A stretch of DNA of 64,000 nt from Rhizoclosmatium globosum (Eukaryota; Chytridiomycota; Chytridiomycetes; Chytridiales; Chytriomycetaceae). The DNA lies in the NCBI GenBank assembly GCA_002104985.1, contig MCGO01000053.1, forward strand, positions 186,001 through 250,000. Reading direction: 5' to 3'. The notes under the pieces were generated by a model. It was not told where the DNA came from, did not search any database, and saw nothing but the letters and a program-made list of their open reading frames with translations. Below are positions 1-64,000 of this stretch, one piece after another (position 1 is the stretch's first letter; every line of letters begins with the position of its first letter). The position numbers and the translations under genes were made by a program.

Positions 1-34
1 TCTTTCATTAAACAATAATTTCGTTCAGAGAACA

Positions 35-1530
35 ATGGGAAGCTGTGGATCCAAAGATGTACCAACCTCAAACACCAAAACGGTAGTTACAGCAAAGTCC
101 ACGAAATCTCTTAAGAAAGCTGTTATGAAAACAGGGCTCAAAGTTCTAATTCTAGGTAGTGCCCCATAATCAAGTTTTGATTTGGCTGACACATTTTTCA
201 TAAGGTCTTCCAAACTCAGGAAAGACCACACTTCTCAAGCAAATCCGACATCTTTATGGACGAGACTTCACGACAAAAGAGCAAACGACGTTTAAAGCCG
301 ATATTCTACGAGAGTTTCTGCTTTGCACTAAAACGTTGGCTTCCATCGGTGATGATGTTCTTCAAGCATCGCCGCGATCTGATACTAGGCAGAAGAGCTC
401 TCAAATTAGTGTTCCAGACGTTTACCTTGTTGCTCCTGCTGAAGAGAAGCAAGAGTCACCAAAACACTTGATTTATGGATCTATACAAACTTTGGCGTCT
501 ACGAAAGAGCCAAATAATGATGAGGCTATGGTTGTAACAGCTCACGTTTGCTTAGTACCTGAGCCAATCTTTCGCGATGTAATACATGAAAAGGTTCCAC
601 TAAAGCCAGCTGATGTGAGTAGGAACGCTAGTATCCGCACAGCAAAAATCAGCACAGAGTCGCTTGCATCAAAAAAAGCCGGAAGAAAGCTTTCAGTTGA
701 TAATGGTTGTACTTCCACTTTTCAGGAGACGGAAATTGAACTGCGATTCGCTGTAAACGTCATCAAATCATTTCAAGAGGGATCGGAATTTTCTACAGAC
801 TTGGCAAACGCGATTGAATATCTGTGGAAGGATGACCGTGTTAAAAAAGCGTTGGAAATGGCTCAAATTCCAGAATGTCTAGAGTTGTAAGGGAGCAGTC
901 TAACCCCTTTTACAATTTGAGATAACCTACAATTCTAGCTTCCTTGATAACCGGCCAGAATTATGTCGCCTTGTTACACACCAACACCTGAAGATGCAAT
1001 GCATACTAAACTAGCCAGTACGCCTTCGCCCCTCTCATTCACACACAACGAATGCGATTATTTGATACTCGACACGCTGCGCGACTCCAAAACTCATATA
1101 TCCGATGCTTTGGCACAGTTCGAATACACTGGAGCCATATACTTTGTTGTTTCTCTTGATTCATATGATTTGGAAGGACACACTACAAAATCGAGTCAAT
1201 GTAAGGGTTATTTTGGTCTATCCTGTTCTGACTGTCGCAAAACAGTGCTTGAGGCTTACGACCTGTTTAAACTTCTCTGCAACCACTCACTTCTGCCCAA
1301 TACAAAAATGGTTTTGTTTTTAAACAAAGCGGATATGTGAGGCGGAAAATTACCAAAAAGCCGTTTGGAGACTACATCGAAGAGTATAAAGGTGCAAACA
1401 CATTTCTTGGTGTACCAGTTTTATCATCGATAAGTTTGTAAAAGCGGCACCGGAAAAGGATATAGTTCCGTACGTGCTGAGCGCTGTGAATATCAAGCAG
1501 ATGAAAACTGTTCTTGAAAGTGTGTTATAA
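35..1530 (+). pseudogene. G protein alpha-subunit-like gene, frame-broken
   Basis: Begins MGSCGSKD, with Gly2 and Cys4 suited to N-myristoylation and palmitoylation. An intron at 156-204 (gtagtg...ataag) restores the P-loop as LILGLPNSGKTTLLKQIR, a good G1 motif. The helical domain (exon to 886) ends in IEYLWKDDRVKKALE as in G-alpha. Later blocks are SPCYTPTPED, IYFVVSLDSYD, the G4 motif FLNKAD, KITKKPFGDYIEEYKG and a C-terminal NIKQMKTVLESVL. The switch II DVGGQ is replaced by DTLRDSK, so the catalytic Gln is missing. Reading frame is lost near 962 (or an acceptor at 958 is used), near 1337 (NKADM runs into a stop although VRRKITKKPF continues one base off) and near 1415. It is therefore a decaying copy or a divergent subunit with sequence errors. 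Family assignment is strong; functional status is open. Confidence 0.72.
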
Positions 1531-1565
1531 TATTTCAATAAAGAACTGTGGTATTCTGAAAGTAG

Positions 1566-2071
1566 TTAAACTAAAGTAGCAATTAACTGTGCGACATCTC
1601 CTCTTCCAAACTGCATTGAAATATGAAGTGCCTCCTTGACGACATTGTAGTCATAGATAGTGGGTGGTTCCTCCAACAACAACATTCTAACCACATCTTC
1701 CTTTCCCCAGCTACAAGCCCATTTCAAAACATAACCTTCCTCTGCATTCATCAGATCAAACAAGTGTGGGTATTCTTTGAGTCGCTTCAGGATAGGCAAC
1801 GCAAAGTCTCGTTTGCAGGAGAAGTCAAATGAAATCTGGCGAGAGTCGAGAAAGACTGCAGAATGACGATTCGGGCTGACACGTAGTTGAGAGGGAGTTT
1901 GGAGGCAGACACAAGAAAGTCTGATCGATGATGTTGAAGATGGAGGACGGCGAAACCAACATCCTTTCGCAGAAATGAGAATGCCTTACAAGTTCGTGCG
2001 AGAGCAGAAGTTTCTGTAGGTCGTAGATGGAGACTTATGAGCATTTTCAGCTCAACGGGCAGATGCTCCAT
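1566..2071 (-). CDS. short F-box/ankyrin-type protein, frame-broken
   Basis: Reads MEHLPVELKMLISLHLRPTE, an F-box-like start (LP.EL), then an alpha-helical linker. A second block, LMNAEEGYVLKWACSWGKEDVVRMLLLEEPP, has the rhythm of one or two ankyrin repeats. The two blocks lie in different frames with the switch near 1800-1840. No GT-AG intron of sensible size joins them, so a one-base deletion or error is likely. It resembles the larger F-box/ankyrin gene at 45041-46657. Such proteins usually act as SCF ubiquitin-ligase adaptors, but here that is inferred from a weak domain only. Confidence 0.5.
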
Positions 2072-2192
2072 TATTATGCTGTTGTCGATCTTTTTGAGAA
2101 GAAACTCGGGGCGGGGAGATGGGAGTCAGATAGTGTTTCAGAATTAACTGGTGGTGAAGGAGGCGATAAGAATTGTCACAAAACCAACCTGA

Positions 2193-5100
2193 ATGGCATC
2201 CACCCTGTCGATTGCCCCCGACTACGATGTAGCTAAAGCAGGACATGTTGGACCGACGCGTGGTCCAACAGATGAAAGGGGCGATCTCAAGTTTCCCCAG
2301 AGTCGCGAGATGGAGAGCACGCTTTCACTTTGCAGGGCACTTGAAGGAGCATCAACGTATGGTGCTGACTGTAAGCCGATCCATTGATACTCTAAATTCC
2401 AGTTATTGATTTAATTCATTTGTTTATAGCAAAGAGCATTCGGTCGCAAACACATCCAGCTTCCGCCCTCCCACCTCACCTTCGCGATGCCTCACCTCTG
2501 CGATTCTCATCGAGTTCAGCAAAGAATGCGGGAAGATTCTCTGATGTGTCTTTGCCTGGAGGAACGCGGGGAATCGACAATCAGACGTCAAACACCAATT
2601 CAAACCAGACTGGAAATGGACAAAGTGGACCTTCTTCCAACTTGAACCAGTCTCACATGCCTCCTTTTGGTGGAGCATCACCTACAGTAAACCAGTCAGG
2701 ACTGAATGATTCTGCCTCGCCCTCTCGGTTCAACCCTCCAACTTTACCTGCTGCTGGCGGATTCAATGCTTCGTTTGTTGGAGGTCAATTCGATAGTCCC
2801 TCGAGATTCGTGCCGACTAGTGGTGAAGGAGGACTTAGTCCCTCAAACGTTCATTTAGGCGGGACCCGTTTCGACGTCACTGACTATAAAAGCCGACTAC
2901 ACGAAATCTTGAAATTGGAAGAGAAGATTGGAAATTTGGAGGTATGACTAGTCTTTATCTTGTGGCTCTCTGTTGACTCAATACACGATCAAGTTTACAA
3001 ATGGTACTCTCAAACACGAGACTGACCGCCTGAAAGATCGAACACATCGTCTCGAAAAAGAAACTGAGCAACAAGTCGCAACAATCACACATTTGAAGAA
3101 GGAACGTGACGCTACTGCCCAAAAACTGCAACAAGAGAATTTGGAGCTTGTACACAAATTAGACATGCTGGAGAGAGAAGGACAGAATTACGTCAAAGTT
3201 CCGTCGGAAGATTGGTAAGCTCAGTTCGGTACAGACTAGGCTGAATTTTGTTCAGGGTTAAACTGCAACAAAAGATTCAAATCCTCATCAGCGAAAATGA
3301 TGTACTCGTTGATGAGAGCAAAACTCGAGCCAAGGGAATCGAGCAGCTCTCTACAATCATTGAACAACAAGCCGAAGAAAGTAATGTATATTTGTACCAA
3401 TATCTATAATTAACATACCAATAGTTTCTAGTCTCCGTGAGACAGAATCCAACCTTGAATCCCAAATCGAGTCACTAACACAACAGCTTGAAGCTTCGCA
3501 ACAAAATCTTCAAAATCAAGAATCTCACTGCAATAATCTCCACGAGCAACTTTCAGCGGCCAATCAAGCATCCGAACAGCTGGAATCTCAACTTGTGGAG
3601 TCGCAAGAGTCTGTCGCTGCAGAAAAAACAAGATTTGAGGGTATTAAAGCTGCTCTGGATCAGATAACTGAAAAATATCATGAGTTGATGGAAGAAGCCG
3701 AAGTTGCGGCTGAACGCGAACGAGAGTTGATCGGTGCTGTTCGAATGTTGGAGGTTGAGAATGAAGGTTTGTTTTTCATGAGCTTCTCTCTGAACTTACT
3801 CACCAAGTTTACAGAAGTTGCGGCTGAATTGCGAGACTCTAAAACCGAAACCGAAGCACTCAAGACTCAAGTACAGCACTTAGGCCATCTTATCAAGCAG
3901 CTTGAGAAGAAAATCCAGGATTTTCAAGAGTCTGAAGCAGAGATGTTACCAAAACTTGAAAATGCTGTCGGAAAAACCGAAGAAGCTCTGTTGGAACGCG
4001 ATAAAGCTATACTTCGGGAGCAAGCTGCTTTGGAAGAAGTCAAGAGATTGAATGAAAAGTATCAAGAAACTGCCCAAAAGTACAAATTGAAAGCCGAAGC
4101 CGAAGTGGCCACGTAAGTACTCTTATTGACTTTATTCGATCATCCTAAAATCTTCTCAACTCTAGAATGAGAGCCAACCATCTTCAAGATCGAAAAAAAC
4201 TCAACGATCAAATCGCCAATCTAGAATCCAAAATCGCTCAATCACATGCTCAAGCAGAGCGTTCAATGCGTGAAAAGCGCGCCGCCGAAAGTGAGCTCGA
4301 GAAAATGATGAAGCACATACCCGACGAAGTGGAACGACTCAATGGCATTATCGAAGAAGTCGCAGGGAGGCTGAGAAGCGCGGAACGTGAACGCAGTGAC
4401 CATTTGGAGGCTCTGGGAACGCTTCAACAGAAACTGTCCAGAGACCAGAATCGGCATGATAAAGAGAAAGAAGAGCTCGTGTTTCAGGTGGATGACTTCT
4501 ATCGTCGTTTGAGGCGGGCTGAGAAGGACTTGGAGGATTCAAAGGTAATTCCGTGTCTTGAGGTATCGAGGTTAAAACTTAGAACCTGCATCGTTAGGAA
4601 AGTGCCGTGAAAATGATGAATCAAGTTAGCCAGCTTGAGCACGATAACGAAAAGCTCAAGGATTCAAAGCAGAAAGCTCTAGCACAGAAAGAGAATGAGC
4701 TTGTATCACTTCAAGGACGCCATGAAACAGAGGTATACGATTTCACAGTTACGGTATTTTTTGAAACTGAAACTGTGGATTGACAGGTTGGTGAACTCAA
4801 GTCGAAACTGACAGCTATACAATCAACCCACTCCAAGACCTGTCAAGAGCTTCAGCATCTCCTATCAACTCAACATGATCTCTCAACGCGTTGGAAAGCC
4901 GAATCAGCTTCTATTGTCTCACGTTACGAGTCTGTCATTACGGATTTGCGCGGGCAACTGTCTCGCCATCAAGAAAAGCTGAAACAGCTCGAAACTGAGC
5001 TAAGCGATGCGTCGCAAAGTCGGAAAGAGGTGTTGTTGGAGTTGGAAGGAGAACGTCGTAACGTTGGGAAATCCAAAGCCTTGTTGAGAGGCGCAGAAGA

Positions 5101-5535
5101 GAAGGTGGAAGCTTTGACGAGGAAGATTGATGCTTTGTTGAAGAATGAGCACGACGCTGTTGTTGAAAAGAAGCATCTACGTATGTACTCTTGATTCAGT
5201 CGCAATGGCCTAAATCTTCCGTTTCTAGAGCGTCAAATTGACCGAATGCATATGGAACGCGAACGACTGGAACGTGAAAGATCGTACAAGGAAAATAGGG
5301 AGATGGGAGCTGTTCGTGCTTCTGCAAGGTGAAACGACTCTTGGTTTAAATTCGAAATCTCAACATACGAATCAGAACTGTGTTGAATGAAAGTAACGAC
5401 ACTGAAAGCCAGCCTGATTTACGTGCCCTGCAAGCTGAAATCGAACGAGTCAAAAACCGTAGCCGCTCCGCACATCACAATATTGACGTTTTCTTGAGTA
5501 CATTGGAGGATGAGAGTGATAGTATATCTGGATAG
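2193..5535 (+). CDS. long multi-exon coiled-coil protein
   Basis: About eleven exons join in frame through short introns, for example donor gtaagc at 2370, gtatga near 2943, gtaagc at 3216, gtttgt near 3764 and gtaagt at 4112, ending at the tag at 5533. The first about 230 residues are Ser/Asn/Gly-rich and disordered (PPHLRDASPLRF). From the segment SRLHEILKLEEKIGNLE onward almost the whole protein has heptad-rich coiled coil (LKKERDATAQKLQQENLEL, VKLQQKIQILISENDVL, SQLEHDNEKLKDSKQK). No motor, ATPase or other catalytic domain is visible. In a flagellated fungus a basal-body or centrosomal scaffold is a reasonable guess, but the fold gives no specific family. Exon chain is well supported; function unknown. 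Confidence 0.75.
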
Positions 5536-5809
5536 AGGTGTAATAAACGTTTCCTTTGGTGCACATATAAACCTCGAGATCCCTTCAGTCTGCATTTGTT
5601 CAAATTTAGTCAACACGAGGGAAGTTCAGTTAACAAACCCTGTACAACCAGAAACAACGAGCACATGTGACTGGCGACCGTCAATAACGAACTTTCTGGA
5701 AGATATAACGATCAGCAGTAAGCCAAAACATTTCAGTTTGAGGATAATGCGGACTTGTGATATCACATCTATTCTTCACATTTATACACACAATACTATA
5801 CAAAACAAA

Positions 5810-6138
5810 TCATTTGGAAGCAAGTCCCGGTAGTTCCACGTCGAATTCGACCTTCTTTGGAGCTGCATAGCTGAGCCTTGTGGACGTCACATCAGTCGCG
5901 GGCGATCGATAGTCCACAGCCGATTCGATATCATAAAGCTTGTTGATAAGAGCCATATCTTTCGCAGGCTGTACTCGTCTCCGTTGTCGACAGCATTTTC
6001 CGCAGAAGACGAAGATGCCAGTCCCAATTAAAGCTATCAGACCTGGCAAAAGCTGTTAGCATTGCCCAAGACTATCAGAACAGTAACGTAAGTTTTACCG
6101 AGCGTTAGAAGCGCAATGAAGGCGAGATCTGCAGCCAT
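5810..6138 (-). CDS. small single-span membrane protein
   Basis: The start MAADLAFIALLTLG is joined over a short intron (gtaaaac...ttttgccag) to LIALIGTGIFVFCGKCCRQRRR, giving one hydrophobic helix followed by a Cys/Arg-rich juxtamembrane stretch and a short polar tail ending VELPGLASK. The CGKCC residues next to the membrane could be palmitoylated. About 93 residues. It lies tail-to-tail with the coiled-coil gene. No family recognised. Confidence 0.6.
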
Positions 6139-6282
6139 CGCAATGGTCAGCAAAAAATCTTGACCCCTTTGTGAACGCCACTAATTTGCCAAGATCACCA
6201 TCGCAGAAAAAAGCAACGAGTCTTAAAAGCAACAGTATAATAAATCATTATATTCCTACATAGTACTGGGAAGTAGTCCTAG

Positions 6283-7323
6283 TCATGGCCTCCCTTTCAA
6301 CCATCTGTAAAATGGATAAGCCACCTCACGAATTTCATTGGCACTTTCTTCTCTCATTGGACTCAAATCAATTCTCTCTCTCCAATTCAAGAACGCCATC
6401 TTCTCCACAATTCCCATGTCATACAGCACTTTGAAGATGAAAGGTGTCTCCGTCAACAACAACCCATACTTTCGTCGAACGAGTGCCTCAAAGCCAAATA
6501 AAATATGTAGCTGACAGTCCCCGAAATCATTAGTTTTTGTGGCATAGTAATGAAGCAGACATTGAAACCGTTGGATTTCGTTGTTCACGACGATATTTTC
6601 AGTGAACAAGCCGGAATCATCCTAAATGAAGCAGTTTGAATGCATAGACGGAGACGTTTGGCTTCTCGTATGATCGCAACGAAATCATCGCGATTTCTAC
6701 GGACAAAACGGTCAAACGCGTCGCGAATCTCTCCATCTTGTAATTTTCGCTGCTGTCTACAGTGTTCTGGATATCTCTCTACGGCAGGAGGAAATTCTTT
6801 GATGTACTTGCATAACGGTGTTTTTGCACAGGTTCGTGGGATTCACATTTGCCGCAAACAGCGAAACTGGTTTTCTTCTGAGTGCTATCTGGTGGAAGTT
6901 CGTTTAAGATAACATCAGAATGTGCATGGTTATGAGCACTAACCAACCAAGTTTTTTGACTTCCACAGGCAGAACAAGCTACAAACATGTCAATGAACTC
7001 CATAAGGGCTCGTTGGATTGTTTGAATGTCGAATATTCCCTCGACGGCCATATATTCGAAGTTTAATGTGGCTTTCAATTTGATGGCAATAACTTTTCTT
7101 TCTTTAATTCTACAGGTGTGAGTATCATGCTTTACATTTAAGGATGTGGTGAATATCGCGGTTGAGAGCGTTGCTTATATCGTTGATATTTGTTAAACTT
7201 GTGTAGTCGTCTTCAATCTGCAAAATGTAGTTAAAATAAGAGTGACATCGACTTTTGCCATACATTCAGCTGTTGTATCATAGCTACTATTTCTTCGTTG
7301 ACAGCGGAAGGTAAGTCATTCAT
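6283..7323 (-). pseudogene. eIF5-like paralog (zinc ribbon plus W2 domain), frame-broken
   Basis: Homologous throughout to the adjacent true eIF5 gene. Blocks in order are MNDLPSAVNEEIVAMIQQLN, an intron, NINDISNALNRDIHHILK, then FVACSACGSQKTWLV with a second Cys pair FAVCGKCESHEP (an intact four-Cys zinc ribbon), KYIKEFPPAVERYPEHCRQQ, and a W2/eIF5C-type end LYDMGIVEKMAFLNWRERID...YPFYRWLKGRP. The N-terminal Arg finger of eIF5 (NVRSD in the neighbour) is absent, so GAP activity on eIF2 is not expected. Frame changes near 7135, 6805 and 6620 interrupt the gene. Either a degenerate duplicate or a divergent eIF5-mimic-like regulator in error-prone sequence. Confidence 0.7.
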
Positions 7324-7547
7324 TTTGAGAAATTGTTTTAAGTATCGTCTGTTGTGGTGTAGGTTTAAGCAAAGATAATTTCAATGATATCATTGACAAT
7401 CAAATTGCAAAACACAAGTTAACAAAGCGATTTATATAAGTAAAGCAACATGGAATGCTTTTGCACAAAACAAACAGAATCGAAAGAATCCAACCCAAAC
7501 CTCATCCCAAAGGTGGGTTTATAACCCCCACCTCTTCACTTCCACAT

Positions 7548-9051
7548 TTAATCATCCTCATCCACCTCATCCTCAACCTCCGCATTTCGCAACCAATGCA
7601 AGAACGGCTCAGCCTTCTCACGAATCTGCTTGGCAACCTTCTTATCCACATACTTTTTCGACGGCTTATCCCCCCACGCAAGAACAACCTCCTCCTCCAA
7701 CAACTCCTCATCATAAAACGCCTTCAAAATAAGCGCAACCTGCGCAAACAGAACCTCCCTCCCATCCTCCTCCGTGCTCACAAACGTCTCAATACCCCCA
7801 AGAAGCGCCTTCTGCCCCTTCTCGCTCTTCTTGACAAAGTAGTGCAACAGCGCAGCGTGGTGCGAGATCTGGTTCGCGAGGAGCATGTCGGATGTGAAGA
7901 GGAGTTGCATGAGGATGATGATGGCTTTGGAGTCTTTGATGGAGAGTTCGGAGGCTTTGTCCATGATTGCAATGTCGGATTCGGGGTCGTTGGAGGCGAG
8001 CATTTCTTCGGTGAAGGACGCGAATTCGTCGAGGGCTGCGTCGGTGTCTTCGGCGTCGTCGTCGGCTTCGTCGGCGGCTCCGGTGGTTTGGTTGGAGCCT
8101 GTGGCGCCGGCGATGGTTTCGGCACGGCTGGTGGCTTTCATGGCGGCATCGTAACGTCTGAAAAAGGTTTGTTAGGATTATGGTAAAATAAAAGGGAATT
8201 TTCACATACTTTTTAGTGGCTTCGGAGAGAGTTGGTGGGTGCTTGAGGATGAATACACAGAGTTTGTGGCGGTTATCAGCTGGAAGGTTGGCTCCACAAG
8301 CGTTACAGTTTTTGGTAATGTTGTCGTCTTTTTGGATAATCTATTGGATTATCTTAGTGTTATGGAAGCTGCTGACATTATGGGAGAGCAGTGATTTTCC
8401 AAAACGTTTGTCTGTTTCTCGGCTCACTGCATCCTCGTTACGATACGATTTCCCTCATACTGACGCTCTGTCACCAATTCGGTCATGGTATTGACAGCCT
8501 CCATCTCAGTCTCCTTCAATCGTTAACTCCAGAAACTCCTTCATTTGCCGTAAAGCCAGCCCGATTCCCAACGAGACGAAACATACCAAATCGGTTTCCG
8601 GGTTCTTACAGGATCCACAAAGCACAAACTTTGTAATGAAACCGTCAAGGACTTGTTGAAGTTTTTCAGCGTCATGGGCTCCGTTAATGATGTACCTGTC
8701 GAGCTTCTCCTCGACCTTTGTTTGGGCTCCCAATTCGATACCAAAGTCTGTTTATGGTGGCAGGAGAGTTCAGTTTGATTGATGTGGAAGGATGAGCTAT
8801 GAGCTGAAGGTACGTACACTTTGTAGCATAGGCAGGAGGACGAGAGAGGGCCTTTGAGACATCGGCCATGTTTGGAATGACTGTCTTGATACCGTTACCC
8901 TTTCCTTCAATCTTTGATACAATCTGTGATGATGGTTGGATGGTACTTATGGTTAGGATAGCTTAACAAGGGATGAAGCACGCACCTTTGGCATCTTGTA
9001 ACGGTAGAACTTGTCCGTAACGTCGGACCGCACGTTGATCATGTTACTCAT
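7548..9051 (-). CDS. TIF5: translation initiation factor eIF5
   Basis: eIF5 is the GTPase-activating protein for eIF2 in the 43S pre-initiation complex. The first exon gives [18 protein letters not shown] with the conserved Arg finger. Next are [32 protein letters not shown] (after an intron with donor gtacgt), [14 protein letters not shown] and [17 protein letters not shown], the four zinc-ribbon cysteines. The last exon carries an acidic linker and the W2 HEAT domain ending [22 protein letters not shown], including the aromatic/acidic box that binds eIF2-beta and eIF1A. Five exons, all in frame; one intron inside the zinc-ribbon region (about 8346-8600) is unusually long at about 250 nt. 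Intact, and beside a degenerate paralog. Confidence 0.93.
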
Positions 9052-9318
9052 CTTTGTGTTGGTGAGAGTGGATGAAGTTGTTTGTTTTTCTTTTTTGGTT
9101 GGCAAAGTCATCCACGACACGTCACAGAAAAGTGGATGAAACAAAGAGAATATCTCTAACTGGAGGAGTGAGTGTAATAAGATATAAAACAAGATTCAAA
9201 GTGTTTACAGGTATTAAAGAATAACGATTACTATGTTCTGATTTCCGTTTATTCATTTTCTCTTTTTCCTTCACTCAAACCAAGTCAACAAACCAACCAA
9301 CAACCAACAAACAACCAA

Positions 9319-10588
9319 ATGTTTCCTTTGACTCGGGTCTTTTCAGTCCTGAGCCAAAGCGGACGATCGGTTCTTTGACAGCAAATGCAAGTTCAAATGC
9401 ACTGATCGCAGCCCGGGCCTCGGTTCTTCCGCCTTCGAATCCACTCGTTTCGTCGCAGATTCGATTCAAAACATTCCGAAAAGGAATGTCGAAGCCGCAG
9501 CGCCGCTACTTTAAACACGTTGAAAAGCTGAAGGCAAAGGGCCTTCCCGTCCCAGAAACAAAGGTCAACGTGATTGAAAACAGATTCTGGAAGGTCAGCA
9601 ACGGCATGAAGGTGTACAAGCCGGTCTCGCCAGGCTGCAGAAACAGGCGACATGCTACCAGGTTCCACTTGCACAAGGTTATTGTTTGTTTGGTTGACAC
9701 TTGGTTACTGACAATCTTTTACTGCAGGGATCATGCATTCGCAGACTCAGTTATGGAAAGAGAAGTACCGGTGGACGTAACGAATCTGGAAGAATTACAA
9801 TGCGTCACAAGGGTGCGTTCTGCCCTCTTCCTCTATCCCACATTCATAACTCAACTCAACTCCCAACTCCAACCCAAAACAGGTGGAGGCCACAAACGCA
9901 GAGTCCGAACTGTCGATTTTACCCGCTCAGTCCCTGGTCCCCACCAAATCGTCCGTCTCGAATACGATCCAAACAGATCTGCAGACCTCGCCCTCCTCAG
10001 AAACCTCTCCACCAACGAATTCTCCTACATGATCCACTGCCAAGGAACAGAACCAGGTTCAATCGTCTATTCATACCGTCAAGGTCTTGGTCCGAGTACG
10101 CTGGAATCGCGAGAAACCAACTCGTCCAACCAGGAAACTGTCTCCTTCTTCGTGACATCCCCGTCGGTACTCTCATCCACAACATTGGTTTGAAACCAGG
10201 AGGTCCCGCGCAACTCTGCAGAAGTGCTGGAACGAGTGCTCAACTGATTGCCACGGACTTGACAACACAAACTGCTCAAATCCGTCTTGCATCGAAAGAA
10301 GTGCGTATCGTGGATGTGAACTGTGCCGCAACTGTTGGAGTCGTAGGAAACAAGGACCACCATCATACAAACTGGGGTAAGGCTGGTGCTAGACGTCGTC
10401 GTGGTATTCGTCCCTCTGTCAGAGGTATTACGCAGAACCCGTGTGATCACCCTCACGGAGGTGGTAGTAACTCGAAGGGTAACAAACATCCAAGAACTCC
10501 TTGGGGTTGGTTGACAAAGGGTTGGAAGACTGTGAGGAGAAAGAGGTGGTTTATCGTTACTCCTCGATGGAAGGCCAACAAGAAGTAA
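9319..10588 (+). CDS. RML2: mitochondrial large-subunit ribosomal protein uL2m
   Basis: Part of the mitoribosomal peptidyl-transferase centre. Visible uL2 signatures are GGGHKRRVRTVDF, IVRLEYDPNRSADLALL, RDIPVGTLIHNIGLKPGG, CRSAGTSAQLIA, HTNWGKAGARRRRGIRPSVRG and the DHPHGGGSNSKG loop with its conserved His, followed by TPWGWLTKGWKT. The N-terminus (MFPLTRVFSVLSQSGRS, then ANASSNALIAARASVLPPS) looks like a mitochondrial presequence but is split over two frames near 9370. A second one-base frame change lies near 10090 between YSYRQGL and EYAGIARNQ. Introns at about 9679-9728 and 9811-9882 are canonical. Since this gene should be essential, the breaks point to sequence errors. Confidence 0.9.
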
Positions 10589-10672
10589 AATTGTTGATCT
10601 TAGTGTGGACGGGTGTAGGATGGAATTTGGATGATGGGTGCAACTAATTTAGCTCAATAAACTTCTACTTGA

Positions 10673-11704
10673 ATGATTCATGTTCAAGATGAACTTATGA
10701 TGCCCCTCGCAGTTGTATACTGCATCGTGCTGCCGACCCTTCATTACACACTACTTCATAGCAAAGCAAGTCCACTGTTCACTTGTCTTCTAATGCTCAC
10801 CCTCACTATCGGCACTCCCCTCTCCATCAAATCCCCGTCAAACAACTTGGCCCTCCGAATGGCAGGTGGAAATATTGGCATCATTATGCTTCTCAAAACA
10901 ATTCAAGCCTTTGTTACAAGACCGTCCATCAACTCCATCAAATCATACACAACCTTCTTGGCTTCAACCCGAGAACCAACCGCCACCACGAAACCGAGAC
11001 CATTCCGAATCATAATCCACAAGAAAGATCGCACATTCAACTACTGGACACAAGAACTAACTCGTTGGTCAGCGCTATACACAATCTACTGCATCGCTCG
11101 CATCCTTCTCAAAACATTTCCTCTAAACCCACACGCATCCGGCATCGTTCCACCATGGGACCTACCCGGCCTCCGCGATCAACTCATCTTCTTCCTCTTA
11201 TTCTACACACAACTAGAACTAGGCTACAGCATCGTATTCCACTTCATATCAATCACATCCAAAACACCATTTTCACCGATAATGTACACCCCATATCTCC
11301 ACGTCCCTGCGCGAGTTCTGGTCGGAGCGATGGAACACGCTTGTCAAGGATTTCTTGGCTATGGTTGTCTTTTCGCCTGTGATGAAGGTTCTAACAAAGA
11401 AGGGGTCGAGGGAGATGAAGTTTACGGTTGCGTGTCTTGCTGCGTTTGTGTTTTCGGGACTGTTGCATGAGTATATTGCGTTTTTACAGTTTGGTGTGGA
11501 TCCTCGTGGGAATGGGTTTGAATTCTCATGTTTTTTGGAATGCATGGAGTTTTTGTTTGTATTGAGACGTGGGTTGGACGAGGGTTGGGGTGGTTTGGAA
11601 CTATGTCTGTGTTGCTTTCAACAACTCGGTTATTCAGTGCACAGTATGTGAGGTCTGGTGTTGGTGCCCAGGTTTCTTTCCCAGTTCCATGGTTTATTGA
11701 TTAG
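10673..11704 (+). CDS. wax synthase-like MBOAT acyltransferase, frame-broken
   Basis: Several hydrophobic helices lead to SPIMYTPYL, REFWSERWNTLVKDFLAMV, then FVFSGLLHEYIAF with the MBOAT active-site His, and a C-terminal GMHGVFVCIETWVGRGLGWF. This order is that of the wax synthase domain of membrane-bound O-acyltransferases in the ER, which esterify acyl-CoA to alcohols or related acceptors. The protein can be followed from the ATG at 10673 to the tag at 11702 only by changing frame near 11310 (a GCGCG run) and near 11530 (a run of six T). Both are classic indel-error sites. Family is clear; substrate is not. Confidence 0.8.
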
Positions 11705-11791
11705 ATAGAATGTAGAATGTAGATCTATTTTCGTGATGTTCTGCACTTAGTGAAGGGATTTACAACCACACACGTTTCAACTTTTGCACAA

Positions 11792-13134
11792 ATGAAAGTC
11801 TCTGCTATAGTCGCGTCACTTGCTTTGGCTTCTTATGCGGCTGCGGTTGCTCTCAAACCAGAATGGAAGAACGAAAAACGCGATGACACAGATTTCGATA
11901 CTGAAGTTTATGCTGATTGGATAAAGAAACGTGACGAAGCGCCTCTTCCGGAGCAGACTCTAGAAGAACTTGTGAAGGGTATTTAACGACCTCATTTTAC
12001 ATAAGCGCGTTAACCTTGTTAAATCGTAGATGACGTGTTGAAGGTCGGGGTCTTAACTCAACCAATTGCCACAAATCCTGGTCAACAACCAACTATTGAG
12101 ATTCAATCTGATTTTCTTGGCGTTGCTGTTCCGGTTGCTGATGGGGCCAACCCAGGATCAAATGTACCAAATCCAGTGATTCCTGGGAAACTGAAACCAG
12201 CGGTCCCTATCCCAGACACAAAGATTTCTGCGGCAGCTCCAAACTTAGTGACTGATGATAACTTTAACATCACGCCGTACCTTACTGATTGTCAGTTCAA
12301 TTTGATGCTTCAAATCACTTCATTTATGGAGGACAGCACTCAAGATTAGTGAGTAACTTATTTATATACTTCACTCATCTTATCATGGATTAGTTACGGC
12401 AAATTTGGTTTTTGTAAAGCATCTTCAAACAATCAAGGCATTTCGGCTGGATTCCTCGAGTTCACCACGTGTTCCGGCTCACTTCTCCAAGTCTGCAAGA
12501 AATACAACTCCTTGAAGCCATCCAATTTTTGCAGCAAGTACCTAACCATCGACGGTGCCGGAAAGACAACCGGCCCCCTAATCGATGCAACAAAAGACAA
12601 ACGCTGCCGAACCCAACCGGTCAAGAATCATACATCCCCAGAGGCCTCGAACCCTTCTGCTCCGACTGGACAACGTCATCCAAAGACCAACACTTCATCC
12701 TCGCCCAACTCATGGTCATCAAAAACGCATATTTCGATAGCACAGCCAAAGTATTCACAAAATACAACGTCCAAGCCCCACTCACGAAAAGCGAAGCCTT
12801 TGATATCTTGATCCAACTGGGACCGGGCGCGTTAAGCCAGATCGCAATCAACGCAACTAAAACCGCAGGTGGAAGCCCGGCGAGTAATCCACCTGTTCCA
12901 GAGGTGAGATGGTTACAGGCGTTATTGAATTCTCGACGTTGGTTCCTTCAAGCGCTTGGTGGCGTGTATTCTCAGACTGTGTATAGAGTTGACGCGGTTC
13001 AAGGGTTGTTGGATCGTAAGAAGTACTCGGATCAACAGGTATCGGATAATATGAGTTTTAAGGGGAATAGTGCTACGTTGACGTTTTCTGGAGGGATGGT
13101 CAAGACTTTTGACTGTTCTGTACCGAATTTGTGA
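11792..13134 (+). CDS. secreted GH46 chitosanase-like protein, copy 1
   Basis: Signal peptide MKVSAIVASLALASYAAAV, a polar spacer of about 100 residues, then a GH46-like domain. The catalytic Glu block is LQITSFMEDSTQDY; after a short intron comes the SNNQGISAGFLEFTTCSG block, where the Asp of the family D-G-R-G motif is Asn. Further family features are GLEPFCSDW, a Q-L-G block, AGGSPAS, EVRWLQALLNSRR and YRVDAVQGLL. GH46 enzymes cleave chitosan, an abundant polymer of fungal walls. A one-base frame change near 12612 interrupts the exon after KDKRCRTQP. First of three tandem copies. The lost Asp suggests weak or absent hydrolysis. Confidence 0.8.
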
Positions 13135-13376
13135 ATTGGATATTTCAAATATGCAGCACAATATTTTTCATGTAGTATTTGCAGTGAATACATAGATTAT
13201 TTGGTTATCAATCCTTTCCCCCTTCAACTGTGAATTTGAGGACAGAGAAGCATCAGCCTTTACCTTGAGACTTAAGGATTCCTTCAAATCTATACTCGAG
13301 CTTAACCCACAATAAATTGAAGTGATTTTGTTTTGTTTGTGTTGCAGTGACAAAGAGATCACCAACAGATTTTCAA
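13135..13376. other. spacer between GH46 copies 1 and 2
   Basis: AT-rich spacer of about 240 bases with no open frame or RNA gene that I can support. It must hold the 3' end of copy 1 and the promoter of copy 2. Confidence 0.5.
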
Positions 13377-14396
13377 ATGAAACCTACTGGTGCTATCCTG
13401 CTCCTTCTTGCTGTCGCCAACCGAGCCGCTGCTGAAATCAATGCAAAATGGCTTCAACAGCAAAGTGACCTTCAGTTTGCAGCATCTGGATTTGCGGTTT
13501 CCAACACGTCTCGACATTTATACAATCGTGACGAATCAAGCAAACGTGATTATACCTCTACTTCAATCAAGAAGCGAGGTTCTAGCTTGCAGTTTACTGA
13601 TTTTATGACGACTTGTCAATACAAGATTATCCTCAAAATCACTTCGTTCTTTGAAAACAGCAACCTAAACCTGTAAGTCGCCCTTTTCCCTCTACAGTTA
13701 TAATATTTCCCATCTTACTCCACAAAAAGCGATTTCGGCTCTTGTTCCACAACAAACGACGGCCAAGGAATCTCCGCCGGTTTCATCCAATTCACAACCT
13801 GCTCCGGAAGCGCCGCCCTCGTCTGCCGAGAATACCAACGCCTAAAATCCGGCCCCACCTTCTGCGACACATACCTCCCTTCCCTCGACCACGCCGCAAA
13901 CTCATGCCAAGGCGGAAACTGGGGCCAACAAACCCCCGCCGGCCTCGAAAACTTCTGCTACGACTGGAGAACCGCATCCACCGACACGATATTCCAGCAA
14001 GCACAACTCAACGTCCAGTTTTCCGGGTATTTCAAGCCCGCGATGGATATATTCACGCAGTACGGTGTCAAGAGCCCGTTGACGATGGGACAGGTGTATG
14101 ACGCGTGTGTGCAGCTAGGGTGTTCTGCGGCGGCGACGTTGGCGGACCGGGCGAGTCGGTATGCGGGTGGGAGTCCTGCCGGTTCGAATCCTGTGAGTGA
14201 GGATCGGTGGTTGAATGCGTATTTGATTCAGCGGGAGAGTTATCTTGATTTTCTTGGAGGTGCTTATGCGGCGACAAAGTATCGTGTGAGGGCGTACTTT
14301 TCTATGCAGACGAATCCGACGTTTGTGAATGATTGGGTGGTTATGAATGTGTTGTATGATAATGGTAGTACGGATAGAGAGACTATTACTTGCTGA
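13377..14396 (+). CDS. secreted GH46 chitosanase, copy 2 (intact)
   Basis: Signal peptide MKPTGAILLLLAVANRAAA, a short propeptide, then the GH46 domain over one intron (gtaagt...aaaaag). It has the catalytic Glu in ITSFFENSNLNLDFG and the catalytic Asp in TTNDGQGISAGFIQF, aligned to the D-G-R-G motif of bacterial GH46. The substrate-cleft end reads VYDACVQLG, AGGSPAGSNP, EDRWLNAYLIQRE and TKYRVRAYF. Six or more conserved Cys suggest disulfides for the extracellular space. The frame is open throughout, unlike both neighbours. Probable chitosan hydrolase for wall remodelling or feeding on other fungi. Confidence 0.88.
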
Positions 14397-14480
14397 ATTA
14401 GTGTTTTACTTGTTGTTCGCAGTATTTGTTCGTTGATAAACAAAGAAGTTAGAAAGTAAATCTCGAAAATCACATTATTT

Positions 14481-15569
14481 GTGTTTGATACTGCCTACAG
14501 CAACACTACCACTACGCGTCTTTATGATTGTACCGATTATTCTTTAGTTGCTGCGAGCAACTTTGCTTCTCACGTATCAGCCTCATCACATATTGATCCA
14601 GCACAACTACTACACATCCGCAACGAACCAGCGTCGAACAGCACAGCCAAAGGTAATAAATGCTACTATGACTCATGAAGGCAAAAATTAACTTTATTTA
14701 ACAGCGGAGGCGTCGCGTCGAGATGGCTGTGCATCTTAAACACATATTCCCCATACATGAACGACTGTCAATACCAAATCATGATTGAAATAACAGCTTT
14801 ATTTGAAACTGATTCCGCCGATTAGTAAGTTGTATCTTGCGCTTCTTGTTCTCAGACTAACTATATTTTTGACAGTGGCTTCAGCGTATGCACAGCCACG
14901 CCAGACAACCAAGGAATCTCTGCTGGTTTCATCCAATTTACTACTTGTGGAGGAGCTGCAGCCCAAGTGTGCGAAACCTACGAACAACTGTACCAGCAAC
15001 AATTCGGACAGAGTTCCTTCTGCGCAGCCTACACCGACGCCCTCCAGCAAGCCATCGGCGCCTCGTACTGCACCGACGGCTCGATGAACGCGTACACCCC
15101 TTCCGGGCTCGAAAGCTTCTGCTCAGACTGGACCGCCGAAGCCACGGGTCCCAACGCATCCCTCTTTGCCCAAGCGCAAAAGACGATCCAGTTCAACGCG
15201 TACTTTGAGAAGCTGCAGACCGGAGTACTTTGATGCGAGTGGCGGGTATGCTGTCAAGGCGCCGTTGACGATTGCGCAGTTGTACGATGCGAATGTGCAG
15301 ATTGGGTGGAATGGCGCGAAGGCCGTGGCGGAGGATGCGACGGCGAGGGCCGGGGGAACGCCGGGACAGGGCGCCGACGAGTACACGTGGTTGACGTGCT
15401 TTCTCAGTGCGAGATCGATTATTATAATGCACAGGGCGGCCCCTTTCCGGCGACTGTGTATCGGGTAAACGCGTTCTATAGTATGCTGGATATCCCGGCA
15501 CAGTTGTTCTTTCAGAATGAGTTGTCGTATACGGATCGTGGTGAACAGCGTACACTTACTGCTTATTAG
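14481..15569 (+). pseudogene. GH46 chitosanase-like, copy 3, probably degenerate
   Basis: Exons read FDTAYSNTTTTRLYD..., then YMNDCQYQIMIEITALFETD (catalytic Glu) and, after an intron, TPDNQGISAGFIQFTTCGG (catalytic Asp kept). GLESFCSDW and PLTIAQLYDANVQIG follow. No ATG or signal peptide is visible before the first block (a taa lies just upstream and the start given is a gtg). The frame changes near 15225 (EKLQ to PEYFDASGGY) and near 15405 (FLSA to CEIDYYNAQGG). The last block ends at 15569. It is therefore a decaying tandem copy or a badly sequenced one. Confidence 0.65.
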
Positions 15570-15713
15570 AATTATTCTCTTCCTTTGTAGTGAAATAGAA
15601 GTCTTATCTAGTGTAAATCTGTGCAAAGTAGGGCTACTTGTGTGCTTTGCTGGCTGAACGGATGAATCTGGATAAACATGGGGAGGCGGGATGACTCAGA
15701 ATGATCGAGCTGG

Positions 15714-15722
15714 GATATAAAG
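15714..15722 (+). promoter_or_regulatory. TATA-like box
   Basis: gatataaag, 50 bases before the ATG at 15772 of the PNPOx-like gene. Position and sequence fit a core promoter; inferred only. Confidence 0.35.
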
Positions 15723-15771
15723 ACACTCGATCGACATCTTTCGCTTCCACCTCAAAAAAGACTCATCTAAA

Positions 15772-17336
15772 AATGATCAACTCGCATACTCCGAATCATC
15801 CTGCTGCTCCAAGCAAAGTAGCAGCGAATCCTCCAGCTCAAAGTGGCGGGGCTTGGCCATCCTGGCTCCCCACAATCAACACCCATCCTGAAACGGAAGC
15901 TTCAGAAGACCGCGTCCAGTTGGAAGAGACTCATTTCCCACCATGGCGTAATGCTATTGAAGCTGCTTTGAAGGAGAATGAACGCAAGGACCAAGCGCAT
16001 TGTGAGTAGGACAAGAGATGCTAAGCTTTCTCTAACTTAATTCGCACAGTATACGCCTCACTTGCCACCATCAAAGCCTTCGGTCGTCCCTCCAATCGAT
16101 CCGTATTCTTCCGCGGCTTCCTCTCTGATGGCATAGTATCTCAGTCGCAAGAGTGAGTCGTTATTTCAACGTTGTTTTAAAAAGTGCCACTTGCTGACAA
16201 AGCACACTCCCCACCAACAACAAAAAGAAAACACCACAAACACAAACACTTGTCAATTGAGACGCCGCTGTCGAATGGCTGCATCGAACGACTCTCGAAT
16301 GTTCTCGTCTTTGCCGTTGATGTCCGAAGTGGAAGCGTTGAAGACCTGATCCACGGCTCCAAGTTTGGCGAGATCTGCTGGTGAGTCACCGCTCTCTTCA
16401 TTCTCCACCTCAAACAAACAACGAATACGATTAGGATCTTCCCCGAATCGCGCGAACAGTTCCGACTCTCTGGCCAACTGCACCTTGTCGTGTCGCCCAA
16501 CCATCCACTTGCCCTGTCCCACCAAGTGCCAACGCCCTTCAGCTTCTCGTCGCACTTTCCTCAGTTGGACTGGGAACAAACGCGAAAGGAGTCTGGAGAA
16601 AGATATCGTCGGTTCGACGCGCTTCCTTCACTTGGCCCACAACTCATCATGATGTTGCGCGTGCGGGCGGTGCGGGCTTCCACCACCACCACCATGGCAT
16701 CCATCATCACCACGGACACCGTCACACCAACGAGTTGAGTATGATACATTCAACTCAATCAACATTCTCTAACAACTCTCCCTTCCAGGAAACCAATCGT
16801 CGGAGGCGCCATCGCAACTATTCTCTCATCCCCTGAAGGACTCACTCCAACCCTCGTGACAAGTATTCCAGTCTCAGACCGAAACAACTCGTCTTCCTCC
16901 GAACCTCTCCCCCTCTCACATCCCACGTCACAGCCGAACCCGAAACCATCAACCCTTCAACCCCTGCTACCACTGAAACAACAGCAAGACCCGTAGACTC
17001 AATGGGAAGCATCACATCTGAAGTCGATGTGCACTCTCTCGCCTTTGACAACTTTGCACTACTTCTCCTTGATGTGGACGGTGCAGATCACGTTCAAATG
17101 GCTACAGCGCCACATGCACGTATCAAGTACAGACGTTCGATTGATGCTGTGGATCATGATGTGCCTGCTCCAGAAGTGACACCTGGAAAGTGGAACGTGT
17201 GTTGGGAACAAGTGATTCGCAGTTTAGTATTGAGACTGTCGTGGAAGGTGGAGTTACGGGGCATGTTGGAAGCGTGGATGGATTGGTGAAGAAGGTTGCC
17301 AGATGGAGTGTAAGGGATGTGTTGCAGGATTCCTAA
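15772..17336 (+). CDS. PNPOx-like FMN-binding split-barrel protein (Alr4036 family), frame-broken
   Basis: Start MINSHTPNHPAAPS. Family blocks are FPPWRNAIEAAL, LYASLATIKAFGRPSNRSVF, FRGF, then RLSNVLVFAVDVRSGSVEDL, EICWIFPESREQFRLSG, RASFTWPTT, FDNFALLLLDVDGADHVQM and TWKVERV. This is the fungal/cyanobacterial pyridoxamine-phosphate-oxidase-like family. It binds FMN; the physiological substrate is generally unknown. Odd features are two His-rich stretches, KHHKHKH near 16220 and a longer one near 16680-16725, which could bind metal. Frame changes near 16580, 16597 and 17190 are needed to follow the family pattern. Confidence 0.72.
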
Positions 17337-17479
17337 AGAACGCGTTTGTGAATACTTTGATTATTGTTTCTATTATTTTTTATTTGTCTTATGGGCGGGT
17401 TTGTTTGTTGAATGAAGATTGATTCTGTATTCTTAATTGGACATTTATTCTTGCAATGGGTCTGAATCAAAGTTCAGTC

Positions 17480-18227
17480 TCATTCAACACTGCTGATTCC
17501 CAAAGCAACTCCACGATACACATCCTCAGGAACCCACCCAACATAATGCAACCCACCATACCCACCCAAAAAATACACCGGCCCCTCCGTCACAACCTTA
17601 AACAGCTTAAAACTATGCGACGTGAACCACTCCTCCGCCCCAGGATGCTTCTCCAGCATACACGCCACATTCTCCCTCGTAGATTCCTGTTCCTCCAGCC
17701 GTCCAAACAGCGTAAACCGAGGATGATTCAGAAGCCCACGCTCGTCATCATGGTTTACGCGAGTGTAAAAGTACTTGTCTCGAATATGGACGGATACCTT
17801 GTTATCATGCTTGATGTTTGTAGCGTGTACGCCCCATGAGACTAACGCGAGCCATGGGTCTTTGTTCTGTGATGCGTCTGTTCAGATGTGAGTGTTTTGA
17901 GTCATTGTTCATCTCTACTACTCAATGAATTGGGAATTTACCTTGACAGTTATTCACCCAGATTGATTCTAATGTCGCGATTGGATGGCCTTTGACTTTG
18001 TTTGTGGAGCCGGTGGGTGATGCGATTGTTGCCAGTTCGCCAATGACGAGTGACTCGCTTAGGAGTGAGATTGCGATTCGGGCGGCGTCGGTGGCGCTTT
18101 CGAGGGTGTCGATTTCGAGTGGTTTCTGGTTGACGTTTTGGTTTTGGTTTGGGACAAGTGGCGCGGAGAAGGTTGTTGTTGAGAAGAGGAGGAGGACTTG
18201 AAGGAGGAGTGTTGTTGGATGCATCAT
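17480..18227 (-). CDS. CREG-like secreted split-barrel protein
   Basis: Signal peptide MMHPTTLLLQVLLLFSTTTFS, then ATDAARIAISLLSESLVIGELATIAS and GHPIATLESIWVNNCQ. One intron (gtaaat...gaacag) leads to DKYFYTRVNHDDERGLLNHPRFTLFG, a segment with Cys, CMLEKHPGAEEWFTSH and VYFLGGYGGLHYVGWVP. The order matches the CREG beta-barrel family: secreted or lysosomal glycoproteins with a PNPOx fold that usually lack a tight FMN site. It faces the PNPOx-like gene tail-to-tail, so two split-barrel proteins are neighbours. Frame intact. Confidence 0.82.
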
Positions 18228-18312
18228 TATAATACAGAATTAAATCAACAAATAACTTGTTTATTTACTGCTTATAATACATGCAAATGATACAACTCCA
18301 AAACTTGTGCTC

Positions 18313-19906
18313 TTACGCTCTCTTCACATAGAAATCAAACAGCGGCAGCTCAAGAACTTGAGCAGCAGTAATCCGCTTGTAGGGATCCACCTCCAACAAC
18401 TGTCGATACAAAAGCCGCCCAGCAACAGACAATCTGTTCCACGCATCTTCCAATGGCTTCAATCGCGCATCTTGATCCTCCAGTGTAATAGGTCGTCCCA
18501 AAAACAGTGGAACAAGACAAACACCCAACCCAAACACATCCGCCGTCTTTTCAAATCGCCCTCCATCAACAACTTCAGGCGCAATATGTGGCGGCCTCTC
18601 AAAGAACTGCGTTCCCAATCGCCCCGAAAGAGACTCGACCGTCGAGATTCCAAAGTCCGCGAGAACCGGAATGGAAATAAGATCGTCAAGGGATTCGGTG
18701 CCGGTGATAGCGCGACGGAGGAATATATTGGCTGGTCGAATGTCTCTGTGGATGATTCCCATGCTGTGCAGGTACTTGACCGCATCGGCAAGTGGCGCGA
18801 AAAGAGCAAGTGCTTGCATTTCGTTCAACGGAACACGAAGACCTTCTAAATCGCCGCCGCTGCAGAGCTCAAATGTCTGGTAGACGTTTGATTTTCCTTC
18901 CCAGTAATCGAGGAGCTGGATCACGTTTGGGTGGCCGTGTACTTTCTTGAGGATTTCGACTTCACGCTGGAATGTGGCGCGGGTGTTTGGGTATGCGAAG
19001 ATGGTTTTGACAGCGACGCGGGATCCTGTTCCGACGTGGACGCGGAGGGAGACTTCGCCTTGGATTCCCTTTCCTATTAAAAGAGAGATTTAGATTCTGG
19101 TTCAGTGACCAAGCATACTGTAAAAAACTTACCAAGGGTCTTGACATTCAAGTATCTCTTCTTCTTGTCCCGAGATGATGTTCCTTCAGCTTCAAGAAGC
19201 GACAAGTAGGTCGGAGCAGGTCCTGAAACAGCCTCTGAAGCCGAAACAGCCGCAACCTTGCCATGACTCTGCAACCAAGGCAACTTGAACCCCTTCTTCC
19301 ACTTTGACAAGCTCGATGAAACCTTGCTATTCTTCTGATCCTCCTCATCCGACTCATAAATATCCTTGACCCCACTATCAACACTCAACTGAGCAAACGT
19401 CAACCGCTCCACCACAACCGGTGCACTCTTTGGCGCAACCACCTCCTCTTCCTCCGCAGCAACAGCAGCAGCCGCAGCAGAAACACCCATCAAATCAAGC
19501 ATCAATTCATCCATCCCAACCTCAACTTCCGCCGTATCCATCGTCGCATGTCCATACGGCGAATGATACCAACTCGCCCGATTCACAAGCGGCGTCAACT
19601 TCACCGACGACGGCGTACTACCCCCGCCACCAACCACATAAACCGTATCCACATCATCTTCCTTGACAACAGCGAATGTGCTTGTCCCCTTTGGCGACGA
19701 CACCGAGACAGTAATCGAGTCTCGGCGGCGGTCGCGCGGGGATCCGTTGAGGACGGGGCTGTTTCTGTATCGGAGGGATGGAGAGAGGCCCGGGGATTTG
19801 AAGCCGCGGAGTGAGGCGGGGCTCTTTAGTTTGCTGAGGGATTGGGAACTGATTGTCCTGTGGAGGGAGAAGGGACGTGGACTGTTGTTGTTGTTGATGA
19901 TGACAT
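18313..19906 (-). CDS. Ser/Thr protein kinase
   Basis: N-terminal disordered, Ser/Pro-rich region of about 250 residues with an acidic EEEE stretch, then a kinase domain. Features are the glycine loop LGKGIQGEVSLRV, VAVKTIF (Lys), the helix C Glu in REVEIL, hinge ELCSGGDL, catalytic HRDIRPANIF, ADFGISTVE (DFG) and HIAPEVVDG (APE), then DVFGLGVCL and a final RITAAQVLELPLF. All catalytic residues are present, so it should be active. One intron lies in the glycine loop. The most upstream ATG (19906) is in another frame than the SLSKLKSPASLRGF segment, so the N-terminus is uncertain or has a one-base break near 19855. CAMK-like overall; no specific subfamily. Confidence 0.82.
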
Positions 19907-20506
19907 TTGTTATTGATTGCTGGAGGGTGGCTCGTCCCTTTTATCCTTTTTTTCTTGCTCGGAGAATTCTGGAAGGGGGCACCAAAGGGGGCTCAGTGGC
20001 TGAAAGAGATCGTTGAACTCCGATTGGTTCGATGATATCAGAATGATACAATCCCACGTGCTTGCAAGATGAATATTATGATTACAGGGTTGATGTGGAA
20101 GGGAAGGATGAAGTGTCTTGTCAAGGGGGTTGATACAATGTTCAGTGTTTCAGATTTGGTTTGTCAGCATCGTTTACTAAATCGAATTACTAAACGGTCC
20201 TAAACGATCCCTTCCAAAGAACGAGAGATCGAGTTTTTTTGTTGTTGTCGAAATTGGTCCGTTTTCACCGAGTCTTATCGAGCTTATCACCAAAACACAA
20301 ACTTACTTATAACTTTTAATTCTAAAATATGAAACAGTAGTTGCAGCACGAAGGTGCAAGATAACCGAAAAGCAACATCACCGAAACAAAGAGGAAGAAA
20401 ACTGGGAAATGAAACTTCCACCAATTCAACAAAAACAAACAACAAACTTATAACACAAAATCCTACTTCGCAACCCTTCTCTTGGGCATAGCCATTTTCC
20501 TGGCGC
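19907..20506. other. intergenic region
   Basis: About 600 bases without a supportable gene. It contains the kinase promoter side (a gggacgagcc stretch near 19935) and AT-rich sequence with a few poly-T runs. No RNA gene or repeat seen. Confidence 0.4.
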
Positions 20507-21040
20507 CTAAATCGGAAGAACCGTTTCCACCACCACATTCCATCCAACCTCCTCGACATCCATATCCTCAGGCTCGGGTGCACAACAACCATCGCCTGGA
20601 ATGTCCGTAAAGCTAAGGTTAATGCCGAATCCACCTTGTCCTTTACAGGCACACAATGATCCTCAGCTTCTGTCACGTCATTATCCACAAGTTCCCAACC
20701 AACCGGCTCAACATCCATTGGCTCACATAATCCCGTTCTGGCACCTCCCAAAGGTCGGTAAAGAAACCAGGTTCGACTTTTTGGATGGCTTTGAACGAGA
20801 CTCGACAGCCAATGTGTCCGGATTTATAAGAGTTCCGGCCGGGGATGTAAGGTACGAAGCCTGCGTGCACGATGAATAGAGCAGAGGGGTTGGGGTGAAT
20901 TCGGGGGAAATGCGTTGGTTCTGGCAAAGTTTCAGTCGTTGGGAATTATCAGTTGGAAGTAGTTGCGGTTTCGATGTGTCTGCGAGTTGCGTTGGGATGT
21001 AAGCGAAAATAAGTGAAACTAATAAGATGAAAAGAATCAT
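20507..21040 (-). CDS. secreted or membrane protein with repeated MDVExVGW motif, frame-broken
   Basis: Start MILFILLVSLIFAYIPTQLA is a signal peptide or anchor. The following blocks occur in successive frames: PEPTHFPRIHPNPSALFIVH, GFVPYIPGRNSYKSGHIGC, FFTDLWEVPERDY, EPMDVEPVGWELVDNDVTEA, CACKGQGGFGINLSFTDIPG and PEPEDMDVEEVGWNVVVETV. The motif MDVE-x-VGW occurs twice. At least three one-base frame changes (near 20930, 20730 and 20655) are needed, and no canonical introns explain them. No known family recognised. It is a real but damaged, or wrongly read, gene. Confidence 0.45.
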
Positions 21041-21785
21041 ACCCGGGGGTTGTAGAAGTTGACCTTGCTTTTTGGTCTGCAACATTCTGAGATTACCAGT
21101 ACGACACCAACAAGGAAGGTCACGAAAAGTATGCGGCCGAGGCACTTGTATGTATATAAGTATATAATTATAGAAATGGAAAGGATTGAGGAAGCTTATT
21201 CCATCATACGAGTCAACCTTCTGCTACGGCTTTGTAAAAACGATGGCCCATCGTTTCGGCAAAGCCGGGTAAAAGACTAAAACGCAAAGAATAAAGCAAC
21301 CGATAGAGCATCGCTATCCGACAGTAGATCACCAACTGACTCCCCATATTGCTCGGCATATCTACAATCTTGGTCCGTTGTCCATCCTTTCCAAACTTTT
21401 TGTAATCTATTCTCCGCACAACGCTCGATCTGCTCGAAGAACACTTCTAAAGCTTTTTCTAATATATCTGCGCAAGGCCGAAGAGAAAGAAGTACAGTGA
21501 CATGTTTTTGGGAAAGATTTGCCTGAAGATTTGCTGTGTTCTTTGTTGTGGAAAAGAACAAAGGAATTTATGACTTCTATTGAGCCAATCAAATGCGATT
21601 TGCAATCAGAAAGAAGAAGTAATAAATAACACAAATTAAATTTCAGCAGATGTTGCAATCGTTGACGATGTGAAATCTTGGATTGTCAATGACGTGTCGC
21701 GTGACCTGGTCACGTTGAGAAACATTTGTCTCGCAGAAACCAGTTGCTTGTGCCTTAACTTTGTTCTTCTTCTGCCGGGCTCAAT
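21041..21785. other. intergenic region with a possible short minus-strand ORF
   Basis: A minus-strand frame at 21277-21561 reads ADILEKALEVFFEQIERCAENRLQKVWKGW and ends DALSVALFFAF. Its composition is protein-like, but no ATG precedes it and no family is recognised. The rest is AT-rich. Confidence 0.25.
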
Positions 21786-22289
21786 ATGCCGCCTCTCATA
21801 CGGAGGCAGACACAACAAGAACCAGTACCAGTTGAACCTCCCGTCAATTCTATCGCAACACCAGTCACAATCGGACTTGTGTGTGCTACACTTCTACTAT
21901 TCATCTTAGTTATCAGTTTATACCTCCGTTCCAACAGAACTGTGGAAACAAATAGTCAAGAAAGCCTTAAAGCAAAGACGTCGATATCATTCTCACTGTC
22001 ATCGCACCTATCTCCGTTATTTACAGATACAGTCGACGCAGTAGATAGTTGGCATCCAGGTGGATACGTGGGTGGGAAATGGACGTATTTCGATGCGGAG
22101 GAGGTATATCTGAGTGATGCAAGCGAGCTTGGCGAACAGAGACCCGAGGAGGCTCCAAGGATCACCAATCCGAATCCGAGATTATCCGAAGAAATGTCGC
22201 TAAGCACGAGCAACTGCTGTGATTCTTGTTCCGGTGTTCATGGAGTGGGATTGGGAATTCAGAGGTCTGACATATCTAGCTCGAACTAG
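21786..22289 (+). CDS. single-span membrane protein with Cys-rich tail
   Basis: Intronless, 167 residues. Short N-terminal segment MPPLIRRQTQQEPVPVEPP, one strong helix TIGLVCATLLLFILVISLYL followed by LRSNR, and a long acidic cytosolic tail with WHPGGYVGGKWTYFD. The end CCDSCSGVHGVGLGIQ is similar to CCQECRMTPEPVGLGITF of the next gene, so the two are paralogs. First member of the tandem series of small single-span proteins. N-out/C-in topology is inferred from the basic residues after the helix. Confidence 0.7.
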   Translation: MPPLIRRQTQQEPVPVEPPVNSIATPVTIGLVCATLLLFILVISLYLRSNRTVETNSQESLKAKTSISFSLSSHLSPLFTDTVDAVDSWHPGGYVGGKWTYFDAEEVYLSDASELGEQRPEEAPRITNPNPRLSEEMSLSTSNCCDSCSGVHGVGLGIQRSDISSSN

Positions 22290-22584
22290 TGTGGCGCTTC
22301 TCTGCATTTAGCGTATTCATATAGATATATAAATCATAAATTATACCCTGATACCATCAAATTCGTGTGAGCTGCGATAAAAGTTGATGAACACAGTCTT
22401 TCAAGAATAGACCCAAGTTCAGCTGCAGCCATTCTAATCACGTGTCCCGGTCGCGTGGCAGTTGCCTCCTTGCTCAGCAGACCAGGATTCTTTGAGTGAG
22501 TCACGCAGCCACAAATCAAAAACTCTTCCAGACACAGCACCAGAAACGAGCGGCGTATTCAACCACAAACCACCTTCCTTCGCT

Positions 22585-23175
22585 ATGCAAATCACGTCAT
22601 CAATCGAGGCTTCTGTCTCAAGCATCACCCTCTCAGAGAGTATCGCTGCCTCAGCCATCGCACTCACTTGTTCAGTGGCACTTGTCGCAGCATTCTACAT
22701 TGTATCTTCAATCAGAACCCGGATACATTCCAAAAACACCCAAATCCACGATATCGAAGCACTGCAGCCCGTCAAGGAACTCTCCACTGCCACTGAATCC
22801 GTAGTAGCTGTGGCTATCTACCACGGGGCACTCCAACGACCCGAACCAGCTGTTCGCGGCATAAAACCACAAGCAAGCTTCGACAGTGCATGTACGCTTG
22901 TCGTTGATCAGAACGCGGAGTGTATTGTTCCAAGTGATAAGAAGTTGGGAGGCGGTGGTGATGGAGAGCCTTTGGGCTTTCCTGCCAAAGCCACAATTAC
23001 GTATGCTTCCACTGAAGAGACTGTCGTCACGGATTGTGAGGAGGAAGTTGCTCCTGTTGAAGTATTGACGTTTCAGGAACGGGCGAGGAGGCGAGCGGCT
23101 GAGAAGCGGCGGAGTAAATGTTGTCAAGAATGTCGGATGACTCCAGAGCCTGTTGGATTGGGGATTACGTTCTAA
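22585..23175 (+). CDS. single-span membrane protein, paralog of 21786-22289
   Basis: The ATG at 22585 is preferred because the frame upstream has only a TTG. Ser/Thr-rich N-terminus, helix SAIALTCSVALVAAFYIV, basic SSIRTRIHSK, then about 120 cytosolic residues with a basic ERARRRAAEKRRSKCC run and the terminal CCQECRMTPEPVGLGITF shared with the upstream gene. The Cys cluster could be lipidated or bind metal. No known family. Confidence 0.65.
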   Translation: MQITSSIEASVSSITLSESIAASAIALTCSVALVAAFYIVSSIRTRIHSKNTQIHDIEALQPVKELSTATESVVAVAIYHGALQRPEPAVRGIKPQASFDSACTLVVDQNAECIVPSDKKLGGGGDGEPLGFPAKATITYASTEETVVTDCEEEVAPVEVLTFQERARRRAAEKRRSKCCQECRMTPEPVGLGITF

Positions 23176-23544
23176 AGGATATCCTTTGGAAAGTCTATGT
23201 CGCATTTGTATTATAAGTTGCATTATTTTATCCGCATTGTTACTATGCAGTTCTCTCTTTCTTCATTTTGATATCTATGATATATATCACGTTGTTTGTC
23301 TGTAAATACATCGATTATTGTCCATTGACGGTGGAGTTCATCAACAATGAAAGTGATGTCATAATCAGTATTACAGAAATTGGATTGCTCACTTATCCCA
23401 CATTAAATCAGACATTACATGGAAGACAATCGAATAATATTTTTGATGATATCATGAATGTTACCATGCTTTGCGGCCACTGATTCGAAATCGATTACCC
23501 TCTCTTCCTGAATACGAATCAAGTTGATAATAATTAAACTAAAA
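23176..23544. other. intergenic spacer
   Basis: AT-rich spacer of about 370 bases between two small membrane-protein genes. I see no gene or structured repeat. Confidence 0.4.
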
Positions 23545-23817
23545 ATGGCATCTCCAAGCACAAGCGCATTACCTCCTATTCAGGAAAATACTACTCATAT
23601 CAATAGCCCTTTGTCGATTTTGTTCGACTGCCTCCTTGGAATCGGAAGTGCGGGCATTTTAGCTTATCTCTACGTTCGCTTTCGCATAAGGAAGAATAAT
23701 TCACGCGAAAGAGACCAGTTACCCGAATATTCTGGCGACGAGCCGTTGCCGCAGTATATTGAACCTATTGAGCTGGAATCTCAAGAACCATCGCCCCAAC
23801 GACCCAATAGCCATTAA
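23545..23817 (+). CDS. small single-span protein with PEY...LPQY tail
   Basis: 90 residues, intronless, start MASPSTSALPPIQENTTH. One helix (SILFDCLLGIGSAGILAYLY), then a basic VRFRIRKNN and the tail QLPEYSGDEPLPQYIEPIEL. The signature P-E-Y-x2-D-E-x-L-P-x-Y recurs in the next genes. Two Pro-Tyr motifs next to the membrane are typical docking sites for WW domains such as those of Rsp5/Nedd4 ubiquitin ligases; that role is inference. Confidence 0.7.
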   Translation: MASPSTSALPPIQENTTHINSPLSILFDCLLGIGSAGILAYLYVRFRIRKNNSRERDQLPEYSGDEPLPQYIEPIELESQEPSPQRPNSH

Positions 23818-24087
23818 TTATGCTACCAACATACGTATATTATTATCATAGCCTCATATAATTGTGAATATAACCAGTTGATGTCCACTAAAGAAGCATA
23901 TATTAATAATTTGAATTTGTAAGCAAAAATTGCTTCTCCACCAACTTTATCAAAACACTATCTTGATTCGAAATCGCTCCATCTCATTCCGTTACACGTT
24001 GGAAAAAGTATGAATCACGGAAAGCTCATTTGAGCACCGTCATTGGAATTTGTTAACAAAAGTATCATTAAAACAAAACCGCCTCTA

Positions 24088-24330
24088 ATGTTCGACGCAC
24101 AAAGTATTCCAAACCCAGCCACATCCAGCACAGTTCCGAGCTCAAATGGATCAAGCAGTGGTATAAATGGCCCAACGTCGGTTATATTTTACGTTATTCT
24201 CGCTGTCACTCTTTTAGCCGCGTGCATCTACTTCTACCTTCAGAATCGGAAAGCAAAGCTGGATGCCATCGCTGCAGACAAAGCGCCAGAATACAAAGAC
24301 GAGGAATCTTTACCTCCGTACCTTGTGTAA
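24088..24330 (+). CDS. small single-span protein with PEYKDEESLPPY tail
   Basis: 80 residues. Start MFDAQSIPNPATS, Ser/Gly-rich ectodomain, helix TSVIFYVILAVTLLAACIYF, basic QNRKAKLD, tail APEYKDEESLPPYLV. Very close to the next gene in start (MFDA.S.P), layout and tail, so it is a recent tandem duplicate. The tail ends in a PPY-type motif. Confidence 0.72.
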   Translation: MFDAQSIPNPATSSTVPSSNGSSSGINGPTSVIFYVILAVTLLAACIYFYLQNRKAKLDAIAADKAPEYKDEESLPPYLV

Positions 24331-24495
24331 CTGCGCTCACCAGTTATAATGACTTTCTAGCCTCTTCTGCTTCTATTATGTCTCTACTGTTAATCCCTAT
24401 ATAAATGTTTACGATATTATACTTGTGACAAATAGTGCACATGATTACAAAATCAAAAAAGTGTCATCCAACTCATCCAACTTTGTCATCCGAAT

Positions 24496-24726
24496 ATGTT
24501 CGACGCATCATCCTTACCAAGTACATCTGAGGCTTCAGACTCTGCTCCTCCTGGACCAGTTGCAATTGTGTGTTTTGTGTTCATTGGCTCAGCCGTGTTA
24601 GGAGTAATAGCTGGGTTCTACATTCGGTATCGGAACCAAAAGCGAAACGAATGCTTGGAAGCTGGTGTACCTCCGCCAGAGTACAAGGATGATGAAGCGC
24701 TGCCTCCATATCTTCCTTCATCTTAA
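24496..24726 (+). CDS. small single-span protein with PPEYKDDEALPPY tail
   Basis: 76 residues. MFDASSLPSTSEAS, helix VAIVCFVFIGSAVLGVIAGF, basic YRNQKRNE, tail VPPPEYKDDEALPPYLPSS. Best example of the tail signature, with both a PPEY and an LPPY core. Tandem copy of 24088-24330. Confidence 0.72.
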   Translation: MFDASSLPSTSEASDSAPPGPVAIVCFVFIGSAVLGVIAGFYIRYRNQKRNECLEAGVPPPEYKDDEALPPYLPSS

Positions 24727-25089
24727 GAAGCTGTGAACGCTGTGAACCAGAACGAATTAGTAAATCACCACAGTACTTCAACCATAATTTAATACGAAAA
24801 TAAAGCTTGCATAATCTCAAATTCTCAATGACGCTGATTCGCACAATGATTTCGTTAAAACGGTCGAGACCTGCAAGCCATTCAGCCACAGAGGAATCGC
24901 GGACCCAAGCAGTGGAAAAACTCCGAATCATCAGCCTCCAATCAAATGACAAACACCCCTTGCACCAAGCAATGACTGCTGCTGAACAAAAGAATTAAGC
25001 AATCCAAACTTGCACAACTACTGCACCTCATTGTACATCTCGAACAACAATCAACACACGCAACGAACTATTCTTCAAGATTTGACGTT
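24727..25089. other. intergenic spacer
   Basis: About 360 bases of AT-rich sequence between small-protein genes; no gene supported. Confidence 0.4.
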
Positions 25090-25698
25090 ATGGCTGCCAT
25101 TGATTCTTCATCGACTTCCCCGAGTGGCTCTGACCAACAATCACTTCACCACGTACACCCCGAGCATCATTCTGAATCTCAATCCATTCCATCAAATTAC
25201 AACTACGTTTATTTACCGCCGCCAAAGCCGCTCTCAGCTTCTAATATTCCTGTTCCTCACGAAGTGATATTCCCAGCAGCACAGCAAGTCCAGCAACTCC
25301 AACAAACTGCCCAACCTTCTCCAAACTTCAACGATAACCAACAAGATACCCTTCCCCTCTCGACAGCCATTCCAATCATAATACTCATCGCTCTCGTCGT
25401 TCTTGCCAGTCTTGGAATTCTCGGGTACATTGCACACCAAACATACAAATCCCGTAAGCTTGAGCACGAAGAATCAACACGATGGAATGCGCGGACACCC
25501 GAAATAGACGACGAGCCGCTTCCAGTGTACGTACCGAAACATCAAGATGATGGGCTGGGCTTCCAAACGACAGTGATCCCGCGACGGGTCGACTCACTAG
25601 ATGTACCAAGGCGAGATGGTTTAGAAGAGGGAGAAGGATGGTCCTGGTGGGCGACACCCAGGCGGGACAGTCTGAACCAGCTTGCCTTCACTGTTTAA
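25090..25698 (+). CDS. larger single-span protein of the same tail family
   Basis: 202 residues. A Ser/Gln/Pro-rich ectodomain of about 95 residues (NYVYLPPPKPL, QQVQQLQQ), helix TAIPIIILIALVVLASLGIL, then YKSRKLEHEE and the tail core TPEIDDEPLPVYVP, a variant with the first Tyr lost, followed by an Arg/Asp-rich end containing WSWWATPRRDSL. Intronless. Probably an expanded member of the family. Confidence 0.7.
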   Translation: MAAIDSSSTSPSGSDQQSLHHVHPEHHSESQSIPSNYNYVYLPPPKPLSASNIPVPHEVIFPAAQQVQQLQQTAQPSPNFNDNQQDTLPLSTAIPIIILIALVVLASLGILGYIAHQTYKSRKLEHEESTRWNARTPEIDDEPLPVYVPKHQDDGLGFQTTVIPRRVDSLDVPRRDGLEEGEGWSWWATPRRDSLNQLAFTV

Positions 25699-25779
25699 GT
25701 TTATTTTGTACATGTCATCCTAATAGCCTCCTTCCTTCCTTCACACATTCATTTATAAATAAAGACAAAGATCTGATAT

Positions 25780-25983
25780 TCAAAGTGCTTTTGCGGCTTC
25801 TTTCTTTGCCCGTTCGAGCGATCTTCGAAGGGGATCAAAGGTTTGTTTGTTGAGGGCGTAGTGTCTGTTTGATGCCTCTTCGGCCCGAAGGAGCGAGTCT
25901 ACTTGCTGCATCGGCTCTTTTCCTTTGTCCGAGACGTCGTCGAATTGGGCCTTTTGAAGTTGGATTTTGTGGAGGGTGTTCAT
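25780..25983 (-). CDS. small charged alpha-helical protein
   Basis: 67 residues, MNTLHKIQLQKAQFDDVSDK...RRSLERAKKEAAKAL, predicted helical and soluble, no membrane segment. It starts at an ATG and lies antisense between two small-gene families. No family recognised. Confidence 0.5.
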   Translation of the reverse strand: MNTLHKIQLQKAQFDDVSDKGKEPMQQVDSLLRAEEASNRHYALNKQTFDPLRRSLERAKKEAAKAL

Positions 25984-26258
25984 TTGTTTGTTGGTTTTTT
26001 AATCGTTCTTTTTTAAAGAGAAGCACAGGAATGGTAGAAAAGAAGAATGTCCGTTTCCTTACTTCATGTTATACTCAGCCTTTTAAGGAATGGTCGGAAT
26101 ATCTATCACAAATATTCAATACCCATTCCATGTCCAAACTGAGCTAACCAAGTCAACCTAATAAAAGTTAACCACTTGATGTTTTGCTCCCGCCTTCGTC
26201 GCACAGCCACGTTTTAAGTGATTATTTAAATCCTTTCAAAACTCAAACGGAAACAACA

Positions 26259-26901
26259 ATGTCCTACCAGCAACCACAAGGCCCACCACCAGCCACCACC
26301 ACCTACGCTCAACCAGCAACCGCTCCAGCTCAGTACCCTCCTCAGGGAGACTTCCAGGTTGCGCAGGGCCAGCAACAGGTAAGATCCTGCATTTTTGAGA
26401 AATAAGTCCGCTCTATGATCTGTCGTTGAGCTGTATGCTGGCGTGATGGAATCACGATCTTTGAAATCGAGTGGAGAATCGTAGCGAATGAGGACGTTGC
26501 GCTTAAGGGGTGTGAGCCAAGACTGTAGATACTAAGATACGTTTGGAAAGTGTCCTGTGGCTGGTTCGAGGCGGAGTTGGCAAAAAACAAAAAACTAGAT
26601 GGGAGACACTGATTCCGATTTACTTGGATCCTGGAGAGGAGTAATAGATTGTGCGAAAGTGAAAGGATGTTGATAGTTGGTCTAACCCGATTTCGATCAC
26701 TTAGTACTACGCTGCTCCAAATGGACAGCCACAGATGGTTCAGCAGCCATCCACCGATAAGGGTGCGGGAGGCGACTCAGGTGCTGGATTCTGTGTTGGC
26801 TGTCTCGCTTGCTGTGCTATTTGCGAATGTTGCTACGTAAGTGATTAAGACTTATTTTTGGCTTTCATTCTAACTTAACGTTTACGTAGCTCTGTTGTTA
26901 A
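26259..26901 (+). CDS. CYSTM-like protein, three exons
   Basis: Exon 1 gives MSYQQPQGPPPATTTYAQP..., Pro/Gln/Tyr-rich. A long intron of about 320 nt (gtaagatc...cacttag) leads to exon 2, YYAAPNGQPQMVQQPSTDKG, then GFCVGCLACCAICECCY. A last micro-exon encodes only LCC and the stop. The Cys-rich block at the extreme C-terminus is the CYSTM module pattern (hydrophobic, Cys-packed, tail-anchored); members of that family in yeasts and plants are plasma-membrane stress-response proteins. Confidence 0.75.
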
Positions 26902-27174
26902 ATGGGGTTATTCTATTGCTTTCAATATCTTTTGCCGCTGCTCGATTTTAATAAAGTATGCATTCTTAAGTTCCACGTCTCCAGTCCATTGCATTTTTTT
27001 GCAGTTCATTCGTGTTATCTGAACGACAATAGAGCTTGCGAGAATAAAACGTTGGATGGAACTGGCCGTTGATGACTTATCATGGATAAGTCAACACTTC
27101 TTTGTTGGCCATAAATTGAAACATTTCCAAGCCAACCAAATTCATTCAAAACAACTAAAACCAAATAGGACACG

Positions 27175-27614
27175 ATGGGCCATCACAAGCGCGTTCCTTC
27201 TCTGATAATTTCTTATCCTGTCTACTCTCCAACTCAACACCAACGACTTCCCAGCCAGCACGACAACCAAAACGGATCTTTACATCACAGTGAGCAACAA
27301 TTGCCAGTGTATGGACTTGGATCGACATACTCCGCTGCTCAATATCCACCACGATACTACAATAACGGACAAGAGGTTGTGTCGTTGCATCATGGCGGAC
27401 AGAACTTGAACCATGGAGATCAATTGTATTATGGCCAGCAGCAGTCGCAGGATTATCCATATTTACAACAAATGCAACCACAGGTATCTCAGATAATTGT
27501 GCTCACTTGCCGTTTTAATACTTAAAAGGTTAATCTGTGCGAAAATAGATCGTTTACGTTCCAGCACCAAAGCAGCAGCACCATTCAAATGCGAGACGTC
27601 GCTGGTTTTGTTAG
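27175..27614 (+). CDS. CYSTM-cluster protein lacking the Cys module
   Basis: MGHHKRVPSLIISYPVYSPT, then a Gln/Tyr/Pro-rich head as in the neighbours (DQLYYGQQQSQDYPYLQQ). An intron (gtatctcag...aaaatag) leads to IVYVPAPKQQHHSNARRRWFC and a stop. The VVYV-type junction of the other members is kept but the Cys-rich tail is reduced to one Cys. Either truncated or a soluble variant. Confidence 0.55.
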
Positions 27615-27808
27615 AACTGCCAGTGCGGTAATTCCATAATGGCTGAGAATAGCACTCTCGACAAAGTCTTAAAACTTCACTTCACAATCTCTGATGACTT
27701 AGAGATGATAAGTCAACAAATAAATGAGTTCAATTCTTCCGGATTTGCACCCTTTATCAGAAAGTTTCAAGCCACCCTTCCAATGATTTCCAAAAAACCA
27801 ATCTGCAA

Positions 27809-28030
27809 ATGAGTACATACCCTGCTGACAAGAAGAACGATCAATTGTATGCGCCTCCTGCTGGACCTCCACCTCCACCAGCATACGGTAACACAACTAC
27901 GTATGCGGAACCGTCGTATCCCCCAACGCAACAGACGCAAGTACAAGATGACAGAGGTTTCTTCTCATCAAACCAAAGCGGATACGGGGTCGGGCAACCT
28001 CAACAGCCATACGGTGCACAGCCGCAATAT
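27809..28030 (+). pseudogene. 5' part of a CYSTM gene split by a mobile element
   Basis: MSTYPADKKNDQLYAPPAGP, PPPAYGNTTTYAEPSYPP and GYGVGQPQQPYGAQPQY; in-frame coding stops where CCTTTTTAGC of the element begins. The continuation, in the same frame and with the same Pro/Gln/Gly bias, is found 5.1 kb away at 33173. The residual frame adds only PF before a stop inside the element. Confidence 0.75.
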
Positions 28031-28229
28031 CCTTTTTAGCTTGCTAAAAGCTAGAGGTGGTTTTTCTCCGTCCGGCCGTGTAGGCACCCACTTCAAACCC
28101 CGCCAAGGTCACTTTGCAAAGTCACGTGTGTTACAGCCGGAAGTGACCTTCTACAGAAGTGTCCTTTATAGCCTTGAGCCAGGCCGCAACAGAAGTTTCT
28201 CGCAACACGAGAGTTACTTCACGAGTACA

Positions 28230-28620
28230 CATTCAACAATTCAACAAATCAACAAACGAGATGCGTGAACACACGTTCAAAAATTCTACACTCCAACAAA
28301 GCATCAACAATTCAGCAATTCAACAATTCAACAATTCAACAATTCAACAGTTCAACAAAGAATCAGCACTTCAACAACTCAACAATTCAACACTTCAACA
28401 AGGATTGACAAGGAAACATATTCAACGATTCAACAGTTCAACAAAGAATCAGCACTTCAACATTTCAACAATTCAACACTTCAACAAGGATTGACAAGGA
28501 AACATATTCAACGATTCAACAGTTCAACAAAGGATTTGCAATTCAACAATTCAACACTTCAACAAAGGATTTGCAATTCAACAATTCAACAGTTCAACAC
28601 TTCAACACTTCAACAGAATC
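28230..28620 (+). repeat. TTCAACA-type minisatellite
   Basis: Dozens of 8-9 bp units such as attcaacaa and cttcaacaa. They form a higher-order unit of about 87 bp (gaatcagcacttcaac ... gattcaacagttcaacaaa) seen at about 28360 and again at about 28446, then partly once more. Inside the 5.1-kb element. Confidence 0.85.
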
Positions 28621-28819
28621 CCCAAAAACACTGTTTTAACACGAATTTGTTGATAATAAATCCGAACAATTCTCACTATGTTGTTAGCACCCTAAGTTTG
28701 GAAGCTAGACACAGAGGAAGAAGAAAGATCTCCATCTCAACCTCATTATTCCATCACTCTAAAACTAAACTTCCTGAACATATCCTCCAACAAAAATATT
28801 TCGGGGACCTCACTATTAT

Positions 28820-28887
28820 TAGGGGGGAGGGGGGGGGACAAGCCCCCCCCTTCCTTCCCCCCTAAAAACCCCCCTCGAGCCCCCCCC
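28820..28887. repeat. G-tract/C-tract block
   Basis: Runs of six to nine G followed by several runs of six to eight C (aggggggaggggggggga then agcccccccc and more). It can form a G-rich/C-rich hairpin and a G-quadruplex. Within the mobile element. Confidence 0.7.
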
Positions 28888-29574
28888 TTTTGAACAATAG
28901 TTGTGATGTTGGGCCTTTTATTATGCGTACTATTAATGTATTATCAATGTATCGTAACTGCAACCAGTTCCCTTCCTCATTTTGGGTGACAATTTTTGGA
29001 AGTGTCCTGAAACTCTTTTCCAAGCGTAGTTTTTCAAAAACAAACACTGCCAAAGTTATATAAAGCATTGCGAAGTCATTAACCAACCTCAAAATCTAGA
29101 GAAAGGGTGAGAATAGGACGAATTTTATTGATTAAAGGCGGAGGACAGTTGTGCGAGAAGGACACTTCCGGATGTGACACACGTGATGACTCATTTCCAA
29201 TAACACATTCCTATTGGAATCATCATTGACGAACAAAAAACATAACAAACGTCATAAAAACAAAATAGCAGCCAAATACAGAGAAACTTTACAAGTACAG
29301 TACAACAATTTCTTCCATGTCCAAAGTGTGCCAGATTGCTGGAGAAATGTATGAATACAGATTTTTCTGATGAGATGAACGTTAGCATCCACAAACTGTC
29401 AAACTACAAACATTTGTTCTTGGAGGGATGTGTTGCCCACGCCTCCAGCACCTGTTTGGAGTTTAGGCCATTGACCATGTGTTGACTTTGTTGCCTTCTA
29501 GGTAAAGCAGGAATGTTGATATTGTCTCCAATAAAGTTTTGACTGAAGATGATCAGAATTGCTCTTATGGATAA

Positions 29575-30089
29575 TAGGGATGGTCAAAGTAAGGGATTTT
29601 GGACAAGATTGAAAAGCACGAAAAGCGAAGCTCCCTCGCTTTTCGATATCGCAATTTGGCGTCACTTTTCAGTTTTGCGATTCGATTTCGCAATTCACCA
29701 CCAAGACCGCTAAGAAGCAGAACACTAAGAAGGAGCGATTTGAAACCTCAACTCTGACCCTCCTTGTCAACAGGTTTTGAACCACCACTTTTCAAAAGGT
29801 TGAAACATCACTTTTCAAACACCCCAATCTTCGCAGCAAACATTGGGGCGTTTGAAAAGCGGCAGTTTGAAACCGTCGGAAAGGGATGGTCAGAGTTGCA
29901 GTTTCGAACCGGATTAGGTCGTGAAAAGCAAAATCGAATCGCAAAACTCAAAAGCGGCTCCCAAAAGCAAAATTGAAAAGCGAGGGAGAGGTTCTCTTTT
30001 GGGTTCAAAAAGGGGATTTTGGCCATTTCAAAACTTCGCTTTTCACACTTTTGAAAATTGTCCAAAACACCCAACTTTGACCACCCCTA
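29575..30089. mobile_element. MITE copy 1, TA-flanked
   Basis: Flanked by TA on both sides. Left end TAGGGATGGTCAAAGT and right end ACTTTGACCACCCCTA are inverted repeats with one mismatch, and similarity continues inward for about 40 bp (ATTTTGGACAA, GAAAAGCGAAG). About 510 bp with no ORF, rich in GAAAAGC/GCTTTTC inversions (foldback-like). TA duplication and size fit a Tc1/mariner-type MITE. Confidence 0.75.
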
Positions 30090-31732
30090 AGGCTGTTGCA
30101 TTATACTCCATGGAACAACTAACCAATCAAGTAATTCAGGAGCCTCTTCTCATTTGGCAGAATCTCAATGGACTGTCCACTCTTTTTTGCATTAGAAGCA
30201 AGCTCTTTCAAGCCAAGTGACATGAGAATGTCTATCAAAGGTGGTGACAGAATACGACAAGAGACACCTGAAGGAGAAGTGCTGTCAATTAAAACTAAAA
30301 GAAAACATAAGCCTACAAACAATGCAAGAATGCTAATGATCAGCTCTTGCATCCAGCTGTGTCTGTCTCAGGTTTTGAGGTTGGTGCAACAACAGGCTCG
30401 AACTCTTGAACAAATTTCACTGAGACAAGGAGCTTTGATTTTTGACGTGGTTATTTCAAGTTTATATTGTGGATGTTGGTTTTGGTGATCCATCTTGATG
30501 TGGAGGAGTAGCATCAGCGATAGAAGCACTACATCTGGGATTGGGTCATCTGAAGCTTGAGTAATTTTAGTGTCTGATTCTGCTGGTGATTTTGTTTCCT
30601 CTGCGTCAAAGGAACTAATGTTGTCCTTATAGCTGGTGCCATATCTTCCAAGAGCTATTGTGCGTTTTGTCCAAAATTGGAGTTTCAAACTCTTACAGTC
30701 ATTTCATTCTTTTCTTTGGCCTTCCTGCGAAACCTTCTCCCTCGTCCAACATGGACCTGTACCACATCATTCAGCCAAAATGTAGAGCTATCTATTGGTA
30801 TAGCGCATGGCTGCTAGCAGGTGCAGATCTGGTTTTGGCAGAGCAACACAGTAGTGAATCAATCCTCTGAAGAACTCCAAACTTGCAGCTTCCCAGCTGT
30901 ACAGGCCAGCCCTGAAATGCGTTAACATTGCCAAAGGGCAGGAGACCACATGGTCCAAGTGCTTGGTGTTTAATGTCAACAAATGTTGAACCATCAGCTT
31001 ATCTCCGTACCTATTTCCAATATATGTCAATTATTGGATTTCACAGATTTACAAACCTTTCTATTTTTCCTTTAAGGGGAGGACTTCTTCAGTCTCTTGT
31101 GGGCAAAGGAAATTGTTTTCATAGGCATTCAACTCCTTATAGCCTTAATTCAGAAACTTTCAATAGATATAACTATCTTATTGCAAAAGTGTAAGTATAG
31201 TTTGCAATAATATTGAATTCTACCTGATCACTTATGTTCACATTGTCAAAAGCCATCTGGACTCTAAGTACAGTATCCAGTACGTCATTCAAAGAAGAAT
31301 CAACAGTGCGATAACCTCACCCAGCAGCAGTTGTGGACCTGAAAATCCCAATTATTAAAATCAACAGCATGAAAGTACGAAGGAAACTGCACCATTGTAG
31401 GACAAAGCCGGGGGCAGTTGATCCAGGAGAGTTGTAATTCCTTAGGCAGCTGTAACACTGACTGGTGGCTGAATAGCCACAACACGCTGACTTGAGTGGA
31501 CATACGTTTTTGAAGCTTGAACTGTCGGAACTTGATGGACAGGTTCAACAGGAATGGTGCAGTCATCATGATCTTTGCTGGCAAAAGACTATTTTGAAAG
31601 ATTGGGCTGAGCGATGGCATCAATGTGGAAAGGGTCCATAGAATGCGACATGAATCCTTTGGATGGGTCAGAAATAGGTCCAGCATTTGTTTTTGATTCC
31701 TTTGAAGTGGAGGCTAAATGATCCGCAGCTAT
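30090..31732 (-). other. interior of the 5.1-kb element, unassigned minus-strand ORFs
   Basis: Short minus-strand frames at 30119-30352, 30368-30688, 30788-31030 and 31300-31686 (for example THFRAGLYSWEAASLEFFRG and FWTKRTIALGRYGTSYKDN) have protein-like composition. They could be exons of one element gene, but I cannot join them with confidence and recognise no domain. Confidence 0.3.
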
Positions 31733-32234
31733 TAGGGGTGGTCAAAGTTGGGTATTTTGGACTATTTTCAAAAGTGCGAAAAGCAAAGTTTTGAAATGGC
31801 CAAAATCCCCTTTTTGAATCCAAAAGAGAACCTCTCCCTCGCTTTTCAATTCCGCTTTTGGGAGCCGCTTAGAGTCTTGCGATTCAATTTCGCTTTTCAC
31901 CACCCAATCCGCTATGACAAAACACCTCAAGAGGCAATGGTTCGAAACCGCAACTCTGACCCTCCTTATCTACAGGTTTCAAACCACCGCTTTTCAAGAT
32001 GATGAAACTTTGCTTTTCAGGGTGAAATGGAGATGGTAAGGGACCTGCTTGGATCCACAGCCACAATGCAAGCACAGTGATTGTGGATGCGAGAAGTACA
32101 AGAGCTTGTGTTGCTCGTCCATGGGCGACAATGTATTCATCCCATAGGAGGCACAGCTTTTGGGCCAGTGTGAGTTCGTTGAAGAAAACGTCGATGTATT
32201 CCTCGTCTGTCCTATTCCACTTTGACCACCCCTA
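31733..32234. mobile_element. MITE copy 2, TA-flanked, inverted relative to copy 1
   Basis: Left end TAGGGGTGGTCAAAGT, right end ACTTTGACCACCCCTA, TA on both sides, about 500 bp. Its left half (GTTTTGAAATGGCCAAAATC, CCTCTCCCTCGCTTTTC) matches the reverse complement of the right half of copy 1, so the two are inverted copies of one family and could pair or recombine. Confidence 0.75.
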
Positions 32235-32506
32235 TTTTTGACACAGCTATATGTGATTTGCGAAAGTTGCCCTTTCCTTCACAACCAATACTAAACACCT
32301 CAACAAGTACAATAAAATCTCCTGAAAGACACATTAATTAAAGTAATCCTTTATACTACCACTCACATTACACACTCCTCCATAAAAAGCTAACCCTAAG
32401 ACTTGTGTTGTCATTGATTTTAAGCTTCTCAGTAATTGTGTCAATGTGGCTAATTGTGTTTTTAACACTTTTGGAGGCAGTGTCAAGTTTTGCACAAGTA
32501 GTAGCA

Positions 32507-32839
32507 TTACGACAATTCTTCAGATTGGAAACTCTTTTTGGTAGGATAGGTACATTTAGTCTCCACATTTATCCCATACCTTTTCTGGTATAAAGCCCGA
32601 TTTGAAAAATTTAGGAAGTCCAATAATTTAAAGGTATTGGATTTCACAAAGCTAATACATACCATATGTTCAAGAATACTTTCTGTGAATTTCTTTGCCA
32701 CCTCCGTAATGTTCACAACTGCCAGTTTGACAGCCAATTCTTCCTCCATATCCATCATACTAACAAGCATTTTGTTTTCAGCCAATCCAGTTACTTTCTC
32801 TAACACTTTGATACACTGGCAAGAGTGAATTGTCAACAA
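32507..32839 (-). CDS. possible element-borne ORF, function unknown
   Basis: Frame reading CIKVLEKVTGLAENKMLVSMM, then DMEEELAVKLAVVNITEVAKK and FTESILEHM, followed by a possible donor gtatgt. A further frame (MNNNTNQASGSVSREGDG) lies upstream on the same strand near 33030. Helical, no known domain. It may be part of a multi-exon gene of the 5.1-kb element. Confidence 0.3.
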   Translation of the reverse strand: MLTIHSCQCIKVLEKVTGLAENKMLVSMMDMEEELAVKLAVVNITEVAKKFTESILEHMVCISFVKSNTFKLLDFLNFSNRALYQKRYGINVETKCTYPTKKSFQSEELS

Positions 32840-33172
32840 CTCTGTTGTTTAACCATCAGTTAATTGATTGAAAGATCGAAATACTCACCACTCTTGGAGT
32901 CTCCTCATCTTCTCTCTTCTATTCTTCTGCTTCCTTGTCTGCTGCCTGGTCATTGATGTTTCTGTGTGAAGGAACCCCATCACCCTCCCTTGACACACTC
33001 CCACTTGCTTGATTAGTGTTGTTGTTCATCGCACTAGAGGTATTGTACGTCATTGACGCTTGCAGGGACTTTGATGTGCTGTTTGTTCACTGGGGATGAT
33101 GTGCCTGGTGTCTGTGCTTAATCCAATAAAACAATTCTCTTATTTCATACACAAAAAAGCAAGCTAAAAAGG

Positions 33173-33436
33173 TCCTAGCGGCGGCACGACGCACCTCAGT
33201 CCATACGGTCAACAACAAGGACAACCTCAGGTTTGTTACCAGTTATTTGGTGTGATACCCTTTTACTTATAGTATAAATTTAGGTTGTCTATGTTCAGGC
33301 ACCACCACAGCAACAACAAATGGGAACTGGTGGAGCTATGGCCAGTGGAGCTGCGGCTGGAGCTGCTGGAGCGGCGGTTGGATGTCTTGGATGCTGCGCC
33401 TTGCAAGAACTATGCCTCTGTTGCTTATTTGATTAA
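33173..33436 (+). pseudogene. 3' part of the split CYSTM gene
   Basis: Continues the frame of the 27809-28030 part with SGGTTHLSPYGQQQGQPQ. A canonical intron (gtttgt...aatttag) leads to VVYVQAPPQQQQMGTGG, an Ala/Gly helix and the Cys module VGCLGCCALQELCLCCLFD. Closely related to 33549-34077. It has no start codon of its own, so it is probably silent. Confidence 0.7.
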
Positions 33437-33548
33437 TTTCATTAGTTCGAGTAAGGAGAATAGAGTGCAATTCTGTTTCAATTTGGAAGGGGAAAGGGAG
33501 GAAGACAGAACCACAAAGTCAAACTCAAGAAAAACATCAACCAAAACC

Positions 33549-34077
33549 ATGAGTTACGCGCAACCACCAGGTCCACCTCCTCCAAATACCGGATACGCAC
33601 AGCCATCCGTTCCACCACCAGGAACAACCTACGCCCAACCAGCTGCCCCACCTCCTTCCGGCCCAGTCTACGGCCAACCAACTGACGCCGCCCCCGCCTA
33701 CGCTCCACCAGGATTCGCTGCCGGAAGCGCACCATACGGTCAACCAACTTCTGCACCCTACCAAAACGACAACAAGGGATTCATGACAGCTTCCGATCCA
33801 AAGTACCCACCTCAACAGCAACAATACGGAACCCCGCAGTACGCTCAGCAAGCATACCCTGGTCAACCCCAACCGCAAGTCGTCTATGTCCAGCAACAAC
33901 AACCTCAACAGCAAGGGCAGATGGGTGCTGCTGGTGCTGCTGCTGGAGGTGCGGTTGGAGCTGCGGCTGGTTGTTTGGCGTGTTGCGCATGTTTGGAGTG
34001 TTTGTCGGTAAGTTGCTTGATTTGGGGTCTCAGTGTTCATGAGGTTGCTAACGGTTTTGCTGTAGATCTGTTGTTAA
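33549..34077 (+). CDS. CYSTM-like protein
   Basis: MSYAQPPGPPPPNTGYAQPS with repeated YAQP/PPPG units, GFMTASDPKYPPQQQQYGTP, PQVVYVQQQQPQQQG, an Ala/Gly-rich helix, then VGAAAGCLACCACLECLS. After a 48-nt intron (gtaagt...tgtag) the last exon encodes ICC and stop. Head composition suggests an intrinsically disordered cytosolic domain; the Cys block is probably palmitoylated and membrane-inserted. Confidence 0.8.
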
Positions 34078-34500
34078 GTATTTAGTATTCAAGTGGATCT
34101 ATCAATAAAGACACTATTCTTGCCGAGAATGGTAGCTTTGTCGTGTTTTGCTGATGTGGTCCAGACCGACTCGGGATTTACGTACGAGCTGTCGTCTGAA
34201 GCGGGACATTCAAATGCAATTCGAACTTGCAAAGTACTTAATTAACCTCTATTTTGAACGGATTAGGACTTCCTCGGACTTCTATCGTGGGATTCTGGCT
34301 GTCAGATTCTAATCGAACGGTTGAAACGGTGGCATAAGTTGATTTCATCCAATTCGTCGATCGAAACCTGTCTTTGAAGCCTCGTTCGAAGGTCGCGCCA
34401 ACTGAACTGCATGCACTAGCGATGGTACGGAGTCTATCTATTATTTTCAAGAAATCGAGAGGGATTTACACGTCTGCCGTAACTCAACCATATCAATCAA
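34078..34500. other. intergenic region
   Basis: About 420 bases, no supportable gene. The sequence just before 34501 (caaccatatcaatcaa) resembles leaders of neighbouring genes. Confidence 0.4.
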
Positions 34501-34835
34501 ATGGATCCACGAACTCATCCTGCTCCTCAACAAGTATACTATATTCCTCCTCAACCAGGAACAGGACAACAGGCATATTACGCGCCTCCGCCCGGTCAGC
34601 AACCCATGTATTATCAGCAGCCACCGCCAGGATACTATCAACAACAACCGTCGCCCTATGGAACGCCAATGTACACAAATCAGCCTCAATATGTACCTCA
34701 GCAACAAGTTGTTGTCGTTCAGCAGAAGCAGCAACAAACGAATAATGATGGCGATGTTGCGTTAGGTTGTTGCGCGGGATTACTGGCATGTTGTGCTTTG
34801 GAGCAACTATGTTTGGTGAGTTGCCTCAATCAAGT
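34501..34835 (+). CDS. CYSTM-like protein, variant C-terminus
   Basis: MDPRTHPAPQQVYYIPPQPG, QQAYYAPPPGQQPMYYQQPP, QYVPQQQVVVVQQKQQQTNN, then ALGCCAGLLACCALEQLCL. A donor gtgagt follows as in relatives, but no downstream micro-exon with CC-stop can be seen. Without splicing the protein would run on as VSCLNQVRFVSLKS. The last exon is lost or lies further away. Confidence 0.65.
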
Positions 34836-34974
34836 TCGTTTTGTGTCGCTGAAATCAATCCAAGTGTTGTTGTTTTTGAATTACCATAGACTTCAAGCGA
34901 CGAAATCATACAATACCACTCCTTTATTTCAGCTGGAATCTAATAAAACACGGATACCATCAAAGAAAAATCTC

Positions 34975-35325
34975 TTACAATGCCAAGGCGGCGACAGCAA
35001 CAGCAACCAACGCAACAGGAGCAGCGGAAGCGATTGACGCAGACTTGATCTGCTGACACGCCTTCTGCAACGAAGCAATAGAATCAAGAGTGGATTTATC
35101 ATCTGGAGTGGTACAACTTGCAACGGCCTTTGCGTAGATGGCTTGGTTCGCGGTAGAGCACAAACAGTTGTTCTGGTCTTTTGTAAATGGCGATGGGTTG
35201 GTGAGCGAAATGCCGCAGGCGGAGTATACGGAGCCGGTCATGACGGGAGCGGCATCAGTGGAGCACTGGGTAGATTGAGCATAGACTGTAGCGGCAAAGG
35301 CAATGAGGATCTGGATAGCTTGCAT
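34975..35325 (-). CDS. secreted GPI-anchored Cys-rich protein
   Basis: 116 residues. Signal peptide MQAIQILIAFAATVYAQ, mature domain with QCSTDAAP, SACGISLTN, NNCLCSTANQAIYAKAVASC and QKACQQ (seven Cys by eye), then a Ser/Ala hydrophobic end VALVAVAVAALAL typical of a GPI-attachment signal. Reminiscent of small fungal surface proteins, but the Cys spacing does not clearly fit CFEM. It is antisense inside the CYSTM island. Confidence 0.7.
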   Translation of the reverse strand: MQAIQILIAFAATVYAQSTQCSTDAAPVMTGSVYSACGISLTNPSPFTKDQNNCLCSTANQAIYAKAVASCTTPDDKSTLDSIASLQKACQQIKSASIASAAPVALVAVAVAALAL

Positions 35326-35388
35326 CGTTTTCTCTGAGATCTTTGAGGTTTAAATTGAGTTGTGAAAACAGGAAGGGGATGTGTGACG

Positions 35389-35398
35389 AGCTTTATAT
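35389..35398 (-). promoter_or_regulatory. TATA box
   Basis: On the minus strand tatataaag lies about 65 bases upstream of the ATG at 35325. Good consensus. Confidence 0.45.
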
Positions 35399-35539
35399 AT
35401 TGTGGAAAACTTTGGGGCTGGACTTTTTCTGATCGGCGGTGAGGCTGTGTGTGAGGCGGGAGAGCGATCTACTTGTTTTTACTGTTTCGTTTATTCTGAA
35501 ATTCCCATCTATTTATTTAGATCTCGGTCTTTCGAAGAT

Positions 35540-35815
35540 TCACCAGCAACAACAGCCAAAACAGATTGAGCTACCGAAACACATGGAACCCCAACCAGTA
35601 CAGTCCCCACTGAAGCATCCACATCCTTTTCGTCTAGTTTCTTTCGACGCTGTTAACTCTTGCTCGATATTGCGCTGATGGTCATCTTGGTTGGTGTCAT
35701 CATACAAGTGCTTGCGGTGATAAGCAATTTCTTCTGCAGTTGGTGGTTGCAATCGCTTTTCCATCTTGCTTATATTCATCTGCGGCTGAATGGCGGTAAC
35801 AGCGGCTGCCTCCAT
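35540..35815 (-). CDS. small protein with Cys-rich tail
   Basis: 91 residues. Polar head with LQPPTAEEIAYHRKHLYDDT, then RRKGCGCFSGDCTGWGSMCF, GSSICFGCCCW. The terminal Cys/aromatic block resembles CYSTM modules, but the head lacks the Pro/Gln repeats and the gene is intronless and in opposite orientation. Confidence 0.6.
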   Translation of the reverse strand: MEAAAVTAIQPQMNISKMEKRLQPPTAEEIAYHRKHLYDDTNQDDHQRNIEQELTASKETRRKGCGCFSGDCTGWGSMCFGSSICFGCCCW

Positions 35816-36018
35816 TTGGTGGATCGTTGTTGATTTGATTGATTGTTTGCCGCTTGTGGAAATTCAATTAACGTCAATTAACGTGTGATGTAAGAAAAGT
35901 CTTATCATGACATTAACAGATATATTCTTTTACTCAGTTTGATGTTATTTCTGTAGTAATTGAGCTGTATGATTGGTTGAGCTTGATCCAAACCCAAACC
36001 AAAACAACTCACCAAACA

Positions 36019-36550
36019 ATGTCCGCCGCTCCTCCAAACTACTCGACCCTTCCTCAACCAGGAACTCCATCTGGTCCTGCATACGCTCCACCAGCCGGAC
36101 CACCACCACCAGGTCCAGCCCAGCCAGCAACCGCAACCTACGCAACCTACGAAGCCCCTGCCCCAGCCGCCTACGCTGCCCCTGCAAACCCTCCTCCATC
36201 CGGACCAGCCTACGCTCCACCTTCCCAACCACCAGCTCCACAGTCTGGCTACGCTTACGCCGCCCCAGCCCAGAACCAGTACCCAGAGTACAACAAGCAG
36301 CCTGTTTACAACCAGCAGCCAGGCGGTCAGCCACAACCTCAAGTTGTCTATGTTCAGCAGCCTGTGAGAACTACTTGATCCGGCCTCAGTAAATATCAGT
36401 CTAATTGTTGTTTCCTAATCAGGCTCCACAAAACAACAACACCAACGCATTACTCGCTGGTGCTGCTGCCGGTACTTGTTTGGTAAGATCATAGAAGTTC
36501 AGTATATATGTGTTCTAATCATTTTGTGGTAGTTCTGCTGTTGTTGTTAA
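36019..36550 (+). CDS. CYSTM-like protein
   Basis: MSAAPPNYSTLPQPGTPSGP with repeated GPAYAPP units, QYPEYNKQPVYNQQPGG, PQVVYVQQP. Intron 1 (gtgaga...aatcag), then APQNNNTNALLAGAAAGTCL. Intron 2 (gtaaga...ggtag) and a micro-exon FCCCC and stop. The Cys block is short and depends on correct splicing of the micro-exon. Confidence 0.78.
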
Positions 36551-36756
36551 GGCTAGAAACCTTTGCTACTGTCTGTGATTGTGATTATCTGACTTCAAGT
36601 CGAATAAATATATAGAATTTACACCGTCATTCATTCATTCACTTCGATTTTTAACCATTTAACATTCATGCCGTCAACCAGCCTCAATGGCCAGTTATAA
36701 ATTGGAATTCGTTGAAACACAGCCTCATCAAACAAAACATCCTTCAAACCGAACAC

Positions 36757-37057
36757 ATGTACGCCCAACCAGCCAACCCACCTCCACAAGAGCAGCAACC
36801 AGTCTACCAACAGCAGCCACAGGCCCAACCCCAGGTTGTTTACGTTCAACAGCAGCCTGTAAGTGTTCATCTAAGAATTGCACTTTGGATCGTGACTTAA
36901 ATATCTTTACAGCAACAACAAGATAAGGGTGCAGATGGTGCCGCCACTGGATGCTGCGTTGGTTGTTTGGCCTGTTGCGCCCTCCAGGAGTGTTTGGTAA
37001 GTGTTGTAATATAACGGGTAATAATGTTGACGTCGCTTTCAGTTCTGCTGCTGTTAA
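36757..37057 (+). CDS. CYSTM-like protein, MYAQPANPPPQ subfamily copy 1
   Basis: MYAQPANPPPQEQQPVYQQQ and PQVVYVQQQP, intron, then QQQDKGADGAATGCCVGCLACCALQECL, intron and micro-exon FCCC and stop. Only about 64 residues. Near-identical in layout to 37245 and 40038, so a recent tandem triplication. Confidence 0.82.
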
Positions 37058-37244
37058 GCAACCAAGACGGTCAAGGCCAAGTTACATAGATTTTGAAGGA
37101 CCTCCTTTTCAATAAAAGCCTGCTCGCAACGTCGCGCAAATGAAACACTTGATACGTTTTCATTTTCACAAAAAGGGTTCGATTCGATCCAATTTGGTCT
37201 ATTGAGGCAGTGCAAAAAAATACCACTTCCCTGAAACCATCAAG

Positions 37245-37574
37245 ATGTACGCCCAGCCTGCCAACCCACCTCCACAGCAACAGCCAGTCTACCAACAGCA
37301 ACCACAGTACCAGCAGCAGCCACAAGTTGTCTACGTCCAACAGCAGCCAGTAAGTTTTCTCTCTCACAGCTTTCACCTTTGTTTCATGGTTCCAAATTGA
37401 CACACCATTCGCGCTGCAGCAACAGCAACAGTCTTCTGGTGCCGCTGCTGGCTGTTGCGTTGGTTTATTGGCTTGTTGCGCCTTCCAGGAGTGTTTGGTG
37501 AGTGTTGTTTCTGTTGAAGGGTATGGGATGTGTCCCTTATTTAACCGGTGTCTATTCAGTTCTGCTGCTGCTGA
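37245..37574 (+). CDS. CYSTM-like protein, MYAQPANPPPQ subfamily copy 2
   Basis: MYAQPANPPPQQQPVYQQQP, QYQQQPQVVYVQQQP, intron, QQQQSSGAAAGCCVGLLACC, AFQECL, intron and micro-exon FCCC plus stop. Intron positions and phases as in copy 1. The inverted-repeat unit starting at 37590 lies just after its stop codon. Confidence 0.82.
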
Positions 37575-37589
37575 ACGAAACCTTTCTGA

Positions 37590-39669
37590 TTACACCGCGG
37601 GTGATTTCAAATGGTTGAAAATAATTGAGAGACATTTCAAAATAAATGACTGGGTTAACTCAGAATGACGTCAACAAAGTGATTTTCACATATTGGTCTG
37701 AATTATTTTGAAATGAGCATGAAAACAATTTGAAATGTTTCCTCGTGCAACATGCAACCAATAATTTTGATCTGAAGATTGATAAATAATTGGTTGCAGA
37801 ATACTAACAAGGATTATCCTTCACAGCAGATTGAAACATTTCAGGCCAAAGTATTTCAGTGAATGATAAATGAATAATTCAGAATAAATAGAGGCGAAAA
37901 TGTTCTTTATTGTTTATACATTAACATCTGAAACTACTCATTATCCTGTTCTTGAATCGCTTCAGGAGAACTTGGATGGACAGTTGGCAATTGGGATGAA
38001 TCAGGCCCGGGAAGTGTGACTCGGGTACGGCAGGAGATGGCTGACTCTCCACTTGCTCCACTTCCTCTCCCATCAGCTGGAAACGCACACTAGCCAATAC
38101 TGCTTCCCGAATCGTATTTGGAGACAAGAAATTCGCGAAGTGTGCAGAACAGTAAGCCCAGTAGTTTTCTTGAAGTCTTGAACAATAAACCTAAACAGCG
38201 GTCAAATTTATGATGAAAGGCGCACCACTTACCAGCAAGTAACCGACGGTTTTACGATCTAGAGCATCATCGGGGAAAGCAAAATCGAGGGCCTTGTCTT
38301 TGTTTCTTGGAAAGTCGCCGTAGAGGTCTTGAATCGCCTGATCGACATTGAAAACGCGAGTGTCCCACTTTTGCAACTAAACAGAGCCGTTAGTGTTTGT
38401 ATTGTATATGGTAAGAGTATCACCTCTTTTTTTGAGTGATTAACGGCAGAGAGATTGTCTCCAGCAAACTTGGTTTCTGAATGCGCATCGGGTGTAGCCA
38501 TGGCGTAGTTATGCTGCTGGTTCTAGAATCAAGTGTTAGATTCAATAGAAAACCAGAAGTCACATGCATCTCTCCAATCCATACACACCTTCACCATATC
38601 CAGGACTGAGTGGACGCCTATGCATGGTTAAATCTGACAACACTTTTTCTGCCGAGAGATAGGAAAACCGAATCACTCTTCTACTAAGACTGTCAGTGAA
38701 ACAGATTTCGGTTTGGAAACTCACAAGCTACCTAAAAGTGAGCAATCAACAGCTTCAACGTTGCCGCGGTCAGAAGTCCCACGCTTTAGAGTGCCAGCAG
38801 TTGAAGAAGTGGCAACGAGAGGAGGGACGGCTCAAACGACTGCGGGAGTAGATGAAGTTGAAGGAGCAGAGGGGAGTTTTAAGAGGGTGTGTGTTGGTGT
38901 TGCTACGAAGTTGAGGTCCCATGGCTGGTAAGTGTGCTTAAACGGCCTACTCCGCTGCTGCTGCTACTGTTGTATTGCTGCAGCGTGTTTTTTTTTTGAG
39001 ACCTAACTTCAAGTTCTTCCGCGATTTCTTCCGCGAATTCTTCCGAAACCCGTGTGCCAAAACATTAAAAGTTGGATCAACTCCCAGAAAGCTCATGGAA
39101 ATACAACGTGTGCATCTCTCTATAATCAAAACGTCGTACTTCTGTCCGAAAATCTGTTTCAAAAAGCTGTTTCCAAAGACAACAGCAAGGAATCTGTGTC
39201 TGAAGTTGTGTCTGGGGTAAGTGGAAATATCCAAGAAGATGAAACACTGAAAATAGAGACGTTAATGTTATTGAATTGTCAAATATTGAAGAAAATGAAA
39301 TGCAATAGCTCAATAACATCGAAAGGCAAAGGGGACGGCTGATTATCATTTTAGTTTTAAGACAATGCCAATTATTCTTCTTCTCCAATATTTTCAAAGA
39401 TGCTCAGTTGATAATTGGAATCATTTCTGGGTCTTCTTCATCTCATGTTAATTGAGAAAGTTATTTTGGGTTTATTCAAGGTGTTATTTTTCAAAATCAT
39501 TTGTACGATTATTTTGAAACGATTTCCCTTTCAAACTGTTTCAATGAATAAATCACCATTGTCCAAAATAATTTTGGCCTCGGAAATGCTCTAAAATGTT
39601 TTTTACAACATTTCAAATTAAAACTCACACCAATTTATTTGAAGTTCATTTTAATCACCCGCGGTGTAA
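37590..39669. mobile_element. 2.1-kb unit bounded by inverted repeats
   Basis: Left end TTACACCGCGGGTGATT (37590-37606) and its exact reverse complement at the right end (39653-39669). A weaker shared AAATG follows, and subterminal AATTTGAAATGTT occurs in inverted orientation on both sides. It sits between two near-identical CYSTM genes. It contains the gene at 37921-38501 and ORF fragments near 38700-39340. No target duplication or transposase recognised; it may be a non-autonomous transposon or a segment bracketed by repeats. Confidence 0.5.
37921..38501 (-). CDS. three-exon protein of unknown function
   Basis: MATPDAHSETKFAGDNLSAV, intron (gtgata...tgtttag), LQKWDTRVFNVDQAIQDLYG, DFPRNKDKALDFAFPDDALD, RKTVGYLL, intron (gtaagt...tgtttag), VYCSRLQENYWAYCSAHFAN, then a polar C-terminus ending RIMSSFRC. 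About 165 residues, soluble, mixed alpha. No known family. It lies inside the inverted-repeat unit 37590-39669, so it may be element cargo. Confidence 0.55.
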
Positions 39670-40037
39670 GTCAAGTATAGAGTGGAAAGTGTGATTGAAG
39701 GGGCATGAGTTTGGCTGCATCGATTGGAATAGTCAATAAAGTGCACTCACCACACTTATCACAAATTCATGTCGATATTATTACTATGCTTCTCTCGTTA
39801 CTGGAGGAAATTCAACGTGTGACCTGCCCCAACAAATCCTTATATTGAATTGCTTTCCACTCATAATTGATGATTACGAAAACAAAGTCCGATTCAAAGA
39901 GTTTGGATCTGGAGGCTGTTTAAACCTTGAAACACGAAAGTTCGAAGGTGTGTCTCCGAAATCACGTGCAAGTGCATTTAAGCTCCCATTTGAAGGATCC
40001 ATTTCTGCATCAGCCAAAACCTCAACGAAAACCACAG
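38502..40037. other. AT-rich region with unassigned ORF fragments
   Basis: Plus-strand frames near 38713-38931 (EGSFKRVCVGVATKLRSHGW) and 39052-39342 (SLYNQNVVLLSENLFQKAVS) may be exons of one gene, since gtaagt follows the first at 38930 and an acceptor-like ctgcag lies near 38984. I cannot establish a start or a family. From 39360 to 40037 I see only AT-rich sequence. Confidence 0.3.
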
Positions 40038-40373
40038 ATGTACGCCCAGCCTGCCAACCCACCACCACAGCAGCAGCAAGTCTACCAGCAGCAGCCACAG
40101 TACCAGCAACAGCCACAGGTCGTCTACGTCCAGCAACAGCCTGTAAGGAGCCACCCTCTTCGTAAATTGGATGGATAGCTAAACCAGTTCTGTCCTTCTT
40201 CAGCAACAACAGGCTAAGTCCGGTGCCGGTTCTGGTTTCTGTCTCGGATGCCTCGCTTGCTGCGCCCTTGAGGAGTGCTTGGTGAGTTATCGGGAGTTTG
40301 GTGTTTCATTTGTCTTGGCAACATTCGTGGGACGAAGTTCATTAACCTTGCCGTTTAGTGCTGCTGCTGTTAA
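40038..40373 (+). CDS. CYSTM-like protein, MYAQPANPPPQ subfamily copy 3
   Basis: MYAQPANPPPQQQQVYQQQP, PQVVYVQQQP, intron (gtaagg...cttcag), QQQAKSGAGSGFCLGCLACC, ALEECL, intron (gtgagt...gtttag) and micro-exon CCC plus stop. Same exon phases as copies 1 and 2, from which it is separated by the 2.1-kb inverted-repeat unit. Confidence 0.82.
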
Positions 40374-40549
40374 GTCGCTCATTCGAATGCCATTGGTTGT
40401 GACGAGAGCCTTCTCACGTCTTTTCCTTCCTCTTAGATGGATGAAATAAATGTTGTTAACTGATATATAACTATTGAGAAAATAAGAGGAACAAAATCGA
40501 CTAGTTGACAAGTCTTTTTGATTGGTATCGCTAAATTTCACTTAAAATT

Positions 40550-40872
40550 ATGCCAGTAGATACATCCGAAGATCCAACAATATTGGTACCTGCATCGGGA
40601 GTATCACATTCCCTCACAGCCGAGCCCTCAAATGATTTGCCGCAGTATACAACAGCTGGGCCTCCAATCTATTCAGTCACACCCTCTGTTCAACCGCAAA
40701 TGGCAACTTCTCAACGTGGCGCAGAGGGGATATACCCTTGAAAATGTATGCAAACTTATGGCTGTAACAGGGCGATGATATATGCCAAGTGTGTGTTCCT
40801 GAATGTGCATACTGTGCGCCAGATGCTTGTTGTTGGTGCTTCACTGCCTTACTTTGCTGTATCTGTCATTAA
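40550..40872 (+). CDS. PPIY-motif protein with separate Cys-rich block, exon link uncertain
   Basis: First frame MPVDTSEDPTILVPASGVSH ... LPQYTTAGPPIYSVTPS stops at 40741. A downstream frame after an acceptor (gtaacag) reads DICQVCVPECAYCAPDACCW, CFTALLCCICH and stop at 40872. Layout matches the neighbours (Pro/Tyr head, Cys tail), but the phases do not join cleanly. Either a frame break or an unseen donor. Confidence 0.45.
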
Positions 40873-40933
40873 GCAATAAGAACCTCTTATTCATTCTTAT
40901 TCATTCGTTAATCTCACTGCAATCAGTTTTTAA

Positions 40934-41305
40934 ATGTCATGTAAAACAAAACTGGAGCTAATAAAAATCATGCAAGAATCAAATCGAGTAGCCGCTTCAG
41001 ATGCCGCTGGCCAATCAATCTCACCAACATCGTCTCTTCCAAATAACGATTCGACCAGCCAACCGCCTCAGTACCACGTTACAGAGTATCCTCCGACATA
41101 CAAGGATGCATCACAACAACAACCTCAGATGACTGTGCAACAGGTTGTGACAACAGAAGTAAGATGAAAACGGAAACCCCATCTGAAACTCGCTAACTAT
41201 GTTCAGAATTCCAGAACAATTGACCCTTTCGCAAGTTGTGTTTGTTGTGAGATATGTCTGCGTTGTTGCGAATGTTGCTTCTTGCTGGCATTCTGTCCTT
41301 GCTGA
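40934..41305 (+). CDS. PPTY-motif protein with Cys-rich tail
   Basis: MSCKTKLELIKIMQESNRVA, then QPPQYHVTEYPPTYKDASQQ and QPQMTVQQVVTTE; intron (gtaaga...gttcag); NSRTIDPFASCVCCEICLRC, CECCFLLAFCPC and stop. The tail has eleven Cys in about 30 residues with hydrophobic residues between them. Three Pro-Tyr motifs in the head. Confidence 0.72.
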
Positions 41306-41389
41306 ACATAACTCCATGATCTACAATTGTATAATTATATAGAACTGTTAATTGTAGACTTTATCTGTATCAAAACAATAAAACTCTTC

Positions 41390-41872
41390 ATGAATTCCAC
41401 TTCACTTTCGGCACAAGCTGTCAGTATCAGTACTCCGACATCTGAGGAGAGCCACACAACCATATACTCAAACACAAGTGAAGCATATCCTACGAATCAA
41501 GTCTTGCAGGCGAAGGCAACAACCGACTCCTTCCAAGTGCAATCCGGCGAACCCGCAACCTATGACTTCGACCAGCAAGCCACGCCCACGACAATCCATG
41601 AATACCCTGTAACAGTTGAGCTTGGCGGAGGCGATGCCAAGGAACCAAAGCGAAGGTGGAACTCAAAGCTTCTCGAACCTCGACGGCATGTTGTGTTTCC
41701 ACAGATCCGAGTCGGCTTCTGGCCCATCGATATCGTGATTAAACTGATCGAATGGATCTTTTATATCGGCTTTCGGATGGTGGCGTGCCTGTTTTCGTTC
41801 ATCTTTGACTTGTTGGGTTGTATCTTTGGATGTTTGGGCGTTCCTATCAAGAAGTGGGTCGTTCTAGATTAG
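41390..41872 (+). CDS. KIR...LIE membrane-block protein, copy 1
   Basis: Disordered Ser/Thr head, then IHEYPVTVELGGGDAKEPKR. A conserved block PQIRVGFWPIDIVIKLIEWI, then FYIGFRMVACLFSFIFDLLG, CIFGCLGVPIKKWVVLD. Shares the head-end (T/E-VVVEL-like) and the [PQ]-KIR-T/V-GFWP-x-D-x-I-x-LIE block with 42232 and 43354. The hydrophobic run of about 45 residues could form a membrane hairpin. Intronless. Confidence 0.7.
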   Translation: MNSTSLSAQAVSISTPTSEESHTTIYSNTSEAYPTNQVLQAKATTDSFQVQSGEPATYDFDQQATPTTIHEYPVTVELGGGDAKEPKRRWNSKLLEPRRHVVFPQIRVGFWPIDIVIKLIEWIFYIGFRMVACLFSFIFDLLGCIFGCLGVPIKKWVVLD

Positions 41873-42231
41873 AGCTACTTTATTGCAATTATGGATCAGG
41901 ATTATGGGACTACCTGCTGTCCTATGGGCGATTCGGTACTTTGAGTTCAAACTGTGGTCCTACCATCATTCCACAATCTAACATGAACCTAAACTCTACA
42001 CTAATGGACGATTATTTATAACTGCGAGAGATGCCAGAGCTCGTGACGATTGTATTTAGTTACTTACATACGCCATACCCATTATTACTATTTTTAATAC
42101 AATAATAATATGTCGGACTAAGAATTCATTCTTTTTCGTTTGAATTGAACTTGGTTCTACGCTTTCAAGTCTATAGCTGTTGTTGGTCCCACGATTCCAC
42201 ACTCTGATTGAAACCTCTTCTGAAACTCAAA

Positions 42232-42705
42232 ATGGCTGACGTCAAAGACCCAAACACCGGCGAAACAAAGAAACCAATCGAATCCGAGACAATAGCAGAT
42301 GTCCCGCCTCCATATACTGTCATGGAAGTGGGATCGTCCACTGCAACATCATCACCCAATCAATATGTTGGTTCCTAGCCATTCTCTTCTCAAACCGGCT
42401 AACAGTAGCACCAACAACAGCCTCAACCGCAATATCAACCTCCGCCAGCCCAAACTGAAGCTGTGGTGATCAACCTCGTCAGCCCAGAAAGCAGCAATAC
42501 CCAACGCCCCTCAGAGAGACTAAGACTGCCAAAGATTCGAACAGGCTTCTGGCCACTTGACCTTATTATTCAACTTATCGAGGCTGTCATCAAGATCGTG
42601 GCTGGAATCCTGAGTTGTGTGTTCTTGATTGTGATCAATATCTTGAAATGCCTTGCAGGTTGTTTAACTTGCGGGAAGGCGAATGTGACATTTGGAAAGT
42701 TTTAG
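42232..42705 (+). CDS. KIR...LIE membrane-block protein, copy 2
   Basis: MADVKDPNTGETKKPIESET, DVPPPYTVMEVG (a PPPY motif). Intron (gttggt...acagtag), then HQQQPQPQYQPPPAQTEAVV, INLVSPESSN, PKIRTGFWPLDLIIQLIEAV, IKIVAGILSCVFLIVINILK, CLAGCLTCGKANVTFGKF. The last residues (ANVTFGKF) equal the repeat of the next gene (KVTVGKF), linking the two gene types. Confidence 0.72.
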
Positions 42706-42915
42706 TTTGAATATAGTTTCTATGGTTTACCTTGCGGGTTTAGAAGTGGTTTTCGTGGGTTTTGAGGAATTAAGAAAGGGCCTCCTTTGCGGAATTACAT
42801 CAGATTCTCATGGGCCAAGTTCGGTGGCGTACAAAATAAGTCTCCCTATCACAAAGATTGCAATATAAATGTGGCTGTGCTGTCGTTTTAACCTCCTCTA
42901 AAACTATCAAACAAA

Positions 42916-43257
42916 ATGACTACAGCACCATACACAGAAGACGCCAAGAGACCATTGGGAGCTGAGCCAATTGTTGATGTATGTTCCTTTCGTTTATCAA
43001 CTTTCCGTAGTTATTGAGTTTGATAACAGCCAGCCACAATTGAAGTCGTCAAGCCAGTTAGCTCGACTACTGATGCCACTGAAGCTGCTTCAAGCAAAAC
43101 ATTCTCCATTGGGAAAGCTAAAGTAACTGTTGGAGACTTCTCTGAATCTGCAGGAGACAAGCCAACTGGCGTACCAGCGGATGGAAATGACAGCGAAGCG
43201 CCGTCAGGAAAAACCTTTTCCATTGGGAAAGTCAAAGTGACGGTTGGAAAGTTCTAG
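42916..43257 (+). CDS. small soluble protein with KTFSIGKxKVTVGxF repeats
   Basis: MTTAPYTEDAKRPLGAEPIV, intron (gtatgt...ataacag), PATIEVVKPVSS, then KTFSIGKAKVTVGDF and, after a polar linker, KTFSIGKVKVTVGKF and stop. Two near-perfect 15-residue repeats and no membrane block. It looks like a derivative of the 42232 gene in which the terminal VTxGKF element was duplicated and the membrane part lost. Confidence 0.68.
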
Positions 43258-43353
43258 GATGGATTATGATTTTTGAGATGAAGTTGGTAAAGTCAATAAA
43301 ACCAAGTTAAGTTATAAGAAACTCATTGAAAATCGAAGAGACTAGCTCCGACG

Positions 43354-43782
43354 ATGGATGCATCCATGATATCCGAACCACTGTCGATAGACAGCTTCAT
43401 ACCTCCATTGAGTGTTAGAGAGAGCCAGCAGATCCAATTTGTACCCACTCATGAACTGAATACTGCACTCAATCAATCTATCCAGCCATTACCTCCAACA
43501 TATCCAAATCCGGATTCATCTCTCTTCCAGACACCACCAATAGTAAAGACTGAGACCGTGGTTGTGGAGTTGGGTGATGCCCGAGTGCCAACGCCACAAC
43601 CTCCGATAATAGTTCCGAAAATAAGGACCGCTTGCTGTCTTATTGATCTTTTGATCTTTCTGATTGAATTCGTGATTACTGTGTCGTTCGTGTTGGTGGG
43701 ATGCATCGTCGGATGGGGTCCGACAATGTGTATAAAGTATTGTGGAAGAATCCGATGTTCGCTACGAATACCAGTTTCTTAA
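43354..43782 (+). CDS. KIR...LIE membrane-block protein, copy 3
   Basis: MDASMISEPLSIDSFIPPLS, QPLPPTYPNPDSS (a PPTY motif), VKTETVVVELGDARVPTPQP, PKIRTACCLIDLLIFLIEFV, ITVSFVLVGCIVGWGPTMCI, CGRIRCSLRIPVS. Intronless, 142 residues. Conserved with 41390 and 42232 in the VVVELG segment and the KIR...LIE block, but GFWP is changed to ACCL. Confidence 0.7.
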   Translation: MDASMISEPLSIDSFIPPLSVRESQQIQFVPTHELNTALNQSIQPLPPTYPNPDSSLFQTPPIVKTETVVVELGDARVPTPQPPIIVPKIRTACCLIDLLIFLIEFVITVSFVLVGCIVGWGPTMCIKYCGRIRCSLRIPVS

Positions 43783-43848
43783 ATATTCCAATCGAAATCA
43801 ATAAAGTTGGCAACTGAGATCATATTTTGACCATTTTGATTATGGCTG

Positions 43849-44981
43849 ATGGAAGACTTTGCCAATCGCCCAACGTCGATTATGGTGGACGTTGAAACCA
43901 TCGATAAGGTTATATTAAATTCTTTGGCAAAGCAAGAAGTATCTTTTCAAGGGGTTTTGTTGCATCACCATTATTTTAGTGTGCAACTCTCAAACCCGGC
44001 TTCACCCACCGTTCCAAATCACTGGATATGCAACCTCAGCCATATACCCAAGAATATTTACCCCCGAAAGCTTTCGCTGAGAATGGCCTGGAGCCAGATC
44101 AAACTCAAGACATGAACCCCGCCAAACGAAACATTGTTTGGGCCGATGATGCGGGAAACACTCTTGACGCCTTCAAAACAGAGTCTTCTGCGTCTGTTTC
44201 CGAGGGTGGCAGTGAGGAAGACACCCGAAAACCGACAGAAGTACCTCCTCTTCTGCAGCCCAATATCATTGGCAATCAACAGTTACAGCCCGAAGCAAGC
44301 AATAAGATTGATGACTTGATGGACTGGAGGATGGATAAGATATTAGGTGCGTTTCTCTTGATTCGCAATGTGTGGGATAGCTCGTTGATGGGAGTGAGTG
44401 CGCTGCCAATTTGCTGATTGTCAATCAACGGCAGGTCTGCCAGGAACCCGGAGCTCTTCTGTTTACACATATAACCAAAAGACCGACACGTGGTCATCTA
44501 GCTTTTTATTGTTGCTTGCACAAGGGACGGACGCATCTGGCTTGTTCCTGTGTTTGAACGAAAAGTCAAGGCCTCTCTCTCTTTTCCGGATTACTTCGCA
44601 TGTTATTCTGGATGTTGGAGAAATGGTTGATAATGCGACAAAAAAGATACTTTATGTCTGGGAGGTCAAAACGAATGATCGAGTTTGGAGGTTTGACATG
44701 TTTTTCTTAATTGGGCTTGTGCTGTTATCACTGATCGTACCTCCATGATAAGGATTGCTACAGAAACTGAGGAACGCAGGAATCGATGGTGTTCGTGGAT
44801 TTATGACGCTGTAGAATTGTGCAAGAAGCAGCAACCATCCGAACCAGTGGTAGACGCGACTCCAACAACGCCTTCTGCAACAGAGACTCCGACTATGACA
44901 CGTAGTTTAAGTGCACGGATAGGGAGAATGCGATCACTGAGTGCAGGGGCTTTTGCAAGATGGGCGCGGAGGACAGGATAG
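43849..44981 (+). CDS. PH-domain protein
   Basis: Exon 1 MEDFANRPTSIMVDVETIDK, intron (gttata...tttag), CATLKPGFTHRSKS, MQPQPYTQEYLPPKAFAENG, then WRMDKIL, intron, GLPGTRSSSVYTYNQKTDTW, SRPLSLFRITSHVILDVGEM, KILYVWEVKTNDRVWR, intron, IATETEERRNRWCSWIYDAV. The last blocks are the beta strands and C-terminal helix (invariant Trp) of a pleckstrin-homology domain, which binds phosphoinositides or proteins at membranes. The tail LSARIGRMRSLSAGAFARWA is basic. All splices keep frame. Confidence 0.75.
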
Positions 44982-45040
44982 AATATAGAATAGATGAAGG
45001 CAATGATGTATTTATGAAAGGGGGATAATTAAAAAGTCTA

Positions 45041-46657
45041 TTACGATTCTTCCGCTTTCGAGTTAACTCGTATATCCGAAAGGAGCATGGCGACGATATC
45101 AATATGCCCTTGATCCGCAGCAGCAGTTAAAGCTGCGTTTTTACAGGCACTTGGGTCCACACGGTGGTCTGCCATAAGAATAGAAACGACATCGATATGC
45201 CCCTTTTCTGCAGCTGTTCGTATTGCGCTGTTGTCGAGCACACTTGGATCCACCCGTGAATCTGTCAGAAGTAAGGAAACAACTTCGGCGTCCCCATTTT
45301 CAGACGCTACTCGAATCGGTAAATTGTCGTCTACATTTGGATCGACTCGTGCATCGCCTGATTCTAGAAGTAGTCTTATCACACCGGCAGAACCACGGTT
45401 TGCGGCCGTACAAATTATGGCATTATTATCCGCTGAAGGGTCGACGCGGGGGTCAGACAGAAGAAGAGAGATCATTTCTAGATTTTCGGTATCACATGCT
45501 TGAGATAAACATGTGTTATTGTTGAGACTTGGATCAAAACGGACATCTCTTATTAGAAGCTTAAGGATGGGAATCTGGAGGAATCGATAAGCTAAACCAT
45601 AAAAGGAAGAAGAATTTACATTTTCTGAGCGAATAGATCGAATAATGCAGTCTGTTGAAGCATCGGCGGAAATAACTAAGGGCAGCGTAAGAAGTAAAGC
45701 GCCCAAAGGTTCAGATTCTGATGAACAAGAAATTCGTAAAGCAGCATTATCATCGACAGATGGTTCAATTCGAAGATCGTTGAGGAGTATTGTCGCAATC
45801 TCAACGTTTCCCTCCGAACATGCGACTTTCAGTGCACTGTTATCCAACTCGGTAGGATCCACGCGCGGCTGGGACAATAAAAACTCAACAACGGACAAGT
45901 GACCTTCTTGCACAGCGATTCTTAGAAGCCCATTTGAGAAATCGACAGAGGGATCCCTTGCTAGCTCTTCCAACACTTTTAGATGGCCCATTTTTGTTGC
46001 TGTAAATGCTGCATAGTTTGCTTGAGAGCGTGCATCTACCCTAGGGTCACTCATCAAGACTTTGACCACACGATAGTGACCATACAGAGCTGCCATTCGA
46101 AGAGGTTCATTAACGTTCGCTGACGGATCAACATCCGGGTGTGTAATAAGCAACCGAGCAAGATTGCTGAATCCTAATTGGCAAATAGTGCGAAACACGT
46201 AGCAGTTGTTTGTTTTGAGATGGTTAAATCCGATAGGTCCAGGCTCTTCAAACAGATTGAGCATTACAGCCTCGTCTTTCCACTTTCCGGCCCATTTAAA
46301 TAGATCGGCGAATGGCATCTTTTGCCAGTTTGACAGGTCGTCACGTTTCAGTGTCAAGAGCACTTTCGCAGCCATCGAAGCAGTATGGACGTCGCCGCTT
46401 AGTCGAAGCAGCATTGAATTGGTCGGAAAGAGTATTCGCTGGTGAAAGAGGGCTGCGATATAGGCGATGGGGTATTTGGTGTTTGGGGGTAACCAGTGGA
46501 AGACTTTGAGAAAGTGCTGTTGGATGTGCCGCCGTGCAAACACGACGTCGTTCAAGATTGTGTACCATTCCTTGTTGACTAAGAGTGCTGTGTGGACACT
46601 GGAGAGAGGTAGAAAGGCAAACACGCTCTGCTTGAGTTCAGTAGGCAATATCTGCAT
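45041..46657 (-). CDS. F-box/ankyrin-repeat protein
   Basis: Intronless, 538 residues. N-terminal F-box-like MQILPTELKQSVFAFLPLSS. From about residue 160 there is a series of about ten ankyrin repeats with the recurrent unit GHIDVVSILMADHRVDPSAx and similar. The repeats have a strong family-specific R-V-D-P-S consensus at the beta-turn. F-box/ankyrin proteins recruit targets to SCF ubiquitin ligases; the partner is unknown. Intact, unlike the short relative at 1566-2071. Confidence 0.8.
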   Translation of the reverse strand: MQILPTELKQSVFAFLPLSSVHTALLVNKEWYTILNDVVFARRHIQQHFLKVFHWLPPNTKYPIAYIAALFHQRILFPTNSMLLRLSGDVHTASMAAKVLLTLKRDDLSNWQKMPFADLFKWAGKWKDEAVMLNLFEEPGPIGFNHLKTNNCYVFRTICQLGFSNLARLLITHPDVDPSANVNEPLRMAALYGHYRVVKVLMSDPRVDARSQANYAAFTATKMGHLKVLEELARDPSVDFSNGLLRIAVQEGHLSVVEFLLSQPRVDPTELDNSALKVACSEGNVEIATILLNDLRIEPSVDDNAALRISCSSESEPLGALLLTLPLVISADASTDCIIRSIRSENVNSSSFYGLAYRFLQIPILKLLIRDVRFDPSLNNNTCLSQACDTENLEMISLLLSDPRVDPSADNNAIICTAANRGSAGVIRLLLESGDARVDPNVDDNLPIRVASENGDAEVVSLLLTDSRVDPSVLDNSAIRTAAEKGHIDVVSILMADHRVDPSACKNAALTAAADQGHIDIVAMLLSDIRVNSKAEES

Positions 46658-46725
46658 TTAGAACAGAAAAGAAAGAAAGAGAGAAAGATTAAGTAGACAT
46701 AATAACTATATTATTTCTTATGAGG

Positions 46726-48646
46726 CTAGGCTTTTTGATGGATAATACGCTTAGGCCAAATAAAGGGAAGCAATGTCAAACTCCCAAATACAAACACTGA
46801 AGTGCTCAAGATTGCTGTTTTGTACGCTTCATTGAACCCTCCTTTCAACTGATCAACTGCCAACGAAAATAGCGCTCCTTCTGATGTCGTAATTCCTGCC
46901 TTCTGCGCCGAGAATTCCAGTAGTTTTGCCAAGGAAACATATTGAGAAACTCCAACTGAGTATCCTTCACCAACAATCACTTCAATCGCCTTATGAAGCT
47001 CAATAGAGTTATTCGTCTTGTCCACCAAAATATTGTTCAACAGAGATCCAGTAAGGGATACGCCAACGTTACTAAAATAGATTAATTGTCCATTCATTCG
47101 ATAAACGTAATAGACGCTTACATTCCAACCGCGAAAGCACTGACACACACAGCAGTTGCTATCGGAATCAATTCCTTTGGTGCACCGATGGGTAGAATTG
47201 AGATGCGAAGCTGGAATATCGCGCCCATTCCGATTCCAAAGAGTAAAGTTGCAAAGATAGTTTGCCATAATAACGTATTCTTCGTGAACTGTGACACCAT
47301 TGCCACAGTTCCGATGAAAAAGAGGGGTCCAATTATGAAGAAACTGATGTAATGATCTATAAATTCGTTTGAGTAAGCGATTTGTCGCGTTAGCATCAAG
47401 TTACATACTTTTTCGGGAGAGAATGGCACCAGAAAGGATTGTTACAATCACATAGCTAAAACAGGTTCCAGCGTAAATTCCTCCGACTTCAATGGAGCTG
47501 TAGCCCAAGATGAACTCAAGGAGAAGACTAGTACAGCACTGTTAGCAGAATACTCTTAATCATCACAGCTTTACAAACCCATAATAGAAAATAAACGAAT
47601 TCGCAAACGCTCCTAAAAAGAAAGAGATCCCAATTGAAGCGGCAGTAAACGGAGACTTGAACAGGGACAACGGAACAATCGGATCGGAAGCAGCTCGAGA
47701 CTCGATGTAAACGAATGCAAGGACACCCAAAAAGCTCAGAACGAATAGAACAATCACTTGAAAAGAGTTCCAAGCCCACGTAATACCTCCAATCAACAGA
47801 GGGATATTGAAAGCAAACATCGTAAACAGCAGAACAATTGCACCAAGAAAGTCAACGTTCTTTAGCTTCTGTAATATGCTCCCCTCTGGCTTTGGAATAT
47901 TGAATGAGACTAGAAGTACTAAGAACGCGAGGAATCCAACGGGTAAGTTGATGTAGAAGCACCAGCGCCAGTTCAAGCTGTTTGTGAACACACCGCCAAG
48001 AAGCGGGCCGAGAAGGTTTCCAAGGCCCACGGCGACACCCAGGAAAGACATGAATTTTGCTGCCATCATTATTAAGTTAATTAATGAGAGCTGTGCACGG
48101 AAGTAAAGGACTCACTGCGTTCCTTGGTGTTTGTGATATCACCAATAATGATGTATGATAGTGGCATCATAGATCCACCTCCAATACCTGCAATAGCTCT
48201 TCCCAGAATCAAAACTTCCATGGAACCAGCCACGGCGCAAATAAGGGACCCAATGTTGAAAAGCGTCAAAGCTGCAAGAAATATATACTTCTTGGAAAAG
48301 ATGATTGCAAGCTTTCCGTTCCTAAAATCAAAATTGTAAATTCGGTTGTAGATTCGTTATTAAGTCCTTACACGATTGTAAACGGTGCGGATGTGAGGAA
48401 GAAAGCTCCGAGCCAGGGTAACAGCTTTTCGTTACCCAAGTCTCCAAGAATCGATGAAAGGGCTGGAGAGATGATTGCGTTGTCCAGACTGAACATAAAG
48501 ACGCCTAGTAGGAGGCTTGTATAGACTAGTCGGAATTGGATTGGTGTCAGTGGAACAGCAGGATCATCGTCAACAGGTTTCGATAAGTCTGAGCTTGTCA
48601 CTGCAATAGCGTAGGTTTCTTGTATAACAAGCTCTTCTTTTGGCAT
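46726..48646 (-). CDS. MFS exporter, DHA2-like (14-span type), copy 1
   Basis: Start MPKEELVIQETYAIAV. Helix 1 has FMFSLDNAIISPALSSILGD; then GRAIAGIGGGSMMPLSYIII (motif C-like region before helix 5), GVAVGLGNLLGPLLGGVFTN, LNWRWCFYINLPVGFLAFLV, ITWAWNSFQVIVLFVLSFLG, and C-terminal FNEAYKTAILSTSVFVFGSL. Six or so exons with short introns, all in frame. The NWRWxFYINLP and GGxxGPLLGG segments are hallmarks of proton-coupled drug/polyol-type exporters. Substrate unknown. First of three co-oriented paralogs. Confidence 0.88.
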
Positions 48647-48873
48647 TTTTATGAGGGATTTGTGAAAGGGATATGGGTTGCTTGGTTTTGTGGGTGGTAC
48701 TGCACTCACTTGAGCTAGCCTCAAACGCCACCACATTTGGGGCTGTTTGTCAACATCTCTACAAAAACGATGCGTCTCTTTTCAAATTGGCTTTTTCTTA
48801 ATTTCTCACAAACATTCAACTGTATTCGTTTACTGAATCTTCTTTTAACAACTCGTCCATCAAAAATACCGCA

Positions 48874-51082
48874 CTACTTTTCAATCTCCAAAGAATCCAA
48901 CACCTTGATCAATCGTTGCATACCAACCTCCAACACATCGAGAGGAAGAGAACAAACCACACGGAACATTCCTCTTTGCTCATCATGTCTCAAATCACAG
49001 TAAAACGCATCTGCAGGCGCAATATACACACCATTGTCAATCAAATGATGGAACAGAGCAAGAGACGGCGTTTCCTTCTTTGAAACGGACGGAGTAAGAG
49101 AAGGGTGCGAAAGGTATCGCACGAGGTTGATCCACATGCAGATTCCAGCTTCTGGTTGAAGGTACGGAATAGAACGGGAGTCTAGGTGGCGTTGGACGAG
49201 AGTAAAAGAGGCTCGAAGACGCATATGGTTTAACGTGATGAAGTTGTCAACGCGCGGGAGGGAGGAGAGGAAGCTTGTCAAGGCTGCGTCCAGGGATTGA
49301 GAGATTGAGTGGAAGTATACTAGTTCACGATAGGCGCGCATGAATTGCGGGTTGCGGGAACTAATTAGAGTGAGGTAAGATATTCCTATTGGTCGCGGCT
49401 CTTTTGCTCTGTCCTACTCCCTTCTTTTACCATGCTCAATCCGCTCGCTAATCACCCAATAGGTTTACATTTTCTTCGCTACGCTCACACTTCACGTCAC
49501 TTGCCGATAATTTTGTATTCATGTTCGCTTCGCTACGCTCACACTTCTTTTTCTTTGTTCGCTTCCCTCACACTTCACTTCACTTGCTTGCCCCACTCGC
49601 TCATAATCCGATGGGTTTTTGCATTCATGGTCGCTTCGCAAAAGTTTGTTCGCTGCGCTCACACTTTACTTAACTTGCTCGCTCCGCTCGCTATACATCC
49701 TTCTTCGCTCGCTATTACCCAATGATTTTGTATTCATATTCACCTCGCGAATTTAACTTGCTCGCTCCGCTCGCTATTCACCCGATGATTTTGCATTCAT
49801 GTTCGCTTCGCGAAACTTCGTTCGCTACTCTCACACTTTTTTTTCTTTGTTCGCTGCGCTCACACTTTACTTAACTTGCTCGCTCCGCTCGCTATTTATC
49901 CTTCTTCGCTCACGATTCACCCGATGGATTTGTATTCTTGTTCGCTTCGCGAAAGTTCGTTCGCTACGCTCACACTTCTTTTCTCTTTGTTCGCTACGGT
50001 CACACTCTTTTTACTTTGCTCGCTTCGCTCGCTATTCCTCCTTATCCGCCTGTTTCCACGCGAAATCCAGACTCTTTCGCAACCCTTCGGGTGCTCAGTT
50101 GGCTTCCGTTCGTTCGAGCACACCCGTTCGACATTCCTTCGCTCGTTCCTCGCTCAGTCATGATCTCACTTAAACATACATGATAACAGCGGCACGCTGA
50201 CCATTCATACAAAAGTCCTTTGAAAAGCTCCAAATGACATGAACAAGGTCCTTCCGAATGACATCCTCTCCGACCTCAAGAGCACTCAAAAACTTGTTTT
50301 GCGCATCCAAATTCCAGACCGAGAAGGCATAGACTTCATCGACAATGACATGCAAGTTCTTTGAGTTTGCCCATTTGAGGTAGGCGAGGAGAGTGTCACG
50401 CGGGATGATGCGACCGGAAGGGTTGCCAGGGTTTGTAAGCAGCAACGCCTTGATACGCGGGTCCTTGTCGAGAGCATTGTTGAGTTGATTGATAGAGGGG
50501 TATTCCTCAATGTTGCGCTTTACTCTCTTTGAGGGACTAATAACCTCCGAATTTGACAGGTTATCAAGTGGGTTCACGGTGACAAAACGCAGTCCGGACG
50601 AGGCCTCGACATCGCGTCCAAACGAGCCGTAGACCGGGCCCGGCGACAAAATTGCGTCGCCTTCATCGCCGACGATCTGGGCAGCGCACGACGTGAGCGG
50701 CGTTGCTCCGTTTGCGATTGCGAGTTGGTCTGGATTCAATTTAAAAGAAGGAGAAAGGGAAAGGCGGTGGTTGAAGAGTGCCGCGATGTTCGTGCGCAGG
50801 GAAAGGGTGCCGCGGTAGAGCCCTGGTTGGTTGGTTGGTTCTTGTCTTTGAGAAAGAAAGTACTAGAAACTACACTAAGTTACCATAGGGAAGGTGGCTC
50901 GGTGCTGCCCGCAGTGGAAGCAGTTCAATCACTTCAGAGTCCATCAACTTGTTCTCGGCTCGTCCAAGGTTCACTATCCCATTGCGATTCGTCTCGGAAT
51001 ACGGATTGGCGGCGGCGGCATCGGCTCCAGCTCCGAGAACGGACGGTCGCGATATGTTGGCAAGTGCTCGGCGTGACAGCAT
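48874..51082 (-). CDS. PLP-dependent class I/II aminotransferase (ACC synthase-like)
   Basis: Exon 1 MLSRRALANISRPSVLGAGA, NPYSETNRNGIVNLGRAENK, then GLYRGTLSLRTNIAALFNHR, NGATPLTSCAAQIVGDEGD, SPGPVYGSFGRDV, ALLLTNPGNPSGR, VIVDEVYAFSVW and the PLP-Lys motif SFSKDFCMNGQR. After an 819-nt intron (49361-50179), RNPQFMRAYRELVYFHSISQ, EAGICMWINLV and the substrate Arg region RGMFRVVCSLPLDVLEVGM. Fold type I; the order is closest to 1-aminocyclopropane-1-carboxylate synthase-like enzymes of fungi, whose true activity is often transamination. It lies between MFS genes on the same strand. Confidence 0.85.
49361..50179 (-). repeat. 819-nt intron filled with a diverged tandem repeat
   Basis: Donor gtatgt and acceptor taattag on the minus strand restore the aminotransferase frame. 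Inside, on the plus strand, ctcgctccgctcgctatt-like units recur near 49440, 49679, 49760, 49879 and 50019. They alternate with tcatgttcgcttcgcgaaa and ttcgctacgctcacacttc blocks, with a period of roughly 80-135 bases. The motifs are small palindromes (cgcttcgcg, gctccgctcgc). Confidence 0.8.
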
Positions 51083-51225
51083 TTGTTGTCAAATTAAATA
51101 AGTTCATTGGCTGCTGCTTCCCGTGTCTTCAATCAGTCAAATTAAGCGAAAAAGATATGGCACTGAATATAAAATGTATTTTTATACTACTATAACAAAT
51201 GCGGTAAATGAGGCCTTTTTTCTAT

Positions 51226-53176
51226 TCACGCCATCACAGCTTGTTTGGACTTCTTGGGCCAAATCACTGGGACCAACAAGAGAATACCTGCAAGATACAC
51301 CAAGTGACTCAAATACGCATACTTGAATGCATCGTTGAATCCACGCTTCAATTGAGTCAATGCGACTTGAACAGCTGTTGAATTACCAGAAGAACTTAAC
51401 TGTGCCTCCAACACTTTGGCAAGTGTAATGTACTGCGAAACAGTCACCTCAATTCCATTTTGTTGCAGCATATCAATGGCTGTGTGGAGTTCTGCGACAC
51501 CATCTGTCTTGGACACAAGCACGTTGTTCAAAATGGTTCCAGTGATTGAAATGGCAACGTTTCTTTTGAATTAAATAGATAAGATTATGACAGAATTTAT
51601 ACACAGTACTCACGCTCCGACAGTGAAAGAGCATGAGGCGATTCCTTGAGTAATGGGGATGAATTCTTTGGCTACCTGGAGTTGCATGGCAGTTACACGC
51701 GTAGTGGAAATCAATCCAGCTGCTATTCCTAGGATCACCAGACTGATGATTAGCTGGGCCATGTCTGTAGCTTCAGTGAAAGTTGCAACCCAAACTGTAG
51801 AAATGATCCACAGAATAGGCGAGATGATGAAGAAAGAAATGTAATGCCCTGTTTTTTAGAAAGGTGCGGTGAGAAAGTATAGTGAACTATCAACTATATG
51901 CATTACCTCCTTTCGAAATGATGGCTCCACTAATTATGGTAAAGAGAATGTAGCAGGTACAAGTCACAACATTGATACCTCCGGTTTTAACAGCCGAGTA
52001 ACCGAAAATAAACTCCAATAGAAGGCTGATCATCAATAAAATACGGTCACGTTAGATTGAAATGTTACCACAATCAAAGACACTCACGCAAAGTAAAATA
52101 AGTATGAACTCAACGCGGCACCGAAACAGAATGAAATCCCTGCTGTCGCTGTAATCCACCGCTCTTTGAATATCGCAGGTGGAAGCATAGGATCTCTCGC
52201 ATAATAAAACTCAATCCACAAAAACACCACTGCCCCAATCACGCTCAACACAAACAACGAAATAACTTGCGGCGAGTTCCACGACCACGTAGTCCCACCC
52301 AATAAAATCGGGATATTGAAACACATCAACGTCATAAGAAGCGTAATTGCTCCGAGGATGTCCAAGTTTCGAGGATCTGGCTTCTCAACGGATGGAAGGT
52401 TCAAGCTTGTCGCGATGAAGACGAAGGCGATTAATCCGAGAGGAAAGTTGATGTAAAAACACCATCTCCATTTCAGGTATTGGCTGACAAGTCCACCCAA
52501 GAGTGGACCTAGGATACTCCCGATTCCCATCACTGCACCCAAGATTGCATTGTATTTCGCTATGTAAACCTTCGATTTAGTTTTTTCCTTCCCCTCGCTT
52601 TAAGAAGATACAGAGGGTGGTTATTCTTACCTCGACTCTCAGCCGCCGTCATCTCCGAAATCGCGATATATGACAGAGGAAGGAATCCTCCGCCGCCAAT
52701 CCCCGCGACAGCTCTCCCAACAACCAACACCTCCATAGAAGGTGCAACAGCGCAAACCAGCGATCCACTCAAAAAGAGCGTAAGCGCGACAAGGAATACG
52801 TGTTTCTTGGAGACAAGCATCGAGACTTTACCATACCTGTAATAAAAACAATGAATGAAAGGAAAGAGAGGGAGGAGGAGGAGGAGGAGGAGGGCTCTTA
52901 CATGATTCCAAACGCTGCTGACGTAAGCATGTACACTCCAAGCCAGGGCAAAAGCGTTTCCTTTCCTAAATCGGAAAGAATAAGGGAGAACGCAGGGGAC
53001 AGAATCGTTCCGTCGAGACTGTGGAGGAATACTGCGCTTAGAAGACCCGTGTAAGCGAGTATGAATTGGGTTTGTGTGAGTGCGTTTGAGGAATTGGAGT
53101 CCTGGGTTTGGGGTTCTTGGAGGGGAATTGTTTCTTGAGACTCGAGGATAATGGTGGAAGTGTTTGGAGAACGCAT
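51226..53176 (-). CDS. MFS exporter, DHA2-like (14-span type), copy 2
   Basis: MRSPNTSTIILESQETIPLQ; helix 1 VFLHSLDGTILSPAFSLILS; GRAVAGIGGGGFLPLSYIAI; GAVMGIGSILGPLLGGLVSQ; LKWRWCFYINFPLGLIAFVF; TTWSWNSPQVISLFVLSVIG; C-terminal ISITGTILNNVLVSKTDGVA and KYAYLSHLVYLAGILLLVPV. The D in helix 1 and the WRWCFYIN box are kept. The first intron contains a (GGA)n purine run at about 52862-52891. Same architecture and intron pattern as copies 1 and 3. Confidence 0.9.
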
Positions 53177-53664
53177 TTTTCGGATCTGAGTTCTTGATAT
53201 TATGAAAAGGATTAAATATTTTTTCCGCAATTTATGGAGATGCCGAATTATCTACCACGTAGGTTTTTGACTGTATCTGTTTCCCCATGATATTCGCCAA
53301 GATGACAAGCCGATCGCCATAATTCAGAGGTATCTGATTGGATCCTTGCCGTTCCGTTCCCATGCTCCAAGAAAGAGAATTAGATAACGTCATGTTCACT
53401 ACAACTGGCTTACGCAACTTAATTCAATGGCCAAATTATAGAAACTTACAATAAAAGTTCTTAAAAGCATCGCATAAATCGGCTCTCCATTATCAGGGAT
53501 ATTTCGCTCGAGCGGTTGATTGGATCAGCGATGAATGGCAACTTAGATGAGTTTCAAGACCATTTGTTGCACAGTCCGCATGCTAGTCCACAAGAAGAAA
53601 AAAACGGAACACTAATTCACGGAATTATCTTTATAGCAACGCTTGTAAGAACAAATATATATAT

Positions 53665-55632
53665 TTACGCCTCATTCTTGGCTTCCTTTCTTTTCGGCCA
53701 AATGACTGGAACAAGTAGCAGAATTCCAACTAAATACGCCAAGTTGCTCATGTATGCATACTTGAATGCATCGTTCCATCCGCTCTTCAACTGAATCAAT
53801 GCAGCACTAAAGAGTGTTTCCTCACTTCCAGAAGACTGTAACAATTTTTGAAAAGTCTTGGCTAGAGTGATGTACTGGGATACAGTGACTTGAAATCCCT
53901 CTTTGATAAGCATATCAATCGCCGTGTGAAGTTCAGCCGAATCGTTAGTCTTGATAACGAGTAGATTATTCAGAATAGTTCCAGTAATGGAGATGGCAAC
54001 GTTTCTATTGCATAGAATGATTAAAACAGTCACATTTCCAATCATTTTAGTATACTCACGCGCCGACTGCAAAGCAGCAAGACACAATTCCTTGACAGAT
54101 TGGTAAAAAATGTGTTGGAACATGTAATTGCATCGCCGAAATTCTTGTTGTAATCATGAGACCCCCGGCAGTTCCAAGAAATAGGAGGCTCCCAACAATT
54201 TGTCCCATATCTGTGTCCTTTGTGAAGTTGGCAACCCATATTATCGAAATCGCCCATAATATTGGACCAACGATAAAGAATGAAATGTAATGGCCTGTAA
54301 AATAAACATTAGTTGAATAAGTTTGTTAATGAAAGCGTTGAGGAAGACGTCGCACCTCGTTTCGCAAGAATTGCACCAGATACAACCGTAAACACGACAT
54401 ACGTCCCACATGAGATCACATTGATTTCTCCGGTTTTAACTGCCGAGAATTCGAAAATGAATTCCAAAAGAAGTCTAAATTAGTAACGCGTTAAATATTC
54501 TCCTTTCACAGGCAAGATAACTCACGAAAAGTAAAAGAGGTACGAATTCATAACCGCACCCATACAAAAAGAAAGAGCGATTGATGCGGTAATCCAACGC
54601 ACTTTGAAGATTGCCGGCGGGATGATTGGGTCACTTGCAACTCGGAATTCGATCCACAAAAACACAAGACCGCCCAGCACACTCAAAACGAACAAAGTTA
54701 TCACTTGTGCTGAATCCCAGGCCCATGTAGTTCCGCCAAGAAGAATTGGGATGTTGAATGCCAGGAGAGTGATGAGTAATGTCAAGGCTCCAAGAACATC
54801 GACGTTTCGCAACTTTGCCAATACGTTTTCTTGGGTAGTTGAGATTTTTAAGTTCGTCATGATAAAAGCAAATGAAATGAGGCCGATTGGAATATTGATC
54901 CAAAAGCACCATCTCCAATTCAAGCGGTCACTGAATGTACCTCCAAGCAATGGGCCAAGAATACTGCCGAGCCCCATGGCAGAGCCAAGAATAGAATTGT
55001 ATTTGGCTGTTGGGGTTCAGAGTGTTAGTTCCAATTTTGCAAAGTGGGTAAAACGTGTTACGTGCACTCAACAGCGGTCTTGCAGCGTTGTCATATCAGC
55101 AATAATGATAAACGAAAGCGGGAGAAAGCCTCCGCCGCCTACTCCTGCCAAGGCTCGCCCAAAAATCAAGACTTCCATTGATTGCGCAACAGCGCAAATC
55201 ATTGATCCAATGAGGAACACTGTCAATGCAAACAGGAAAACATATTTCTTGGGAAAGACAGTCGAGAACTTTCCGTACCTAAGGCAAAAAGTCAAGTTTC
55301 ATGGTTTGTCGGCACACCGTAAAATGAACCCACAGGATCCCAAACGGCGCAGAGGTTAGCATGTACAGCCCGAGCCATGGCAGAAGCGTCTCTTTCCCCA
55401 AATCAGCGAGAATGAATGGGAACGCCGGTGAAATGATCGTGCTGTCAAGGTAGTAGAGAAAGACTGCAAACAGGAGACCAGTGTAAGCCAGAGCGAATTG
55501 AGTCTTTGGGACACTGGCGTTGGAGTCTGAGGGCTTAATTGTAGCGAGTCCGTGTTCATTGCATTGAGCAACTAGGAAGGAGTCATCAATTTGTAGGTTG
55601 GGCTCGGGGTCCATATTTGTTCTTTCGAGCAT
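53665..55632 (-). CDS. MFS exporter, DHA2-like (14-span type), copy 3
   Basis: MLERTNMDPEPNLQIDDSFL (an alternative ATG lies six codons in); VFLYYLDSTIISPAFPFILA; GRALAGVGGGGFLPLSFIII; GLGSILGPLLGGTFSDRLNW with WRWCFWINIPIGLISFAFIM; TTWAWDSAQVITLFVLSVLG; C-terminal ISITGTILNNLLVIKTNDSA. More similar to copy 2 than to copy 1, so the last duplication was between copies 2 and 3. Frames intact over all exons. Confidence 0.9.
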
Positions 55633-56200
55633 AGAAATAAGGCTCCTGTTCCGATCTCTATGGCTGTGTGGAAAAGAACAACATACATTCCAATATTTAT
55701 CACTTATAATATGCATTTGCTTGCGGGCTTGACGAATTAAAAAATCATTCGTGTCTGAAAATGCTTTTCACTCTTCATTTCAAATCAAATACGCGAATAT
55801 ATCTGACATCACATTCATAACCACAGAACAGTTTCTATTATGAGCAAGAACAAATGAAGGGCAAATAGTTATACTTCAGTCACTGACACCAGTGATAATA
55901 TTTCACACCATACCTATTTAGTGTGACTGATAGTAACAACAATTCCGATAACGATAATTTCCTGCCTGAAATTTAGCTTTATGTGGTACATTGGCTGACG
56001 AAGATAGTTTTTGCCTTTAACTCCCATATTTCTAGACTTTTTACATAAGGGGAGTAGGCTGACCACCTGCATTCATGGTGTAGGGGTTTCGCTTCGTCAA
56101 TTAGACCCAAGAAATTTAAATTAAGTATTAATTCTAAAAGCGGTGGCTCAACAGCCTCCCGTCTGTGTCTGACATTTCAAAAACCTTCTTTGAAGTGATG
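55633..56200. other. AT-rich region before the receptor-like gene
   Basis: About 570 bases with no supportable gene except that the frame of the next protein is open from about 56165, so a first coding exon with a signal peptide should lie here. I could not find it. Confidence 0.4.
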
Positions 56201-57088
56201 GCGACGTCCAATCCCGACGCGATAACCTGTCTCAATGCGCAGCTAGTGTACACCAACACACTGACCACGGCAACGGGCGTGCCTGACTCGTGCGTGCAAA
56301 ATGTGATGGATGCCATGATCCCGGCCTTTGAAGCGTGTTCAAAGCCAACGTCGGTCTACGGTTTCTCGTCTCTGAACCCAAACTACAATTCACCGCTTTC
56401 GTTCAAGGCCTGGTGCATGGGCCGCTATGGCGTTGCTCTGACGGGTCCCTCATTGGATGCTAGTAGTACAACTCAAGATGGTGGTGGAGGCTTTCCAGGT
56501 CTTCCTCTCGGTCTCGGTATCCTTCCAAATCCAACTGCGAAGCCTGTTGTTCTTGTTCCTGTTTCTTCTGCATTTACGTCGACTGCCATGGCTCCAGGTC
56601 CAACGAACGCTGTTCCTGTCGTAATTGCTTCAAAGGAGTCACCCTCGTCAAACGAGAACCCGGGCCTTCCACCGGCTGCCTATGCTGGAATTCTTGCTGG
56701 ATTTGTTGTGGTTGCCGGTGCAATGGCTGCCGTGTGGTACGTGCGCAAGAACAGGGTTAGTGCGGAAGTGGATGCTGAGGCCATTAAGGCTATGGACGTC
56801 AAAATTGCTGCAATCAGTTCAGAGGCTGCTGCTTTACCCGCGTCTGCTGCTCCAATGGGAAGTACTTCAGATGATCGCAAAGGAAAGGCTGTTGCACGGA
56901 CAACTGGTGATGGCGAAAAGACGAGTGCAAATCTCTACCAACCAAGAGTCAGGAGGTGAGTAGTTAAACAAACACCTTTTCCTCCCTCATCACACAAATC
57001 TAATCAATCTTTTCTGTCATTGATAAGGATATCGGGTGCTACTTCTGCATCGCTTCCACGATACAGCGACCAGTCGAAGTCAGAGTAA
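56201..57088 (+). CDS. single-span receptor-like protein, 5' end uncertain
   Basis: Cys-containing ectodomain (ITCLNAQLVYTNTLTTATGV, SCVQNVMDAMIPAFEACSKP, FKAWCMGRYGVAL), Pro/Ser/Thr stalk, one helix PPAAYAGILAGFVVVAGAMA, basic WYVRKNRV and a cytosolic tail of about 80 residues. One intron (gtgagt...gataag) precedes ISGATSASLPRYSDQSKSE and stop. The layout needs an N-terminal signal peptide; none is visible, and the frame continues upstream to about 56165, so an upstream exon is likely missing from this model. Confidence 0.65.
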
Positions 57089-57539
57089 ATGAGTGTTTGG
57101 GCTGGCTCAGACACACTTTGGCACGCACCAGTTTGATATGCACACTTTTAGAGAATACCATACTTTATCCTTTTATTTCAATCCAAACTTTCATATTTTA
57201 ATAAACGACAATAGGGTTTTAGTCAGTTTTAAAGCGTCCAAGCATCCACTCACAGCCAAGCATTCAAAATCATACATCCACAACTTCAACAAAAATGAAT
57301 CTATTTGTTTTAGAAACCCATTACCGGATTATTTGTCGTAAAAACGTAAAAACAAAGAGACACAAAACAACACAGAAAACAACCGTAAATCAACACTCCA
57401 CATACCCCTCATAAAACCTTTCACCAGGAAACAGCAAAAATACACAATCTCAGAGAGGAGACACCAAAAAGAAAGACAAGGTAAAAATAAACATAGTCAA
57501 AAATGGAAAAAAGAGATGCCATGAAACTTTACACAAAGA
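57089..57539. other. convergent intergenic region
   Basis: About 450 bases between the 3' ends of two convergent genes. AT-rich with many aaac runs; no gene seen. Likely both 3' UTRs. Confidence 0.4.
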
Positions 57540-60500
57540 TTAATAGTGGTACATGTTGGGATCACGATGCTGCTGCTGTTGCTGCTGCGACTGATACCCC
57601 TGATACTGTTGCTGCATTTGCGACTGCTGCTGCTGATACCCTCCATAGAACTGATGCTGCTGCTGCTGCTGCTGCACAGACGGAACATACTGTTGTTGTT
57701 GCTGCTGCAAAACCTGCTGCGGAATCCCATACCCAATCCCAACCGGCAATCCACCGGAATACCCAGCGCCCGCAGAATAATACTGCTGCTCCGTTTCATA
57801 CGGGTTCACAAAGTATCCCAAATTCGGAGTCAATGGGGACACGACTTCGCCCGAGACGTGGTGCTGCTCGTATGCGGGTGTGACTTCTTCGATGAGGCGT
57901 TTGTAGGCCATGGGGTTGGTTTTCACTTCGGACATTGTGGCGAGGGTTGCGCGCGTGATTGCGGAGAGCCGGTGTTTTTCTTCGGCGGTTAGGGTTGCTG
58001 TTGAGAGGATTTTTTGGATGAGAGGGGTTCCGACTGTGTGGTCGGAGATGATGTCGCGGAGGGTTGGGGAGGCGGATGTGGGGGATGGTTGGGTTGGGGA
58101 TGTTTCGGAGGTGGTGGTGTCTGGGGAAAAGATTTCTTTGAGGAGAAGGTCACGGGCGTCGAGTTCTGAACGTTGGGATACTTTGATTGAATGGTGTGAG
58201 TATCATTCATGTGCAAATGAACGAAAAAAGGGAACATACCAATCTTGAGAACAATTCCACTTGCCAACTTATGTCTGCACAACGCCGCCAAATCCCCTTG
58301 CTCCACAAGCCGCGGTGCAAGAACCCTAAACCGTCCAGGCAACAAACTCGCATCCACCAACCACCCAACCAAAATACTTCCATTCAAATTCGTAACCAAT
58401 TGCACAGCAACCTGTGTAATCGCAACCGCAACATGCTTCTGCTGCCTCCTTGTCGTATACTGACTCTCCAAACAACTTCTCATCGCACGAGCTCCGAACC
58501 GACCCGTTCCAATCTCAAGTACTTTCGCTTGCATCGCGTCGAAAATGAATTGGTTCGTGGGAAGGCGGAGACAGCACTGGATGACGTAGTTTCCGAATTG
58601 GTCGAGGAGGAGACATGGGGCGTACGGTTTGAGTGCGAGGACGAGGAGGTGGGATTCTTGTTGCGTGCGAGCTGTGTCGATTATCTTTTGGACGACCCAG
58701 GTTCCGTTCTTGTGGACACCGAGGGTTGCGAGGTATGGAGTTAGCTTTTCGATAAGGTGGCAGCGGGTTTGAGGAGATGTGCGTTCGATTAGCTTTTGGA
58801 GGACAACATTTCCAATGTAGTCTGTTTGGGGTTGTAATATTTCAGTGATGAAAAGTTGGTGTAAGTTAGGAAATCGTTACCAGTGCACAGCTCGACAGCC
58901 TCATCATAACACTCCATAAAGATCGACATCACTTCTTCAAGATCCGTTGTCGGGTTTTCCAGTCTCTTTCGCATCTCTCGCAGACGTGACTGATCCACAC
59001 GACGCAATGGGTCTGGTTCAGGAAGCGCAACCAAACTAGCCGCATATGCTTCACCACCAAGAGACTCTCCCGTATTACCTAACCCAGCATCTTCACCCAA
59101 AAATCCATCCACACCTCCCCCAATACTAAGTCCCGCCCTTCCAGCCTTCGCAGGACTCAACGTATTCACATTCAATCCACCAGCAGTACCTGCAGGAACA
59201 TCTGTCTTTGACGGAACCTTTGCAAACCCAACCTTAATCTGCATTCCATGCACTTCACGCCCATTCATACTCTGCTGCGCAACCATGGCGTGCTGGAGGT
59301 TCTCAAAGTTGACAAACCCACATGACTTGTGTGTCAATACGCGGCATGATTCAACGGGTCCGAACGCTGTGAACAGTTTCTCGAGGTCAGTTGGAAGGAG
59401 GGTTGGTGGAATGTTTCCGATCCCTAGTGTCACATCTACGTTTAGCACTGTAACCTGGAGAAAAAGAGAGAGAGGGGGAGAGGGGGAGAGTACATACAAA
59501 CAGACTTTGTAGGCTGCATCCCTTGTGTATCCCCAACAGCCTCGTTCTTCCCAAACCCAAGTCGAATCACGCCGTTACCAATCTTCTTTCCCGTCATGGA
59601 CTCCTTTGCGGCGAGTGCGTCTTCTACGCGCGTGTAGTTTACGAATACGCATTCCTTGTCGGGGAGCATGCGGAGGGATTCGATTGCGCCGTAGGGGGAG
59701 AAGAGGTTTAGGATCTCTGGAGCGGAGATTTGGGAGTCGAGATTTCCGACCCAGAGGGAGCGGGAGGGGGTTTGGAAGTCTTGGTCGTGTTCGGTCTGTG
59801 TTGTTTTTTTAACAAATGGATGGAAGGAAAGTAGTAGGTGGGCGAAATTACCATGTCGTCCAAACCATACGTGATTGTGGACTGTAAGAGGGTTCCTTGG
59901 TTGTTGGTGATTGAAAGGATTTGGTCTTCTCGTTGCTGCTGTTGTTGCTGTTGCTGTTGCTGTTGTTGATGTTGAGGGTGGTATTGCTGTTGAGGAGAAG
60001 AACGTTGTTGCTGTTGTTGTAATGCAATTCCGAGACCACTCGATTGACGTGACAGCTGTGGATGTTCTTGCTGCAATCCATACAAATCAACTCCGTCTAC
60101 AACGAAACGATCCACAATGCCAATGGTTGAGGCACGCTGACGAGTTCCTGGTTTAGGAGGAGCGAGAGATGACGGCATCGTGAATCCCATGTCGTTATTG
60201 GGGAGAGATCCTGGAGCAGTTCCGTTCACTGAACTATGCGCACGCAATCGGTTTGGAACCAGTTGTGGTTGTTTTGGTTGAGGGGGGAAGTCATCGAGGC
60301 CAAGGTAATCGAAAGTGCGTGTAACACTTGAAAGCAGTTGGGATGGATCTGAAGACTGCTGTTGATGTTGTTGTTGTTGTGGCTGTGGGAATGAGAGGAA
60401 GGGGTTTGGTTGTTGGTCTTGAGGATCGAAGGACGTCTTGAGACGGGAAGGTTGCGAAGGACCTGGGCGAAACCCAGAAAGACCGACATTAAGCTTGTCT

Positions 60501-61082
60501 TGGATCTGAGAAGTTCCTTCGCTCCACGGAGTTGAATCGATAGTGCTCAAGCCAGGTGGCTTTGGGAGATTGAGGGAGCCTGCGCGGGTTCTCCCCGTAG
60601 GTTGAGGCGATGAAAGGGGAGAGGTGCCGAGGAATTCAAGGGGATTGCTACTGAGAGATTGTGGAGTCATTGGACGGCTTGAGGGATCGTTTGACAGATA
60701 TTCAGAGGGAAATGCAGAGAAAGTCTCAGCCCTAGCTCTTCGGTAACCACCAGGAGCTCTAAGGAAACTGGGTGAATTTGTAGCTGATGTTCCCGAGATT
60801 GAATTGGATTGGGGAGGGGCAAAGAAGGCATCTGGATTGAAGGAGGAAGACTGGCTATTTGACGATGAAAAGAGAACATCTTCAACAGCAGCAAACGAAG
60901 TTGATGTTTCGAATCTGGATTTTGATAGTTTGGATTAGATTTTGGATTGGGTGGATGTGAAAAGGAAGGTGCCAATGGGGCAAAAGCGAAGATGGACAGT
61001 CGATTTGATCGGACTTTAAAACTGGTTTTTGTGTTTGGACAGGTCGTTTGGTTTGTGCTAATTGAGTCCCAAAAGAACCCAT
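57540..61082 (-). CDS. RRM plus Pumilio (PUF) RNA-binding protein, Jsn1-like
   Basis: Short first exon MGSFGTQLAQTKRPVQTQKP, then a long disordered region (YRRARAETFSAFPSEYLS, polyQ near 59930-60010). Two RRM domains follow: LWVGNLDSQISAPEILNLFS with CVFVNYTRVEDALAAKESMT, and GIGNIPPTLLPTDLEKLFTA with CGFVNFENLQHAMVAQQSMN. Then Pumilio repeats appear: YIGNVVLQKLIERTSPQTRC, HKNGTWVVQKIIDTARTQQE, QFGNYVIQCCLRLPTNQFIF, FGARAMRSCLESQYTTRRQQ. The tail is Gln-rich. The RRM-RRM-PUF order is that of the yeast Jsn1/Puf2 class, which binds mRNAs for membrane and mitochondrial proteins. All exons in frame. Confidence 0.9.
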
Positions 61083-61517
61083 TGTGAAGGTATCCTTTGA
61101 CAGGCGATGCCAATGAACGCACTCTGACACTGGCCATCAGCCAATCGCCTACACCTTCGCCCACTCAAAGCTGCTCCAGCCTTCTTTTGCTACCACCACC
61201 AACAAAGTGCCCCTTCAATGCCTCAAATCAACTGAGTCCCTCCTAATCCCACACCCTCAAAATCACACCAAATACACCAATCCAAACACTAATCAAAGCC
61301 ACGAACTAAGCCTCACCTTCGTGTCGGAGATCCAATTCGTCCGTCCATTTGATATCCTTCAAAATCAACTTGGAAACGTTTGACTTTCGCGGCAGAGAAG
61401 AAATCGAAGAAAACACCAAAAAAATTGTTAACGCCGCCTTTCTCCTCTTCTCTTTTTGATTCTAATTGACAATTACTCGCGTCAATCCTCCTTCATCAAT
61501 CTTTAACCTCAAGAAAG
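61083..61517. promoter_or_regulatory. divergent promoter region
   Basis: 435 bases between the divergent PUF and TTLL9 genes, so both promoters lie here. No clear TATA box; several CCACC- and AATCCA-type direct repeats on the plus strand. Function inferred from position. Confidence 0.45.
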
Positions 61518-63437
61518 ATGTTACAGTCGTCGGCTGCAGCCGGATCTATCCCTAACTCAAGCTACCAAAGTAGTGTCAACATATCTCAAGATCTTCCTCA
61601 ACAACCACCTGAAAAACCACTCTTTGTCTTTCCCCGTCAAACAATTGATCAACAGCTCCAGCAAGTCCTCTCCGTCAAGGAAAAGGACAAGGAGAAGGAT
61701 AAGGAAGCTTCCACAACATCAAACAATTATTCTGATTCCCCCACAGCAAGTTCCACGACTCTCCATATCCGTCAAAGATCCCCTTCCACCACAAACCCAA
61801 CAACCACAACCACAGCCAGTCTGTCCAACATTAACAACAACAACCAGCCGACAATCACTCAACCTATCCGTTTCAAAACACATCTCAGAAACACTGTTCT
61901 CGATGTCTTCAAAGACCGTGGATGGAAGGAAACTGATAGCGACACGGACTGGGACTTTCATTGGGCCGACGTTCATTGGGTCCATGAAATGTTTGATCAC
62001 ATGTATTTGGGGGAAGGTCAACGGATCAATCATTTTAGGAATCATTATGAGGTTACAAAGTTGTTTTATTGAGTCCTGTCGTACTAATTCTTGTCGAAAA
62101 TCAGTTGACGCGAAAAGACTTGTTGGTCAAAAACATGAAAAGAATGATTAAAACTATGGAGAAGGAGTATGGAAAAGCAGAAGGCGCGAAATTCGATTTC
62201 ATTTGTACTTCCTATGGTTTGTTGATGAGAAACCTGTCTTGTCAGTCTGATTCTAATCCTAAAACGAAAAAACCCCAGTCCTTCCACAAGAACATGCACT
62301 CTTCCAAGAAGAATTCAAACGAAACCCAGGAAGCGTGTGGATCATGAAACCAGTGGGAAAAGCACAAGGAAAGGGAATCTTCCTCATCAACAAAATGTCG
62401 CAGATCAATCAGTGGCGGACCAAGAATGGAGGTGGTGGAGGCGGGGGAGGGGGTAATGGGACGAACGCTGCTGCTCCGGTTGCGATTGCACCCAACCTGG
62501 GAGGCTCGAAAGCGAATATGGCGGGTGCTGACAAAAGTGCTGGGGGAGCTGCTGCAAACTCTCAAGGTGATGCTGATATCCCTGAAGCCTATATCGTGCA
62601 GCGATATATAGAAAACCCGTACCTGATCGGAGGCAAGAAATTTGACTTGCGTATTTATGTTCTTGTGACGAGTTACAGTCCTTTGGTGGTGCATATTCAC
62701 CGGAACGGATTTTGTAGGTTCAGTAATCATCAGTTTACTATGAACGTGAAGGATATTTCGAATTTGTATATTCATGCTACGAATGTTGCGATTCAGAAGC
62801 ATAGTCCGAATTACGACAGTGATAAAGGGTCAGTTTCTCGTGATTATTGTTTCAGTCAGTCTAACATAAATCTTCAGCTGCAAATGGCTGCTACGAAACC
62901 TTAAAACCTTTTTGGTTTCAAAACACGGTTCTCAAGCTGTCAACACGCTTTTCACGGATATGGAAGCTTTAGTTGTACGCAGTTTGCTCAGCGTACAGAA
63001 AGTTATGATCCATGATAAACACTGTTTCGAGCTGTACGGATACGATATCCTCATCGACACGAACTTGAAACCGTGGTTGCTTGAAGTCAACGCGAGTCCC
63101 TCTTTGACGGCAGAGACACAGTTTGATTATGACTTGAAGCATCAGATGTTGAATGATGCGTTCGATGTCTTGGATTTGGAGAAAAGGTGTGTACCTTCCC
63201 ACAACTTCCCAATAGTCAATTTATTAAAATCATGTTCTAAGATTCACGACTGCTGATAAAAAGCCTCGAACTAAGGTTGGAGGATTTGATTTGGTTTATA
63301 ACGATGGACCTGTGAAACAGGAACGGACTATTCATTATAGTAGCTATTTGGGTTGTCACCATCCGATTGTTCGGGCTCCAAGAGTTAAGAAACGATTGGA
63401 AAAGAAAATGGCGGCTGCTAAAGCGAATCAGGGAGAA

Positions 63438-63473
<36 letters not shown>

Positions 63474-63476
63474 TAA
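61518..63476 (+). CDS. TTLL9: tubulin polyglutamylase, TTLL9-like
   Basis: Ser/Thr/Asn-rich head, then the TTL domain: [99 protein letters not shown] (ATP-grasp), [57 protein letters not shown] and [20 protein letters not shown]. All ATP/Mg and catalytic motifs are kept, and six exons join in frame. It glutamylates tubulin tails in flagellar axonemes. Unusual: a Gly-rich insert of about 70 residues in the ATP-grasp domain (after QINQWRTKN), and a run of 13 Glu at the C-terminus. Confidence 0.93.
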
Positions 63477-63538
63477 CTAGAACAATAGATTTATTTTGTT
63501 TGCATTGATTGTATTCGAAAACTGAATTCTGCGGAAGT

Positions 63539-64000
63539 TCATGCACAAACCGCCGTACTCACAAGCTTTATGCTCATCATCTTATTGCTAAAGACGCTCT
63601 TCAATTGACAAGTTTTACCTACGCCGCACGATGTGTAACTGAATACTCCCGTTGTAGAAGAACATGTCGCAACCCTTCCGTCTTCAGAACAAATCGGTTG
63701 TGTAATTACAGTCGGATCACAAAATGGGTTACGCAAGAGGAAGTGAACATTAATGCCATCTTTCTTGACGCTCTGAAGCACACCATTTACTTGCACATCG
63801 CACGTTTTAGAGTTCTTGTTTGTCTCCCCCACATACCAGACTTTGTTGTACAACGCCCGGCAAAAGTAAATCGCGCCTTGATCAACCATAGTCCAACGGC
63901 TTGACCCGGCTGGATACGAGTTCACCCAGTTATCATCAATCACGACGAAAACAGACGAGTCTTTCTCAGAGACTGTCGCAGGTGCAGGCCCGACTCCTTC
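63539..64000 (-). CDS. secreted-type Cys-rich protein, 5' end outside window
   Basis: Open to the window edge. Visible part: PAPATVSEKDSSVFVVIDDN, WVNSYPAGSSRWTMVDQGAI, YFCRALYNKVWYVGETNKNS, KTCDVQVNGVLQSVKKD, FCDPTVITQPICSEDGRVAT, CSSTTGVFSYTSCGVGKTCQ, and ends LVSTAVCA. Regularly spaced Cys suggest an extracellular disulfide domain. The start and any signal peptide lie beyond 64000. No family recognised. Confidence 0.6.
   Translation of the reverse strand, partial: EGVGPAPATVSEKDSSVFVVIDDNWVNSYPAGSSRWTMVDQGAIYFCRALYNKVWYVGETNKNSKTCDVQVNGVLQSVKKDGINVHFLLRNPFCDPTVITQPICSEDGRVATCSSTTGVFSYTSCGVGKTCQLKSVFSNKMMSIKLVSTAVCA

Follow-up and report, generated by a model that had tools for sequence, protein, structure and literature searches.

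Gene content of the island

Within the window, by which we mean the whole 64,000-nucleotide stretch of DNA analysed here, positions 21,786 to 43,782 hold 23 small gene models, 21 of them on the plus strand and two on the minus strand. This island, in a chytrid fungus, is real and comprises about two dozen tiny membrane-protein genes. A preliminary description had reported more than twenty tiny genes, mostly on one strand and packed in tandem; the count and the strand bias held and the genes are indeed clustered, but they do not form a single array, since inserts ended by terminal inverted repeats split gene C and separate J from K. The modelled introns are in phase 0 in every case (15 of 15). 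A search for a common promoter word yielded, at best, a 7-mer present in six of the 23 upstream regions (p = 3.1e-6, uncorrected for the thousands of words), which we did not accept.

Six genes for single-span proteins lie at the left end of the island:

g1, 21786..22289, plus strand: 167 aa, single span, without a PY motif
g2, 22585..23175, plus strand: 196 aa, single span, tail ending in VGLGITF (VGLGI in g1), without a PY motif
g3, 23545..23817, plus strand: 90 aa, single span, with LPEY and LPQY, predicted cytosolic
g4, 24088..24330, plus strand: 80 aa, single span, tail APEYKDEESLPPYLV
g5, 24496..24726, plus strand: 76 aa, single span, tail PPPEYKDDEALPPYLP
g6, 25090..25698, plus strand: 202 aa, single span, tail EIDDEPLPVYVP

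All six have no lysine or arginine before the span and two to six after it, charges that put the predicted N-terminus outside and the predicted tail in the cytosol; for g3–g6 this agrees with the earlier proposal that the PY motifs face the cytosol. The best conserved part of g3–g5 is the tail, PEY-(x)-DE-LPxY, and seven of the 11 invariant columns in their alignment fall within the 12-residue PEY...LPxY block (hypergeometric 9e-5). A single span with a predicted cytosolic PEY and an [LP]PxY is thus a property of g3–g5, and g6 carries only LPVY. The protein database holds one match to g5. A g5 relative in Rhizoclosmatium sp. JEL0117 retains PPEY and LPPY, and the genome encodes, at another place, a larger membrane protein that ends in the tail LPEY-x-DEPPRY. 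The match of g5 on C124 (E 0.026) is a larger membrane protein in which the tail motif was not seen by eye, and it was dropped; g6 matches on C113 and C73 at E 0.17 and 0.93.

CYSTM-type genes and possible derivatives

The largest group consists of nine Pro/Gln/Tyr-rich, Cys-tailed genes, a known kind that the preliminary description had left unnamed. Judged by their sequences they are CYSTM-type genes, whose products are predicted to be tail-anchored members of a known stress-linked family. Venancio and Aravind are said to have given the original description of CYSTM, and we know of no settled mechanism for these proteins. The nine genes and the two inserts are as follows:

A, 26259..26901, plus strand: CYSTM-type, 87 aa, three exons, without the VVYV element
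B, 27175..27614, plus strand: N-terminal part of CYSTM type, with no Cys tail; apparently decayed in either haplotype
C, 5' part, 27809..28039, plus strand: start of a CYSTM-type gene, truncated by the insert
Insert in gene C, 28033..33170, no strand assigned: 13-bp terminal inverted repeats
C, 3' part, 33199..33436, plus strand: VVYVQAP followed by a GCLGCCALQELCLCCLFD tail
D, 33549..34077, plus strand: CYSTM-type, 156 aa, two exons
E, 34501..34879, plus strand: CYSTM-type, 109 aa, two exons
H, 36019..36550, plus strand: CYSTM-like with a short tail, 140 aa, three exons
I, 36757..37057, plus strand: CYSTM-type, 66 aa, three exons
J, 37245..37574, plus strand: CYSTM-type, 65 aa, three exons
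Insert between J and K, 37590..39669, no strand assigned: 2.1 kb, 17-bp terminal inverted repeats (read from the sequence); missing in the second haplotype
K, 40038..40373, plus strand: CYSTM-type, 65 aa, three exons

Their common plan starts with a Pro/Gln/Tyr-rich part, predicted to be cytosolic, mostly continues with a VVYV element and closes with a membrane segment packed with Cys at the C-terminus. A segment with at least 5–6 Cys and an acidic residue is found in A, D, E, I, J and K, which have 7–9 Cys among the last 30 residues and an Asp or Glu at −7 to −9; the tail of C is alike, H has five Cys and no acidic residue, and B lacks the tail. The element before the Cys segment reads VVYV in C, D, H, I, J and K, IVYV in B and VVVV in E, and is absent from A, which has a relative in Rhizoclosmatium sp. 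JEL0117. Direct Pfam support for the family link comes from gene I only, at 28.6 bits (28.2 for its allele) against a cut-off of 25.2, in a match that crosses an intron with one stop; in this genome search the 14 control genomes were silent. When the spliced products of A, D, E, H, I, J and K were submitted to hmmscan, no CYSTM was listed. Genes on C224 and C340 with the same VVYV-type element match Pfam CYSTM at 41 bits, and PF12734 is present in two of eight database relatives.

The remaining models lie mostly at the right end of the island:

F, 34975..35325, minus strand: 116 aa, outside both families; by eye of secreted appearance, Cys-bearing, with a hydrophobic C-terminus
G, 35540..35815, minus strand: 91 aa, Cys-rich tail, without a PY motif
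L, 40550..40872, plus strand: first exon with LPQY and PPIY, possible downstream Cys tail; splicing uncertain
M, 40970..41305, plus strand: 95 aa, two exons, PPQY and PPTY, 10-Cys tail
N, 41390..41872, plus strand: family 3, 160 aa, without a PY motif
O, 42232..42706, plus strand: family 3, PPPY in the first exon; model uncertain
P, 42916..43257, plus strand: 96 aa, two exons, without a PY motif
Q, 43354..43782, plus strand: family 3, 142 aa, PPTY

L, M and perhaps the family 3 genes (N, O and Q) look like diverged derivatives of the CYSTM plan and may descend from it. In both haplotypes the two parts of O are separated by stop codons, which suggests an intron whose position was not located. 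A database search with family 3 returned 665 candidates, none at E ≤ 0.1, and an AlphaFold model from a four-row alignment (mean pLDDT 53.7, too low to support a comparison of folds) has a disordered N-terminal part and helices at 91–119 and 123–136. Weak matches to M on C190 and C112 (E 0.006–0.05) lie in frames that overlap or oppose other ORFs and show no Cys tail by eye; they were dropped. A Pfam scan of F gave no significant match.

PY motifs, selection and a candidate ligase

The motif [LP]PxY is present in 12 of 22 island proteins (F was outside the test set). Outside the CYSTM-type group, 13 proteins carry 12 motifs, six LPxY and six PPxY, against 0.78 expected, a count reached by none of 2000 shuffles; the shuffle P values are optimistic because the locus was chosen partly for the motif. 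As controls, the 30 ORFs in the flanks that reach 120 aa (5,537 aa in all, taken as crude reading frames rather than gene models) gave 0 motifs against 1.45 expected, the 66 that reach 60 aa gave two against 1.97, and 25 minus-strand ORFs within the island gave 0 against 0.23. All 12 non-CYSTM motifs also occur in the second haplotype, which is weak evidence since the alleles are close.

The preliminary description had suggested a search for a ligase of the WW-HECT type, and the genome does contain such a gene: on C212 and C414 three WW domains adjoin a HECT domain in the Nedd4/Rsp5 order (a C2 domain is not part of this evidence). The motif and the putative ligase gene, as expected for adaptors of the Rsp5/Nedd4 class, are both present. 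The reading we favour, with moderate confidence, is that of a tandem cluster specific to the lineage, in which CYSTM-type proteins and their possible derivatives stand beside small predicted ligase adaptors resembling Rcr1 and Comm. Most likely, g3–g6, L, M, O and Q would dock a Nedd4/Rsp5-type WW-HECT ligase at the membrane and so steer the ubiquitination and sorting of nearby membrane proteins, the role proposed for Rcr1 and Rcr2 in yeast. For the CYSTM-type members, a part in tolerance of membrane stress that needs no partner bound through PY motifs would be most likely.

A more far-reaching version, which strikes us as rather unlikely, is that the CYSTM array gave rise to the PY-bearing, Cys-tailed L, M, O and Q, and that these together with g3–g6 form an expanding, clustered set of membrane-bound recruiters for one WW-HECT ligase at a stress or life-stage locus, which would link CYSTM to membrane-protein turnover. 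CYSTM-type genes lying beside PY-tailed adaptors, and perhaps evolving into them, would make a compact test of a CYSTM role in that process.

The motifs might instead bind WW proteins of another kind, making the island proteins scaffolds or signalling adaptors rather than ubiquitin adaptors. Over the two haplotypes together the genome has 53 WW matches, and the majority have no HECT match next to them; among small single-span proteins with such a tail, however, those described best bind Nedd4/Rsp5-type ligases (PMC5578492), and we consider the alternative unlikely. Somewhat more doubtful still is the proposal that every family of the island, CYSTM-type genes included, converged on the motif to recruit a single WW partner in combination. 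One-strand clustering (21 of the 23 models) and motifs in over half of the proteins speak for it. The nine CYSTM-type proteins, however, show no motif excess (5 against 2.84 expected, P = 0.146, shuffle test), five of the nine lack it altogether (A, D, I, J and K), and none of eight relatives elsewhere carries one. The idea that all families converged on a single motif therefore fails and was rejected for the CYSTM-type genes; what stands of the claim is the excess over chance in g3–g6, L, M, O and Q, together with the presence of these motifs in the second haplotype, their predicted cytosolic side in g3–g6 and the WW-HECT gene. The motif is also absent from g1, g2, N, P and G.

A decaying, transposon-ridden cluster of duplicates with little current function would account for the broken copies. 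Besides C and B, these include, on contig C65, which holds the allelic copy of the island (the second haplotype), H with a 14-bp frameshift, M with a lost splice donor and C without an ATG at the usual place. Inserts are found in both haplotypes: the sequence absent from C65 extends past the insert in C to about 33,198, and the P intron in C65 holds a retroelement-like insert. Against decay, pooled pN/pS over 15 allelic pairs is 0.18 (Nd 48.0/4029, Sd 82.0/1233; Fisher p = 1.8e-22), which indicates that the island genes are under purifying selection, and reading frames are intact in C65 for all 15 genes compared; we regard decay as very improbable. The pool excludes eight genes: H, the C65 copy of which is frameshifted; B, C and M, the coordinates of which could not be lifted over; and F, G, L and O. 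Gene by gene, pN/pS is 0.52 in g1 (eight changes), 0.09 in g2, 0.14 in g3, 0.09 in g4, 0.07 in g6, 0.12 in D, 0.34 in N and 0.21 in Q; the g5 alleles differ by three amino-acid changes and one silent change, a ratio of 1.01 on only four changes. The locus thereby provides very short fungal membrane genes, readily overlooked in annotation, that are under selection.

To take the tyrosines for Yxx-hydrophobic sorting signals read by AP adaptors, with incidental prolines, would suit motifs near the membrane in predicted cytosolic tails and is nonetheless the least credible reading, since a bulky hydrophobic residue stands at Y+3 in just one of the 12 non-CYSTM motifs (PPPYTVM in O, by eye) and the invariant residues of g3–g5 include prolines and an acidic residue.

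Relation to known systems

What is new is the arrangement of familiar parts, not the kind of system. In the literature we examined, descriptions of membrane adaptors of Nedd4/Rsp5 in fungi come mainly from yeast, and the open-access papers searched yielded neither a report on PPXY in Chytridiomycota nor one on a CYSTM tandem gene cluster in fungi.

The predicted adaptors most resemble Rcr1/Rcr2 of yeast and Commissureless/PRRG4 of animals, short single-span proteins that carry two PY-type motifs on the cytosolic side. According to PMC5578492, Rcr1 uses VPEY to bind Rsp5, assisted by PPSY, the corresponding motif of Comm is LPSY with acidic residues, and the chitin role of Rcr1 does not require Rsp5. 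No sequence relationship to them is detectable: hmmscan found no RCR domain (PF12273) in g3–g6, and a genome search for it gave no match, with the control silent as well. Bsd2, Tre1/2, Ear1 and Ssh4 likewise are membrane proteins that present PPxY or LPxY to Rsp5 (PMC2810449), but they are larger, and Ear1 and Ssh4 have a SPRY domain that Pfam scans place in none of the island proteins. CYYR1, WBP1 and VOPP1 of the Shisa-like (STMC6) group share a single span with cytosolic PY motifs (PMC5578492), whereas g3–g6 lack the six-Cys N-terminal domain and have no Cys before the span.

The CYSTM family (PF12734) includes yeast YDL012C, YBR016W, YDR210W and MNC1, plant PCC1 and mammalian CYSTM1. As described in PMC10217909, its members are small, with a polar Pro/Gln/Tyr-rich N-terminal part, a strand-like element and a C-terminal segment that is packed with Cys and includes an acidic residue, and most CYSTM-type genes of the island follow this outline. 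Unlike known CYSTM genes, nine stand in tandem at one locus, and the Cys exon is very short.

Gene content and haplotype differences of the island

The genome comprises 57 Mb in 420 contigs, the window belonging to contig C370. From ORFs, splice sites and comparison with the second haplotype we built 23 gene models by hand in the island (window 21,786-43,782): the single-span genes g1-g6, the CYSTM-type genes A, B, C, D, E, H, I, J and K, the minus-strand genes F and G, and L, M, N, O, P and Q. The introns of L and O are uncertain, B appears to have decayed, and C is interrupted. The allelic region on contig C65 aligns in blocks of 95-97% identity with window positions 21,691-27,312, 33,200-37,579, 39,871-42,983 and 42,979-49,909. 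In the 15 allelic gene pairs open to comparison, amino acid changes are about one-fifth as frequent as silent ones (ratio 0.18, Fisher p=1.8e-22); H, B, C and M, which are broken or not liftable, stand outside this count, as do F, G, L and O. The ratio is 0.14 for g1-g6, 0.14 for A, D, E, I, J and K, and 0.29 for N, P and Q, while single-gene ratios, built on few changes each, vary (g5 1.01, from three amino acid changes and one silent; g1 0.52; E, one amino acid change and no silent change). The closest protein to g5 comes from Rhizoclosmatium sp. JEL0117 (97% identical), as does that to gene A, which makes a chytrid of this group the probable origin of the DNA.

Large insertions distinguish the haplotypes:

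Window 28,033-33,170: insert in gene C with 13-bp terminal inverted repeats; foreign sequence extends to about 33,198
Window 37,590-39,669: 2.1-kb insert between J and K with 17-bp ends
C65, about 31.2-38.4 kb (L025:1222-8421): 2,399-aa ORF of an insert of 8.4 kb at the P intron
C65, ahead of C: 12.7-kb stretch containing a Pif1-type helicase ORF

The insert at the P intron has a 5-bp duplication (GTATG) and is absent from the window haplotype; its ORF, in which a 27-residue-class repeat forms a long internal array, by eye reads like a copia-type retroelement. Within the insert splitting C, a minisatellite-like run of CAACAATTCAACA-type units is seen at 28230-28620. On C65, H (L024:5818-6391) is frameshifted by a 14-bp insertion, M has lost its splice donor through a deletion, and C is uninterrupted yet lacks an ATG at the usual place. 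Given these inserts and broken copies, several gene copies appear dispensable. The 14-bp insertion in H repeats adjacent bases (AACCA) and resembles a transposon excision footprint.

On one side of the island, window 19918-21705 has its match in two adjoining copies with which C65 begins (1-1811 and 1812-3323), either a tandem duplication or an assembly artefact. On the other, several minus-strand ORFs at 47500-55800 look by eye like repeated multi-span transporters (GSILGPLLGG-type stretches), a second tandem family adjoining the island.

CYSTM-type genes

The CYSTM-type genes, the largest group in the island, are by pattern and relatives of an already known kind. A, D, E, I, J and K have a Cys-packed C-terminal segment (7-9 Cys per 30 residues) that includes an acidic residue at −7 to −9; in H there are five Cys and the acidic residue is missing. 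A strand-like element reads VVYV in C, D, H, I, J and K, IVYV in B and VVVV in E, and is missing from A. Introns are phase 0 in 15 of 15 modelled, and one lies 3-5 residues ahead of the stop in all seven genes with an intact 3' end. In a genome search the Pfam CYSTM model matched gene I at 28.6 bits (cut-off 25.2), the match spanning the intron with one stop, and matched genes on contigs C224, C340 and C349 at about 41 bits; the latter have QPQVVYVQQQP and the Cys pattern in common with the island proteins. Since hmmscan of the spliced island proteins did not list CYSTM, membership rests on this shared pattern and on database relatives: a profile of seven island proteins found eight proteins at E<=0.001 among 7,993 candidates scored, namely one from Rhizoclosmatium, two from Chytriomyces sp. 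MP71, one each from Synchytrium endobioticum and Obelidium mucronatum (both PF12734), and three others.

PY motifs and candidate partners

The preliminary description had all families of the island converging on PY motifs. We counted [LP]PxY in 22 proteins (F left out), masking the best hydrophobic span where present and shuffling the remainder 2,000 times; L and O entered by their first reading frame and C by its 5' part. The CYSTM-type proteins hold 5 motifs against 2.84 expected (P=0.146) and none of their eight relatives has one, whereas the other 13 proteins hold 12 against 0.78 (0 of 2,000 shuffles), so the claim stands for eight of the 23 genes (g3-g6, L, M, O and Q) and fails for the CYSTM type. 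By group, g3-g6 have 6 against 0.43 expected, L, M and G 4 against 0.14, and N, O, Q and P 2 against 0.14 (P=0.0045); g1 and g2 have none. The signal in g3-g6 is mainly LPxY, strict PPxY showing no excess there (1 against 0.29, P=0.25). These P values are optimistic because the locus had been picked partly for such motifs; this bias weighs less on the flank control (0 motifs in 30 ORFs of >=120 aa) and on the comparison with the CYSTM-type genes. C65 keeps all 12 motifs (PPIY becoming PPNY in L), in alleles too close for retention to weigh much.

A single hydrophobic span is present in each of g1-g6. The 15 residues that precede it contain no K/R and the 15 that follow contain 2-6, an asymmetry from which the C-terminal tail is predicted to be cytosolic. 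Identity to g5 is 40% for g4 and 31% for g3, and a 12-residue block from PEY to LPxY holds 7 of the 11 columns invariant among g3-g5 and their alleles or relative (hypergeometric 9e-5). Gene g6 has EIDDEPLPVYVP. Searches with g2 and g6 returned nothing beyond the two alleles at significant E-values. A weak match of g6 on C113 and C73 is not significant by sequence (E 0.17 and 0.93); the allelic proteins encoded there (L046:1120-1764, minus strand; L047:1117-1767, plus strand) are larger single-span membrane proteins with a large N-terminal domain, and their tail, LPEY-x-DEPPRY, has the double motif of g3-g5, a hint that the tail module recurs elsewhere in the genome.

With both haplotypes counted, the genome yields 53 matches to WW and 38 to HECT at E<=0.001. 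C212 and its allele C414 each have three WW matches directly ahead of a HECT domain (two WW and the HECT confirmed on C212), which is the Nedd4/Rsp5 order as predicted from these matches; the single exon tested showed no C2 domain. C204 may carry a further WW-HECT gene, with pieces of the two domains lying there within about 600 bases.

In M a phase-0 intron separates the PY part from a 10-Cys tail, as in the CYSTM-type genes, and M weakly matches the second exon of A (E 0.058). N is related to O (E 8.9e-10) and, weakly in search, to Q (E 0.2); this third family has no matches in the protein database and, in the genome, only its island copies. We infer that L, M and perhaps N, O and Q are CYSTM-like derivatives.

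Comparison with known systems

The clustering described at the outset is real, but treating the island as one unified set was overdone. From the tail design of Rcr1 and Comm and the stress links of CYSTM proteins, we read it instead as two adjacent tandem families, putatively one stress-linked and one ligase-docking, between which L, M, O and Q could form a bridge. Yeast CYSTM proteins are linked to stress tolerance, and two of them locate to the plasma membrane toward emergent buds (PMC10217909); in plants, a Cys-rich tail keeps PCC1 at the plasma membrane, and PCC1 binds COP9 subunit 5 (PMC3903633). Yeast Rcr1 binds Rsp5 via VPEY, assisted by PPSY, whereas the motif in Comm is LPSY with acidic residues after it (PMC5578492). 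Without detectable homology to either protein, the tails of g3-g6 have the same design.
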